DNA of 64,000 nucleotides, taken from positions 3,029,001 through 3,093,000 of the forward strand of contig JAUPFP010000003.1 of assembly GCA_036925085.1 (NCBI GenBank), written 5' to 3'. Position numbers and translations under genes: made by a program. Shown piece after piece: positions 1-64,000 of the stretch. The notes under the pieces were generated by a model. The model was not told the DNA's origin and searched no databases. It saw nothing but the letters and a program-made list of their open reading frames with translations. Numbering within the stretch: the stretch's first letter is position 1; each line of letters opens with the position of its first letter. This DNA is from Brachycybe producta (lineage: Eukaryota; Arthropoda; Diplopoda; Playtdesmida; Andrognathidae).

Positions 1-275
1 TTTTTTCTGTAATGACCCCTCAGAGTTCAAGGGGCGTTTTACACTTTAAAAGAAAAATGTCATAAAATTATGTCAGTCATACCTTATGTGCTATTATTTT
101 ATGATTGTCATAGTATTATGTACACTAGTCAATGGCAGTCATATGACAATATTTGTCATAATAATATTTTGTAAATTGCTTTTGTGACTTTTAGAAGGTT
201 ACAAGTTAGATGTGACAATTTACTGTCATATGACTGTCTTAATTTCTTTCTGTAATGAGCCCTAGGTTAAAGGGT
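1..275. repeat. Partial GTCAT-rich dispersed repeat at window edge
   Basis: The segment is rich in TGTCATA, GTCATATGAC and TGACAATTT. It begins and ends with a CTGTAATGA motif (about 8 and 250), as if bounded by direct copies. Similar GTCATATGACAGT and CATTACAGAAA motifs occur in the tandem repeat at 52.75-53.45 kb, so this is probably a member of the same family. No open frame of note. Family unknown. Confidence 0.45.
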
Positions 276-765
276 GGTTCAACCCTTTCAGTCTCAGGTT
301 ATTTTCTAGTTTTTTAGAAGTGGCAACTGTAAAAAAATAGATAGATAGAGAGAGCGAGAGAGAGAGATAAAAGACTAGATAAGGAGGGATTGGTAATCCT
401 ACGACCAACTTTCATTAACGGGTTTCTCTCTCTCCTTCTCTCTCTCTCATTCTATCTCGTGTTCTAAACACCCATCTAAAGCATTAACGTATTTACTCCT
501 CGTCTAGTTTTTTTCCCCATCATCCCCTCTAGTATATAACTAACAATAATATAGAGAGACGTCCTCCATTTTTCCCTCCCTTTTAACCCCACCCACCCCT
601 TATTGTGAAACCCCCCCCCCCCCCCTCTCCTCACTTCTCCCATCCAATTCAACTATGAGAAATACTAATCCCTTCATTATTGCTCTGTATTTGCTCTAGA
701 TAAATTGGGTAGATAGAGAGACAGAAAGAAGCTGGCAAAAGCAATAATAACAGAATGAGAGTGCG
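276..765. repeat. Low-complexity GA/CT stretches and a 15-C run
   Basis: Short GATA/GA runs (about 335-370) and CT runs (about 425-450) precede a 15-base C homopolymer at 611-625. No gene seen in this gap. Confidence 0.6.
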
Positions 766-1395
766 CGCGATAGAGTGAAAGATAGTGGGTCAGAGTGAAA
801 GGAAGAGAGTGAGATCAGACTGAAAGATGGTGGGACAGAGTGCAAGCTAGAAAGGCAAAGAGTGAGATAGAGTGAAAGATAGAAAGGAAGAGAGTGAGAT
901 AGAGTGAAAGATAGAAAGGAAGAGTGAGATAGAGTGAAAAATAGAAAGGAAGAGAGTGAGATAGTGAAAGACAGTGGAATAGACTGAAAGATGGTGGGGC
1001 AGAGTGAAAGCTAGAAAGGCAAAGAGTGAGATAGAAAGGAAGAGAGTGAGATAGAGTCAAAGATAGAAAACGAAGATAGTGAGATAGAGTGAAAGATAGA
1101 AAAGGAAGAGTGAGATAGTGAAATATAGAAAGGAAGAGTGTGAGATAATGATAGATAGAAAGGAAGAGTGTTGAATAGTGAAAGATAGTGGGACAGAGTC
1201 AAAGTGAAAGATAGTCAGATAGTGAGATAGTAGGGCAGGATGAAAGATAATTTGGTAGAGTGTATGACATGAGGAAGAGTGAAACAGCAAGAAAGAATGT
1301 GAGATAGTAAACCTGAGATAGAATGAAAGAAACCTACGGGAAGAGAATGAGATAGAGTGACAGAAAGATATACGAGCGTAAGAAAGCGAGAAAAA
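766..1395. repeat. Degenerate GA-rich minisatellite, about 26-bp unit
   Basis: A purine-rich unit, roughly GAGATAGAGTGAAAGATAG followed by AAAGGAA, recurs over 20 times with substitutions and small indels. The Ser/Leu/Phe/His-rich frames on the opposite strand follow from this composition and are not genes. Confidence 0.8.
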
Positions 1396-1865
1396 TAATT
1401 TTCTGATTGGATGAATTGTGACAGATTTAAAGAGGGGTTAAAAACTAGAAGGGGAATATGAAAAGCGATTCTTTTTTTGAGAGAGGGAGGGAAATCCACG
1501 TGTGATCCATCTTTCGAGCCACGTGACCATGTTTTCAGTGAGTTTAAAGGGGGCGGGGTGAGAGACGGATGGCACAATATGTTAATGGGACGTCCCATAT
1601 GAGAATGGTGGTTATCTTTTGGATACAATATTTACAAAAGCTCTTCTAGCATTTTAATTTCAATTGAAACCAACTCTAATGGATTTGATTGATCGGTTTA
1701 GTTATTAAAATAAAAGCCGAATGTTAAAACCTGCAACTGATTACTCAGAACACCCCTCATGGCACACAGACCACTTTTAGTGGTCGGGTTTGACTGCAAA
1801 ATGAGTTTCTTAATTTGCTAATTTGAAAGTTTAAAACGATTGCTTCTGATAGTTTATCGACAGTT
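1396..1865. other. AT-rich spacer with a GACCACTTTTAGTGGTC hairpin
   Basis: No gene or long repeat is visible. A 17-base perfect inverted repeat at 1769-1785 matches the ACCACTTTTTAGTGGT arm of the elements at 58.26-58.63 kb. It is followed by the same GACTGCAAAATGA-type sequence, so it is likely an element remnant. Confidence 0.5.
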
Positions 1866-2445
1866 TTCTTAACTGAAAAGTTTTCTTGAGTTTTCTTGAC
1901 AGTTTACTTGATGGTTTTCTTAACTGAAAAGTTTTCTTGATGGTTTTCTTAACTGAAAAGTTTTCTTGATGGTTTTCTTAACTGAAAAGTTTTCTTGAGT
2001 TTTCTTGACAGTTTACTTGATGCTTTTCTTAACTGAAAAGTTTTCTTGATGGTTTTCTTAACTGAAAAGTTTTCTTGATGGTTTTCTTAACTGAAAAGTT
2101 TTCTTGAGTTTTCTTGACAGTTTACTTGATGCTTTTCTTAACTGAAAAGTTTTCTTGATGGTTTTCTTAACTGAAAAGTTTTCTTGATGGTTTTCTTAAC
2201 TGAAAAGTTTTCTTGATGGTTTTCTTAACTGAAAAGTTTTCTTGAGTTTTCTTGACAGTTTACTTGATGCTTTTCTTAACTGAAAAGTTTTCTTGATGGT
2301 TTTCTTAACTGAAAAGTTTTCTTGATGGTTTTCTTAACTGAAAAGTTTTCTTGAGTTTTCTTGACAGTTTACTTGATGCTTTTCTTAACTGAAAAATTTT
2401 CTTGACAGTTTTCTTAACTGAAAAGTTTTTTCTTGACAGTTTACA
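1866..2445. repeat. 29-bp minisatellite with higher-order pattern
   Basis: The unit is TTTTCTTGATGGTTTTCTTA plus ACTGAAAAG. At irregular intervals a variant unit appears (TTTTCTTGAGTTTTCTTGAC, AGTTTACTTGATGC), so two or three standard monomers alternate with one long monomer. Copies are nearly identical, which suggests recent expansion. It has no distinct spacers and is not CRISPR. Confidence 0.9.
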
Positions 2446-3094
2446 ACTTGAGAGTAAAATAAACTACCCTTCAATATAAGAAATACACTTGAGAGTTGAT
2501 TTAAAATTCTCTTACCACCTCTGAGAGTTTTCTTTTCTTGCATTTTCTTTCTTCGTCATCGTTCGAATGAGAGACGATTCTTAATAAAAATATAATGGAA
2601 AAAATATAATATATTAAAATTCCGATTCAATGGGTGAGAAGAAATTGACATCCAATATTACATATCTATATGTATAAAGGTCGATGCCACTAACACATTC
2701 AAACATTAAAAAATGGCCTCCCTCCAACCCCCCCCCCCCCCCCTTCACTCTCCATATTCTTATGGTGGTGCCAAAAACCAATAATAATAATGGGTCCGAA
2801 AAGTACCATCCATATAGGGATTATTATTAGATATTATTGAGAGAGAGAGAGAGTGGGCCGAATTATAATTGAAAGAGGAACCGTGGGTGAGAGAGTGAAT
2901 GGAGTTGAAAAAATAAGTAGCGGCAGGCGACGGGTTGGAACCCCAAATATTCAATTAAACTTAGCTAACTTTCACTGACAACAAAAAAAAAAAAAGGTCA
3001 CTAGAACTCAACGGTTAACATTAGAGAGGACATGGGAGGGTAATCTTTTATTCTGCACATGCGCATATAGCATTTGGAAATATAAACCGAACAC
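2446..3094. other. AT-rich spacer, C16 run and short GA run
   Basis: Contains a 16-C homopolymer at 2728-2743, a GA run near 2840-2855 and an A-rich tract near 2981. No coding signal seen. Confidence 0.5.
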
Positions 3095-3504
3095 ACAGGC
3101 AAGTGACAGGCAATTAGAAATCGGGATGAACAGAAGTTGGCTCCGCCCTTTTTATGACGAACGGCAACTTCTAATTGGTTTGTTGTGTGGTTCCACGTTG
3201 AAAAAGGGCGGAGCATGTGACGTCAAACTACATAACCAACCAATTAGAAGTTTCCGTTCGTCATAAAAAGGGCGGAGCCAACTTCTGTTCGTCCCGTTTT
3301 CTAATTGCCTGTGGCAAGTGTGCCCAGCAGTAAAATTTTGTTTTCCCCGCCCTTTTATGAGTGTCAGACCAAATATTAACCAATTAGAAATTGAAAAGGG
3401 CGGAGCATATGTGACATCAGACCCAGTAACAAACCAATTAGAAATTTATGACGCTCATAAAAGGGTGGAGCCAAAAAATTCTGAAGCTGTCTACAGATGC
3501 CTGT
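3095..3504. mobile_element. Chimeric ACAGGCA foldback element (C-type left arm, B-type right arm) interrupted by copy A1
   Basis: The left end (ACAGGCAAGTGTGCCCAGCA after removing the insert) matches subfamily C (31806-32002). The right end (AGCTGTCTACAGATGCCTGT) matches subfamily B (25478-25618, 46540-46737). The two ends are therefore not inverted repeats of each other beyond ACAGGCA/TGCCTGT. The core carries GGGCGGAG, CCAATTAG and TGACATCA. No flanking duplication is seen (CCGAACAC versus GAAAAACG), which fits an origin by recombination rather than one transposition. Confidence 0.7.
3106..3312 (+). mobile_element. ACAGGCA foldback MITE, copy A1
   Basis: A 207-bp element with long inverted arms (ACAGGCAATTAGAAATCGGG and its complement). 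It is flanked by a perfect 8-bp duplication GGCAAGTG (3098-3105 and 3313-3320) and sits inside the chimeric element around it. The core has TGACGTCA at 3218-3225, GGGCGGAG/CTCCGCCC and several CCAATTAG. No ORF for a transposase, so it would be mobilised in trans. Confidence 0.9.
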
Positions 3505-3870
3505 GAAAAACGTTCGCTTGAAAAATGTAAATTTTCTTAAAACCGCGGGTGAAGACAGGCAATTAGAAAACAGGACGAACAGAAGTTGGCTCCGCCCTTT
3601 TTATGACGATCGGCAACTTCTAATTGGTTTATGTGGTTCGACATTGAAAAAGGGCGGAGCATCTGACGTCAGACTACATAACCAACCAATTAGAAGTTGC
3701 CGTTCGTCATAACTGTCATAACGTCATAACTGTTTGTCTCGATTTCTAATTGCCTGTCGGGTGAAGTGGGAAAGAGACAACCATATAAAACATACTAGCC
3801 AATGCAGTGGCGCCATCTGAGAGGACAAAAACAAAATAAATATCTATTCAGCCACCTTTACAACCATCAT
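3505..3870. mobile_element. Family K repeat arm interrupted by A2, carries CTCF-like site
   Basis: GAAAAACGTTCGCTTGAAAA and the downstream AAATAAATATCTATTCAGCC match the right half of the foldback at 37286-37870. It contains CAGTGGCGCCATCTGA at 3805-3820. A2 interrupts it. Confidence 0.65.
3555..3757 (+). mobile_element. ACAGGCA foldback MITE, copy A2
   Basis: Same arms and core as A1, with TGACGTCA at 3664-3671 and a partly disrupted right arm. Flanked by a perfect 9-bp duplication CGGGTGAAG (3546-3554, 3758-3766). The host repeat (family K) has an unoccupied relative near 37774 (AAACCGCGCTGGTGAGAGG), which supports real insertion. Confidence 0.9.
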
Positions 3871-4275
3871 GAAAATGTTAATATTAGTCAATTCTAGTTT
3901 CTTATAAAATTCTTGAATAACACAAAAGAAGATAAGGGAAAAAGAGTTAACAACAGTGGGCTAAAAAGGGGTCACTTTTAGTGTCAGTTGTTTGACCCAC
4001 TTATGACCCTCCAAATATAATCTAGAAACAAAGAATATTTAATCTTCTCATTTCATAATAAGAAAAGTTGAAATGAATACAAGAAGAACACACACACACA
4101 CATTAGACATTCTTATTTTCTTAAGAATATCAGACAACAAAATAAGATAAATATAAACAAAAGTTCTTTCATGTGAAAAGGTTAGAAGAAGAAAAAAAAA
4201 ATTCATGATCAAACAACAATGCAATGGAAAAGTACACCCTGCATACGTTATGGAAAATGTAAGGAGGCCTTAAGG
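3871..4275. other. AT-rich spacer
   Basis: A short (CA)n near 4090-4102 and A-rich DNA. No gene or clear element. Confidence 0.4.
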
Positions 4276-4331
4276 GTACATAGACCACGTTTTTTACGAC
4301 TGCAAAATGAAGTCGAAGGTGGTTGCAGCTG

Positions 4332-4537
4332 ACAGGCAATTAGAAAACGGGATGAACAAAATTGGTTCCGCCCTTTTTATTGACGAACGGCAACTTCTAA
4401 TTGGCTGGTTATGTAGTCTGACGTCACATGCTCCGCCCTTTTCAATGTCGAACCACACAACAAACCAATTAGAAGTTGCCGTTCGTCATAAAAAGGGTGG
4501 AGTCAACTTCTGTTCGTTCCGATTTCTAATTGCCTGT
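4332..4537 (-). mobile_element. ACAGGCA foldback MITE, copy A3
   Basis: Intact arms (ACAGGCAATTAGAAAACGGG ... TTTCTAATTGCCTGT), CRE palindrome at 4419-4426, inverted relative to A1/A2. No clear target duplication (TGCAGCTG versus TAATTTTG), so one flank may have been rearranged. It abuts a family K arm at 4538. Confidence 0.85.
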
Positions 4538-4775
4538 TAATTTTGAGAGAAATATTTATATTTTTCAAGCGAACGTTTTTCAGAAGAAACATTACGGGGA
4601 AAAAAAAATTCAAAAGTGTTTTAGAAACTAGAATAGTTGGTGATAATGCTAAAAGTTTTTTTCAATGATGATTTATGGAGGGGGTGGAGGAATGAGACAT
4701 ATAGAACAAAATCGCCACAGCAGTGGCGCCATCTAAGAGGACGAAAATGAAATAAATATCTATTCAGCCACCTTA
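4538..4775. mobile_element. Family K repeat fragment with CTCF-like site
   Basis: TTTCAAGCGAACGTTTTTCA and GAAACATTACGGGG resemble the left half of the K foldback. CAGTGGCGCCATCTA lies at 4721-4735, followed by the AAATAAATATCTATTCAGCC end. Middle part diverged or deleted. Confidence 0.6.
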
Positions 4776-5764
4776 AAGAGAACTCTTTTTTTTTTGTTTG
4801 AATTATTTGATGCGTGTAAACAATGACCCAAACTTTATATTTTAGTCATTTATGCATTAATTTAATCCGGCTGAATTTCTGCCACATTGGGTCACCTTAT
4901 CATAAGCCCCCCCTTCATATCTAAAAGTGTTATAGGAAAAAGGGAAGAGATGAGGGGGGGGGGGGGGTTGAATAGATGGATATAAAGTAGAATTGATTGA
5001 ATAAATTTCAGAGAGAGAAATGGTGGTGGAAGAACAGATTAGAAACACATGCACACTTCCTAATAATAATAATAATTATAATACAGAAAGTGTGTGGGGG
5101 TGGGAGGATTTAAGTGTTTCACCCAACCACCCACTTTCATCCCTCTCCTCCCCCTCCTCTCTTTATAATATTCAATGATAAGTTTTTGGCAGAAAGAGGA
5201 GGTTAGAGGGTAGAAGAAGGTTTTAGTTGGTCCATTCAGCCACCTCTCTCTCTCTCTCTGTCTCCCTTCAAACACATCCTCTCTTTTTAATGTAATCTCT
5301 AATATTTTGAATTACATAATAGAAGAAGAAGAGACTAGAAAACTCACAGGACTGGAAAAAATATTAAAATATATATTATAGTCATCATCATCATCACATC
5401 AAACCCAAACAAAAAGTGAATTTTAAATGATATTCTCCCTATTATTATCACAAAAAAAATATGATAAAAAGCCAAATGTTAAATGACTTTAAAAACTGAC
5501 TTTCATAATGGAGTTCAAAAGGAAATAATGTTTAGGGGTCATTCAAAAAGTCAAAAAAGTGATAATATGTGAATTTCTATTGTCTTTTTGTTCTTCCATT
5601 TTTCTTTATTCTTCTCGAAAAAAAAATAACCTCAAAGGACATTTCTGTCAAAAAAAAAAGTACTTAAAATAGTTCAGAAGTGGCCATTTGCAAAAAAATA
5701 TGCAAATGAAGGAAAACAATAAAAATATATAAACTTTTGGGTCCTATTCTGTGTTTCTTAAGGT
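4776..5764. other. Low-complexity AT-rich spacer with G14 run
   Basis: About 1 kb with no recognisable gene. It has a 14-G run (4954-4967), a short CT run near 5240-5260 and ATC/TAA micro-repeats. Short frames here have no protein-like character. Confidence 0.5.
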
Positions 5765-5779
5765 GTGACCCTTATACAT

Positions 5780-6080
5780 AATACACACCTGATCATTTAA
5801 ATGCATTTAAATAATAAACGTGTTCTACAGAGCCCCGTGAAGGACAAACAAATAATATGTCGAATTCTCAATTTATTCAGTTAATTAATCTGAAAATATT
5901 GAGTTAATACTTAAATATAATCAGATAAACTATTGACATTAAAATATTGATTTAGTATTTCAATTTAAAATATTAATAATAAAAGTCAATTTTTATTTGG
6001 TGTTCATGTCCTTAACTGGATTCCGTATAAATTCACCGAAACACATTTAATTTCAATTCATTTAACTCATGTGTGTATAC
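5780..6080 (+). mobile_element. F2 element (TACC...GGTA), copy 1
   Basis: Member of a family of about 300 bp with the sequence order ACACACCTGATAATTTAAAT, AAACGTGTTCTACAGAGCCC, TGTCGAATTCAATTTATTCA, CTTAACTGGATTCCGTATAA, GAATTCATTTAACTCATG, GTGTACAAGGTAT. No ORF. Ends resemble TA-target MITEs (Tc1/mariner-like), inferred only from the TATACC...GGTATA ends. Confidence 0.75.
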
Positions 6081-6100
6081 TCATGTCATGTATTAACTAA

Positions 6101-6411
6101 GGTATAATACACACCTGATAATTTAAATGCATTTAAATAATAAACGTGTTCTACAGAGCCCTGTGAAGGACAAACAAACAATATGTCGTCGAATTCAATT
6201 TATTCAGTTAATTTATCTCAAAATATTGAGTTAATACTTAAATATATAAACTATTGACAAAATATTGATTTAGTTATTTCAATTTAAAAATATTAATAAT
6301 AAAGTCAATTTTTATTTGTTGTTCATGTCCTTAACTGGATTCCGTATAATTCACCTATAAACACATTTAATTTGAATTCATTCAACTCACGTGTGTGTAC
6401 AAGGTATTAGG
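6101..6411 (+). mobile_element. F2 element, copy 2 (tandem neighbour)
   Basis: Nearly complete second copy in the same orientation about 20 bp after copy 1, ending GTGTGTACAAGGTATTA. Together they form a direct pair, from insertion near an existing copy or from local duplication. Confidence 0.8.
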
Positions 6412-6585
6412 TTTTTTTTATTAGAATTAATTACAAATGATGCCACTAGGTGGAGTTACATGAATTCACGTGGCGGCCACTCCCTTAGATTTCTATGGAC
6501 GTGGTTTAAGTGTTAAACGCCTCCTAGAACTCTTCATTAAATCAATTCTGTCAGAAGAGCAGAATTAAGAAAAAAACTTGAATGC
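6412..6585. promoter_or_regulatory. Spacer with CTCF-like TGCCACTAGGTGGAG
   Basis: TGCCACTAGGTGGAG at 6441-6455 fits the shape CCA-C-TAG-G-TGG of the CTCF core. CACGTGG follows at 6469-6475. Function not shown. Confidence 0.35.
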
Positions 6586-6799
6586 GTTTTAGAAACTAGA
6601 AGAGTATCTCAAAAACGCTTAAATGTATTTTCATATTGATATCGTTCAAAATAAACTTTTAATAGTACTTTAAAAGGATCCAAATTTAAGCGGGCGATAT
6701 TTTTGTTCTAACTTCTGTCAATAAAAAGTGTAATTTTAAAAATATCACAGCATGAAAATACCCTTAAGTGATTGAGCTACCCTTCTAGTTTCTAAAACA
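6586..6799. mobile_element. F1 CTAG foldback element
   Basis: Inverted arms GTTTTAGAAACTAGAAGAGT ... CCCTTCTAGTTTCTAAAAC, with inner arms of the type TTCAAAATAAACTTTT and AAAGTGTAATTTTAAAAATA. Transcribed, it would form a long imperfect hairpin. No ORF. Flanks carry the family's outer signature (CTTCTGAAAGACAGAAT type). Confidence 0.8.
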
Positions 6800-7131
6800 T
6801 TTTTTTAGGATTTTCTTAATTTTTATAAGTTCAAAAATAATCTGTTCATAAAATCATCTTAAAAATATTCATTTTAGTTTATTTTTTGTTTTAAAAATGT
6901 TTCAAAACATTGTTTTTCAGGTAAGAAGTGTTTTTTTTTTCTGATGAAACAAAAAAACGGCGTGAAAAATAACAACAATAATTACGTCATTTACGAAAAA
7001 CAAAAGGTAAGATTTCGAATTTTGATTTCATTTTTATCTAAATTTCGATGTTTTATCACGTGATTTCTTTTCTTCAAAATCTGCTTTTTATTGCGTTTTC
7101 AGAAGAGCAACCGCAAATGACAAATTGAAAA

Positions 7132-7309
7132 TATTTTAGAAACTAGAAGGGTAGCTGAAGGTTTGCTATTTTTCAAAATAAACTTTTTACAAAGACACAA
7201 ATTTAAAAAAAAAAATATTGTTCGCTTGATATAAAAAGTTTATTTTAAAAGATATCACAACATGAAAATACATTTAAGCAATTTAGCTACCCTTCTAGTT
7301 TCTAAAACA
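7132..7309. mobile_element. F1 CTAG foldback element
   Basis: Arms TATTTTAGAAACTAGAAGGG and CCCTTCTAGTTTCTAAAACA with inner complementary TTCAAAATAAACTTTTTA / AAAAGTTTATTTTAAAAGAT. Shorter loop than the first copy. Confidence 0.8.
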
Positions 7310-7448
7310 TTGAATTCTCTCTTAATTTTGTTCCTAAAAGACTAGAATATATTATCAGAGTTCGAGAGGAGCGGTTAACACTTAAACCACCTTTAAGATG
7401 TTTTAGTTTGTCTTACAGAAGAACAAAAACGAAGAGAAATTAAAAAAT

Positions 7449-7619
7449 GTTTTAGAAACTAGAAAGGTTTCTCAATCACATAAGAGCAATTTCATGTTAA
7501 TATCTGTCAAAATAAACTTTGTATAGATGGAAATAGTACAATTAAAAAGTTTATTTTAAAAGATATCAACATGAAAATAATCTTAAGTGATTCAGCAAAC
7601 CATTCTAGTTTCTAAAACA
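7449..7619. mobile_element. F1 CTAG foldback element
   Basis: Arms TGTTTTAGAAACTAGAAAGG and CATTCTAGTTTCTAAAACAC, with the inner TCAAAATAAACTTT / AAAGTTTATTTTAAAAGATA pair. Third copy in about 1.1 kb. Confidence 0.8.
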
Positions 7620-7869
7620 CTTTCTAGTTTCTTTTCATGTTGCTTCTGAAACACAGAATAATCATGAGTTCAAACTTTAAAACCAACTTAAATATTAGTG
7701 ATTTTAATTATTTTAATTATAACGAACTTTGTTAAATATGAAGTATTAACTTTTCAAAGAAAGAAATTCGAAGTTTTAAAAAACTAGAATGTTTAAAAGG
7801 TAAACTTTCATGACATTATTCAAAATAAACTATATTCCAGCTTGAAAATACAACACAAATACAGAAAAA

Positions 7870-8010
7870 AAATTATACTTTAAGTCAAAAGTGACGGTTT
7901 AAAGGCTAGACTTTTCATAGAGTTTAGCCTCTAACCAAGTCTCTTTTTATTGCAAAATAATCATAATTGTTTTTGCCGTAACGAGGATAATCGTGATGCT
8001 TGCAGTGATT
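7870..8010. mobile_element. F3 (GGCTCGG / TTAGAGGCTA) fragment
   Basis: Contains the AAAGGCTAGACTTTT ... AGCCTCTAACCAAGTCT foldback centre found in the full F3 element at 32564-32883. Ends are missing. Confidence 0.5.
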
Positions 8011-8071
8011 GCCCTTCTTTAGGAGCTAATATGTAATAAATAGGGCTGAGTAGGTGTTTATCCGAGTAATA

Positions 8072-8374
8072 CCTAATACCTCGTAAACAGTCATGAGTTA
8101 AATGAATTTAAATTAAGTGTTTAGGGTGAATTATACGGAATCCAGTTAAGGACACGAATACCAAATAAAAATTGACTTTAATTATTAATATTTTAAATCG
8201 AAATACTAAATCAATATTTTTCTCAATAGTTTATATTATTATATTTAAGTATTAACTCACTATTTTCAGATTATTAACTGAATAAATTGAATTCGATGAC
8301 ATATTGTTTGTTTGTCCTTCACGGGGCTCTGTAGAACACGTTTATTATTTAAATGCATTTAAATTATCAGGTGT
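8072..8374 (-). mobile_element. F2 element, copy 3 (reverse)
   Basis: Reverse-complement copy: GAGTTAAATGAATTTAAATT, TACGGAATCCAGTTAAGGAC, GAATTCGATGACATATTGTT, CTGTAGAACACGTTTATTAT, AAATTATCAGGTGT. The far end lacks the usual TACCTAGTAC. Confidence 0.8.
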
Positions 8375-8471
8375 GGACTAGCTTACTGTATAAGAGATAA
8401 CCGTAAATTCTAACTTTGGCACGCATTTAACATGTTTTATGATTAGTTGATGCAAAATTATAAGAAACTAG

Positions 8472-8694
8472 AGTTTTAGAAACTAGAAGAGTAGCTCAAT
8501 CATTTAAAGCGCATTTTGAAGTTTGACATATCTTTCAAAATAAACTTTTTATAGAAAAAAAAAAATTAAAAAGTATCACCTGTTTAAAGTTGGATACTTT
8601 TCAAACTTACATAAAATGTTTATTTTGAAAGATACCAAACATGAAAATACCTATAAAAGTAATTGAGCTATACCCTTCTAGTTTCTAAAAACAC
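8472..8694. mobile_element. F1 CTAG foldback element
   Basis: Clear long inverted arms GTTTTAGAAACTAGAAGAGT / ACCCTTCTAGTTTCTAAAAA plus internal TTCAAAATAAACTTTTTAT / TGTTTATTTTGAAAGATA pairing. Confidence 0.8.
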
Positions 8695-8739
8695 TTTCTA
8701 GTTTATCTTAACTTCTCTTCTGAAAGGAAAGACAGAATA

Positions 8740-9060
8740 AAGTTCGGCTATTTTCAAACGGCCATAAAAAGTTTATTTTGAAAGATGTCTACATGAAAAT
8801 ACTCTTAAGTGATTAAGATACCCTTCTAGTTTCTAATTTTGTCTTTCAGTAGCAAAATGAAGAGAACCTTTAAAGTGTGTTAGAAACTAGAAGGATAGCT
8901 TATTGGTTTCTTTCAAAATAAACTTTTTAAAGACAAAAATTAAAACAATATCGTATATATTTAAAGTTCAGTCATTATTAAACTTGATATAAAAAAAGTT
9001 TATTTTAAAAGATATCAACATTAAAATAGCCTTTTAAGTGAAACTTTTAAAGTGACAGAA
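8740..9060. mobile_element. F1 partial copies (right half, then damaged copy)
   Basis: 8751-8838 is a right half (AAGTTTATTTTGAAAGATGT ... CCCTTCTAGTTTCTAA). 8879-9037 begins with TGTGTTAGAAACTAGAAGGA and carries both inner arms, but its right end has decayed. Confidence 0.65.
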
Positions 9061-9419
9061 AAAGTGAAAGAAACTAGAAGGGTTAGCTCAATGCTAATAC
9101 CTAGTACACACACCTGATAATTTAAATGCATTTAAATAATAAACGTGTTCTACAGAGCTCTGTGAAGGACAAACAAACAATATGTCGAATTCAATTTATT
9201 CAGTTAATAATCTGAAAATATTGAGTTAATACTTAAATATAGAAACTATTGACAAAATATTGATTTAGTATTTCAATTTAAAATATTAACAAAATCCATT
9301 TTTATTTTGTGTTCATGTCCTTAACTGGATTCCGTATAATTCACCTAAACACATTTAATTTGAATTCATTTAACTCATGACAGTGTACAAAGTATTAACC
9401 CTTCTAGTTTCTAAAACAC
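9061..9419. mobile_element. F1 element end pair split by an F2 insertion
   Basis: GAAACTAGAAGGGTTAGCTC runs to about 9090 and AACCCTTCTAGTTTCTAAAA resumes at 9397. The F2 copy between them marks F2 activity after F1. Only F1 arm ends remain, so the F1 copy may already have been short. Confidence 0.6.
9093..9396 (+). mobile_element. F2 element, copy 4, nested in F1
   Basis: Complete copy with TAATACCTAGTACACAC at the left end and GTGTACAAAGTATTA at the right, giving inverted ends of about 15 bp. Internal landmarks match copy 1. Confidence 0.85.
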
Positions 9420-10097
9420 TTTCAAAATTTCTCTTCATTTTACACAGCTGAAATGAAGAATTATCAAGAGACCTCCTCCTCGTTTACACTTTAAAACCAA
9501 ATTAACACCGAAGTTCGTTTAACACAAAAAACACTTCCGTCCGTTTTCATTTCGTGTTAAAACGGTTTCAATTCTATAATGGAATTTTAACACATACTGT
9601 GTGTCATATGGTTGCAACAAGAAGTAATTATTATAAAACGTGATATAAAGTGAAAAATGAGTAATTTTTCATATTACTGAAAGAAAACATTTCTCTCTCT
9701 TTTTTTCTAAATAAGAAAAATGAAAATGGAAAATTAACTTCCTGCGTCCATTTGTTCAAATGACAAAAGATATTTTCTCTCCATCAATTCCACCCTTTTA
9801 AGCTGCCCCCCCCCCCTTCCTTTTTTCTCTAATAAAACCGGAAATGCATCGCCTTCAAACACAAGTCCAATATTTTATATAGTAAAAAAAAACCCAAACA
9901 CTTGGTTTTTTTTTCTTTCAACATACAACATGTATTTGTTGTTGCAAAACAAGAAGAAAACAAAAGACAAAATAACAAAAGAAATCTTTGATTGAACAAC
10001 TTTATTACAAAAACCACAAAAAAAAGCCTTAAAAAAGCACAAAACACATTGAGATTGAAATAAAAGTTGCAGAAAAAGAAGATGGAGGATTATTAGT
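9420..10097. other. AT-rich spacer with C11 run
   Basis: No gene or element recognised. C homopolymer at 9806-9816. Confidence 0.45.
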
Positions 10098-10525
10098 AGG
10101 GATGGGTCCATTCGAATCCTCGAATCCCGCGAATCTTGAAAAATATTCGAAAATTCGAAAACTCGAATCTTCTGCGCTTTTTTCGTCTTTCGAATTTTTC
10201 GAATCCTAACCTTAAAAAAACCTGTTAAAAACTTTGGTAAAATTAGTTTTAACTCCAATTGACGTCCAATAGAAGCGTTGACTAACAAAAAAACCGGTGA
10301 TTGTTAGCAATTTCGGTTGGTATCCGGGGATCACCAATGGATCACCTTGTGGCCTGACCCTGAGTGACGCCACACTGTGTTTTCAATTCATTAATAATTT
10401 AATATTTAATATTATTTCATTTATTTGTATCTTCTTAATGAATAATATAGGATTCTTATATGAAGGATTTGAGAGATTCGAGAACCTTTTAGGATTCGAG
10501 AAAATTTAGGATTCGTCCCACCTCT
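10098..10525 (+). mobile_element. ATTCGAAT element, copy 1
   Basis: Starts GGGATGGGTCCATTCGAATC and ends GGATTCGTCCCACCTC, giving imperfect inverted ends rich in ATTCGAA/GATTCGA. The unique middle (TTTCGGTTGGTATCC, GTGACGCCACACTGTG) recurs inverted at 16652-17071. Non-autonomous; ends suggest a hAT-like or similar DNA transposon, unproved. Confidence 0.75.
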
Positions 10526-10534
10526 ATTTATTAG

Positions 10535-10710
10535 AGTTTTATTAGATCTCTCAATCTTTTGAGCAAATTCTCTCAATCTTTTGAGCAACATCTCTCAATC
10601 TTTTGAGAAATTTTTCTCAAACTTTAAAGTAAGCTCACTCAAACACTTGAGGTAGAAGATCAATCTTTTTGAGAAAAGCTTCTCAAAAGACCAATTGAAC
10701 TTTCTCAAAA
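10535..10710. repeat. 22-bp repeat TCTCTCAATCTTTTGAGCAA
   Basis: Three near-perfect units followed by diverged units with CTCAAAAG/CTTTTGAG palindromes. Directly downstream of the ATTCGAAT element. Confidence 0.7.
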
Positions 10711-11354
10711 GAAGTACGAAAAATAATAAGAAATTTGTGAGTTATGTTTAGAGGGCCTTCTTCATATTTTTCTATCTTCTTTCTTAAAATCAGATAAAAT
10801 TTCTTTTTAGTTGCATTTCTTTCCCCTCTGCATGTTGGAGAACTTAGCCTCGAAGTGCTAGGTTTTCTTCATGAATTGAAAAGCTAACAAAAAAAAAGGA
10901 CTTCAGAAAATAAATTTGAAAAGACAAGTAAAAAAGTGTTAGAAAGAAACTTAGAAGAAGAGAAAAAAAAAGTAGAAAGGACAAAAACCCGATTTGGTCA
11001 AGTTAACAAAAAAAAATGACAAAAACATATGTAGAAATGAAACAAGAACCACTTAAGTGTCTAAATGATAAAAAAAAAATATAGAAAAGTAGAGGGTGCA
11101 AAAAAAAAAAGGCAACACATACCCAAAAAAAATGGGAATCTTGTGTGTTTCATTGATGATGATGAGAATGATGATGATGATGATGATATCTGTGTTTCAC
11201 TGACACTAATGGAACTTAGTTGTGTTTTTTGTTGTTGTTGCTGCTGCTGTTTAACCAAAGGGGTTTTTAGTTTTGTTATTAGCACAAAGTGTTGTGTGTC
11301 TATTGCACTTAGCCACGGGGTTAGTAGCTTTAAAGCTCAAACTAAAAAGAAATA

Positions 11355-11356
<2 letters not shown>
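10711..11356. other. AT-rich spacer with short GAT/TTG micro-repeats
   Basis: Holds (GAT)n at about 11155-11190 and GTTGTTGTTGCTGCTGCTG near 11230. Frames here come from trinucleotide repeats. No gene seen. Confidence 0.45.
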
Positions 11357-11412
<56 letters not shown>

Positions 11413-11701
11413 AAGAGTGAGAATGGGATAGAATGAAAGAGACAGAGAAAGAGAAAATGGGAGAGAGAAAGGGATAGAATGAGAGACAGAGAAAGAGAGA
11501 ATGGGAGAGAGAAAGAGTGAGAATGGGACAGAATGAAAGAGACAGAGAGAGAGAGAGAGAATGGGAGAGAGAAAAAGAGTGAGAATGGGACAGAATGAAA
11601 GAGACAGAGAGAGAGAATGGGAGAGAGAGAAAGAGTGAGAATGGGACAGAATGAAAGAGAGAATGGGAGAGAGAAAAAGAGTGAGAATGGGACAGAATGA
11701 A

Positions 11702-11744
<43 letters not shown>

Positions 11745-11751
11745 AAGGAAG

Positions 11752-11786
<35 letters not shown>

Positions 11787-11823
11787 CACACAGAAAGAGA
11801 GAGAGACAGAAAGAAAGAGACAG

Positions 11824-11862
<39 letters not shown>

Positions 11863-11875
11863 AAGAAAGAGACAG

Positions 11876-11918
<43 letters not shown>

Positions 11919-11963
11919 AAGAAAGAGACAGAGAAAGAGAGAGGGACAGAAAGAAAGAGACAG

Positions 11964-11999
<36 letters not shown>

Positions 12000-12020
12000 A
12001 GAAAGAGAGAGAGAGACACA

Positions 12021-12056
<36 letters not shown>
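11357..12056. repeat. Compound (TA)n-(GA)n microsatellite, 700 bp
   Basis: (AT)n at about 11359-11404 runs into roughly 650 bp of nearly pure purine GA-rich sequence. An early unit GAGTGAGAATGGGACAGAAT plus GAAAGAGACA decays into pure (GA)n. The many long Ser/Leu and Arg/Glu frames on both strands are composition artefacts. Confidence 0.95.
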
Positions 12057-12060
<4 letters not shown>

Positions 12061-12339
12061 CAACTAAAATGAAATGGTGGAAAAAAAAAAAAGAAAAGTC
12101 TTTCCAATAGAAATTGCAATGTTATTAACCCTAAACTCTCACTTCCAAACAATGTCTAATTGTTTACAAAAGAGTTTAAATTGTATTGGGGCCAAAACTA
12201 AATCCCAAATGGACATGTATCCATATTATTACTAATGTCTTTCCCTCCTCCCCCCCCTTTCCAAAAAAAACTCATCTGCAATTGAAGAAATAGACACAAG
12301 TTTTTTTTAGGTACCTGTTTCAAACATAGCCTATATATT
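12057..12339. other. Unannotated spacer
   Basis: No feature beyond short C and A runs. Confidence 0.4.
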
Positions 12340-12531
12340 ACTGTCAATCTGTGGAAACAGTCAATCTGCAGATTACCTAGGTAATCTGCAAAACAACCAA
12401 CCTGCTAGCTGAATCTGCAAAATTCAACAACCTAAAATGTATTCAATTTTGCAGATTCGCTAGCAGTTTCGGTGGTTTTTTGCAGATAGTCTAGGCCATC
12501 TGCAGATTGACTGATTCCACAGATTGACAGT
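12340..12531. mobile_element. CTGTCAATCTGC foldback element, copy 1
   Basis: Almost wholly an inverted repeat: ACTGTCAATCTGTGGAA ... TTCCACAGATTGACAGT, with inner CAGATTACCTAGGTAATCTG and GCTAGCTGAATCTGCAAAAT / ATTTTGCAGATTCGCTAGC. The second copy is at 35947-36151. 192 bp, no ORF. Confidence 0.85.
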
Positions 12532-12551
12532 AACATATACATTGAGTTAAA

Positions 12552-12837
12552 GGATCGGATTTTTATGCAAAATATCAAGCAAAAAACTGTTTCTCAATTT
12601 GTGGCCCAAGTGCCAATTATGAAGTAATCATCATTATCATTGGAGAGCAACTGCAATTATGCTTTTTTGTTTAATAAAAAAGACTAATTAGAGGCTAAAT
12701 TTCTGGTTACTATCAGTTATCAACTTGTAAGTTCTAGCCTCTAACTAGTGTTTTTAATTTAAAAGAAAAAAATCATAATTGTTGGTTGATCTAAACGGAG
12801 ATTGTTACTTCATAATTGGCCCTTGTGCCACAGCCTC
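12552..12837 (+). mobile_element. F3 hAT-like MITE, copy 1 (right end lost)
   Basis: GGATCGGATTTTTATGCAAA start, TTTCTCAATTTGTGGCCCAA, TTAGAGGCTAAATTTCTGGT and its partner TTCTAGCCTCTAACTAG, then TTACTTCATAATTGGCCCTT. The terminal AAATCCGAGCCC is absent. Confidence 0.7.
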
Positions 12838-13394
12838 CTATACTGACACTGTGCCATGGACTTAACAAGTGTCTTTTCCCTGATACAAAATGGAGAGAAA
12901 TAGACGTTTTTTTTTCGGGTCCTATTTCCTTATTCAATGATCAATTTAGCGTGAATAAATGAGGGTGTTTTCGAATAATGCAAACCGTTCAAATGGAATT
13001 TCTTCTTCATTTACCTTGAACAGCACTTCGAAAAAATGGGTTCCAGAGTAAAAGAATGTGACATTAGGTAATTGGGAAAAGGCGGCACATACTTAATGAA
13101 TGCGTACGCGTACAACGACAAAGACCACTCCCCCCCAACTCCAAGAGCACAAGAAACATAGGGGTTAAAAACCCAGAAACACTCTCTCCGCCATTCCATC
13201 CTAATCTACCCCCCCCCCCCCCAAAAAAAAGAAACCCATTTTCTAAAATGTTCTAATTAAAGTCTGTAAATGCAGACAAGAGAAAGAAAATGTTCATAAA
13301 AACAGGGCACTGAATCACACAAAGACCTAAATATAAGAAGAATAAACCAAATTCACATGAACCGAAATGTGGCAATAGATACCTTGGATGCAAT
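12838..13394. other. Spacer with C14 run
   Basis: C homopolymer 13209-13222. No gene seen. Confidence 0.4.
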
Positions 13395-13965
13395 GCATGC
13401 TCAATGAAGTTTACCAGACAAAAATGTCTTCATTTCCGGTGCACAATGCTCTCTTAATTCAAAAGTTTGGTTAATGGAAATTGAAAATGTTGAGGTTTTT
13501 TCTTTCTATACTCGCAGATTGCTTCATGACAATGCCACTTAAAAGTGGATCGTGGGTACAAGACATTCCAAGGAAAGTTGGCAAGACAACTATGTCTTCT
13601 TTTCCGATTATCTATTACTTAGATTCGAAAGTTACCCCTAGTACAATTTGGGCATGTTTGAGGTTTTTCTATAGGTGCTTATGACAACACAACTTCAAAA
13701 ATGTGATTTACACAAACATTACAACTCCGAATGAAGTTTACAAGACAATAATTTCTTCATTTCCGGTTATCTGTACCTGATTCGAAAGTTACCCTATTTC
13801 AAACTGGGCATGAGTAAAGTTTTTCTGATAGGTGTTCATTCCAATGCAACTTCCGAAAATATATTTCACGCAAACTTCAAGGCTGTAGACAAAAAACAGT
13901 GTAGTTTGCAAGACAACTATGTTGTCACTTCCGGTGTTAGTTGCCCGATTTGAAACTTATCCCTT
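13395..13965. repeat. Degenerate tandem repeat, about 160-180 bp unit, with TTTCCGGT
   Basis: Three to four diverged units share, in order, AGTTTRCAAGACAA, TTTCCGGTTATCTGT, GATTCGAAAGTTACCC, TTGGGCATG, TTTTTCTATAGGTG, CAATGCAACTTC. The last, partial unit has CACTTCCGGTG, the ETS-type core. Divergence suggests an old array. No frame is conserved between units. Confidence 0.7.
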
Positions 13966-14065
13966 CATTTTGATCAAAATAAGATTTTTTTGTTCTCCCT
14001 AGCGGCAAAAAACCCCAATCAAAACGTAAATACCATTATGAAAATAAATACATCCTTTTATTAAA

Positions 14066-14080
14066 GCGCCCTCTATTGGC
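14066..14080 (-). promoter_or_regulatory. CTCF-like site GCGCCCTCTATTGGC
   Basis: Reverse complement GCCAATAGAGGGCGC fits the CTCF core (CCA-x-YAG-RKGGC-R). A second AGAGGGCGCTGC lies at 14425-14436, on the other side of the foldback element between them. Binding is inference. Confidence 0.4.
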
Positions 14081-14134
14081 AATTATCTCCAGCCTCTTTC
14101 TGCCATTTCCAAACTTTTCGTGGCCACAAAAAAA

Positions 14135-14329
14135 ACAGGCAAGTAAAGACAAGGACACGCAGATGTTTACCCGGCCCTTTTATGAGCGTCATCAATTTCT
14201 AATTGGTTTGTTACTTTGGTCTGATGTCACAAGCTCCGCTCTTTTCAATTTCCAATTGGTTGATATTTGGTCTGATGCTCATAAAAGGGCGGAGCAAACG
14301 TCTGCGTGTCCCTGTCTTTACATGCCTGT
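14135..14329 (-). mobile_element. ACAGGCA foldback element, subfamily D (D1)
   Basis: Arms ACAGGCAAGTAAAGACAAGG ... CCTGTCTTTACATGCCTGT, differing from A, B and C except for ACAGGCA. Core has GGCCCTTTTATGAGCGTCAT, CTAATTGGTTTGTTA, TGATGTCA and AAAGGGCGGAGC. Flanks are poly-A on both sides, so the duplication cannot be read. Confidence 0.8.
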
Positions 14330-14875
14330 AAAAAAAAACCACATGAAATTGATTTTGTGTGCGTGTGTTCAGAACACATGTTCTCCTAATTTTTCATTAA
14401 TTAACTAGTTTTCGTTTTGAAAAAAGAGGGCGCTGCTATATTCAAATGCCCCATATTTTTGTATGGGTTTCTTGCAGCGGAACGAAAATGAACATTTGAA
14501 CGGATGGAGAACTAAATTCTATACAGAAATGGGGTTTCTTTTTATGTATTTTAGACACTCAACACGAGAAAATTAAACAAGGTGTTCAAGTATATAGTGT
14601 GTGTAGGTGGGTGTGTTATTTGAAAACGTCAAAAGTTCAGCAGGTTTTCATTCATTTATATCCCAACCCCCCCTCGATATCCCCGCTTTTATTTCCAATT
14701 GATCCTCTTTACCTCCTCCTCCTCCCCTTCAAACTGATATATTAACGGTTAATTTGGAACTCGTGAAATTTTAATGGAAGCACACTGTTCAAATCAGTCA
14801 ATATCCAAATCCTTTAATTGAATTTCCTCTTCATTTACCGAAGTAATTGGATGTCAGTGAGTTAGGAGACACACG
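14330..14875. other. Spacer
   Basis: No gene seen; AGAGGGCGCTGC at 14425-14436 noted above. Confidence 0.4.
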
Positions 14876-16130
14876 GAATACACACAATATACATATACAT
14901 AAAGAGGAAAACGCACACGCGCAGAAAAAAAATAACACGCACGAAACACAAATAGAAAACACACATAAAGAGAAAACGCACACGTGCAGAAAAAAATAAC
15001 ACACATGCAGAAAAACAAACCTATAAACACACATAAAGAGAAAACGCACACGTGCAGAAAAAAAAATAACACGCACGAAACACAAATAGAAAACACACAA
15101 AGAAAAAAACGCACACGTGCAGAAAAAATAACACATGCATAAAAAAACCCTGCAAACACACATAGTAAAATAACACACACAAATCACAAATAGAAAACAC
15201 ACACATAACGAGAAAAACGCACACGTGCAGAAAAAAATAACACATGCAGAAAAAAAAACACATAGTAGAATAACACACAGCGCACAAATAAGAAACACAC
15301 AGAAAAGTACACACACATAAAGAGAAAACAAGCACGCAGAAAAAACACAAACAATATTTCTGTATTTTTTTTTTCGCTATACAGTATAGCGGAAAAAAAT
15401 TACAGAAATATAATTTAGAAAAATGTTAACAGACGAAACTCAGAAAACAGAAACACACACACACATGTGCATAAAAAATAACAGACGCAGAAAAAAACGT
15501 AAACACACACATATATAAACAAAATAACACGCAGAAAAATCATTAAAGAAACATGACAGAAAATACACACAAAAACAGACATACACAGAAAAATAACACA
15601 AAAGATAACACGAACAGACATAGAGAAAAACATACACATAAAAACACACGCACATAGAGAGAATTCACACCTGCAGAAAAAATAACACACAGAAAAAAAC
15701 AAAACAAGTAAAACGTGCAGAAAAAATAACACGCAGAAAGTAAAACAAAACGAAAATGCAAAAACGCGTAAAGTAAAAGTAATCATGTAAAAAAAGAAAA
15801 CGCACACGCGCAGAAAATATAACACACGCAGAAAAAAAGCAAACATAAAACGAAATGCACACGCGCAGAAAAAAAAACAAGCAAACATATAAAAGAAAAC
15901 GCATACGTGCAGAAAAAAATAACACACGCAGAAAAAAGCAAACATATAAAAAGAAAACGCACAGGTGCAGAAAAAAATAATGCCGAAAGTATAGGCAGAA
16001 AAAAATAACAAAAATATATTAAACATAAATAACAGACAGAAACACACAGACACGTGAAAACACAAAAGTAGATAAATAACATACAGAAAACGCGTACAGC
16101 CACAGAAAAGAACATACAAAAAACACATAG
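14876..16130. repeat. T-poor GCAGAAAA array, 1.25 kb
   Basis: Loosely tandem units: ACACACATAAAGAGAAAACG, CACACGTGCAGAAAAAAATA, ACACGCACGAAACACAAATA. The plus strand is strikingly poor in T, so the minus strand has few stops and yields long Phe/Cys/Val-rich frames with no conserved domain. A short palindrome TTCGCTATACAGTATAGCG sits near 15373-15391. Confidence 0.9.
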
Positions 16131-16651
16131 AATATTACGTAGACAGATCTTTTATAAGAAAGTTTTTTTTTCTTCAAATAATCCTTCTTGAATTTCGATG
16201 TTTTTCATAAGAAGACAGAAAAACGAAACGAAAAATGATGTTAAAGAGATAGAAAGACATTTTTCACACAGAGAGAAAGTGAGAGAGAGAAAATTATTAA
16301 TTTATTTCTGCTTCCACTAACACACAATATAATAATAAAAAAAAAGCCAACAACAGAAAAACTTCCAATTTCAAACCTCCCCCTCCCTCAAAGCCCACCT
16401 CCCAAAACTCCCTTTTTTGCGTCACAAGATTAAATGAGTTTTCGGGGTTTTTTTTTAAAGTATCAAAAAATGATGCTATTTTACTCTGCAAGGTGTTAAA
16501 TTAAGATTCGATCAATTTTGCTTTTTAAAAGCGCCACCTGTTGGAAACTACTGTAGGAAGTTGAACCCTTTTGTGTCCTTTCAGGAATTTGGTCGTTTTT
16601 TGAAAAAAAAAAAAATTTAAACTTTTCTACAACTTTTTGAGTTTTAAACTA
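16131..16651. other. Spacer with CTCF-like GCGCCACCTGTTGG
   Basis: GCGCCACCTGTTGG at 16531-16544 reads CCAACAGGTGGCGC on the minus strand. No gene seen. Confidence 0.4.
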
Positions 16652-17071
16652 GACGGTGGGACGAATCTTAATTTTCCTCGAATCCGAATCCAAAAAGGAT
16701 CTCTAATCTCTCGAATCCTTCAAATATAAGAATCCTATATTATTCATTAAGAAGATACAAATAAATGAAATAATATTAAATATTAAATTATTAATAATAA
16801 AAAACACAGTGTGGCGGCATTCAGAGACGCCACAAGGTGATATTCGTGATCCGGATACCACCGAAATTGCAACAATCGCTGGTTATTTTTGTTAGTGTAC
16901 ACCATTTATTGGACGTGAATGGAGTTAAAAGTAATTTTACCAAAGTTTTTAACAGTTTTTTTTTTACGGTTAGGATTCGAAAGACGAAAAAATAGGAGAA
17001 TTAAATTCTAATTTTCGAATCTCGAATATTTTTCAAGATTCGCGGGATTCGAAGATTCGAATGGCCCATCA
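16652..17071 (-). mobile_element. ATTCGAAT element, copy 2 (reverse)
   Basis: Starts GGTGGGACGAATCTTAATTT and ends GGATTCGAAGATTCGAATGG plus CCCATC, the complement of copy 1. The shared middle includes CACAGTGTGGCGGCATTCAG and GATCCGGATACCACCGAAAT. 6 kb from copy 1 in opposite orientation. Confidence 0.75.
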
Positions 17072-17944
17072 CTAGTTTTAAACTTTATTGAATTTACGGA
17101 CTCTTTAGATTTCTGTGGATAGTTGAACCATCCCCTGACACCTTTTGAATAAAAATTTGGCCGATTTTTCAAAAAAAAAAAACCTAACTTGATTTTTTGT
17201 GCATTTTGTTTTGGGCATTTTAAACTTAGTTGAATATAAAATTATCATCATTTCTATAAGCTTTTTGGAACTTTTGGGAACAGATGAAATTTCTGCTTGA
17301 AAGATCTTATTGTTTTTATATCAGAAAAAATGTGAACAAAAAGTCAGAAATAAGTACAAGCAGAAAACGCCGACTGAAAATAGAACTTCATTCACTTGAA
17401 AAAATTCGAAACAAATTCAACTTTTTTTTTTCTGCCAGACAAATAGAATTATTTAAATTACGTAAGTTATATTTTAAGCCTAATTTTCTACCTCATACAC
17501 AGAAAACGCCAACTGAAAATGTGACCAAAATTATAAGAAACATAAGTTAAATAATTCTATTTAAATTGAAAATTCGTTTACAACATTTTTTCTCTTCAAT
17601 TTTAGACAAATCCTATTTTCAGTCGATATTTTCTACTTACGAGATTTATTTTTTTCAGAAAAATAAAATTTTAGGTTTTTTGATATCAGAAAATATTTCT
17701 GACTTTTTTGTTGACATTTTAAGCACAAGCAGAAAACGCCAACTGAGAGTAGAATTCCATTCATTTAAGAAAAAAAAAAATGTTTGAAGCAAATTCAGCT
17801 TTTTTTTCTACCTACTTTCTGCCCAACAAATATAGATTTAAAACAAATTCTATTTTCAGTCAGCTTTTTTTCTGCTTGCGAAAAACTTGACTAAACATTT
17901 TTTTTTAAAAACCTAGATAATTTCTGTAACATTTCAACAACAAA
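17072..17944. repeat. Degenerate AGAAAACGCCAACTGAAAAT repeats
   Basis: AGCAGAAAACGCC-A-CTGA (17360, 17500, 17730) and AATTCTATTTTCAGTC-type complements recur with poly-T tracts. Related to the GCAGAAAA arrays and to 27.06-27.3 kb and 58.05-58.13 kb. Short frames here lack coding character. Confidence 0.55.
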
Positions 17945-17947
17945 AAT

Positions 17948-18165
17948 ATACAACTACTAGTTGGGGTAACCCGTCATAACTGACATGAGTAACCCGGCCT
18001 GTATGACGGGACATTCTAGTTTTAACTATTTTATTCAAATACTGACGGTCACTCAATGAAGGACGTTTCCTTCTCTCATCTCCCCCACCGCCGCCCTCAC
18101 ATGTGTTTGCTTAAAGGTTTTTGTCCTTGTTTGTACAGCATTACACATCGCCAGACAGACTTTGC
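17948..18165 (+). mobile_element. Family H element, copy 1 (TAACCCGTCATAA end)
   Basis: Begins ACTAGTTGGGGTAACCCGTC and includes AATGAAGGACGTTTCCTTCT, GTTTGCTTAAAGGTTTTTGT, ending TGTACAGCATTACACATCGC. An inverted relative lies at 34436-34622. Class unknown. Confidence 0.6.
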
Positions 18166-18179
18166 TTAATATATATATA

Positions 18180-18530
18180 ACTAGTGGGGTAACCCGTCAT
18201 AAATGACGGGAGCAAAATTCACAGGCAATTAATTGCGCGCATGCGCTTCGTTTTTTTTTTTTTTTTTTTTACTCATTTCATTTCAATTTCAGTCACCCCC
18301 TCCCACTTTTTTCTTCCTCCACGTTTCTCTCTCCCCCCTTCTACACTTTCCAACCTTTTCCCCTCTCCAATTTAATAGCATGAGGTTCTTGGATGGGAAG
18401 GGTTTGATTTTATTTTTATTTAATTTAATTTAATTTATTTTATTTAAATTTATATAAATTCCGATGTGCTTCAATGATTGTACAGCGTTACTTCAGACAG
18501 ACAGACAGATAGATGGATAGATAGACACAC
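18180..18530 (+). mobile_element. Family H element, copy 2, with CAGACAGACAGA tail
   Basis: Begins AACTAGTGGGGTAACCCGTC with hairpin CCCGTCATAAATGACGGG. Ends TGTACAGCGTTACTTCAGAC followed by CAGA/GATA micro-repeats. The internal part differs from copy 1, so only the ends are shared. A GCGCGCATGCGC stretch lies near 18235. Confidence 0.6.
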
Positions 18531-18539
18531 AGACCTGGG

Positions 18540-18541
<2 letters not shown>

Positions 18542-18612
<71 letters not shown>
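18542..18612. repeat. (TA)n microsatellite
   Basis: About 70 bp of uninterrupted AT dinucleotide, directly after the family H tail. Confidence 0.95.
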
Positions 18613-18614
<2 letters not shown>

Positions 18615-19204
18615 GTATTTTTTTTACTATTCTAGTTTCTAACATCCAATATGCATAGAAAACATTTTGATGCATGTGATTACAAATTAAAAATAAAATA
18701 AAAGAGATAGTCGATTAAAAGAGGTGGCTGCGCGTTTTGTGGTTATTCTAGTCTGTTGTCAAACGCAGAAGTTACCCCCACAACAGAAGAAGAAGAAAAG
18801 TGAGAAAGAGCGAATAAAAAAAAGAACATGGAGGAGAAAAATGCTTCCGACTAAAATTAATTATCATCATCGATCGATCAAAATGAATGTTCCAATGAAC
18901 CTCATTTCCAATTTCAAAACAACAATATGACAAAAGACAAGGATTTTTTTGTTCCCCCTCCTCCTTTTCCTCCCTATATAATACATACATATATGCAGGA
19001 TGAAATTAATACTCAATGTATCTTTTCATCTTAATGGTTTGACGCCATTTTTTTTGTTAACTCTTAAGCTCAAGAGAGAGAGAGAGAGAGAAAGAATGAG
19101 AGAATCCATTAAAATGTAAAATTGATCCTTCAACAAAAGCTTAATTTAATTAATTTTCTAACTGAAAATGCGCTTAAAAACATAAATAAGCATTTTCCTT
19201 TTTT
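18613..19204. other. AT-rich spacer
   Basis: A short (GA)n at 19075-19090 and A/T runs. No gene seen. Confidence 0.4.
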
Positions 19205-19990
19205 TTTTAAAAAAAAGTTTTCTTCTGCTACTTCAGTTAATAAAGGTAAAAAAAAAGCCCTAAACAATATTGAATACTGCATAGACAGTGGCGCCATCTA
19301 GAAATCTGCACTGCATACTTATACTAGGTGGTGCTTCAATGCTTTATTTAGAAACTGCTGGATGGAATCATATTTTTCTCCTCTTAAAAAGCTTTCTTCT
19401 GCTACTTATGCAACAAAGAAAAAAGCCTAAACAGTATTGAATGCTACATAGACAGTGGCGCCATCTAGAAATCTGCACTGCTCACTTTGCTAGGTGGTGC
19501 TTCAATGCTTTATTTAGAAACTGCTGGATGGAATCATATTTTTCTCCTCTTAAAAAGCTTTCTTCTGCTACTTCTTCAACAAATAAAAAAAGCCTAAACA
19601 ATATTGAACACTGTGTAGACAGTGGCGCCATCTACCAATTTGCAAATTGTGCAGTCTATCGCCATTATCCTATAATAGATAAGCTGGAAGGATATTGTCT
19701 TTTGCTTTAAAAAAAAGTCGCAGACACTGTTGAAAACTGCATAGAGTTGCTGTGCATACTTTGCTAGGTGGCACCACTGGTAGTGCGGTACCATGCTTGC
19801 TCTATGTTAGGGCTGGAAACTGGATGGATACTTTTCTAAACTGATCTTAAGTTTTCTAGTTTTTCAACAAAAAAAAACTACAAACACTATTAAATACTGC
19901 ATAGACAGTGGCGCCATCTAAAAAAACCTGCAGTGCATATTTTTCTAGGTGAAACCACATGTTTGCAATGAGGCACCATTAATATCAAAA
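19205..19990. repeat. Tandem array of about 167-bp units, each with AGTGGCGCCATCTA
   Basis: Units begin TTTCTTCTGCTACTT, continue AAAGCCTAAACAATATTGAA, then TAGACAGTGGCGCCATCTA, then CTAGGTGGTGCTTCAATGC and AACTGCTGGATGGAATCAT. CTCF-like sites fall at 19286-19300, 19453-19467, 19620-19634 and 19906-19920 (steps of 167, 167 and 286). A diverged site GCTAGGTGGCACCACTGG lies at 19763-19780. No frame is kept between units. Confidence 0.85.
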
Positions 19991-20040
19991 TTACATTTAA
20001 AAAAACCTGGAACACACATACCTTATTCAGTGTGTTCCCT

Positions 20041-20331
20041 TATACCTTGTACACACACGTGAGTTAAATGAATTCAAATTAAATGCGCTTAAGTGAATTT
20101 ATACGGAATCCAGTTAAGGACACATGAATCAAATAAAAATTGACTTTATTATTAATATTTTAAATTGAAATACTAAATCAATATTTTGTCATTTAACTCA
20201 ATATTTTCAGATTATTAACTGAATAACTTGAATTCGACGACATATTGTTTGTTTGTCCTTCACGGGGCTCTGTAGAACAAGTTTATTATTTAAATGCATT
20301 TAAATTATCAGGTGTGTATACTAGGTATAAC
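20041..20331 (-). mobile_element. F2 element, copy 5 (reverse, complete)
   Basis: TATACCTTGTACACACACGT ... GGTGTGTATACTAGGTATAA, with all internal landmarks. Inverted ends TATACC...GGTATA are intact. Confidence 0.85.
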
Positions 20332-20453
20332 CTGAACGCATCCGTTGTGTTTGAAAACTTTCTTAAGTTTATGTAATCTGCGCCATCTGTTGTTACATTT
20401 AGCAACTATTAATATTTTTTTCCATTAGTATTTGATATTTAATCTAGTTTTCT

Positions 20454-20455
<2 letters not shown>
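20332..20455. promoter_or_regulatory. CTCF-like CTGCGCCATCTGTTG
   Basis: CTGCGCCATCTGTTG at about 20388-20402; complement CAACAGATGGCGCAG fits the CTCF core. Isolated site in AT-rich DNA. Confidence 0.35.

Positions 20456-20523
<68 letters not shown>
20456..20523. repeat. (TA)n microsatellite
   Basis: About 68 bp of AT dinucleotide. Confidence 0.95.
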
Positions 20524-20530
<7 letters not shown>

Positions 20531-20744
20531 TACTGTATAAATAATGATTAAGATGTCTTTATATATAAGCCTTGATGAGAAGAGTGTAAAATGGGATTGG
20601 ATTTGGGAGTTAGGTTTGAATGGAGGTTCAAACGTTTTTATTACAAGACTCTCTTAATTTTATTTTACGGGAAAATCTGCAGATGTTACACAATCATCAT
20701 CTCTCGGACTTCAATAGCTTTTTTTTTGTTGTTCTGCTGGGCGT

Positions 20745-20785
<41 letters not shown>

Positions 20786-21074
20786 TGTTACGTAGACTCG
20801 AGAATTACAGACTTTTGATGTTAAGACGAGCATCAAATTTTCACTTCATTACACATCCTTTCATTGAGCTGGCTGGCTGACTGGCACTCACAATTGACTA
20901 GAAAAACCACCACCTCCCCCCTTTCTACTTTGCCTACAATTACTTCTCGTAGTAAATGTACATATATATGTAGTCGAAAATCCTGCTATCCAGAAAAAAA
21001 TTCCTATTTGCTCTCCTCAAGACAATCGGTGACTAAAGCCCCCCCCCCCCCCCCCTTTATTTTGAAATAGGCCT
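20524..21074. other. Spacer with (CT)n and C17 run
   Basis: (CT)n at about 20751-20780 and a 17-C homopolymer at 21039-21055. Frames across (CT)n are not credible genes. Confidence 0.5.
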
Positions 21075-21170
21075 ATAATAAATCTTTCAAAATAAACTTT
21101 TTATAAGCTCAAACTCACATAAAAAAGCTTATTTTGAAAGATATCAACATGAAAATACCCTTAATTTTAA
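21075..21170. mobile_element. F1 foldback core fragment
   Basis: TCTTTCAAAATAAACTTTTT and AAGCTTATTTTGAAAGATAT inner arms without the outer CTAG arms. Confidence 0.6.
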
Positions 21171-21181
21171 ACGATAGTGTG

Positions 21182-21491
21182 TAATACCTAGTACACACCA
21201 GATAATTTAAATACATTTAAATAATAAACGTGTTCTACAGAGCCCTGTGAAGGACAAACAAACAATATATATCGAATTCAATTTATTCTGTTAATAATCT
21301 GAAAATATTGAGTTAATACTTAAATATAATTATATAAACTAGTTGACAAAATATTGATTTAGTATTTCAATTTAAAATATTAATAATAAAGTCAATTTTT
21401 ATTTGGTTGATGTCCTTAACTGGATTCCGTATAATTCACCTAAACACATTTAATTTGAATTCATTTAACTTATGACTGTGTACAAGGTATA
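21182..21491 (+). mobile_element. F2 element, copy 6 (complete)
   Basis: TAATACCTAGTACACACCAG ... GACTGTGTACAAGGTATAAC with all landmarks. Inserted next to the F1 core fragment. Confidence 0.85.
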
Positions 21492-21608
21492 ACACTCAAG
21501 TAGACATTGATAATATTAACAATGGACTAGAAGTTGGTTGATTTTGAGACACACTGTATAGAAATGGTTCTTAATAAGGACTGGTTCTTTTAGAGGGGGT
21601 TTTGTTTA

Positions 21609-22035
21609 AAGTCCCCTTATCACACTAGCAACCATTGACGCAATTCAACTAGCAATGCAACTTGTGATGTGACTTGCAACTAGAACACATGAAACTAGAT
21701 TTACAACCTAGTTCCACAATCAAGTTTTCACAACTTTGAGTCCACAGAAAAGATCAGCTAACAGGAAGTTCATAAACCGGAAATTCATTCAAAGTTTTGA
21801 TTTCATTGTCGGCATACAGTCTGATTGGTTGGTTTGTTAGAATGTTTCATAAAAAAGTCTCTCAGAAGTTAAACATGTGCAACTCAACGAGAGACTGAGT
21901 CTTAACACTAGTTGAAAAGAAAGTTTTATCAAGTTGCATGTCATAATCACACTATAAACAAAGGAGTTGCATGTCACAGTTGCAAATTTTATTGCATCAA
22001 AGTTTCATCAAATGCTGTTAGTGTGATAGGGGCTT
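21609..22035. mobile_element. Foldback element AAGTCCCCTTATCACACTAG
   Basis: Left end AAGTCCCCTTATCACACTAG and right end GTTAGTGTGATAGGGGCTT form inverted ends of about 20 bp. The inner part has many GTTGCAA/TTGCAACT and AACTAG repeats that pair across it. 427 bp, no ORF. A G12 run begins at 22040. Confidence 0.65.
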
Positions 22036-22159
22036 AACTGGGGGGGGGGGGTATTAATTACGGAACTCCAGTAAGTATAAGAAACTTCAAAAAACTACCC
22101 ATAATTCTACTTGGTCCTGTTTTTATTTTTGCCTGCAACAAACGAAGAAACAAGACTAA

Positions 22160-22402
22160 TCATAGGTCACTAGGTCATAGGTGACCTACACTTTAGAACT
22201 TTTTTATGTTGGTGGTGATTAGGTGAGGTTATGTTAAAGTTAAGCTTGTTGCAGAGAGTCTAGGGGGTGAAGCCCCCAGAATATAAAAAAGTGTAGGTCA
22301 CTGAATGACCCACAGTTCATACCTAAAAGTGTAGGTCAGTGCGTGACCCACAGTTCTTCTCCAAAGAGCTATCTGAAAGTGTAGGTCACCTAGTGACCTA
22401 CA
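22160..22402. repeat. AGGTCA inverted-repeat array
   Basis: Four palindromic clusters: AGGTCA-CT-AGGTCA-TAGG-TGACCT (22164-22187), AGGTCA-N5-TGACCC (22295-22311), AGGTCA-N5-TGACCC (22333-22349) and AGGTCA-N5-TGACCT (22383-22399). Each of the last three is preceded by GTGT or AAAGTGT and followed by ACAGTT or ACAATT. Half-sites equal the nuclear receptor consensus; function is inference. Confidence 0.7.
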
Positions 22403-22734
22403 ATTAAGTCTGTTAACTTCCCACAAAGGTGTCAATTTCATTTGCTGTTTTTTTCTGCTCCTTTTATCCTTTTATCACGATAGTTCTATTTAAGAAAAAA
22501 TCCGATCACCACCAATAGAGGCGCTGCTAGCCCACTAATAATTCCAGTTAGAAAAGCAAAAAAAACACTTTTAATTAGTTCCACATCGACTGCATCATTT
22601 ATGATTATATATATATAAATATATATAGGAGAGGGAAAAAAGAGGTTTAGATGATGATGATTTTAGATATATAAACACCATGAAAATATAGAAAAGAATC
22701 ATCATTCTATTTGCATATGAATATAATCGATGGT

Positions 22735-22737
<3 letters not shown>
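22403..22737. other. AT-rich spacer
   Basis: ACCAATAGAGGCGCTGC at 22511-22527 is a weak CTCF-like match. No gene. Confidence 0.35.

Positions 22738-22799
<62 letters not shown>
22738..22799. repeat. (GA)n microsatellite
   Basis: About 60 bp of pure GA. Confidence 0.95.
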
Positions 22800-22803
<4 letters not shown>

Positions 22804-23283
22804 CGAAGAGAAAAGAGACTCAATCTAAACACACATTGAATAATATACTTCAAAATCGAAATAAGATGAAAAAAAGAAATGTTCCCCACTTTTTCAATTA
22901 TTTTAGCCCTGAAAAATCATTTCGAGAGGTTTTTTTAGTAAAAAAAGAGAGAGAATGAGAGAGAGAGAAAGGAGGTTAACATTAAAAAAAGAGAAAAGGA
23001 GAGACTGAAAAAAAAAGCTTATTTCAAGCTCAAAAGAGAGAGTGAGAGAGAGAAAAAATGTATTACATTTTCACACGTTACTTTCTGTGTGTCTGTGCGT
23101 ACCTCCTCCTAATACATACATAGGAGGAGAGCCTATGCACTGTGTGGCAATGTAATGATAGAGATGTAAAGAAACTGAGGAGCTTTTTTTTTCTCTTCTC
23201 ATTCTTTTTGCTACAAGTGGAGACTAATAGATGCTTATCTTTGAAAACACGAAAATTGGTTCCGTACTTTAAACGTTATTTCA
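22800..23283. other. GA-rich spacer
   Basis: Interspersed GAGAGA and A-runs; no gene. Confidence 0.4.
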
Positions 23284-24030
23284 ATGTCGAAAAGAACACA
23301 CACACACACAGAAAGTGAATACATATATATAGAAAAAAAAATAACACGCACGGAAAAAAAGAACAAACAGAAAAAGAAACCTGAAGAACACACATACAAA
23401 CAGAATTGCAAATACTTATAAACAGAAAATGTAAATAATCCAAAAAAAACACACACAGAATTGAAATATATAAACAAACACAGAATGTAAATAGAAAAAA
23501 CACACACAAAACGCAAAAGAACCAAACAAACACATGCAGAATGCAGGGAAAACACAAACACACGCGCAGAATGCAGAAAACACACGCAAAATGCAAAGAA
23601 CACAAACATACGCAGAATGTAAGAATGCAAACATACGCAGAATGCAGAAAACAAACATAAGCAGAATGCAGAAAACAAACATAAGCAGAATGCAGAAAAG
23701 ACAAACACGCAAAATGCAGAAAACACAAACATACGCAGAATGCAGAAAATAAACACACGCAGAATGCAGAAAACACAAACATATGCAGAATGCAGAAAGC
23801 AAACACACAGAATGCAGAAAACACAAACATGCAGAATGCAAAAACAAATATAACATTGCAAACAAACTTGTAGAAAAAGAAAACGCACAGCAGCGCAGAA
23901 AAAAAAAGCACTAGAGAAAACAAGCACACACACAGAGAAGAGTACGAAAAGCACACAGACACACAGAACAATACATTACACAGAGATAGAAAACACACAA
24001 CACACACATAAGGGGAGGGAGGTCCACGCA
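23284..24030. repeat. T-poor GCAGAATGCAGAAAACACAA array
   Basis: The unit AGAATGCAGAAAACACAAAC with ATACGC recurs at least 12 times from about 23530 to 23850, with looser AC-rich flanks. Same strand bias and GCAGAAAA core as 14.9-16.1 kb. Cys/Phe-rich minus-strand frames are artefacts. Confidence 0.9.
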
Positions 24031-24545
24031 CACGCGCAGAAAATATACGTTAGTCGATCACAACCAGTATACATATATACGTTTTTTTAATACACTTAAA
24101 AATAACTAGAAACTCCTTTCTTTCTCTCTTTTTTTTGTACAAAAGATTATTTGAAATCAAAAAAGCCAAGTTTTTTTTTAAAGAAAAATAAATCGAAATC
24201 AGAAGAAGAAAAAAATTGTCTCCCCTCCCTACAAACCTCCCTGTTTTTTCAGTCACTTCCGAGTGAATCAAAGGTACATTTATTTATAAAAAATGATCAT
24301 TAAATATTTAATTTGGTTTTCTTTCGAAATTCAACAAAATCTTTTAAATATTTTTTTTTTACTTTTAAGAAAAGAAAGAAGAAAAAAAAAAGGCTTTTAG
24401 TTCAATTTGTTTTTGTCACATTTTTTTCTTTTCTTATTTTTATTGAAATTTGATAAAAAAATAAACAAAAAAATGTAAACGTCTTCTTGAACTTCTGATT
24501 ATTTCTTGCCTTTTTTTCAGAAAAGCCAAAATTAAAAGAAACTTT
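24031..24545. other. A/T-run spacer
   Basis: Homopolymeric A and T runs only; no gene. Confidence 0.4.
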
Positions 24546-24550
24546 GAATT

Positions 24551-25072
24551 TGTTTTAGAAACTAGAAGGGTAACTCAATCACTTAAGGCTATTTTCAAAA
24601 TAAAACGTTTTCTGTGAGTTTGAAAATAACCCAACTTTAAGAGGGCTGAATAGGAAAAATATTTGTGTAAATTGCAAGGTAGATGGCGCCTGCAACCTCG
24701 ATAGGTGGCCAACTACACTCGTCGCCAATTAGTTGAAATCGAATGCAGCCTCATTTTAGCTCTAAAAGCGTCCAAAACAACCTTAATTATCAGAGCACGT
24801 GGACAAACTTAACCCCAGAACACAATATAAGTGAAGAGAGAGCACGTGTAGAGAAATAGCGATGACGCAAACTAAAAGTTTGCCACGTGCAAAAAAAAAG
24901 GAAGAAGGTGAGTCAAGATTTGAAGAATTTCGTCAGTACATTTCTATGGGAGGAGGGCTAGTGGCGCCATCTAACGCTACACGCACAAAATAAATGATCT
25001 ACTTGTATTCTTAACTTGCAATAATAATAAGTAGTTGAGCTACCCTTCTAGTTTCTAAAACACTTTCTAATT
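24551..25072. mobile_element. F1 foldback split by a family G insert
   Basis: The left F1 arm TTTTAGAAACTAGAAGGGTA (24551) and the right arm TACCCTTCTAGTTTCTAAAA (about 25041) are separated by family G instead of the normal loop. Confidence 0.7.
24640..25020 (+). mobile_element. Family G element, copy 1, with inverted CTCF-like sites near both ends
   Basis: About 380 bp shared with 53745-54165 in reverse. Landmarks are GTAGATGGCGCC at 24680-24690, GTGGCCAACTACACTCGTCG, CTCTAAAAGCGTCCAAAACA, AGAGAGCACGTGTAGAGAAA, GCCACGTGC, and AGTGGCGCCATCTAACG at about 24959-24975. The two CTCF-like sites face each other. Stops interrupt the frame that is open in the other copy, so it is non-coding. Confidence 0.8.
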
Positions 25073-25242
25073 TTCTCTTCATTTTGCTCTCCTGAAAGAC
25101 AGAATAATCAAGAGTTGAAGAAGCGCGTTTACACTTTATAAAACCACGTTTATGAAAGTGTCTCTCTCTCTCTCTCTTATACGTAGTTAAAGCACGTCGT
25201 GCAGCTTAGAAACTGAACGCAAATCACTTTATATTTTATAAT
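25073..25242. other. F1 outer flank and short CT run
   Basis: TTTTGCTCTCCTGAAAGACA belongs to the F1 outer consensus; (TC)n at about 25159-25175. Confidence 0.45.
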
Positions 25243-25723
25243 TAGGGCTCGGATTTTTATGCAATAATATCAAAGTAAATGTTTCTCAATCTGTGGCTCA
25301 ATGTCGACCAATTGTGAAGCAACAATAATCCCCCCATTTAGATCAACCAACAATTATTTTTTTTTTCCAATCAAAAACACTGGTTAGAGGCTAAATCGCT
25401 AGTTGACAACTTATAGTAACTAGACATCTAGCCTCTAACTAGTCTTTTTTATTAGAAAAAAATAATAATAATTGCAGACAGGGCATCTGTAGACAGCTTC
25501 AGAATTTCTTCGGCTCCGCCCTTTTGAGCGTCAGACCAAATATCAACCAATTAGAAATTGATGACGCTTATAAAAGGGCGGAGCCGAAGAAATTCTGAAG
25601 CTGTCTACAGATGCCTGTTAATTGCAGTTGTTCTAATGATGATGATTACTTCACAGTTGGCCCTTGGGGCCACAATTTGAGAAACACTTTTGCTTTGAAT
25701 ATTTGCATAAAAATCCGAACCTT
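25243..25723 (+). mobile_element. F3 hAT-like MITE, copy 2, carrying nested B1
   Basis: TAGGGCTCGGATTTTTATGC start and GCATAAAAATCCGAACCTT end. Internal GGTTAGAGGCTAAATCG pairs with TCTAGCCTCTAACTAGTC. B1 interrupts the right half. Without B1 the length is about 330 bp, close to the 320 bp of the clean copy at 32564. Confidence 0.85.
25478..25618. mobile_element. ACAGGCA foldback element, subfamily B (B1), short form
   Basis: ACAGGGCATCTGTAGACAGC ... GCTGTCTACAGATGCCTGT, a 141-bp near-perfect palindrome with CGGCTCCGCCCTTTTGAGCG. Flanked by an exact 9-bp duplication TAATTGCAG (25469-25477, 25619-25627). Lacks the TGACATCA core of the longer B2. Confidence 0.92.
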
Positions 25724-26259
25724 TATTGATCATGTAATGTAACCTCCACCCACCCCTCCAACACTCTCAAATATGAGGGGGTTATATTGATAGGAGGAGG
25801 GGTGGGGGTTGGATATATATTTTATTCAATTACATTAGAAATAGTATTTCTTTTGTTGGTGCTGGTGGTGGTGGGTTCAAGAGTGACAAGTTGTTTGATG
25901 GACGCGTGTGAGTCTCAACAGATGACGCTCAAGTAGCATTAAAAAATGTGGGCGAGAAGGGATTTTGTTTTAAAAAAAAAACTCTTACTAAGAAAACGAA
26001 GCGTGGGTCCACACAAAAATAAAAGCCGGGATAACACACACCAAAAACTGACAATAACATATATAGGTTTTACTCTTGTCAAAGTGCAAAATCACTCATT
26101 CTGCAAATTTACTAGTCAATGTGCCAACAAAAATCGTCTGAGTAAAAATTCGAGCATTTTGTAGACAATTTCTTAAGGTGGCTTTTACACAGCCGAGGTA
26201 ACATTGCTCAAAACACGTGTTATTTGCAATGTTTTTTTTTTAAACAAATATTTAAAATC
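25724..26259. other. Spacer
   Basis: GT- and G-rich stretch near 25790-25870. 26080-26130 resembles 55425-55470 (TTACTAGTC motif), a short dispersed repeat. No gene recognised. Confidence 0.4.
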
Positions 26260-26990
26260 AGCGTATAAAATGTTATTAACTTTTGTTATCAACATTATTT
26301 TATTGATAACATTTGTTATTAACATTGTTAAAAGTCCCTATAAATGTTAATAACATTTTGTTATTAACATTGTTAATAATATTTTGCTATTAACAATGTT
26401 AAAAGCAAATTTTTTTAATTAATATTACTGTTAATATTCTCGAGAAATGTTAATAACATGTTATTAACTTTTGTTATCAACATTATTTTATTGATAACAT
26501 TTGTTACGTCTCTAGAAATATTAATAACATGTTACTATTAACATTGCTAAAATTGTCTAGAAATGTTAATAACATCTTGCTAATATAAACATTCTTAAAA
26601 GTCACTAGAATTGTTAATAACATTTTGCTATTAATATTGTTAAAAGTCTCTAGAAATGTTAATAACATTTTGCTATTAATATTGTTAAAAGTCTCTAGAA
26701 ATGTTAATAACATTTTGCTAGTAACTTTTTTGTCAACTACATTTGTAATTTTTTTTCATTAACAATGTTGATAATATTGTTGCTAACTTTGTTAATAGCA
26801 GACATTTCGTGACAGCTCTGAAGACTGTTCCAGATCAAAAAATGTTGATAACAAAACGTTACTAGCAAGTTATTTCTGTTGTTAACACTGTTAATAACAT
26901 TTTTCTCGTGAGATAAGTTCCCTGCTGACATTGCTAACAACATTTTTGTCAAAATTACCCAAAGTTAAATAAGTTAATTTAACATAATTG
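26260..26990. repeat. Palindromic GTTAATAACA tandem array
   Basis: Units of about 60 bp such as TCTAGAAATGTTAATAACAT plus TTTGCTATTAACATTGTTAA. Each unit can fold on itself. A related fragment lies inside the CCGGTT repeat at about 51245-51320. Confidence 0.85.
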
Positions 26991-27330
26991 TTATTAACAT
27001 TTTGCTATTTCTGCATTGAAACATTCTACACATTTTGTGTTGCTTACGGCCAAGATTCTTTATGCAGAAAAAAGCGAACTGAAAATACAATTTAAATACT
27101 TCCATTCTGTTTACCTGACAGAAAAAAAAGACAAAATTAATTTTTTTTCCGCCACACAGAATTTAAATGTCAATCAGCCAATAGAAATCCATCATTTAGA
27201 CGCTTCATTTTTATTTTCTATCTAAAAGTGTGAAAGAAAACCTTTGAACGCAACGGAAAACAGAAGAAATGTAGCAGAAACTTTTTTTTCTGATTTATTT
27301 CTAGTTTTGTTTTCTGCTTTTTTTTAAAGG
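26991..27330. other. GCAGAAAA-type degenerate sequence
   Basis: TGCAGAAAAAAGCGAACTGA and CTGACAGAAAAAAAAGAC resemble 17.3-17.9 kb. No coding gene. Confidence 0.4.
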
Positions 27331-27855
27331 AATATAAAGAATCCATGGCCTTAAACAACGTTGCACATATTTACTAGTGAATTGGGTGGGTTTGCACACT
27401 GACTGACTGGTCATTGTACGAAATACCTGTTTTTTCCATTTTGGCTGTTGAAGAAAAATATATATAAATAGTGAATATACGAGTATCTACTGTCCCCCCC
27501 CCCCTTCTCGTCGACCACCAAATGCAGCTTAAAGGGATTTCAAAGTGGAAATAAAAGGGGTTGAAAAAGAGCATTTTCAAGGGGAGGGGGAGGGGCTTAA
27601 TAATATCTTAGGACCCACCCCACCACCACCACCACCTTCAAATGAAAAACTGAAAAAATGATGATGTCCAAAAAAAAAAAAACGACCAAAAACACACAAA
27701 TTGCATAAGAAATGGACGAATTCCTCTTAAAACCCCACCCTTTAAAAATCCATTTCTACAAGAAATAACGAATTCTGACGTCACAAACAGGTTCAGATAA
27801 GCGCGATATATTCGGCTTTACTTTTTTTTAGGAAAGCAACAATAAGAAGAAAATA
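27331..27855. other. Spacer with C11 run
   Basis: C homopolymer 27494-27504 and (CCA)n near 27620. No gene. Confidence 0.4.
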
Positions 27856-27890
27856 AAAAGTGTTTTAGAAACTAGAAGGGTTTTTAAAAA
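27856..27890. mobile_element. F1 left-arm fragment
   Basis: GTGTTTTAGAAACTAGAAGG only; the rest is replaced by the AACACGAAA array that follows. Confidence 0.5.
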
Positions 27891-27934
27891 TGAATCATTT
27901 CAAGAGCTCACACAATCTTTCAAAGTAAATTATT

Positions 27935-28620
27935 ATATCGGATAACACGAAATATATTTTTTTGGTCTGGTTCCCCTAATAATAGAAGTAGTATTCTTTT
28001 AACACGAAAATAAAAAACGACAAATTCGGATAACACGAAATATAGATTTTTGGATCTAGTCCCTTAGAACAGCAGAAGAATTCTTTTAACACAAAAATGG
28101 ATAACAGAAAAATCGGATAACACGAATCATGTTTGGTCTAATCCATAATAATAGCAAAATTCTTTTAACACGAAAACGGATAACAAAAAATTCGGATAAC
28201 ACGAAATATAGATTTTTGGATCTAGTCCCTTAGAACAGCAGAAGAATTGTTTTAACACAAAAATGGATAACAGAAAAATCGGATAACACGAAATATGTTT
28301 GGTCTAATCCGTTATAATAGAATTCTTTTAACACGAAAACGGATAACAAAAAAATCGGATAATACGAAATATATGTTAGGTCGAGTCCCTTAGAATAGCA
28401 GAACAATTCTATTAAGACGAAAACGGATAACACGAAATATAGATTTTTGGATCTAGTCCCTTAGAATTACAATTACAATTACAGAATTAGGAGAAGAATT
28501 CTTTTAACACGAAAACAGATAACAATTTGTATAATACGAAATATATTTTTTTGGATCTAGTCCCTAACAATAGGAGAAAAATTCTTTTAACACAAAATTC
28601 GTTCAAGACGAAAAAAAAAT
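27935..28620. repeat. AACACGAAA tandem array, about 95-bp unit
   Basis: The unit holds TCGGATAACACGAAATATAG, TTTTTGGATCTAGTCCCTTA, GAACAGCAGAAGAATTCTTT and TAACACGAAAACGGATAAC. About seven diverged copies. A second, distinct array with the same AACACGAAA/CGGATAACACG words lies at 60.28-60.81 kb. Confidence 0.85.
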
Positions 28621-29502
28621 ATTCGTGTTTCTAATTGAATGCAAATTGCTACCCCTTTTACATAGGCAATCACTGCTAACATTTGCTTGCAGTAGTAAAA
28701 TTAACCATAAGAGCCACCATTTGATAACGCCTGCAGGAGGGTATTCATTGGTTGTTACATCGACTATGACGTAACAGCTCACAAGTTTATTTATGACCGT
28801 GACGTCACAGTTGATAACACAGGCTACCAAATCTTTCAGGATTTTTTTTCAAACTCAGCTTCAAAAGACAACCGATTTTATAATAAAAGTAGGTCTCAGG
28901 AATAACGACAATTGAAGTAAAGGTTAAGAGGCTAGTTAAGTCTTACTAATGAGTAGGAAACTATAGCCTCTAAACAAGTGTTCTTGACTAGGAAAACAAA
29001 AAAAAGGCTTTCAAAAGCATAATTTGTAGTTGTTTTTAATAAAAATCTGTAAAAAAAAATTTCGATATTTTTACTTTGGAGAAGATTTTTCTCAAATCTG
29101 AAAAAAATAAGAAATGAGGAGGATTTTGGGTGGAGATCTAGGAATTAGGACCCAGAAGATTAAACTTTTGGGAATGTTAGCAACTGTTTTCGATAGAAAA
29201 TGGAGAAAGAGAAAAAAAAAAAAAAAAAAAACTAGAAAAGAGATGGAATTGACTGTGAAAAAGTGGAGATGGGAGGTGAGGCTAGGGTGGGGGTTGGGAG
29301 GGGAGGGTCTTTTTTTTGATGAGGTTTCCATGTTAATCTTTTAAAACCCACTCACCTTTCAACAAAATAAGTTTTCAAAAAAAAAAGGGAGCTGGGAGTT
29401 TGCAGAAAGTGGGTGGGTGCACTCACAAACACACATATAGACATATATATACATGTATATAAATGCTTTCAATATATAAGTTGGTGGTGGTGGTAATTGG
29501 GT

Positions 29503-29507
<5 letters not shown>
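28621..29507. other. Spacer with F3 fragment and one CRE palindrome
   Basis: TGACGTCA at 28799-28806 lies outside any ACAGGCA element I can define. 28925-28990 has GAGGCTAGTTAAG ... TAGCCTCTAAACAAGT, an F3 centre. Otherwise A-runs. No convincing gene. Confidence 0.4.

Positions 29508-29556
<49 letters not shown>
29508..29556. repeat. (TA)n microsatellite
   Basis: About 49 bp of AT dinucleotide. Confidence 0.95.
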
Positions 29557-29560
<4 letters not shown>

Positions 29561-29974
29561 TGAATGTGATGACGGCCATCTTTGTTGTACGTTAAGTGGA
29601 ATCCTAATGAAGTTTTCATGTATAACATTCAATAGCTTTTACTTTGGGTGTGTTGTGTTACACATTACACGTCATCATCATCATACTTAAGATTGAGGAG
29701 GAGGAGGAGGAGGAGGTGGGGAGGTATTTTCAGTGGTTCAGAGGTACACAAATAGAACTTGTTTTCTATATATTTTTTTCGATATAACCGTCTTTTAAAG
29801 TATATTATAGTTAAATCTGGATCCCACATGTGTGAAGAAAGTAGAAAAATACAAATAAAAATTAAAATGAAATCAGAATTTTTTTTCTGCTTTCCTTTGC
29901 GTCTAAGAGGGGGTAAAAGTTGAAATAAATAAACCTAGTAGATGGCTTCAGAAGGAGGAGCGCGCCACAAGTCA
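29557..29974. other. Spacer with (GAG)n
   Basis: (GAG)n at about 29693-29715. No gene. Confidence 0.4.
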
Positions 29975-30505
29975 GTTCCTCATTGAGAGTCAACTGTCAA
30001 GTAAGATCAAAATAAACCCCTTTTTATTATAGTCTTCTGATAGTGTTGTGACAGTTCTTCTCTGAGCGTCAGATCCTCCTCCTTGAGAGTCAGTTCCTTT
30101 TTGAGAGTCAGTTCCTCTTTGAAAATCAGTTCCTCATTGAGAGTCAACTGTCAAGTAAGATCCAATCAAACCCCTTTTTATTCTAGTCTTCTGATAGTGT
30201 TGTGACAGCTCCTCTTTGAGTGTCAACTGTCAAGTACGATCCAAATAAACCCCTTTTTATTCTAGTCTTCTGATAGTGTTGTGACAGTTCCTCCTTGACA
30301 GTCAGTTCCCCTCATTGAGAGTCAACTGTCAAGTAAGACCCACATAAACCCTTGTCTATTCTAGTCTTCTGATAGTGTTGCGACAGTTCCTCCTTCAGTG
30401 TCAGCTCCTCCTTGAGGCTCAGATCCTCATTGAGAGTCAGTTCCTCATTGAGAGTCAACTATCAAGTAAGATCCACATAAACCCCCTATTATTCTAGTCT
30501 GTTAG
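29975..30505. repeat. Minisatellite with GAGAGTCAACTGTCAAGTAA
   Basis: About five units of 85-150 bp sharing TTGAGAGTCAACTGTCAAGT, AATAAACCCCTTTTTATTCT and AGTCTTCTGATAGTGTTGTG, ACAGTTCCTC. Unit length varies through internal duplication of GAGAGTCAGTTCCTC. Confidence 0.9.
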
Positions 30506-30903
30506 TTGATTCCAATCACGATATATGAAGGAGAGTCAGTATTAAAAGTCCATCAAATTAACAATCGGTTGTTTTGTTTTTTTCTTCAAATCCCTCAATG
30601 AATTTGCTTCCAACTACTACTCTCCACCCGACCCCCTCCCTACTCTCTCCTCCCTGACCACTTATCAAAAAAGTGGAAGGAAATAATATAAATCTTCTTC
30701 TCTTTTTAGAAGAAAAAACCCCGTCTTTTGGTGGTTTTTTTTTCTTCCAATTTTCTCTCATTTCGTAGAAAGAAAAGTAGCATTCATGTTATTAAGAGGT
30801 AAAAAATGGTTGATCAACTTAACCAATCATCTGTGCCACCGAAAAAAAAATACACTTTTAAAGATCCTTTAGGGTTATGTTGTCCTTAAGATGCAACTGC
30901 AAT
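30506..30903. other. Spacer
   Basis: No feature recognised. Confidence 0.35.
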
Positions 30904-30904
30904 G

Positions 30905-31119
30905 TGTCTTAGAAACTAGAAGGGTAGCTCAACCACTTAAATAGTCAATTTTCAAGTTGATATCTTTCAATATAAACTTTTCCGTCAGTTTGAAAATAAA
31001 CCAACGTTAAGCAGGCATGTTTTATAATTTTTGTCTATAAAAAAAGTTTATTTTGAACGATATCAACTTGAAAAATACCCTTTTAAGTGATTGAACTACC
31101 CTTCTAGTTTCTAAAACAC
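30905..31119. mobile_element. F1 CTAG foldback element
   Basis: Well-kept copy: GTCTTAGAAACTAGAAGGGT, ATCTTTCAATATAAACTTTT, AAAGTTTATTTTGAACGATA, ACCCTTCTAGTTTCTAAAAC. Confidence 0.85.
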
Positions 31120-31220
31120 CAGTTTTTTTTTCTTAATATTTTGCTCTTCTGAAAGACAGAATAACCAGAATTCAAGAGGCGTTTAACACTTTAAAACCAA
31201 CCTTAAAAAAGTAAATTGAA

Positions 31221-31421
31221 AGTGTTTTAGAAACTAGAAGGGTAACTCAATCACGTATTTTCATGTTGACATCTTTCAAAATAAACTTTTTATTAGACAA
31301 AAATTTTAAAAAAATATCGTCTGCTTTAAAAAGCGGAAAAAGCTTGTTTTGAAAGATAATCAACATGAAAATACCCATTAATTTCCTGAGCTACCCTTCT
31401 AGTTTCTAAAAAAAAACACTT
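31221..31421. mobile_element. F1 CTAG foldback element
   Basis: GTGTTTTAGAAACTAGAAGG ... CTACCCTTCTAGTTTCTAAA with inner arms. The outer flank TTCTGAAAGACAGAATAA follows. Confidence 0.85.
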
Positions 31422-31483
31422 TGAAGTTTCTCTTCATTTTACTCTTCTGAAAGACAGAATAATTAAAAAAAGTTCGAAGAAAA

Positions 31484-31689
31484 ACACGCAATTAGAAATC
31501 GGGACGAACAGAAGTTAGCTCCGTCCTTTTTATGACGACGGGCAACTTCTAATTGGTTGGTTATGTAGTCTGACGTCACATGATCCGCCCTTTTCAACGT
31601 CCAACCACACAACAAACCAATTAGAAGTTGCCGGTCGTCATAAAAATGGCGGAGTCAACTTCAGTTCGTCCCGATTTCTAATTGCCTGT
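31484..31689 (-). mobile_element. ACAGGCA foldback MITE, copy A4
   Basis: Left terminus mutated to ACACGCA, right terminus TGCCTGT. TGACGTCA at 31571-31578. Flanking 9-mers CGAAGAAAA and CGAAGAACG are a near-duplication. Inserted in F1 outer-flank sequence. Confidence 0.85.
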
Positions 31690-31805
31690 CGAAGAACGCG
31701 TTTACACTTTACCAATGTGTATTTCTATGAGACCGAAAACCTTTGCAACACGAGCCACACACATCGCGCGCTCGACCACTAAAAAGTGGTCTTGTGTTTG
31801 CCAAG

Positions 31806-32002
31806 ACACCCAAGTGTGTCCAGCAATAGCTTTTCGTTTGCTCCGCCCCTTTTATGAGCGTCAGACCAAATATGAACCAATTAGAAATAAAAAAGGGCGG
31901 GGCATATGTGACATCAAATCAAATAAACCAAATTAGAAATTGATGACACTCATAAAAGGGGCGGAGCACACGAAAAGCTAGCTGCTGGCCACACTTGCCT
32001 GT
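31806..32002 (+). mobile_element. ACAGGCA foldback element, subfamily C (C1)
   Basis: Arms ACACCCAAGTGTGTCCAGCA ... TGCTGGCCACACTTGCCTGT; TTTTCGTTTGCTCCGCCCC against GGGGCGGAGCACACGAAAA. Flanked by an exact 10-bp duplication GTTTGCCAAG (31796-31805, 32003-32012). The core has TGACATCA, not the CRE. A hairpin ACCACTAAAAAGTGGT lies just upstream at about 31775-31790. Confidence 0.9.
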
Positions 32003-32012
32003 GTTTGCCAAG

Positions 32013-32563
32013 AGGAGATCTATTAAGTGTTTCTATAAGACTTAGAAGATAACAATGGAGGAAAGGGGAGGGGGCCATAGGTTGACCATGTCTTATTTAA
32101 CGACATGAGCTTAAGTTGGGACCCAAAATGGACAGCTTCGTTTGTCTTCCAATTATAATTGAAACTCGCCAAACTAATCTCCCTATTATTTGAACCCATA
32201 TCCAACACACACACTTTCGCTTTAGATTGGATTGTTTGAGCTTGTCAAGCGCAATAATTGAAGTTATGGAACTCCCACCCACAATAGACAGCTCTCTCCC
32301 TCTCAGCCCAACTCCCACCTTGAAAAGAAGAAAAAGCATTACACATTGCAGCTGCCTTACTAATACATTACATAGAAATACAGAATAAAACTCTTTTAGC
32401 TTAATAATAATAATAATAATAATAATAATAGCCCTCCTACTCTTTTAAACCTTATTCGATCGTAAGTCTTGCAATTTTCTATATGAAGAACACACAAAAA
32501 AAGAGAGGGAGAAATTGGATAATTTGTTAGATGTCTTTGGCCGCCATCTTTAAGTCTTATTAC
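32013..32563. other. Spacer with (AAT)n
   Basis: (ATA)n near 32403-32430. Short frames show no family resemblance. Confidence 0.4.
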
Positions 32564-32883
32564 TAGGGCTCGGATTTTTATGCTAATATCAAATGCAAAT
32601 TATTTCTTAATTTGTGGTCCAACAGCCAATTGTGAAGTAACAATCCACCGTTTAGAGATCAACCGACAATTATGTTTTTTTTTCTAATCAAAAACACTGG
32701 TTAGAGGCTAGAATTCTAGTTGACAACTGATAGTAACCAGATATGTAGCCTCTAACCAGCCTTTTTAATTAAAAAAAGCATAATTGAAGTTGCTCTAATG
32801 ATGATGATGATGATGATGATTTGGCACTTGGGCCACACATTGAGAAACATTTGCTTAATATTCGCATAAAAATCCGAGCCCTA
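32564..32883 (+). mobile_element. F3 hAT-like MITE, copy 3 (clean copy)
   Basis: Terminal TAGGGCTCGGATTTTTATGC and GCATAAAAATCCGAGCCCTA. Flanked by the 8-bp near-duplication CTTATTAC / TTTATTAC (32556-32563, 32884-32891). The centre is the TTAGAGGCTA...TAGCCTCTAA foldback. The (C/T)AGGG start and 8-bp target fit hAT; no transposase. Confidence 0.88.
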
Positions 32884-32955
32884 TTTATTACTATATACTT
32901 AAATATGAGAACTCTTGGTTATTATTCTACAGTTTCAGAATAGAAAGTTATAAGT

Positions 32956-33126
32956 GTTTTAGAAACTAGAACGGGTAGCTCAATTACTTAAAAAGTATTT
33001 TCAAATTTGATATCTTTCAAAATTAACCTTTTTTTTAATAAAGACATAAAAAGTTTAATTTAAAAGATATCAAACATGAAATACTTTGAAGTGATTGAGC
33101 TCCTACCCTTCTAGTTTCTAAAACAC
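32956..33126. mobile_element. F1 CTAG foldback element
   Basis: GTTTTAGAAACTAGAACGGG ... ACCCTTCTAGTTTCTAAAAC with inner arms. Confidence 0.85.
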
Positions 33127-33420
33127 TATTATCAGCATGAAAGAGATTCGGATACTCTTCTAGTTTTTAAAAACACGAAATATATAAACATGAGATTCAT
33201 TTAGATACTCTTCTAGTTTCTAAAACACTATTATCAGTTGACATGAAAGAGATTCGGATACTTTTCTAGTTTTTAAAAAAAAAACCTTTCAAACTTTTAA
33301 TTGAGATTATCTGTTTTTTTTTAACTGCAGTTAACTTTTATATAAATGAAAATTAAAAGCTGTCTAGAGAGGACCATTTATATTATAAACTTAAAACAAA
33401 AAACTAGAAAAGTACTTTCT
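33127..33420. repeat. Tandem F1 right-end fragments
   Basis: Three short units share GAGATTCGGATACTCTTCTA followed by GTTTTTAAAA or GTTTCTAAAACAC. Confidence 0.6.
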
Positions 33421-33810
33421 CTGTCAGTGTTTTCCTTATGGGATTAATTATGGACCATATGGTAAATGTCCAAACTATTTCTCACACACACATTATATGA
33501 GAAGAAGAAAAAACCGTTTTAAATTGAAAGTCCCTTTCTACTTTTCAATAGTTTTTTAAATTGTAGAAGAGGGATTGAGGAATAGAGAGAGAGAGAGAGA
33601 GACCTAAGTGAACCCCATATGGTAAATCCCTTCCGAATTAGCAAACTAATCCTAAATAATTGCATGGCAAAGATGCTGGCAATTTTGGATTTCACTCTTT
33701 TAAGAGCTCTCTCTCTCTCTCTCTCTATGATGTTTGTAAGACAAATATATAACATACATATATGAGGCGCCATTTGCGTCATAATTAACATTCTTTTTAG
33801 ATATATACTA
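33421..33810. other. Spacer with short GA/CT runs
   Basis: (GA)n at about 33582-33601 and (CT)n at about 33709-33726 are complementary and could pair. No gene. Confidence 0.4.
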
Positions 33811-34127
33811 GCTTTTTATACCCGGCTTTGCCCGAGTTTTAAAATCTCAGATTAATTACTCTGAAAAAGATCAAAGAATATTGGTGCTAAGACAACGGCA
33901 ACGGTGACCAAAAACTGAACCCCTTTCACAGCAAACCAAAAAAAAAAAAAATCTGCAGCTTTATATACACTTCTGCAGGTTATTAGAATTCCGCACCTCT
34001 TTAAAAATACACTATTTATGTGTTGGTATGGAATTCGGCAGGGGTGCATTGCCTATCTTAAGGCGCCGAAACTTTTTTCCCCGTTTCGGGTTCCTAATCT
34101 TTTTAAAATAAAACGGTTTGTCTATTA
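33811..34127. other. Dispersed-repeat-like segment with ACCCGGCTTTGCCCGAGT
   Basis: TATACCCGGCTTTGCCCGAG at about 33820 is a short GC-rich hairpin in otherwise AT-rich DNA, a type of sequence I associate with invertebrate repeats. AATTCCGCACC / GGAATTCGGCAGG suggests another pair. Not classified. Confidence 0.35.
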
Positions 34128-34240
34128 GAGATGGCCATTGATAGTATCGACATATCGATATTTCGATGTCGATATTGAACCATCGATAGTGACCTCTTCG
34201 ATATCAGTATCGATGTCAATATCGATATGTAGCTTGCGAG
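34128..34240. repeat. TATCGAT-rich repeat
   Basis: Dense ATCGATA/TATCGAC/GATATCG words, with imperfect inverted symmetry about 34180. Overlapping frames are artefacts. Confidence 0.65.
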
Positions 34241-34435
34241 GTCCCATCCTGATTGCGTATACGGTATATGAAGACGCGCACCACATGTAAAACTCGGGAA
34301 GGGAATGACGTAGCGAGATGAAAATAGTTGCATTAACTTGGAAATTCCGGAAAGAATATCCTGTGTCCCTCACCGTTCAAAAGCCTTTGATGTGCAAAGA
34401 ATTAAGCCCCGTCTATCTTTCTTTCTTTCCCTGTA

Positions 34436-34622
34436 TGTGTAACGCTGTACAAACAAGGACAAAAACCTTTAAGCAAACACATGTGAAGGCGGTGGGGGAA
34501 AGGAGAGAAGGAAACGTCCTTCATTGAGTGACCTTTAGTATTTGAATAAAATAGTTAAACAAGAATGTCCCGTCATACATGACGGGCTACCCACGTCATT
34601 TATGATGGGTTACCCAACTAGT
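34436..34622 (-). mobile_element. Family H element, copy 3 (reverse)
   Basis: TGTAACGCTGTACAAACAAG, AACCTTTAAGCAAACACATG, GAAACGTCCTTCATTGAGTG, TGTCCCGTCATACATGACGG and final GGGTTACCCAACTAGTA are the complement of copy 1. Confidence 0.65.
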
Positions 34623-34752
34623 ATATTATATATCCCAAAGGAATTCTATATCCCAAGTATACAATAATGTTAACTGTTAAGAAAAAAACCAGCAATAGAT
34701 GGCAGTGTTGTGCTTCATGATAATGGACTACAAGGTTTAGCATGATCTACAT

Positions 34753-35386
34753 CAAGCATGTCAAACTCGCAGCCCATGGCCCACAACGAATATCTTTGCG
34801 CACAGCCCCTGTCAGATCCAGGATTACTGACATTTCAACTTGGGTCAGTTTTGAAAGTAATCACTCCGAACAAGATTTCCCCCCCCCCTCCCGAAGTAGG
34901 AAAGACTGTAGCAGAGAAGAAATGCGCCAAGTGTCGGGAAGAAAACATTAATTGTACCGTTGTTCTTCTTTTTATACTCTACTTTTCGAAATAAACCTAC
35001 GTTTCTATAAAAATGGAAGTTTTTGTTTTGTTGTGTGGCCCACTTAAAAATAGACCTTGTTTATTTGGCCCGTGTTATACCTTGTACACACACGAGTTAA
35101 ATGAATTCAAATTAAATGTATTTAGGTGAATTATACGGAATCCAGTTAAGGACATGAACCCAAATAAAAATTGACTTTATTATTAATATTTTAAATTGAA
35201 ATACTAAATCAATATTTTGTCAATAGTTTATATAAATTATATTTAAGTATTAACTCAATATTTTCAGATTATTAACTGAATAAATTGAATTCGACATATT
35301 GTTTGTTTGTCCTTCACGGGGCTCTGTAGAACACGTTTATTATTTAAATGCATTTAAATTATCAGGTGTTGAGTAAGACATGCTTG
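34753..35386. mobile_element. hAT-like non-autonomous element with nested F2
   Basis: Ends CAAGCATGTC and GACATGCTTG are perfect 10-bp inverted repeats, flanked by an exact 8-bp duplication ATCTACAT (34745-34752, 35387-35394). CAGCCCATGGCCCAC and GTGTGGCCCACTT lie inside. 634 bp including the F2 insert, about 340 bp without it. No transposase frame; a C10 run at 34879-34888 breaks any reading frame. Confidence 0.9.
35075..35369 (-). mobile_element. F2 element, copy 7 (reverse), nested
   Basis: TTATACCTTGTACACACACG ... AAATTATCAGGTGT. The distal end (TACTAGGTATA) is missing, replaced by the host element's right end. Confidence 0.85.
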
Positions 35387-35471
35387 ATCTACATTCACTT
35401 GAGATATATATTTTTATTTGGAATATATCCATATGTTTTGAGATTTAATTGAAATACATATATATAATTAC

Positions 35472-35477
<6 letters not shown>

Positions 35478-35541
<64 letters not shown>
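35478..35541. repeat. (TA)n microsatellite
   Basis: About 64 bp of AT dinucleotide. Confidence 0.95.
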
Positions 35542-35544
<3 letters not shown>

Positions 35545-35946
35545 TATATAACAAGAATGTTAATTATGACCAAAACGGCGCCTCATACACGCGACTCGCA
35601 ATTGAAAACAAAAGCGAGAAAAAATGAATCAAAAGAAGGAAAATTGTCTTCTTCTTCTTCATGGTGTTAATTTAAATCAAACTTCATTGAAACGCATTTC
35701 TATTTATTAAGGCTTTTAAAAAAGACGTTTTTTTTTTAAGAAGAAGAAGAAGAAAAAGGTTTAAATAAATAGAAAAGCGGAATAAAAGTGAAGAAAGACA
35801 GAAAAAATATGGACGACGACGACTAAAAGTAATCGTCGAAGGCGTTGGCGCGTAGCTAATACCTTTGCCCACGAATTAGTAGAATCGACGTTCGAAAGTG
35901 ACAACTGTGAGAGAACGAGAGAGAGAGATAGAAAGATATATAGGTT
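35542..35946. other. Spacer
   Basis: Short AAG/GAC runs; no gene. Confidence 0.4.
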
Positions 35947-36151
35947 ACAGTCAAACTGCGGAATCAGTCAATCTGAGGATTGCCTAGGTAATGTGCAAAC
36001 CCCCCCCCCCCCCCAACCCTGCTAGCTGAATCTGCAAAAAATTCAACACCTCTAAAATGTATTGAATTTTGGCATGATTCCACTAGCAGTTTGGTGGTTT
36101 TGCAGATTGCCTAGGCAATATGCAGATTGACTGATTCCGCAGATTGACTGT
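35947..36151. mobile_element. CTGTCAATCTGC foldback element, copy 2
   Basis: ACAGTCAAACTGCGGAATCA ... TGATTCCGCAGATTGACTGT with inner GATTGCCTAGGTAAT / ATTGCCTAGGCAAT. Carries a C15 run (36000-36014) absent from copy 1, showing that C-runs arise inside elements. Confidence 0.85.
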
Positions 36152-36417
36152 AACATATACATAGATAGAGAGAAAGAGAATCTTTCTCTTTTTAAGAGAT
36201 CATCCTTCTCTCTCTCTCAAATTACTAGACTAACTTAAAACCTCCCCCGAAAAATTTAGATCCACAAACGGGTCGATTTTTCATCAAAACTTAAGGCATT
36301 GTTTCCACTGGAGGTGAAAATTTGAACTTTTCTGCATTAAAGCTCAGTACACACACACATTACGACAAAATCACAACAAACTACCGAGACTTGACGATGA
36401 TTTTAAAAGGCTACATC
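36152..36417. other. Spacer
   Basis: No feature recognised. Confidence 0.35.
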
Positions 36418-36602
36418 TACAGGAAGTTGGCTCCGCCCTTTTTATGACGAACGGCAACTTCTAATTGTTTGTTTATTTAGTCTGACGTCACATGCTTCCG
36501 CTCTTTTCAACGTCGAACAACACAACAAACCAATTAGAAGTTGCCGGTCGTCATAACAAGGGCGGAGCCAACTTCTGTTTGTTCCGTTTTCTAATTGCCT
36601 GT
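36418..36602 (-). mobile_element. ACAGGCA foldback MITE, copy A5 (left arm truncated)
   Basis: Begins at ACAGGAAGTTGGCTCCGCCC, missing about 22 bp of the arm. TGACGTCA at 36483-36490; right end CTAATTGCCTGT. No duplication found. Confidence 0.8.
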
Positions 36603-36624
36603 GACACAATATGTTTACAGAAAG

Positions 36625-36646
36625 AGAGAAAGAAAGAGGGTGAAAA

Positions 36647-36687
<41 letters not shown>

Positions 36688-36745
36688 AAGAGAGATAGAG
36701 AGAGAGAGATAGAGAGAAAGAGAGATAGAGAGAAAGAGAGATAGA

Positions 36746-36781
<36 letters not shown>

Positions 36782-36925
36782 AAGAGAGATAGAGAGAGAG
36801 AGAAAGAGAGAGATAGAGAGAGAGAAAGAGAGAGATAGAGAGAGAGAAAGAGAAAGATAGAGAGAGAGAAAGAGAGATAAAGATAGAAAGAGATAGAGAG
36901 AGAGAAAGAGAGATAGAGAGAGAAG
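36625..36925. repeat. (GA)n with GATA interruptions
   Basis: About 300 bp of GAGAGAAAGAGAGATAGAGA purine repeats. Ser/Leu frames on the minus strand are artefacts. Confidence 0.95.
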
Positions 36926-37285
36926 AAGATTGACTTTTGAAGAAGAGAAAAAAGCTTCGCGATCAGGTTTTCGAAACACGCTGCTGCCAAACTTTGACAG
37001 CTCCAAAAATACTCTCGGTTGCGGTTTTATTACACTTTCACAAATAAATTACAATTCTTCCACTACTTTGTCTCTACTTGACTCCCTTTTTCTGTCTCTC
37101 ATCCTCCTTTTACTTCTATGCATAGACTTACAAGAAGCTTAGCTTAAAAGCTCAAAACGATTCCATCTCAATCGATTCTATCTTAAACGACAATGCGGGT
37201 TGGAGGTGGAGGCTAGCTGTTAGGCAATTACATCGCTTATTTGCAGAGAAAAAAAGTGACACAATGCAAAAAAAAAAAAAAACTT
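36926..37285. other. Spacer
   Basis: No gene recognised. Confidence 0.35.
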
Positions 37286-37870
37286 AAGGTTGCTGAATAG
37301 ATAGATATTTATTTTGCTTTTATCCTACAGGATGGCGCCACTTGCAGTGGCTAATGCTAAGCTCTATAAACGTTTTTTTTTTTTTGTAAAATTTAGACGC
37401 AAAAACGTCAAGCGAACGTTTTTTTTAGAAACAACATTACGAGAAAAAAATTCAAATTGTTTTCAAAACTAGAATGGTAAAAGATTATGTTAAAAGTTTT
37501 TTCATTATTGCAATGTCTTAAAAAAATAAACGATTTTATAGTTCAGTTTGAAAAATGATCCGATTTTTATGTTTTTTCATTGAAATTTCATTGAAAAACT
37601 ATTTTCGGCCTTTTTTCAAACTGTCATAAAACGTTTATTTTGAAAGATATCTTGAAAAAAAGCATTTAGCATTATCGCCAACTATTCTAGTTTCTAAAAC
37701 ACTTTGATTTTTTTTTTCGTAATGTTTCTTCTGAAAAACGTTCGCTTCAAAAATATAAATTTTCTCTCAAAACCGCGCTGGTGAGAGGAAAGAGGCCTCT
37801 TATAGAATAGCCACTACAGTGGCGCCATCTGGGAGGACGAAAACAAAATAAATATCTGTTAAGCCACTTT
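37286..37870. mobile_element. Family K foldback element, complete
   Basis: Arms pair from the outside in: AAGGTTGCTGAATAGATAGA with TAAATATCTGTTAAGCCACTT; GATGGCGCCACTTGCAGTGG with CCACTACAGTGGCGCCATC; AGCGAACGTTTTTT with AAAAAACGTTCGC; the F1-like ACTAGAATGG/CTATTCTAGT pair; and AAACGATTTTATAGTTCAGT near the loop. About 585 bp. CTCF-like sites in both arms face opposite ways. Confidence 0.85.
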
Positions 37871-38164
37871 TTAAGTATTTTCTTCGAGCCGGAAATTAAA
37901 TTAAAATCCTCCAACCAAATTAAATACAAAAGCATTTCTAGCCTCTTTCTCCAACCCTTACAGTAGTATCGGTTGAGATGGAATTGTTTGAAATGGAATA
38001 CACTAGTTTTTACATAAGGGGTGGTGGGTGGTTTTATTATATATGAAAATAGGAGGATGAAAATAAGTTTTCTTGGTTATGTTATGTTGATATTTCATAA
38101 TTTATAAACACAGACACAAAACACTGACACCACAAATAATAACAAAGAAGTTTATAGAAGCAGA
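37871..38164. other. Spacer
   Basis: No gene recognised. Confidence 0.35.
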
Positions 38165-38815
38165 AAAAAAAAACTAAATAAAACGGAAACTACTTAAAAT
38201 AACATGTTAATTAAACCAAAATTCAAAACCTGGATCACAAGCAGAAAGTTTTTATTTCTATTGAATGCGAAAGAAAATTGAAATTTAGAGAAAACTGTTT
38301 TTACGATTTTTATTTTTATTTTCTGCTGCAAGCAGATGAAAGCAGAACTGTAGAAAAAAAAACTATTTCCAATTTTTATTTCTATTTTCTGTTAAACGCG
38401 AAATAAAATAGAAATGTAGAGAAAACTGTTTTTCTTCTTCTGATTTTTATTTCTGTTTTCTACAGAATGCGTAAAAATGCAGAAACGTAGATAAAATGTT
38501 TTTCCTATTATTTCTATTTTCTGTTGAATACGAAATAAAAGCAGAAATGTAGAGAAAATGGTTTGTCTGATTTTTATTCCTATTTTCTGCCGAATGTGAA
38601 GGAAAGCAGAATTGTTGAAAACACTTTTTCCAATTTTTATTTCTTATTTTCTGCTGAATGCGAAATAAAATAGAAATTTAGAGAAAACTGTTTTTACGAT
38701 TTTTTATTTCTATTTTCTGCTGAATACGAAAATAAAGCAGAAATGTAGAGTAAAAACCGTGTTTCTTATTTTTATTTCTAGTTCAATTTTCTGCTTTTTC
38801 TCAAACATGTGTGAT
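38165..38815. repeat. Tandem TTTTTATTTCTATTTTCTGC array, about 80-bp unit
   Basis: Seven or so units: GCAGAAATGTAGAGAAAACT, GTTTTTCTGATTTTTATTTC, TATTTTCTGCTGAATGCGAA, ATAAAA. The TTTTCTGC/GCAGAAA pair lets each unit fold. Another member of the GCAGAAAA set. Confidence 0.85.
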
Positions 38816-39739
38816 CCAGAATTTAATATTGACCCTATGACGTAAAAGTTAATTTTTTTTTTAAAGAATTATGGCGACAAAACATTTCGGTCGAATATTT
38901 TTTTTTTTGCGGTGACATTTTACTTTTGAGATCAAGAACAGAAAAACGCAAGTAAAAGTGTCGAAATGTATAAATAAAACCAACCTCTCAACCAAACATA
39001 CCTATTGAAATATATAGTTGAAAATGACAAAAAAAAGTGTGGATTTGAGAGAAAAAGAGTAAAAAAAATAGTTTAAAAGACACCATTTATATATATATAA
39101 TATAAACCACAATGGTTTTGAAAAGAGAAAAACGGCCACCGAATGAAAATTTCCACTCGAATAACTTTTGACAGCAACTTCGGATTGAAAATTGTAACCG
39201 AAAACCAAATAAATAAAAATAAAATCAACCCAAAACGACAAACAAAATTTTATTTATGAGAAAGAGACCCGAAAAATAAACACACACATCAGGTTGTATT
39301 TTGAAATCTAGTTATCTTGTGGCGCCACCTATGTGTTCTAACTTCTAACCATGAACTTGTTAGTTTAGCACAAGATAAATTTATATAAGTAAAATAAAAA
39401 CGTCAAAAGTGAGTTGAAGAATCGTCTGCTTTTTGAAGCTAGAAGGAAGACATCTTGCTTTTAAAGGCGTCCATTTTTATTTTATGTCCATTGAACCCTA
39501 TTGTAACTGAAGCACTAAGTACAGTTTGCGCCCTCTATTGGCAACGCTCAGTTCTGGCTCCATAGGAAGAGCTCTTAGTTGAGTTACCTCTGTATATGTA
39601 TCTTGGTTTAGTTTTTTTTTAGAAGCAGCTTTTTTTTAAAAAAATATGTTAGAAACTAGAAGAGCTTTACATGCAGAAAAATTAAACTGAAAATAGAAAT
39701 TCTCTCAAATAATTCGATTCTATTTCTATGGCGGAAAAA
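38816..39739. other. Spacer with two CTCF-like sites
   Basis: TTGTGGCGCCACCTATG at 39317-39333 and TGCGCCCTCTATTGGCAACG at 39527-39546, with an F1 left arm near 39650. No gene. Confidence 0.4.
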
Positions 39740-40032
39740 GTAAACTAGAAAGGGCCAATTGTGAAGTTAACAATTCCAATTTACTCAGTTAACAATTATG
39801 AATTTTTTTTAAATCAAAAACACTGGTTAGAGGCTAGAACTTTCTAGTTGACAACTGATAGTCACCAGTCATCTAGCCTCTAACCAGCCTTTTCTGATTA
39901 GAAAAAAATAAAACCATAGTTACAGTTGCTTTTAAAGATAATCATGATTGGCACACTTGGCACAATTGGGCCATATAAAATTCAGGAATTATTTAACGCT
40001 TGATTTTGAATTAAAAATCGGTAACTCTAATC
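39740..40032 (+). mobile_element. F3 hAT-like MITE fragment
   Basis: GGTTAGAGGCTAGAACTTTC ... CATCTAGCCTCTAACCAGCC centre with CCAATTGTGAAGTTAACAAT flank. The GGGCTCGG ends are degraded. Confidence 0.6.
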
Positions 40033-40046
40033 ATAAAGTGAGTAAA

Positions 40047-40281
40047 ATAAACGTGTTCTACAGAGCTCCGTGAAAGACAAACAAACAATATGTCGAATTA
40101 ATACTTAAAATATAATTCAATAAACTATTGACATTAAAATATTGATTTTGTATTTCAATTTTTAAAATATTAATAATAAAGTCAATTTTTATTTGGGTTC
40201 ATGTCCTTAACTGGATTCCGTAGAATTCACCTAAACACATTTAATTTGAATTCATTTAACTCATGACTGTGTATAAGGTAT
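40047..40281 (+). mobile_element. F2 element, copy 8 (5' truncated)
   Basis: Starts at ATAAACGTGTTCTACAGAGC, lacks TACC...AAATGCATTTAAAT, and runs to GTGTATAAGGTATTA. Followed directly by an F1 right arm (CTCTTCTAGTTTCTAAAACA). Confidence 0.8.
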
Positions 40282-40329
40282 TACTCTTCTAGTTTCTAAA
40301 ACACTATCACAGAATAAACTAAAATAAAT

Positions 40330-40536
40330 ACAGGCAATTAGAAATCGGGACAAACAGAAGTTGGCTCCGCCCTTTTTATGACGACCGGCAACTTCTAATT
40401 GGTTTGTTGTGCGGTGTTCGACGTTGAAAAGGGCGGAGCATATGACGTCAGACTACACGACCAACCAATTAGAAGTTGAGTTCGTCATAAAAAGGGCGGA
40501 GCCAACTGAAATTCGTTCCGATTTCTAATTGCCTGT
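40330..40536 (+). mobile_element. ACAGGCA foldback MITE, copy A6
   Basis: ACAGGCAATTAGAAATCGGG ... CGATTTCTAATTGCCTGT, TGACGTCA at 40443-40450. Flanks AAAATAAAT / GAAATAACT are similar but not identical. Confidence 0.88.
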
Positions 40537-41235
40537 GAAATAACTAGACTTGTTTTATGATGTAACAAGTGACTAGTCAAGACTATGAATGAAAATCTTT
40601 CAAAAAACGAAAATATGCAATGAATATTAAATTATAAAAGATAACGTTTTTTATTTTAAGTATTAAAAATGTTTTGCAGATAAGAAGATAGAAAAGGGTG
40701 AAAGGGGAGAGAAAAATGTAATAGAAATTTGCATAAAATTGAGAAAAAGGAAGGAAGAAATGAAAAAAAAATATATATATATAAGAAGATTGGCAAATAA
40801 TTCACGGTCATTAATAATTCAATTGAAAGAAAACCTCTTCTACTTTTTTATTACTGAAATGTGAGGGCTAAAAACACAACCCTGTTTGGGGCTTCTCTCT
40901 CAGTTGTGACTTTATTAAGGAATAATCAATGAGGTTGTCATTCATCATCATAATCATCCATTTGCTTTTGCTCTCTCAATGTATTGAGAAAACGGTTTAT
41001 CCGACCTCCCCTCCCCCCACATACAAACAACATCAAAATCGTAAATTACATTCTTCTTTTTTTTTCAAAAAGATATATATTTCTGAGATAACGAAAAATA
41101 CTGCGAGGAGGAAGGAGGAGGCTAGAAGGCAATTAATTGAAAAGGGGATAAAAAAAAGCACAAATTCAAGAAACGAAACTTAGGCACTTGAAAGTTCAAA
41201 ATTCAATCAAAAGTTTCAAACATTAAAAACAAACA
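40537..41235. other. Spacer
   Basis: AT-rich; no gene recognised. Confidence 0.35.
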
Positions 41236-41525
41236 AACAGGGGTTTTTCAATGTTAAAACCTTGTTCAGAGGGTTCAAGTTGAAAGTTCAAGTGATAGTT
41301 ACTTCTTAAATGTGAGCCTTAGCACTCGAACTTCAACTTGAATCCTTTAAATAAGATTCTAACATTAAAAATACTGTTCAAGAATGCAGAATATAATAGG
41401 GTTTCATATAATGTTAGAACCCTGTTTAGAGGGTTCAAAAGTTGGAGTTCAAGTGATAGTTACTTCTTGCAATTGAACCTTAGCACTCGAACTTCAACTT
41501 GAACCCTTTAAATAAGATTCTAGCA
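41236..41525. repeat. Tandem pair with CACTCGAACTTCAACTTGAA
   Basis: Two units of about 165 bp share AGAGGGTTCAA, AGTGATAGTTACTTCTT, TTAGCACTCGAACTTCAACT and TTAAATAAGATTCTA. Each contains GTTCAAG/CTTGAAC inverted words. Looser related text lies at 43.38-43.65 kb. Confidence 0.75.
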
Positions 41526-41529
41526 GGGG

Positions 41530-42050
41530 ATTCGAATGGCTCATCCCTAAATTTTACCAACGTATTTAACAGTTTTTTTAAGGTTAGAATTTGAAAGATT
41601 CGAAAAGACAAAAAAAGCGGCGAAGATTCGAGTTTTCGAAATTCGAATATTTTTCAAGATTCACGGGATTCGAGTATTCGAATATTCCATCCCTAAATTT
41701 TACCAAAGTTTTTTTTAACAAGTTTTGTTTATAGGTTAGGATTCAAAAGATTCGAAAGACTAAAAAAAGCGGCGAAGATTCGAGTTTTCGAATTTCAAAT
41801 ATTTTTCAAGATTCACAAGATTCGAGGATTCGAAAGACTAAAAAAAGCGGCGAAGATTCGAGTTTTCGAATATTTTTCAAGATTCACTTGATTCGAGGAT
41901 TCGAATATTCCATCCCTAAATTTTACCAAAGTTTTTTTTAACAAGTTTTATTTTTAGGTTAGGATTCAAAAGATTCGAAAGACTAAAAAAGCGGCGAAGA
42001 TTCGAGTTTTCGAATTTCGAATATTTTTCAAGATTCGCCGAATTTGAATA
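41530..42050. repeat. Tandem ATTCGAA array derived from the ATTCGAAT element
   Basis: Four imperfect units: GATTCGAGTTTTCGAATTTC, GAATATTTTTCAAGATTC, CCATCCCTAAATTTTACCAA, TAGGTTAGGATTCAAAAGAT, AAAAAAGCGGCGAA. These are the terminal parts of the elements at 10.1 and 16.7 kb, amplified without the middle. Confidence 0.8.
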
Positions 42051-42660
42051 TGAAATTCAAATTCGGATTTAAAAAAAACATAATACAAACATAAAACGCA
42101 CACACAAAATAAAATATCGCACGCAAAAAAAAACGGCCCACTGATTATAACACAATTAATATGATTAATTAAATTGTATTCTCTCATATTTTTTTTTACA
42201 ACTTAACAAAAAAAAATTGTCGATAAAACAAATTGAAAAGTAATCAGTTCGCTTTTTTGAACCGAAAAAAAAAAGATCCGACAGAAAAAAAAACTGCAAT
42301 CAGTATAAAATAATATTTCTCATAGAATAATAATAATAATGAAATAGATAGAGAGAAAGAGAGAGAGAGAAATGAAAAGAAATTACACACGTAGTAAGTA
42401 AATGCAAAAATATATGAAAAGCTTTTATCAGTTTTAATGTAAGTTTTGCCAAAACATAAAAGGGGTTTTTTTTGTAGAAGAAACAATTGAAATTCAACCA
42501 AATGAGTTTCAAACATTTTTCCCTTTCGCCCCCTTAAGGAAGGCAATCACTGCCTACTTTTCAAGATAGTCCTAAACAATAAAAATGGGTGGAAAACAAA
42601 AAAAGAGGTGAAAAATATGGCCCAAATTCAAGATGAAAACTTAAGTTTCTTTACTTTCTT
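42051..42660. other. Spacer
   Basis: A-runs and a short GA tract; no gene. Confidence 0.35.
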
Positions 42661-42944
42661 ATACCTATAGTACACACGTGATAATTTAAATGCATTTTAA
42701 ATAATAAACGTGTTCTACAGAGCCCTGTGAAGGACAAACAAACAAATATTTCGAATTCTCAATTTATTCAGTTAATAATCTCAAATTATTTGAGTTAATA
42801 CTGAAATATATAAACTATTGATTTAGTATTTCAATTTAAAATATTAATAATTAAAAGTCAATTTTTATTTGGGGTTCATGTCCTTAACTGGATTCCGTAT
42901 AATTCACCTAAACACATTTAATTTGATTTCATTTAACTCATTAG
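42661..42944 (+). mobile_element. F2 element, copy 9
   Basis: ATACCTATAGTACACACGTG ... GATTTCATTTAACTCAT. Internal deletion near 42810; right end lost. Confidence 0.8.
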
Positions 42945-43840
42945 GCCTTGTTTACACTGTGGCGAAAAATTTGTACTCAGTGAAAATTTTAACTGGTGAA
43001 AAATAAGTGTTTCCTATGGAGAAAAATATGTTAGTGCAATTTCTATTAGTAGGAGAAATGGAATTCGATTTGGCGACTAATAACAGAACAAACGTGGCCC
43101 CTGATTAATCACTATTATAGTTTGGTTCATTATGTTAGGCCAAATGAAGTGAAAAAACCACATTTGCTCTACCACTTTAACTAAAACATAAATTGCTGTT
43201 TCTCATCAATATTTACATTGAAAGGGCGTTACTTTTTCTATAAAACTATAGTTAAATATATCCTACAACTAATTAAAATACATTAATTTACCTGAAATGA
43301 TTAAAAATTGAAGAAAAAATCGATTAAAAAACACTAAATTCTTCACAGTCTTTTTGATAAAAAAAAAAGGATTTTTAGGATGGAGGAACCTTGTTCTGAG
43401 GGTTCAAAAGTGTCCAACTTTTTTTTTGTTTTTAAATAATGTGTGTACCTTAAAATTATAACTTCAACTTTGAATCTTTGTTCAGAGGTTTCAAAGTTGA
43501 ATTTGAGCATAAAGTGAATCCTTGATTCAGAGGCATTGGTATTAAGATTTCACCGTTTTTGTTTCAGGTCAATATTGAGTTCAAAATGGAATCTTGAAGT
43601 TTGGAATTAATTTGAACTATTTTAATCCAAGTGGAATTTAAGGTAAACAAAAAAAACCTATGTTATTTTACTATTCCTTCCCAAGTACAATTACATAGAA
43701 TATACTCTGTAAACAGCCGGTTGGGCCTATGGCAGAGGGACCTTAAGATCCAAGTGCTGCCAAGCTGCACTGTCAATATATAACCCTTGTTAATTGTCTT
43801 CAGTTTTAAGATGAAAGTATCTTTGTTAAACAAAGATAAA
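42945..43840. other. Spacer with GGTTCAAAG-type sequence
   Basis: 43380-43600 carries GAGGGTTCAAAAG and GAGGTTTCAAAG words like 41.2 kb. 43700-43775 has higher GC but no gene I can name. Confidence 0.4.
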
Positions 43841-44760
43841 AAAGAAAATATACAGAAAAAACTGGATAAATAATCTGAGAGAAAATAAAAAACGCATACG
43901 CAAACAGAAAACAAAAAACGGAAAGAAAATATGTGAAAAAACACAAACAGAAAACATGCAGAAAAAGACAAGTAGTAAAGTCAAGAGACATACATGCAGA
44001 AAATATAAAAGAAAACAGATAATTCTTCTATTCTCAAGTGCAAGAAACAGAACAGAACCTGAGATAGAGCGTTGTTGCTCTTATCTTTTTCAGTTCTTTC
44101 CTGCTTTCTGTTATAAATGAACCAATAGGATTGTAGCTTGCATGACATCATCAAAACATTTTTGTAGACTCAAAGCAAACAAAACTGTGGAACACATGTT
44201 GTGTATGTTTCACAATAGATGGCGTGTCGCATTTCTGTTCTGCATTCTGTGTTCATCACATGCAGAACAGAAAAAGAAAACGAAACGAATTTCTTTTGTT
44301 GCAGTGTGTTTCTTATATGTTTTCTGTTGTATTTTTCTGTTGTGTGTCCCTCGCTTTAGAAATACACAAAGAAAAATAAAACAGAAAAACCCATTCAAAC
44401 AGAAAACAGACACGAAACCACGAGCAGACAAAAAACACTTACGGAAAAATCTGAAGAAAAATAAAAAAACAGAAAACAGGCAGGAAAAAACGGAAAAACA
44501 GAAAACATGTAGAAAAGCAAACATAAAACAGATAGAAAACAAATAAAAGTACACATAGACAGACAGAAAACAGGTAGAAAAACACATGCAAAAATGGAAA
44601 CCAGATAGAAAACATGCATACAAACAGAAAACAAGACAGAAAAATACATGTATTAAAACAGAAAACAAACAGAAAAATAAACATAAGACAGAAAAATACA
44701 AGCATTAAACAGAAAATAGGCAGAAAAACACGCAAGCAAAAAAAAAAAAAAGACAAAAGA
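43840..44760. repeat. T-poor ACAGAAAA arrays in two blocks
   Basis: 43840-44010 and 44345-44755 carry AACAGAAAACA, ATGCAGAAAA and AAACAGACAGAAAA words, with the same plus-strand T deficit as 14.9 and 23.3 kb. Between them, ACAATAGATGGCGTGTCGC at 44212-44230 is CTCF-like. Frames on both strands are low complexity. Confidence 0.75.
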
Positions 44761-45060
44761 GAGAGAGTGGAAAAGAGAAGGAACTGACAGGTTGTTTGAA
44801 CCCAACCAACCCTAACCTTCTTCCCTCTCTTTCTCTCACTCTTTCTTTCTCTCTCTCTCTCTCCTTTTGTTACTCTAGTTTTCTGCTTTTTTTTTGCATT
44901 CTCAACATTTTGCTAATGCATTAGAACTTTTTAAAATCTCGGTGTTTTATCATAGTTACAAAATCGTGAATATATATTTTTAATGTATTTTTTTTGTTCT
45001 AAATGCAAACACATTTTACACAAATAACAAAACAATCCCAATACATTACATTACATACAT

Positions 45061-45097
<37 letters not shown>

Positions 45098-45789
45098 AAG
45101 TATCATCATGTAATGTAAACTTGATTCGAATCTTCCTTCTTCTTTTATATATAAATAGGCGGAATTGGGAATGGGATCCATACGTGAAATCCAACATTCT
45201 CTCTTTTAAGCACACACAATTAGCAGAAAAGAAGAGAAAACAAATCCACAATTCTATGAATGAATGATTATTTTAAACCAAATCCCTATTTAAGATCTCT
45301 TCTTGTCTTTTTCCCTATATATTTTAGGTTGAGGGGGGAGGGAGGGAAGTAGGAGGGGTAAAGAGAGAGGGGGGGAGGCTGAGTTTGTGTTCCATTAGAA
45401 CTTTGGGTATTATTCTTACAGGTTTTTCTCTTGAAACCCATTCAAGTAGAAAAAGATGGACCTTTAATGGATTTTCCATGAAAAATTGATAAATCCCAAA
45501 TGGGCAAAAATGTGAAAGCTTACCTGGGATAGAAGAAACACATGGGCTTAAAGGGGTGGTTCAAGGGGGGTTTGAATGGAGAGTAGAAAATTTAAAATTC
45601 TTTACTTAAAGACTAATGGGGGAGAGTGGAGAAATAACAGGATGGGGGAGTAAGGTTAGGGGTTAAAAAAGAGATGGGGAGGGGGAGGAAGAGAGAAAAG
45701 GGATTTTTTTTATCATTTGCTAATCTGGCAACACTGCTCAAAACGACTGAACAAACTTTTAAGTTTATTTTTCTTTCTCCTTTTAAGTA
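44761..45789. other. GA/CT and G-rich spacer
   Basis: (CT)n 44822-44863, (GA)n 45060-45100, G-rich 45330-45380 and 45620-45700. No gene. Confidence 0.5.
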
Positions 45790-46345
45790 ATTTTCTAATT
45801 AGCAATTAGTAGAGCAACAACAAAATTATGTTTTTCTATCTAATCAAAAAAAAAAGAATGGTTAGAGGCTAAGAGTTTTCTAGTTTACAATTGCTAGAAA
45901 ATATAAGCTTATAACAAGTTTCTCATAAAAAAACAGTGATTAGAGGCTAAAGTTATCTAGGTCACAGATGCTACATTTTGGATAAAGAAAAAATTGTAGC
46001 CTCTAACCAGTCTCTAAATCAAAAAGCCTAGTTAGCGGCTAAGAGTTCTCTAATTCACAAATGCTAAGTCCGGATAACAAGAAAACTTAAGCCTCAAACC
46101 AGTCTCTGATAAAAAAAAGACTGATTAGAGGCTAAAGATCTCTAGGTCATAAATGGCTACATTTTGAATAGCAAAAAAAAAATGTAGCCTCTAACCAGTC
46201 TTTTTTATCAGAGATTGGTTAGAGGTTAAGAGTTCTCTAATTCACAAATGCTAAGTTTGGATAACAATAAAATGGAAGCCTCTAACCAGTCTCTGATTAA
46301 AAAAGACTGATTAGAGGCTAAGAGTTATGTAATTCACATTGATGG
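45790..46345. repeat. Tandem array of the F3 TTAGAGGCTA foldback
   Basis: Alternating GGTTAGAGGCTAAGAGTTCT and TAGCCTCTAACCAGTCTCTG blocks separated by CACAAATGCTA. At least four foldback units. In single F3 elements this centre occurs once, so it has been amplified here. Confidence 0.85.
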
Positions 46346-46539
46346 AAATTTAAACAAAACATTGTTTTTAATATTAATTTGGTTGCAAAACATCAAATTT
46401 TTTCATTTTCAAACATTCAAACTTTGATAAAAAGTTAAGTCAGTACATTTTCTACGAGAGGAGGGCTAGTGGCGCCATCTAACGACGTTACACGCACAAA
46501 ATAAATGATCTACTTGTAATTCTTACGTCACCAAAACTG
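46346..46539. mobile_element. Family G partial copy with CTCF-like site
   Basis: CAGTACATTTTCTACGAGAG, GGAGGGCTAGTGGCGCCATC, TACACGCACAAAATAAATGA match one end of family G. B2 begins in or beside its edge. Confidence 0.7.
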
Positions 46540-46737
46540 ACAGGCATCTTGTAGACAGTTTCAAAAATTTCTTTGACTCCGCCCTTTTTATGAGCGTCAG
46601 ACCAAATATCAACCAATTAAAAAATGAAAAGGGCGGGGCATGTGACATCAGACCCACTAACAAACCAATTAGAAATTGATGACGCTCATAAAAGGGGCGG
46701 AGCCAAAGAAATTTTGAAGCTGTTTACAGATGCCTGT
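46540..46737 (+). mobile_element. ACAGGCA foldback element, subfamily B (B2), full length
   Basis: ACAGGCATCTTGTAGACAGT ... GCTGTTTACAGATGCCTGT. Core AACCAATTAAAAAATGAAAA, GGGCGGGGCATGTGACATCA, CAAACCAATTAGAAATTGAT. Flanks CCAAAACTG / CTAAAACAG match at 7 of 9. Confidence 0.88.
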
Positions 46738-47403
46738 CTAAAACAGAACAAACATCAAAAACTTTGCAGGTTTTCTAGTAATTATGCAGAATACCTGAGT
46801 TTGGCACTTTGACATTAAAACATCAATATATGTTCTCCCCCCCCCGCCTCCCCCCATTGTATTTTGTCTCTGAGGCTAAATTATCACAGTACTATTTTCA
46901 TATTATTACTAGTTGCACTTAATTCTCTCTTTCTATTTCTATCTCTCACTTATTTTCTATTAAGTGTTTTTTTTGGGAGCTTCCGTCTATTCGTTAAATC
47001 CGCCAACATCATACTAATTGACTTTTTCATTAACCCCCCCCCCCCCCCCCTCCTCTCTCCTTCCACCCTTATTTCATTAACCCCCCCTTGCTTTTACTCC
47101 TCTAGAAAATAATACAAAAAGAGAAACTATTGTTGTCTTATTTTCATCAAATGAAACATAACAATGTTATTTCTATTTATAAAAAAAAATGTGAGAGGTT
47201 TTTTTTTGGGGGGGGGGGGGGGGGGGTTCTTTTTAAAAATATATATAAAAGAGGGTTTGGAAATTAATTAATTTTGATATTTAAAGTGGTTTCACTATTC
47301 TACAGCGCCACCTATTGGTAATTAAATAAATTAAAACTGCAGTGATTTTGGCTTAAAAATTTAAAAAAAAACTTTGGACTTCGAACTTGAATCCTCTAAG
47401 GAG
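46738..47403. other. Spacer with C17 and G19 runs and a CTCF-like site
   Basis: C homopolymer 47034-47050, G homopolymer 47208-47226, and CAGCGCCACCTATTGG at 47303-47318. C- and G-runs 160 bp apart could pair. No gene. Confidence 0.5.
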
Positions 47404-47592
47404 ACAGACAAGTGTGCTCAGCACAATACTATCGTTTGCCCCGCCCCCTTTATGAGCGTCAGACTAAATATCAATTAGAAATTAAAAAGGGCATGTGACA
47501 TCAGACCAAATAACAAACTAATTAGAAGTTTGCCATTCATCATAAAAGGGGGCGGGGCAAACGACTGTATTGTGCTGAGCACATCTGCCTGT
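47404..47592 (+). mobile_element. ACAGGCA foldback element, subfamily C (C2)
   Basis: ACAGACAAGTGTGCTCAGCA ... TGTGCTGAGCACATCTGCCTGT. Arms match through CAATACTATCGTTTGCCCCG/GGGGCAAACGACTGTATTG. The core is shortened. Confidence 0.82.
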
Positions 47593-47608
47593 ATGAGGAG
47601 GTGGCGGG

Positions 47609-47819
47609 ACAGGCAATTAGAAATAGGGAGAAACAGAAGTTGGCTCCGCACCTTTTTATGACGACCGACAACATCTTCTAATTTGTTGGTTATGTAGTCT
47701 GACGTCACATGCTCCGCCCTTTTTAACGTCGAACCACACAACAAACCAATTTAGAAGTTGCCGGTCGTCATAAGAAGGGCGGAGCCAACTTCTGTTTGTC
47801 CCGATTTCTAATTGCCTGT
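47609..47819 (-). mobile_element. ACAGGCA foldback MITE, copy A7
   Basis: ACAGGCAATTAGAAATAGGG ... CCCGATTTCTAATTGCCTGT, TGACGTCA at 47700-47707. The right flank runs into a B-type half, so it may have inserted in or recombined with a B element. Confidence 0.85.
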
Positions 47820-47892
47820 GTAACAAACCAATTAGAAATTGATGACGCTCATTAAAATGGCGGAAGCCGAAGCTGTGTCTACAGATGCCTGT
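47820..47892. mobile_element. B-type right half
   Basis: AACAAACCAATTAGAAATTG, GACGCTCATTAAAATGGCGG, GTGTCTACAGATGCCTGT: the distal half of a B element with no matching left half. Confidence 0.75.
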
Positions 47893-47899
47893 ATTTCAA

Positions 47900-48107
47900 A
47901 CAGGCAATTAGAAAACTGGATGAACAGAAGTTGGCTCCGCCCCTTTTTATGACGACTGACAACTTCTAATTGGTTGCTTTTGTCGTCAGACGTCACATGC
48001 TCCGCCCTTTTTAACGTCGAACCACACAACAAATCAATTAGAAGTTGCCGTTCGTCATAAAAAGGGGCGGAGCCAACTTGTGTTCATCTCGTTTTCTAAT
48101 TGCCTGT
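47900..48107 (-). mobile_element. ACAGGCA foldback MITE, copy A8
   Basis: ACAGGCAATTAGAAAACTGG ... GTTTTCTAATTGCCTGT. The CRE has decayed to AGACGTCA. No duplication (TATTTCAA versus TAACTTGG). Confidence 0.85.
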
Positions 48108-48829
48108 TAACTTGGTAGTTGTATTGACCTTTCAAAGGTCAAACCTCGAGCTATTTCTTCTTTAGAAATATAAGCCAATCTAGCTGCAATTTCTGAATAG
48201 CTAGTTTTTCTGTTACAAATATAAAGGAATCAGTTAGTAATTATGAAGTAACCTCATTATTTAAAAACTAGAAAGAGAGAGAAATAGCTGATTGGTTGCC
48301 AGGCAACCTGTTAGAACACTAATTAAAACAGGTTTCACAAGATTGAATTGACATTCAAACACAACATTGTTTGTCAAAGTCTCTTCTCTGTTTTTTTTTT
48401 TAGCCTCCTACCGTTTTAATTCCTAACCCCACCTCCACCCCAATACCCTCCTCATCTCCCTGGTATATTTATTATTATAATAGTGTTTTAATAAGAGAGT
48501 ATCCTATGGATACAATTATATGAATTATTATTATTCAGAACGTATTTCTCATTTTTTTTTTAAATTTGCTTTTTATTTTTTGATAAAAAAATGTATTTAA
48601 TTGACGTCAAAATAGAAAACACACTTTTTTTTAATAAAAAAAAAAGTTAAAAGACCAAGTTTGTTATGGTTTCATAATAATTAATAATTAATTAATTAAT
48701 AAAAAGCAGCGAAATAAGTTGTTTTTTTTTGTTATAATTTCATAAATTTATAATGAAAATGAATAGAAGAAGAAGAAAAAACAGCTACAAAAAAAGCTAC
48801 AAAAAAGCCGCTTTGTTAAAAGCTAATTC
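48108..48829. other. AT-rich spacer
   Basis: No gene recognised. Confidence 0.35.
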
Positions 48830-49555
48830 GGTTAAAAGCTAAATTAGATAAGAACTTAACTGAACATGTGTACTAAATTCGAAAACAGTTAAACTAGACA
48901 ATAGTTAAATTGAATAAGAACTAAACTGGACTTGAAACTAAAGTTTAGCTCTTGTCTCGTTTAGGACAACGGCTAAACTGGACAAAAGCTAAAATGGACA
49001 AGGGCTAAACTGGGAAAAGGCTAAACTGGGAAAAGGCTAAACTGGACAAAAGCTAAAATGGACAAGGGCTAAACTGCACAAGGGCTAAACTTTACATGAG
49101 TTCAACTGATCAAGAACTAAACTGGAAAAAAAGTTAAACTGAACAACAACTAAACTGGACTTGAAGCTAAAGTTTAGTTCATGTCTAGTTTAGAACTATG
49201 GCTAAACTGGACAAGGGCTTAACTGGACAAAAGCTAAAATAGAAAAGGGCTAAACTGCACAAAGGCTAAACTTTACATGAGTTCAACTGATCAAGAACTA
49301 AACTGGACCTAAACTAAAGCCCTTGTCTAGTTTAGGACAAGGGCTAAACTGGACGAAGACTAATTTGAAAGAGTTAAACTGGACATGGACTACTGTAGAG
49401 TTTAGTCCTAGTCCAGGTTAGGTCATGTCCAGTTTAGAACAAGGACTAAATTTAACAAAAACTAATTTGGAAACGAGTTGAATTGGACAACTAATTTCAT
49501 TGGACGAGAGTTAAACTTCAACAGAACTAACTTAGACAAGAGCTAAAGAGGTTTC
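48830..49555. repeat. 17-bp minisatellite GGCTAAACTGGACAAAA
   Basis: Roughly 35 units of GCTAAACTGGACAAGGG type, with some in reverse (CTTGTCTAGTTTAG at about 49317-49330). Larger blocks are themselves repeated (AACTTTACATGAGTTCAACT at about 49087 and 49269). Confidence 0.9.
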
Positions 49556-49646
49556 TTAAGGCTAGTTTTAAAGTGTAAACGGGGCTTCCTGAAATCTTGA
49601 TTCTTCTGTTTTTCAGAAGAGCAAAATTAAGACAAAACTAGAAAGT

Positions 49647-49806
49647 GTTTTTAGAAACTAGAAGGGTAAAACCCAATCACTTATGTATACATTGATGTTA
49701 ACATATGTTTTAGCAGGCGATATTTTTTTTAAATGTTTATTTTGAAAGATATCGACAAGAAAATTATCTTTAAGTGATTGAGTTACCCTTCTAGTTTTTA
49801 AAATAT
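49647..49806. mobile_element. F1 CTAG foldback element
   Basis: TGTTTTTAGAAACTAGAAGG ... TACCCTTCTAGTTTTTAAAA; an internal deletion removed the left inner arm. An isolated left arm lies at 49936-49963. Confidence 0.75.
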
Positions 49807-50077
49807 TTTCTAGTTTTGTCTTAATTTTGTTCTTCTGAAAAGAGAGTAATCAGAGAGTTTGAAAATCAGCTAATTTGTGGAATGTGCATGGAACACAATA
49901 GAGGTTTGTGTTGTGTGGCTATTATTGCCATTGAAAGTGTTTTAAAAACTAGAAGGGTAGCTCAATAACTACGAGAAAATGCAAGCAAAAGATATTTTTC
50001 TATATATATATTGTGGCATTCAAACATATTGGAAGTTGTTCTGGTCCTTTGGAAGCAAAAAGCAATCTGATATTTTA

Positions 50078-50250
50078 TTAAGATTTGTTGGTTGCAATTT
50101 GGAACTTCCACCACTGTGACAATTGTTTTCTTTGTTGGACTCCAAAAACCACATTCTTATTATTAATCGGAACCAACTCAATATTAAACTGTGTTCCACA
50201 TTGGAAGCCAACAAATAAATCACAATTCTCAACCACAAATTGAAACGTAG
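50078..50250 (-). pseudogene. Protein-like fragment, possible gene remnant
   Basis: This is the one stretch that reads like protein rather than repeat. On the minus strand from about 50250, an open frame of about 57 residues has balanced composition and includes ENCDLFVGFQCGTQFNIE, then VVFGVQQRKQLSQWWKFQI, and stops at TAA (50078). A shifted frame then continues with ISDCFLLPKDQNNFQYV to about 50020, as if after a 1- or 2-base frameshift. The upstream boundary is the CCGGTT repeat, with no clear splice acceptor. I do not recognise the family. It could be a decayed exon, a captured gene piece, or chance. Confidence 0.3.
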
Positions 50251-51560
50251 AGATGTCAATCAACGGTTCGGAATCGGTAAAACCGGTTCACCAGTTACTG
50301 GAAATGATCAAACCGGTTAACCAATTAATGGAATTGATCGAATCGGTTCACCAGTTACTGGAATTGATCGAACCGGTTCACCAGTATATGTCAAACTGAT
50401 AAGAACTGGTTCCGAACCGAGTAGATTTGGTTCGGTTCGTTTCGGTTCTACTGTTTGCCACCTTCTAAATTATATGCTATCTAACACTATCTGTGTTTAT
50501 TGTTCTGAAACTGCAGAATAACAATGACATGATAAGGTTAAAATGACACACTAGGTGGCGATAGTGTCGTTATTCATCATTTTCTAACTTCATTTATAAA
50601 ATATGCAAAACAATTTTAGAAACAACTTTTTAGAAGAAACTGAAAGTACACTAAAAACTAGAAAAGAAATTGAATTTGAGCTCAGAAGTGTTGTCATGAT
50701 GATATTTTTCAAAATACACATTTTATAGAAGTTTGAAAAAGGCCTAACTTTGTTAACTAAAGTCAAGTTTGTTAATTGCAAAATATTTCAAATTTAAAAG
50801 TTAAAAAAAGTTGATTTTGAAAGATGATAATGAAAACACATCATCCATTTTACTATTCTAGTTTCAATTACACATTCAGGTTTTTATATTTAAAAACAAA
50901 TTTGGATCTGAATTGCTCAGCATGAGAACAGTGGCGCCATCTGAAGAGTACAAAAGTAAATTTTAAAAAAAGACGTTTAAAAAATCCTAATTAATTATAT
51001 TTTCTTTTTTCAAAAAATAATTCACAAACAATAAATACAATTAATGTATTGTTTTCCCCCCTTTTTTCAATGAAAAATCCACTAAATTCACGTTTCGCAC
51101 TGTCAACACTAGATGGCGATACTGATGCTGCTTGGTAAATTACCACTAGTAATAAACTTTCACATTAAAAAAAACATGACTAGAAATCGGGTTAATCCGC
51201 ATTTTTCAAACAACTTCAGAACATGAATGATGAATTAATCAGAACCGGTTATTATCAACATTATTTTGTTGATAGCATTTGCTATTAACATTTTTAAAAA
51301 GTCTCTAGAAATGTTAAAAACATTTGAACCGGTTCGTAACATCAACGAACTGATCAGAACCGGTTTCCAAATTGTATTAGCAGAATTGCAACAGCACATT
51401 AGTTAGCGGTGGCAACGAGTAGAGAGAACCGAACTGATTCTACTCGGTTCGGAACCGGTTTCGAATCAGTTCTTAACAGTTCAACCTATACTGGCAAACT
51501 GGTTCTTTCAGTTTCAATAATTGGCGAACCGGTTCTACCGGTTCGAAACCGTTGACAACT
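50245..51560. repeat. CCGGTT inverted-repeat region (1.3 kb) with CTCF-like sites in the loop
   Basis: Left arm 50250-50465 has GAATCGGTAAAACCGGTTCA and a tandem of about 37 bp (CACCAGTTACTGGAATTGAT, CGAACCGGTT). Right arm 51405-51560 has the complement order: GGTGGCAACGAGTAGAGAGA, ACTCGGTTCGGAACCGGTTT, CGAACCGGTTCTACCGGTTC. Between them lie CACACTAGGTGGCGATAGTG (50547-50566), CAGTGGCGCCATCTGA (50929-50944), CACTAGATGGCGA (51107-51119), an F1-like pair near 50655-50875 and a GTTAATAACA fragment. Confidence 0.75.
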
Positions 51561-51566
51561 ACCAAG

Positions 51567-51854
51567 ACAGGCAAGTAAAGACAGTAAGATACAGTCGTTT
51601 GCTCCGCCCCTTTTATGACAACCGGCAACTTCTAATTGGTTTGTTGTGTAATTCAACGTTGAAAAGGGCGGAGAATGTGACGTCAGACTACATAACCAAC
51701 CAATTAGAAGTTGCGTTCATCATAAAAAGGACGGAGCCAACTTCTGTTTGTCCAGATTTCTAATTGCCTGTACTTCTAATTGGTTTGTTATTTGGTCTGA
51801 CGCTCATAAAAGGGCGGGACAAACGACTGTATCTCCCTGCCTTTACATGTCTGT
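51567..51854 (+). mobile_element. Chimeric ACAGGCA element D2 (D arms around an A-type core)
   Basis: Outer arms ACAGGCAAGTAAAGACAGTA ... CTGCCTTTACATGTCTGT are D. From CTCCGCCCCTTTTATGAC rightward the sequence is A-type, including TGACGTCA at 51678-51685 and a full A right end (CTAATTGCCTGT at about 51761-51772). After that, D-type core resumes. Flanks CTACCAAG / CTATCAAG (7 of 8) suggest the whole unit transposed once. Confidence 0.8.
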
Positions 51855-52739
51855 CTATCAAGGGAGAGAGAGAGAGAGTTGTAATTCCATTGTTCTCTCT
51901 GCTTCATTTGCATATTTTGCAACAATCTTAAGTTGAAAATTGCAAACACGCATTTTTTTTTCTTCTTCTCTAGATTTTGTTTGTTAACAAAAAAAAACGT
52001 AAAAAATAACAACAATGACATAAAAAAATAAAGAGGAAATTAAAAAAAAAATGCAATGAGAGTTTATTTTAAAAGATTTTGGCTTCAAAATAAAAAGAGG
52101 GGGGAGTTTAAAGGAGGTGCCGATGTGATAAAAATTAAGGGGAAATTGCTTTTTTTTTTCTTCATATAAAAGTGGTGAGAGGAGGAGGAGGAAAATAGTT
52201 GTTACTGTATGGATGGTAAGGGGTGGTAGGGGAGGAGGAATGAGGAATGAAAGTGGTACCCGTTGGTTGGCTTGGTAAAACAGCTCCTGAATGAATGAAT
52301 GAATGAGAAAAACAAAATTTCACCTGTTTACAAGCTAACAAGCAATTATTGGAGGATTAATTTCCTGACAAGAAAAAAAAAACCTGTATATAAATAGAGA
52401 GAAAGAAAGAATAAGAGAGAAAAAAGGGCAAAAGTAATAAGAGAGAGAGAGAGAGAGAGAGAGAATGAGAGAACCACTTGGACCTTTTATTTCATTCTTT
52501 ATAAGGTTCAATTGCTTTCCTGATGATGATGATGATAATCATCATTATCATCAGAGATACCACACACAGAAAAAATGAATGAAAGAGAGATAGAGAGAGA
52601 CAATGAGAGAAAGAATGAAAGAGAGTGAGAGAGAGAAACAAAAATTGCATCAATTGGCAATTATCTGCAATAATAAGCTGAAGAAAAAAATGCCGATTGG
52701 TCAGAATTAAGAAAATAAAAAGCCTTTTCCTGATTGCAG
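51855..52739. other. GA-rich and G-rich spacer
   Basis: (GA)n at about 52441-52465, short GATGAT run at about 52522-52537. No gene. Confidence 0.4.
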
Positions 52740-53450
52740 AAAAACAAGAAGACTATCTTATGATAGTAAAAATTTGTCATACATAGCTCACAACCTTGTT
52801 AAAATCGCATTTTAAGGCAATGTACACCATGCCTGAAAACACGAAGCCATTCTACATAAAACCCTATAAGACAAAATAACCTGCAGTCTCATTACAGAAA
52901 AAAAAAATATAGACTTGTCATATGACAGTATAGTGTCACATCTAGCTCACAACCTTGTTACAATCACAAAATAAAATTACAAAATATTATGACAAATACT
53001 ATCATATAGAAAGTAAATTAAAGTTAAAAGGGAGCAGCATTTTTACAGTTATAGTGGAAAATAAGTTATTTTACAAAATAACCAGACAAGATGCAAAAAA
53101 AAAACCTCACTATTTTGACACTCACTACGCACATTGACTAGCATTTTAAGGAAATGTACACAATGCCTGCAAACACGAAGCCAATCTACATAAAACCACG
53201 TTAAGACAAAATAACCTGCAGTCTCATTACAGAAAAAAAAATAAAGACATCATATGACAGTAAAGTGTCACATCTAGCTCACAACCTTGTTACAATTCAC
53301 AAAAAAAAACTACAAAATGCTATTATGACAAATACTTGTCATATGACTGTTGAATAGTATAAAATGACAATCATTAAAAAAAAATAGTGGCACAAGTGAC
53401 ATCATACGAAATGACTGTCACCATTTTATGACTTTGTTGTTGTTGTTGTA
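52740..53450. repeat. Tandem pair, 333-bp unit, GTCATATGACAGT / CATTACAGAAA
   Basis: TTTAAGGCAATGTACACCAT at 52811 and TTTAAGGAAATGTACACAAT at 53144 fix the period. Both units share AACACGAAGCC, AACCTGCAGTCTCATTACAG, GTCACATCTAGCTCACAACC and TTATGACAAATAC. Related to 1-275. Confidence 0.85.
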
Positions 53451-53744
53451 ATAAAGACCAACTTCTCTCTTCTTATGACTCAATTTCACAAATCAAACTT
53501 AGCACTTGAAACTTCAACTTGAACACTCAAGAGATAACGAACCATACTTCTAGTAACATTTTAAGACTGGAAAGTGTATCACCCTGTACACAAAGATTTA
53601 TGTGACTTAAAAAAATAAGTCACAACAACAACACAAACAACCTGACAATTGTCATATGAAGAGAGATTAAATTGGAAGGTTGTATTAGGATTAAAATACT
53701 GATATTGCCAGGCAAAAGGTGGCCACGTGCAACGTGTCTAACAA

Positions 53745-54165
53745 ATACGACAAATAGAAACAACTTAAGAATGCAAGTAGATCATTTATTTTGTGCGTGT
53801 AGCGTTAGATGGCGCCACTAATCCTCCTTCCATAGAAATGTACTGCTGACACTTCTTCAACTCTTGACTCACCTTCATTCCTTCCTTTTTTTTTCTTTCA
53901 CGTGGCAAACTTTTAATTGCGTCATCGCTATTTCTCTACACGTGCTCTCTCTCTCTTCACTTATATTATGTTCTGGGTATAAGTTTGTCCACGTGCTGCT
54001 GATAATTAAGGTTGTTTTGGACGCTTTTAGAGCTAAAATGAGGCTGCATTCGATTTCAACTAATTGGCGACGAGTGTAGTTGGCCACCCCTATGGGAGGT
54101 TGCATGGCGCCATCTACGTTGCATTTTACACAAGTATTTTTTTCTATGAAGCCCTCTCTTAAGCC
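53745..54165 (-). mobile_element. Family G element, copy 2 (reverse)
   Basis: Reverse complement of 24640-25020 with the same landmarks. CTCF-like GTTAGATGGCGCCACTA at about 53805-53820 and GCATGGCGCCATCTACG at 54102-54118 face each other near the ends. A 76-residue minus-strand frame is open here but broken by stops in copy 1. Confidence 0.8.
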
Positions 54166-54259
54166 AAATTGGCCCCAAAAGTTTCAAAAAAATGTTACAA
54201 AGTACAAAAAATAAAGAAATTTAAAAACTATTAAAAAAATGTCCAATATTTAAAAAAGT

Positions 54260-54653
54260 GGGTCCCGACTAGAACAAAACGAACAGAACAAAGTTCGCGA
54301 ACAGTGTCGAACGGTTTTTCGAAACATTTCTCTGTAAACAATTTTGTTCGTTGTTCGTTTCAGATTAACCCAAACCACCAGTTGTCGTTTTTTTTGTCCG
54401 TCATATCAAAAGGATGTTCGAGCTCGGCCTCCAGAAGTATTTTTGGACATTTCGGCGAACATTTCTCCCCCCCCCCCCCCACAAACATAACAATCATTAT
54501 CGGTTCTGAAATAATCAGGTTACTAACTGGAAGCATGTTGCGAACACCATGTTCTTGTTCAAAGTTTGAACAATTCGGCCACATCAATCAGAACAACGAA
54601 CATGTTCTTTGAGAAATGTTCGCGAACAGTATTCTGTTCTGGAGTCTGGACCC
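54260..54653. mobile_element. GTTCGCGAACA element with GGGTCC ends
   Basis: GGGTCCCGACTAGAAC ... GTTCTGGAGTCTGGACCC are imperfect inverted ends. Next inward are GTTCGCGAACAGTGTCGAAC and GAAATGTTCGCGAACAGTAT. A C14 run at 54467-54480 interrupts the middle. The 102-residue open frame inside includes the C-run (prolines) and lacks any recognisable domain. Confidence 0.7.
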
Positions 54654-54663
54654 ACCCTTAAAA

Positions 54664-54871
54664 ACAGGCGATTAAAAATCGGAACGAACAGAAGTTGGCT
54701 CCGCCCTTTTTATGACGACTGGCAACTTTCTAATTGGTTGGTTATGTAGTCTGACGTCACATGCTCCGCCCTTTTCAACGTCGAACCACACAACAAACCA
54801 ATTAGAAAGTTGCCGGTCGTCATAAAAAGGGCGGAGCCAACTTCTGTTTGTCCCAATTTCTAATTGCCTGT
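54664..54871 (-). mobile_element. ACAGGCA foldback MITE, copy A10
   Basis: ACAGGCGATTAAAAATCGGA ... CAATTTCTAATTGCCTGT, TGACGTCA at 54752-54759. Flanking CCCTTAAAA / TCCTTAAAA (8 of 9 identical). Lies 10 bp after the GTTCGCGAACA element. Confidence 0.9.
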
Positions 54872-55591
54872 TCCTTAAAAGGGCCCCCCTCTCTCTCTCA
54901 AAGTGGGCACAACTGACACATGATCTCATAAAAAAATATGCTGCTCCGTTACGGCCAATACTTTTCTAAATTATATTAAATCATTAATATTTATGAAAAT
55001 GACAGATAAAAAAAATAGGAGGGACCCTGGGCCCCCTCTTTCTCTGTCCCCACCAACTACCTGCCTTAAAAAAATGTCGATTTGATTTTCCTTTTAGAAA
55101 ATAAAAGATTTATTTTATCGTTTTGTATAATCACATCATTAAATTTGTTTGTTTTTTTTATTTCTACATTGAACGAAGAATGAATAACACACATGTTACA
55201 ACACACAAGCGACCATAGTAATTAAGGCAAGTTTGTGTGTTATTATTATTAGTAGCTAGCTAGCTACCCCTTGAAATCATCAGTGACGGCAATTACTGTA
55301 TGCTTACATGCTATACAGTGCTGCCACCCTTTATTTATATAAAAGGCGCGCAAAGAGCCATATATATTTGTCTCTTTCTATTATTATTATTATTATTATT
55401 ATACAAGTGCTTTATGTTAGCGTCAAAGTAGAAAATCAGTCATTTTACAAACTTACTAGTCGTTATGCGAAACCGCCAGATTTTCTTTTTTACTAGCAAT
55501 GTTAGGTAATTAATTTGTAAAATGTTGAAAACATTAAAAATTATTTAAAAAAACAGTTGATTTTCCAACTCTAGAAAGAGAAATTATAAGT
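54872..55591. other. Spacer
   Basis: (ATT)n at about 55380-55402 and GCTAGCTAGCTA at about 55254. 55425-55470 resembles 26080-26130. No gene. Confidence 0.4.
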
Positions 55592-55749
55592 GTGTTAGAA
55601 ACTAGAACGGGTAATTGAATCACTTAATAGTTATATAAAATCTTTTCAATATGAAAAGATCTTTTTTTTTAAAAAAAAAAGCTTATTTTAAAAGATATCA
55701 ACATGAAAATAGCCTTAAATGATTGAGCTACCCTTCTAGTTTCTAAAAC
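55592..55749. mobile_element. F1 CTAG foldback element
   Basis: GTGTTAGAAACTAGAACGGG ... TACCCTTCTAGTTTCTAAAA; inner arms partly replaced by A-runs. Confidence 0.8.
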
Positions 55750-55854
55750 AAATTCAAAGTTTCTCTTCATTTTGCTCCTTTGAAAGGACAAAAATAATCA
55801 AAAATTCGAGAGGCGTGTCTTTGTGAGATGCAAAAATGAAGAGAAACTTTGAAA

Positions 55855-56066
55855 GTGTTTTAAAAACTAGAAGGGTAGCTCAATAAACTTAAATTGTAAA
55901 ATAGTAATTTCAAGTTACTATCTTTCAAAATAAACTATTTATGGCAGTTTGAAAATGACTCAACTTTAAACAAGACAATATTTTTGAATTTTTGTCTATA
56001 AAAAGTTTATTTTGAAAGATATCAAAAAATATGTAAATTGTTTAATTACCCTTCTAGTTTCTAAAA
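55855..56066. mobile_element. F1 CTAG foldback element
   Basis: GTGTTTTAAAAACTAGAAGG, CTTTCAAAATAAACTATTTA, AAAGTTTATTTTGAAAGATA, ACCCTTCTAGTTTCTAAAAA. Confidence 0.85.
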
Positions 56067-56421
56067 AAAAAACACAAAAAAAAATATATTGACGTTTTAT
56101 AAATTGACTAGTGAATTTACAGAATAACTAATTTTGCATTTTGAACGAGTTAATATAATTGTGTGATCTCGTTTTAATGAATACATTAGAGATATATATA
56201 TAAAAAATGTTCCTATTGGTCAAATACAAATGAGCACATATATTACGTCAGTAGCTAAAAAAAGCTATCAAAAGAGCCGCTCTCTTCATAGAGAGAGAAA
56301 GACAGAGTTTGTTATATGTTTAAGTGTATGACACTTTAACATTGCAGTTTACACATTGATTTCAATGTGAGAAGAGAGAGAAAGAGCGGAAAGTCAACGG
56401 TAATGTCTCTATAAGATCAAA
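56067..56421. other. Spacer
   Basis: AT-rich with short GA tracts; no gene recognised. Confidence 0.35.
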
Positions 56422-56464
56422 GTGAGAGAAGAAGAAACAAAAGTGCGGCGGGTTTCTCTTATAG

Positions 56465-56844
56465 ATGATGCCGCTGATGTTGATACCATCAGCCGTCAAA
56501 TCTTGTATCATCATCATTTACGTGAAATTTTCTATGGTTGTTATTATCGTATAAGAGGCTCATATATAAGTAACAACAACAAAAAAAAAGCTTATTTTGA
56601 AATATACTTTATATTATAAATATCAGTGATTAGTTTTTTTTTGTTGTGTTTTAGCAAAATTTATTTGGATCAGAAAAAGAAAAAAATACCTAAATTTAAA
56701 CAAGGTTTTTGTGTTGTTGTGGGAAGGAAGACAAATCAAAAAAAGAAGAGATTTTTCATCTTCGGTTCAGTTTTTCTTGCCAATGAGGTGGAAGTTGACC
56801 AAAGTGGACAGTGGTCAACCAGCTGTGCCCTCAAACAATTCAAA
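56465..56844 (+). other. Weak candidate for two small exons
   Basis: Of all repeat-free DNA here, this block has the best splice-like signals: a pyrimidine-rich TTTCTCTTATAG before ATGATGCCGCTG (about 56465), GTATAAG near 56550, TTGTTGTGTTTTAG ending 56654, and CAAAGTAAGG with a donor GT at 56845. Between the last two, about 190 bp stay open in one frame, encoding a Lys-rich start and SGQWSTSCALKQFK near the end. No domain recognised. Could be chance. Confidence 0.15.
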
Positions 56845-56884
56845 GTAAGGTATTATTATTCATCAAAATTCATCATAAAATAAC

Positions 56885-57265
56885 TCTTTAAGGATTGTTC
56901 TCTCTCCTTTCTGTTTTTTTCTTATCTGAGGTTCCAGGTTTTAAAAAAAATCCACCTGTTCCTGAATTATTATTGCATGAAACTTCTCCTTTTTATTATA
57001 GTTTTATTGTTTAAAAAATTCACTAAAATTTGCAGGAATTTTCCATTTAAATTTAGTGGAAATATTATGCAAGAAAATGAGAGAAAATGTGTTGTAGAGA
57101 AAATGCGTTAAGAAAGTTTATGAAATTATGATGTATGGTAGAAAAAATTGCTGAAATATGTTGAAAAATTGCAGAAATATGCAAGAAAATTGCAGAAATG
57201 TGAAAAAAAAAGCAGAATTCTGCAGTCAATTTACAGAAATGTACAGATAAATACAGTTTAAATAT
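56885..57265. other. AT-rich spacer
   Basis: TGCAGAAAT and TGCAAGAAAAT words foreshadow the array that follows; no gene. Confidence 0.4.
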
Positions 57266-58010
57266 CTAAACTATGCATTATGCATGAACCGTTTATATAC
57301 ATGCAGAAAATCTATAAAAAAGAAAACATGCGGAAAATCGGCAAAAAAGTAGAAAATCTACAAAAAAAATATTCAGAAAATTACAGAAAACAAAGAAAAT
57401 ATTCAGAAAATCTACAGAAAACAAAGAAAATATTCAGAAAATCTACAGAAAACATGCAGAAATTATGCAATCTTAAGAAAACTTGCAAAAATATACAAAC
57501 AACTTAAAAGAATACATCTGATTAGTTGCAGCAACAACAAAATCTGCAAAAAAAACATGCAGAAAATCTACAGAAAACTATACAGAAAATATGCAATCTG
57601 AAGAAGACTTGCAAAAATATACAAACAACTTAAAAGAATACATCTGATTTAGTTGCAACAACAACAAAAATCTGCAAAGAATTTAGAAGAATTTAGAAGA
57701 AACTTTCAGAAATCTAAAGGAAACTAGAAATCAACAAACAAACGCTACAGAAAAAAAACTTTTTAGAAATGTGCAGGAAATTTATAAAAGTCAGCAACAA
57801 ATAAAAAAAAATACAGAAGGAGTGTTACATCTAAGGCCAGGATCCCACATAATTTAAAAATGCCGATTGAAAATATTGGAAGAAAACGTTTTTTTTTTTT
57901 ACAAAAAACAACAATATGCAGAAAATTCAGAAGAAACTTTCAGAAATCTTAAGAAAACTACAAAAGTCTGCAGAAAAAAAATGCAGGAATCCAGAATCCC
58001 TCCCATATGT
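57266..58010. repeat. T-poor ATTCAGAAAATCTACAGAAA array
   Basis: The unit CAGAAAATCTACAGAAAACA recurs, and a larger block (AAAATATACAAACAACTTAA plus AAGAATACATCTGATT) is duplicated at 57487 and 57615. Same GCAGAAAA word set as 14.9, 23.3 and 44 kb. Confidence 0.85.
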
Positions 58011-58256
58011 GGAAAATTAAAGCCAATTAAAGTTAAATTAGAATAATTTTATTCGATTTCTGCCTATAGAATAGAATTATTTAAATTAAGATAAATTCTA
58101 TTTTCAGTTTCAGTTCGGCGTTTTCTTTTTATCAGACAGACTTTCAGCCTCTTAGAAATTTCTAGGAAAAATTACAGGAAGTTTCTAGCAAATTGCAAGC
58201 AGAAAACTTTCAGAAATCTTTGCAGAATTATTACAGAAAATCTAAGGGGTTTTTTT

Positions 58257-58630
58257 TCCCACACGAACCACTTTTTAGTGGTCGAGAGTTCAACTCCAAA
58301 ATGTAGTCGTCCTGTCGCTCGTATGAAAACATCCTTTCCGTCGCAATACAATTATCAACCACACATCCCAGCCACTTGTGATAGCATTTAACAGTCGAAC
58401 TCGACCACTTAAAAGCGATCCGTGTACAAAGGATCTTTTGCACACGAACCACTTTTTAGTGGTTGAGTTCAACTGCAAAATGTGGTCGTCCTGTCGCTTG
58501 TGCGAAAAAGTCAGACGTCTTTTCATAGAAGTACAATTATCAACCACACATTCCAGCCACTTGTGATAGCATTTAACAGTCGAACTCGATTACTAAAAGT
58601 AGTAAAAACACAAAAGTGGTCCGTGTTTCA
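58257..58630. mobile_element. Tandem pair of ACCACTTTTTAGTGGT elements, about 182-bp unit
   Basis: Each unit runs CACACGAACCACTTTTTAGT, GTTCAACTGCAAAATGTGGT, CGTCCTGTCGCTTG, AATTATCAACCACACATTCC, CAGCCACTTGTGATAGCATT and TAACAGTCGAACTCGA, then a decayed AAAGTGGTCCGTGT. Ends are inverted repeats. Single remnants at 1.77, 4.28, 13.54 and 31.77 kb. Confidence 0.75.
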
Positions 58631-59081
58631 AAGGCTCCTACAGGAAATGTGTCGAATTTACGCCAATTTGTACATTATTTTTTTATGTTTTCTGATGTCG
58701 TGAAACATGTTTTTTTAAAAAACGGATGTCGAAACGCAAATAAAACGATTCCAGAGCCTCTCTCTGCTCTGTCTCTCAAGCGGTTTTCTCTCTTTCGCTT
58801 TATTTCTAATGATAAATGAGCGTTTTGTCTGAATTCATTTTCACCTGCAGCTGTGTATATCTCAGTTTAAGACCTATTTATCATTATTCAAATATTAAAT
58901 ATATAGCCATTTAATAAAAAAGATGATGATGTTCTCTAATAATGACAATAAGGAAGGGGGTTGGACGAGGCTAGGTTCTTAATGAGAGTCCAACGACCAG
59001 GATGCACCTGTGTAACTATTGTAAACATTAAATTTTAATGTTTACTACTTAGCCTACTACAATTGGAATAATATTAAAAAC
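58631..59081. other. Spacer
   Basis: No gene or element recognised. Confidence 0.35.
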
Positions 59082-59555
59082 GCCGGGTTCACATCAAGCT
59101 CACAAAACAAAACAGAAACTCAATGTTTCGAGAGGCAAATTGGCTACAATAATAAAACATTTCTGCAACTTTTGTGTTTTGTTCTAAAACATTTCTGCAA
59201 CGTTTGTGTTTTGTCTTCAATTTCACAAAACTATTCCATGTCTTCCGGTTCAAATCGGTAAACATCAAAATGTTTTTGTTTTGTCTCTGTATTATGCAAC
59301 ATTTTGTCAACTGTTGTCTGTGCAGTTGTTGACAATTAGTATTAAAACAACAACAGAACAGTTGCGTAGTTTACCCGTATGGAGCGCTATAGAAACACAA
59401 AACAAAACCCAAATTTGTTTGTGTTGTGTCGCACAAATTTGTTGTGGTTTTGTCTTGTTTTATTTTCCAGAATCTGCTTTTTCTCTGGCGTTTTTGTTGA
59501 GTTTTTGTCTCGAACTCATGTTGCACTTTTTGTCAGCTTGGTGTGGACCCGGCCT
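59082..59555. mobile_element. GCCGGGTTCACATCAAGCT element, unit 1
   Basis: Inverted ends GCCGGGTTCACATCAAGCTC and AGCTTGGTGTGGACCCGGCC. Inside: CAATGTTTCGAGAGGCAAAT, AAACATTTCTGCAACGTTTG, CAACTGTTGTCTGTGCAGTT. An open frame here is not kept cleanly in unit 2. Confidence 0.75.
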
Positions 59556-60033
59556 TTATGTCCGATACACATCAAGCTGACAAAACATAAAACAGAAACG
59601 CAATGTTTCGAGAGACAAATTGGCGACAATTCTAAAACATTTCTGCAACGTTTGTGTTTTGTCTTTAATTTCACAAAACTATTCCATGTCTTCCGCAGCT
59701 CAAATCGGTAAACATCAAAATGTTTTTGTTTTGTCTCTGTATTATGCAACATGTTGTCAACTGTTGTCTGTGCAGTTGTGGACATTTAGTATTAAAACAA
59801 CAACAGAACAGTTGCGTAGTTTACGTAGAGGACAGCTACAGAAACAAAAACAAAACCCAAATTTGTTTCTGTTTTGTGTCGCACAAATTTGTTGTGGTTT
59901 TGTCTTGAGTAACTGCTGACAGTTGTTTCAGTTTTGTTTTGTTTTCAAAATCGGCTTTTTCTGTAATATTTGTTGTGTTTTTGTCTCTTGAACTCATGTT
60001 GCACTTTTGTGTCAGCTTGATGTGAACCCGGCC
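59556..60033. mobile_element. GCCGGGTTCACATCAAGCT element, unit 2
   Basis: Directly abutting second copy in the same orientation (about 475 bp), ending AGCTTGATGTGAACCCGGCC. The left end is degraded to GTCCGATACACATCAAGCTG. Close similarity points to a recent tandem duplication. Confidence 0.75.
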
Positions 60034-60279
60034 TTCCAGTTTTCCTCTCCATTAGGATTCAATGAGAAAACAGAACAAAATAACTGTTTAGATTAATTAA
60101 TTTTTATTCAGTTAGTTAAACCACTTTTACGAGGTCCATAAATTCTCTAATTTGATTGTAATCTTGTTTAGAGACTAGATTGGTCATTTACTCACCTTTG
60201 TTTTGTTTTCTTTGTAGGAGCAACTTCGAAGATGAAAATATGTTAGAAACTAGAAAAGAAAAGAAATATGGAAATTAAT
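60034..60279. other. Spacer
   Basis: No feature recognised. Confidence 0.35.
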
Positions 60280-60815
60280 AGTTTGAAAAATCGTTTTACA
60301 CGAAAAATCGGATAACACGAAATATTAAAAATAATATACAAATTCTATTTTTAATACGAATATCGTTTAACTGAAGAAAAAATAGTGAAAACCGTTTAAC
60401 ACGAAATATTAAAATAATATAAAAATTCTATTTTTAATACGAATATCGTTTAACTGAATAAAAAAATAGTGAAAACCGTTTAACACAAAAAATCGGATAA
60501 CACGAAATGTATTTACAGTCTATTAGAAAAATATAAAAATTCTTCTTAATACGAAATTCGTTTAACACGATTTAAAAACCTGTGAAAAAGCATTAAACTT
60601 GAAAACATAACACGAAAAATCGGATAACACGAAATATTAAAAATAATATAAAAATTCTGTTTTTAATACGAATATCGTTTAACTAAAAAGACATAAAGTG
60701 AGAACCGTTTAACACGAAAAATCGGATAACACGAAATATATTTTCGGTCCAGTCCTTTATATAGAAAGAATATCAAACTTCTTTTAATACGAAATTCGTT
60801 TTAAATTGTTAAACG
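60280..60815. repeat. AACACGAAA tandem array, second locus
   Basis: Units of about 110-120 bp: AAAAATCGGATAACACGAAA, TATTAAAAATAATATAAAAA, TTCTATTTTTAATACGAATA, TCGTTTAACTGAA, GAAAACCGTTTAACACGAAA. Shares the ATCGGATAACACGAAATAT word with 27.9-28.6 kb, 32 kb away. Confidence 0.85.
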
Positions 60816-60878
60816 TGGCCTCTTCAACTCTTTTATCTTCTGTCTTTCAGGTGGAAAATGAAGAGAAACTAGAAAGTG

Positions 60879-61075
60879 TTTTTTTTAGAAACTAGAAGGG
60901 TAGTTCAATCACTTAAGGATATTTTCATGCTGTGATATCTTTCAAAATAAACTTTTTATGGCAGTTTGAAAGCGACCCAACTTTAAGCAGACGATATATA
61001 AAGTTTATTTTGAAAGATATATCAAACGTGAAAATACCTCTTAAGTGATTGACCTACCCTTCTAGTTTCTAAAAC
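60879..61075. mobile_element. F1 CTAG foldback element
   Basis: TTTTTTTAGAAACTAGAAGG, TCTTTCAAAATAAACTTTTT, AAAGTTTATTTTGAAAGATA, ACCCTTCTAGTTTCTAAAAC; loop GCGACCCAACTTTAAGCAGA. Confidence 0.88.
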
Positions 61076-61118
61076 TCTTTCTAATTTTTTCATAATCTTG
61101 TTTCCAAGGGGGTTTTCC

Positions 61119-61332
61119 TAGAAGGGTAGCTCAATCACTTAAGGGGTCTTTTTTTTCATATTGATATATATAGTTCAAAATAAACTTTTTATAGTTAAAA
61201 TTATAAAATATCGTCGTCGTCTTAAAATTGGATCATTTTTAAAACACATAAAAAGTTTATTTTGAAAGATATCAAACGTGAAAATACCTCTGAAGTGATT
61301 GAGCTACTACTACCCTTCTAGTTTCTAAAACA
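61119..61332. mobile_element. F1 CTAG foldback element
   Basis: Left arm shortened to CTAGAAGGGTAGCTCAATCA; right arm CTACCCTTCTAGTTTCTAAA. Abuts the previous copy. Confidence 0.85.
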
Positions 61333-61380
61333 CAGTTCGAAAACGAGCGTTTCATTAACCCAATTAAGGAGAATTTGAAA

Positions 61381-61565
61381 GTGTGTTAGATACTAGAAGG
61401 CTCAATCACTTAATATTTTCATGTCGATATCTTTTTTTTATGGACAAACATTAAAAAAAAATGTCTGTCATTTTCAAACTGACATAAAAAGTTTATTTTA
61501 AAAGATATCCAAATGAAAATTTCTCGTAAGTGAATCAGAGCAATACCCTTCTAGTTTCTAAAACA
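61381..61565. mobile_element. F1 CTAG foldback element
   Basis: GTGTGTTAGATACTAGAAGG ... ACCCTTCTAGTTTCTAAAAC; third copy in 700 bp, with the left inner arm partly lost. Confidence 0.85.
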
Positions 61566-61628
61566 TTTTTTTTCTTGCTCCTGAAAAAAACATAAGCGAC
61601 TTTTACGCTTTAAAACTAGCTTTTAAAT

Positions 61629-61839
61629 ACAGGCAGTTAGAAATAGGTGAAAACTTCAGTCGGCTCCGCCCTTTTTATGACGATCGGCAACTTCTAATTG
61701 GGTTTGTTGTGTGGTTCGACGTTGAAAAGGGCGGAGAGCATGTGACGTCAGACATCATAACCAACCAATTAGAAGTTGCCAGTCGTCATAACAAGGGCGG
61801 AGCCAACTGAAGTTCTGACCGATTTCTAACTGTGCCTGT
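61629..61839 (+). mobile_element. ACAGGCA foldback MITE, subfamily E (A11)
   Basis: Arms ACAGGCAGTTAGAAATAGGT, AACTTCAGTCGGCTCC ... GGAGCCAACTGAAGTT, TTTCTAACTGTGCCTGT: an A variant in which both arms carry CAGTTAG and AACTTCAGT. TGACGTCA at 61743-61750. Exact 9-bp duplication CTTTTAAAT (61620-61628, 61840-61848). Confidence 0.92.
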
Positions 61840-61848
61840 CTTTTAAAT

Positions 61849-62340
61849 TCGTTTATTAAAAAATGTAGAATAGCCAATTTTGAAACACGCTTTCAGTTTC
61901 AGTTGTAACAATTTTGTGATAAGTGATACGACACAATTGGAAATTGTGTTTTTATTTATAAAAAAAAGATCGATTAGACTTTCCTAGGAAATAATGGGGT
62001 ATCAATATCATTCATTATCATCATCAGACTTTTTTTCTCATCATTTTTCTCTCTTTGAGGCTTTGTTAAACAAAATCCCTCAATTTTCAAAATACGAAAG
62101 AAAATCCTCTCCCTTTTCCCCTTCCTTTTTCCTTTCTTACAAAATTCCCCCTTTCCCCCTTTAAAAATGACTATTTAGAGGCTACACTTTTACACTCCAG
62201 TGTTACCCCCTTATTACACTAATTTACACACCAAACATTTAAAAAAAACGCAGGAAATTGATATTTAAACTCAATAAACACAGAAATGTGTATAAAGAAT
62301 GATTGCTCTGGGCAACTATACCCTAGTATAAGTTATGACT
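61849..62340. other. Spacer
   Basis: No gene or complete element recognised. Confidence 0.35.
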
Positions 62341-62352
62341 AGGGCTCGGATT
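62340..62352 (+). mobile_element. F3 left terminus stub
   Basis: TAGGGCTCGGATTT is the F3 start, cut off where A12 begins. The rest of F3 is not found after A12. Confidence 0.6.
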
Positions 62353-62560
62353 TACATGCAATTAGAAATCGGGACATACAAAAGTTGGCTCCGCCTTTTT
62401 TATGACGACTGGCAACTTCTAATTGGTTTGTTGTGTGGTTCGACGTTGAAAAGCGTGGAGCATGTGACGTCAGACTTCATAACCAACCAATTAGAAAGTT
62501 GCCAGTCGTTATAAAAAGGGCGGACCCAACTTCTGTATGTCCCGATTTCTAATTGCATGT
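62353..62560 (+). mobile_element. ACAGGCA foldback MITE, copy A12 with matched arm substitutions
   Basis: Both termini read ACATGC/GCATGT instead of ACAGGC/GCCTGT, and both arms have GGGACATACA instead of GGGACGAACA. TGACGTCA at 62465-62472. No clear duplication. Confidence 0.88.
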
Positions 62561-62607
62561 GTGTGTGAAATCCCTCTGAACTCCTTTCCTGGAAAACCTC
62601 TTTGAAA

Positions 62608-62815
62608 ATAGGCAGTTAGAAATCGGAGAGAACTTCAGTTGGCTCCGCCCTTGTTATGACGACTGGCAACTTCTAATTGGTTGGTTATGTAGTTTGACGT
62701 CAAATGCTCCGCTCTTTTCAACGTCGAACCACACAACAAACCCAATTAGAAGTTGCCGGTCGTCATAAAAAAGGGCGGAGCCAACTGAAGTTCTGCCCGA
62801 TTTCTAACTGCCTGT
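62608..62815 (-). mobile_element. ACAGGCA foldback MITE, subfamily E (A13)
   Basis: ATAGGCAGTTAGAAATCGGA ... CCGATTTCTAACTGCCTGT with AACTTCAGTTGGCTCC arms; TGACGTCA at 62695-62702. Exact 8-bp duplication CTTTGAAA (62600-62607, 62816-62823). Confidence 0.92.
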
Positions 62816-62823
62816 CTTTGAAA

Positions 62824-63470
62824 AACTTGTAACTTGTGAAAGTCATGAAAACTCAATGCATATCCAATGTAAGGAATTGTAAAACCTTTGCGGGGGGAAA
62901 ATACCCTGTTAACCCCGACTAAACCTCAGGGTTGTAATTTCTCCCAACCTTAATGTCAAAACCCCAGTGAACCTTTCACTCTTTAAAGAAGAGTGGACCA
63001 CCCACAGTTAATTTTCACCTAAAGAGACGCCCATAATGTCAATGAATCATATTCTTTTATGATAATGACGTCACAACACCACTTAAAAGAAGAAAAAAAA
63101 AATGTCCAAAATCAGAAAGGAAGGAAGAAAATTTCTTCTTAATTAATAATAATTGAGTCGTGTTAATAATATAAGAATGCTAAAGAGGAGGTGACTAAAA
63201 GGGGGTGTGGGGGTGGGCCAAAAATAAAAAGAAACGTCATAAATTTGGCAAGTTACTTAAGTGTCATATTGCACTCATTAATCAGCAACAGCAGCCACCA
63301 AAGACCACTCCCAATGTGTATTAAAAAAACACAATAGAGGATAACATAAGAGACGTACAACCTCCCACCCCACAAATAATATAAGTATTATTAAAGGATT
63401 GGGGGGGGGGGAGGAGGAGGGTAGAGAGAGATTATTAATATTTATTACAGGGTGGAACACTAAATACAGG
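62824..63470. other. Spacer with G11 run
   Basis: G homopolymer 63401-63411 and purine-rich flank. No gene. Confidence 0.4.
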
Positions 63471-63802
63471 ACAGGCATTTAGAAATCGGGATGAACAGAA
63501 GTTGGTTCCGCCCTTTTTATGACGACCGGCAACTTCTAATTGGTTGGTTACATAGTCGGACGTCACATGCGCCGCCCTTTTCAACGTCGAACCACACAAC
63601 AAATTAGAAGTTGCCGTTCGTCATAAAAAGGGCGGAGCCAACGTCTGTTTGTCCCGATTTCTAATTGGTTTGTTGTGTGGTTCGACGTTGAAAAGGGCGG
63701 ATCATTTGACGTCAGACTACATAACCAACAAATTAGAAGTTGCCGTTCGTCATAAAAAGGAGCGAAGCAAACGTATGTTCGTTCCGATTTCTAATTGCCT
63801 GT
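63471..63802. mobile_element. ACAGGCA foldback MITE, long double-core copy (A14)
   Basis: 332 bp. Order: left arm, minus-oriented core (GGACGTCA), a middle arm segment GTTTGTCCCGATTTCTAATT, plus-oriented core (TGACGTCA at 63707-63714), right arm. Exact 9-bp duplication AAATACAGG (63462-63470, 63803-63811) shows the doubled form was inserted as one unit or grew after insertion. Confidence 0.9.
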
Positions 63803-63909
63803 AAATACAGGACCATACCGCCGCCATTGTTAAACAAATGCAGAGAAAAATCTTTTGCTATAAACTGAAAAGTTTTAAAAAAAAATTTTGAAAAGAAGAA
63901 AATTTGAGA

Positions 63910-64000
63910 AAGTTTGTTCAAAACTAGAAGAGTAACAACTTGTAAATATGATAAAAGGTTTTTTTTTGTTTCGTCCTGAAGATATCTTTCAAAATAAACA
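63910..64000. mobile_element. F1 foldback element, cut by window end
   Basis: GTTCAAAACTAGAAGAGTAA then GATATCTTTCAAAATAAAC; only the left arm is in view. Confidence 0.65.

What the first reader, a model, noticed from the sequence alone, without database searches (positions are those of the whole stretch)
3095..63802. Modular ACAGGCA foldback superfamily: related cores, exchangeable terminal arms
About 20 copies or parts share ACAGGCA...TGCCTGT ends and a related core (CTCCGCCC, TTATGACG, CTAATTGGTT, GGGCGGAG) but have at least five outer arms of 25-40 bp: A CAATTAGAAATCGGG, B CATCTGTAGACAGCTTC, C CAAGTGTGCCCAGCA, D CAAGTAAAGACA, E CAGTTAGAAAT. Copies with mixed arms exist. The arms seem to be swapped between elements while the core persists, which is unusual for MITEs and may be an undescribed family.
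Basis: partly seen in the sequence, partly recalled or inferred. Interest (0 to 1): 0.75.

Follow-up and report, generated by a model that had tools for sequence, protein, structure and literature searches.

The report
Hairpin mini-transposons with recombined ends
The repeats are an abundant family of tiny hairpin-shaped jumping DNA elements whose ends are sometimes mixed between copies, most likely because copies at different places recombine; the kind is known, although the enzyme that moves this family was not identified.

Summary
In detail: 34 ACAGGCA in the window against 4.0 expected, about 21 copies or parts in 4.2 kb, and 6,347 full-length copies genome-wide against 56 for the reversed control pattern. 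Copies are about 190-210 bp with hairpin-forming inverted arms and 8-10 bp, usually 9-bp, target-site duplications: short non-autonomous elements, of Mutator (MULE) type by TSD length and build. No partner transposase with ACAGGCA ends was found; 9 of 21 MULE matches were read. The 'five exchangeable arms' are variants of one homologous arm, aligned without gaps and mosaic inside. The two arms of one element usually match: 57 of 68 share a major class, where random pairing would give 24%. Elements with unlike arms more often lack a TSD (p=0.0005) although their cores are no more diverged. Arm and core trees agree partly. Best reading: arms diverge by descent, and a minority of copies are chimeras made by ectopic recombination or conversion, as published for Galileo; nested self-insertion plus deletion is a second route (51567-51854). 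New member of a known kind.

The parts
3095..3504 (+). Element with C-type left arm and B-type right arm (mixed), interrupted by the A-type copy 3106-3312; no TSD
   Evidence: flank test p=0.38
3106..3312 (+). A-type foldback-shaped copy, 207 bp, nested in the C arm of 3095-3504; 8-bp TSD GGCAAGTG
   Evidence: hairpin -94 kcal/mol, z -19.9
3555..3757 (+). A-type copy, TSD CGGGTGAAG 9/9
4332..4537 (+). A-type copy with unlike arm subtypes (A2/A), no TSD
14135..14329 (+). D-type copy (D2 arms), flanked by A-runs (TSD not informative)
25478..25618 (+). B-type copy with internal deletion, TSD TAATTGCAG 9/9
31484..31689 (+). A-type copy (left end ACACGCA), TSD-like TCGAAGAA 8/8 with shifted ends
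31806..32002 (+). C-type copy, degraded left end ACACCCAAG, flanks GTTTGCCAAG 10/10 by eye (9/9 with shifted ends)
36419..36602 (+). A-type copy, left arm truncated, no TSD
40330..40536 (+). A-type copy with unlike inner half in the right arm (classed A/E); TSD-like 8/9 with shifted ends (p=0.02)
46540..46737 (+). B-type copy, weak TSD (8/10, p=0.046)
47404..47592 (+). C-like copy, degraded left end, no clear TSD (p=0.08)
47609..47819 (+). A-type copy abutting the right half of a B-type copy; no TSD
47820..47892 (+). right half of a B-type element; its left half is missing
47900..48107 (+). A2-type copy, no TSD
51567..51854 (+). Composite: D left arm, A core and A right arm ending at 51771, then a D right half; outer flanks CTACCAAG/CTATCAAG 7/8 (p=0.02)
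54664..54871 (+). A-type copy (left end ACAGGCG), TSD CCTTAAAA 8/8 with one end shifted
61629..61839 (+). E-type copy, TSD CTTTTAAAT 9/9
62354..62560 (+). A-type copy with ends ACATGCA/TGCATGT, no TSD
62609..62815 (+). E-type copy, TSD CTTTGAAAA
63471..63802 (+). Composite 332-bp copy with a second core and right arm, perfect TSD AAATACAGG

Best explanation
This is a superfamily of short non-autonomous DNA transposons (MITEs, foldback in shape) that move by a Mutator-type (MULE) cut-and-paste transposase acting in trans on the ACAGGCA ends and duplicating 8-10, usually 9, bp of target. Shown: ends, inverted arms, TSDs, copy number. Inferred: the MULE transposase, because no partner with these ends was found. 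The arms are subfamily variants of one ancestral arm. Most copies carry two arms of one class. A minority are chimeras in which one arm, or half an arm, comes from another copy. The link between unlike arms and missing TSDs, at equal core divergence, points to ectopic recombination or conversion between dispersed copies (inferred); chimeras that keep a TSD would be conversion products or chimeras that transposed later. Nested insertion into their own kind, followed by deletion between shared core modules, is a second route (51567-51854).
For: TSDs: 44 of 68 full-length copies score >=5 (24 exact 9-bp, 4 exact 8-bp); mismatched flank pairs reach >=5 in 0.2%. 6,347 copies against 56 control. Copy 3106-3312 folds at -94 kcal/mol, z -19.9 (the one whole copy folded). 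Arm similarity within an element: TSD+ mean 0.836 (44), TSD- 0.632 (14), p=0.0005. Core divergence equal, 0.071 and 0.063, p=0.49; arm difference still p=0.0012 there (44 TSD+ and 13 TSD-; the D/A copy 51567 left out because its arms span both sets), and p=0.004 in the A/E/T set alone. Mixed major class: 4 TSD+ / 5 TSD-, same class 40 / 9, Fisher p=0.03 (10 intermediate scores left out). Strict genome-wide counts: A/A 1,067, A/E 132, reversed controls 0. Arm class changes 15 times on the A/E/T core tree, minimum 4. Half-arm mosaics: C and D share the inner half (15/17) but not the outer (6/12), C and C2 the outer (11/12) but less the inner (11/17). Self-insertions: window 3106 (TSD GGCAAGTG); L094, a copy inside an A arm with ACAGAAGTT on both sides (read output).
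Against: No autonomous element with ACAGGCA ends was found; the one MULE whose both ends were read begins ACTAGCG. Four mixed-class copies keep a good TSD, so exchange is not always by crossover. Five of the 14 TSD-less copies have like arms (similarity >=0.8: L019, L065, L079, W47609, W47900), so TSDs are lost in other ways too. B/C/D trees show no conflict between arms and core. Score cut-offs and class references were set by me and no others were tried. The sample is narrow: 50 of 68 copies come from the first 3.2 Mb of one contig, and the 177-214 bp length filter leaves composites out. Recombination between 200-bp copies about 10% diverged is expected to be rare (general knowledge).
Confidence: 0.7

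Rival explanations
1. No exchange: arms simply diverge fast, tracking the specificity of different transposases, while the core drifts slowly; apparent mixing is homoplasy.
For: Left and right arms co-vary (Mantel r 0.59 and 0.86); arm and core trees agree in B/C/D; only 11 of 68 mixed.
Against: Unlike arms go with missing TSDs at equal core divergence; 15 arm-class changes on the A/E/T core tree with a minimum of 4; half-arm combinations.
Confidence: 0.15
2. Mixed arms arise mainly by insertion of one copy into another followed by deletion between shared modules.
For: 51567-51854 reads that way (insertion at ACTTCTAAT, then deletion between GGCAACTTCTAATTGG repeats; my reading of the sequence printed); nested copies at 3106 and in L094.
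Against: 10 of the 11 mixed copies (all but 51567) have ordinary length, 186-210 bp, and aligned as ordinary copies; 4 of those 10 lack a TSD. This is weak evidence, because the sample was selected for length 177-214 bp and so leaves long composites out.
Confidence: 0.1
3. TSD-less mixed copies are assembly joins.
For: Near-palindromic repeats are hard to assemble (general knowledge); reads were not available.
Against: The sampled chimeras lie on contigs of megabases; the A/E pattern recurs 132 times; three mixed copies (L078, L080, L082) keep a perfect 9-bp TSD.
Confidence: 0.05

Closest known systems
Galileo (P superfamily) chimeric copies, Drosophila mojavensis, PMC3573991
   Same: Foldback-like transposon with subfamilies defined by TIRs; 12 of 170 copies chimeric, flanked by unlike sequences instead of a TSD; one central region found with TIRs of three subfamilies (abstract, section 8 and passages).
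   Different: 7-bp flanking duplications, much longer, P-type transposase; here about 200 bp, mostly 9-bp TSD and thousands of copies.
Tetris / DAIBAM, Drosophila virilis, PMC4079207
   Same: Non-autonomous foldback, 8-10 bp TSD, assigned by its authors to Mutator, autonomous partner not found (passages).
   Different: Only three structurally complete copies there; its TIRs gave building blocks of a satellite DNA. No tandem arrays were reported inside the present elements.
Tm1 Mutator/Foldback family, root-knot nematodes, PMC3169594
   Same: Composite variable TIRs, 9-bp TSD, MITE-like members (abstract and one section).
   Different: TIR length varies by repeated units of mostly 14 bp; a Phantom-like transposase is known; low copy.
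MULEs with multiple TIRs in plants, PMC3310237
   Same: TIR rearrangement within MULEs, mostly in non-autonomous elements (two sections).
   Different: TIR duplication, mostly in tandem, not arm exchange; those 61 tomato elements all have TSDs.

Membership tests
MITE | Short, non-coding, high copy, terminal inverted repeats, TSD | tested here: met
   about 190-210 bp; 6,347 copies; TSD score >=5 in 44 of 68
Mutator (MULE) superfamily | 8-11 bp TSD | tested here: met
   mostly 9 bp, some 8. The 8-11 bp definition is from PMC6446971 (passages)
Mutator (MULE) superfamily | MULE transposase between, or acting on, the same termini | tested here: inconclusive
   21 PF10551 matches; 9 of 21 read (in L090-L097), none shown to have ACAGGCA ends; both ends determined for L090 only
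Foldback (FB) elements | Long inverted repeats that fold back on themselves | tested here: met
Foldback (FB) elements | Internally repetitive TIRs (as PMC3573991 abstract describes) | tested here: not met
   no tandem arrays within the window elements; so 'foldback' is used here for the shape, not for membership
Galileo / P superfamily | 7-bp (Galileo) or 8-bp (P, recalled) TSD | tested here: not met
   9-bp TSD predominates: 24 exact 9-bp, 4 exact 8-bp of 68
Galileo / P superfamily | P-type transposase | not tested
   no search made
Merlin superfamily | IS1016-type transposase, 8-9 bp TSD (recalled) | not tested
   PF12762 search did not complete

The most novel reading that the evidence does not exclude
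The 200-bp near-perfect palindromes break (as cruciforms or hairpins) and are repaired from copies elsewhere so often that they recombine despite being very short. Arm mismatch plus lost TSD would then be a readable record of very many past exchanges and chromosome rearrangements, and matching arms would be kept alike by conversion between the two arms of one hairpin.
Probability: 0.3. Interest if true: 0.55.

Novelty: new member of a known kind. Interest (0 to 1): 0.33.

Why it matters
With over six thousand copies that keep perfect ends, most of those sampled still carrying a TSD, the family would allow arm exchange between mini-transposons to be counted. Chimeras without TSDs could mark old rearrangement breakpoints. 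The family itself looks ordinary in build and mechanism.

Tried and rejected
Inner terminus idea: the core of A/E/T copies begins ACCGGCAACTTC, and some copies read ACAGGCAACTTC there (L021-L024). I considered a nested older element, but the variants centre on ACCGGCA (by eye) and the B/C/D core has no such boundary, so I dropped it.

Promoter idea: the A/E/T core holds TGACGTCA, GGGCGGAG and CCAAT. Their conservation (0.92-0.99) is close to the core mean (0.936), so there is no evidence of selection.

Age as the cause of lost TSDs: not supported. Exchange partners among TSD-less copies of the window: flanks compared, nothing beyond a 12-base match. Autonomous partner: L090 (other ends), L092 (Rehavkus-like), L095-L097 (RING-like), L091/L093/L094 (C2H2-type; their ends were not determined). 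A fold of the core of 40384-40482 was also better than shuffles (z -4.5); a fold of 14135-14280 was not (z 0.68), but that piece leaves out the right arm.

Literature on the letters ACAGGCA with transposon terms: 5 papers listed, none on such an element by title and abstract start (listing only). Other searches: (no paper). Repbase and Dfam were not available, so 'undescribed' is not claimed.

The E/E count was asked for and never answered; a C/B count did not complete either. So the genome-wide mixing rate is not known (A/A 1,067; A/E 132).
Full report
Observation. ACAGGCA occurs 34 times in the window on both strands, against a mean of 4.0 and a maximum of 9 in 100 shuffles. A blastn with 11 window copies merges into 18 stretches holding about 21 elements or parts, 4,239 bp. 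Twenty other 10-kb stretches of the same 295.3-Mb genome give 15 stretches, 1.2% of bases (7,500 of the 200,000 bases read N, cut-offs slightly stricter), so the window is about five times richer; the queries come from the window, which favours it. Genome-wide, ACAGGCA-N170-200-TGCCTGT occurs 6,347 times and the reversed control pattern 56 times.

Anatomy. Two length classes exist in the sample: about 206 bp (arms A, E, T; 47 copies) and about 194 bp (arms B, C, D; 20 copies). Copy 3106-3312 folds into a near-perfect hairpin, -94 kcal/mol, z -19.9; arms of other window copies are 78-91% complementary (longest pairs). Terminal ACAGGCA is followed by a 29-nt variable arm, a CTCCGCCC box, and a core. 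The two classes share a 56-bp core block (local score 68, best of 500 shuffles 22).

Target-site duplications. Of 68 full-length copies (50 from the C1 list, 10 from the window, 8 others), 44 score >=5, 10 are intermediate and 14 score <=0. 24 are exact 9-bp and 4 exact 8-bp. Mismatched flank pairs score >=5 in 0.2%. The sample required perfect 7-bp ends, so decayed copies are under-sampled. In the window, of 22 rows of copies or composites tested (two loci were tested in two ways), 13 have a best match with p<0.05 against random positions, some with shifted ends and one in A-runs, and 9 do not.

Arms. The arms of all classes have one length and align without gaps. Neighbouring classes are significantly alike (A-D2 19/29, D2-D 23/29, D-C 21/29, C-C2 22/29, B-C2 18/29; 0 of 5,000 shuffles; the printed header says 20,000, the script ran 5,000), while distant pairs such as A-B (p=0.055) or A-C2 (p=0.15) are not. 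Similarity breaks inside the arm: C resembles D in the inner 17 nt (15/17) but not the outer 12 (6/12), and C2 in the outer 12 (11/12). In the A/E/T set, position 8 (A, G, T) combines with inner motifs CAGAA, CACAA and CTTCA in 8 of 9 ways (81 arms typed, 13 of them with other inner motifs). So the five arms are variants of one arm with some internal mosaicism.

Pairing of arms. By major class 11 of 68 copies are mixed; random pairing would give 76%. Mantel correlations between left and right arms are 0.59 (A/E/T) and 0.86 (B/C/D); between arm and core 0.32-0.58. Genome-wide strict patterns give 1,067 A/A and 132 A/E copies; E/E could not be obtained.

Exchange and TSDs. Arm similarity within a copy averages 0.836 with a TSD and 0.632 without (p=0.0005). 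Core divergence is the same in both groups (0.071, 0.063; p=0.49), and the arm difference holds in both the less and the more diverged half (p=0.013 and 0.024, 57 copies after leaving out the intermediate scores and the D/A copy). Mixed classes: 4 with and 5 without a TSD; like classes: 40 and 9 (Fisher p=0.03). Against: four mixed copies keep a TSD, and five TSD-less copies have like arms. The three copies in hand with C and B arms (window 3095-3504, L003, L026) all lack a TSD.

Trees. With the 54 copies whose arms agree in subclass (36 A/E/T, 18 B/C/D), arm class changes 15 times on the A/E/T core tree (minimum 4; shuffled mean 21.3, none of 1,000 below 15) and 5 times on the B/C/D tree (minimum 5; shuffled mean 6.8). 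AU tests reject one clade for E (0.0135) and E2 (0.014), not for A, A2, T, B or C; seven tests, uncorrected. Association without full agreement is what occasional exchange predicts.

Nesting. Copy 3106-3312 lies inside a C arm with TSD GGCAAGTG. In L094 a copy lies inside an A arm between two ACAGAAGTT. The composite 51567-51854 can be read as an A copy inserted in a D copy at ACTTCTAAT, followed by deletion between shared GGCAACTTCTAATTGG modules (my reading).

Partner. PF10551 gives 21 matches. I read the DNA of 9, and two more are 99% copies of these (C28 of L090; C89:392818 of L092). L090 is a 4.2-kb MULE with 70-bp ends ACTAGCG..., not ACAGGCA. L092 has MULE over its cut-off, weak SWIM and PHD matches below theirs, and tandem repeats, like Rehavkus (Rehavkus features from PMC6446971 passages). 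Ends of the others were not determined. The MULE assignment of the ACAGGCA family therefore rests on TSD length and build alone.

Literature. Galileo chimeras (PMC3573991, abstract, section 8 and passages) are the closest case of arm exchange that I found. Tetris (PMC4079207, passages), Tm1 (PMC3169594, abstract and one section) and multi-TIR MULEs (PMC3310237, two sections) are the closest builds.

Verdict. An abundant, apparently non-autonomous MULE-type, hairpin-shaped MITE family with occasional chimeric copies.

Noticed in passing
L092 (C2:4231000-4239500) and C89:391943-396067: Rehavkus-like MULE (1088-aa frame; MULE match over its cut-off, PHD and SWIM below theirs) in a head-to-head palindrome with arms of at least 3,993 bp at 99.8% identity and tandem-repeat flanks; similarly paired PF10551 matches at C5 and C38 were not checked.
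   Followed up: partly
L090:3314-7486 (C13) and C28:2720786-2724979: 4.2-kb MULE with 70-bp ends, open 796-aa frame and a 99% second copy, so probably recently moved; flanks CCTTTTATC/CCTATTATC 8/9 by eye.
   Followed up: partly
L004:7648-7786, L007:7432-7553, L013:8036-8177, L020:6963-7104: A short (about 140 bp) ACAGGCAATTGTGCCC type sits in the same flanks (GAGCAAAATTC ... GATAAACT, with variants) in all four of these copies and in L093:6241-6386, so it travels inside a larger repeat of about 400 bp or more.
   Followed up: partly
L095, L096, L097: A MULE family with a RING-like motif near the C-terminus in L096 (by eye, no search), three copies about 94% alike, L097 with a long AEAQ repeat.
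   Followed up: no
L094, about 6013-6440: ACAGGCA-family copies sit at the 5' side of a MULE reading frame, whose open frame runs into the element's ATGCCTGT end.
   Followed up: no
window 12332-12539, 30904-31119, 35936-36162, 55722-55884: Other inverted repeats with arms of 52-78 bp not picked up by the ACAGGCA-family blastn.
   Followed up: no
window 1826-2442: Large tandem array with 29, 109 and 138-bp periods near the first cluster of elements.
   Followed up: no
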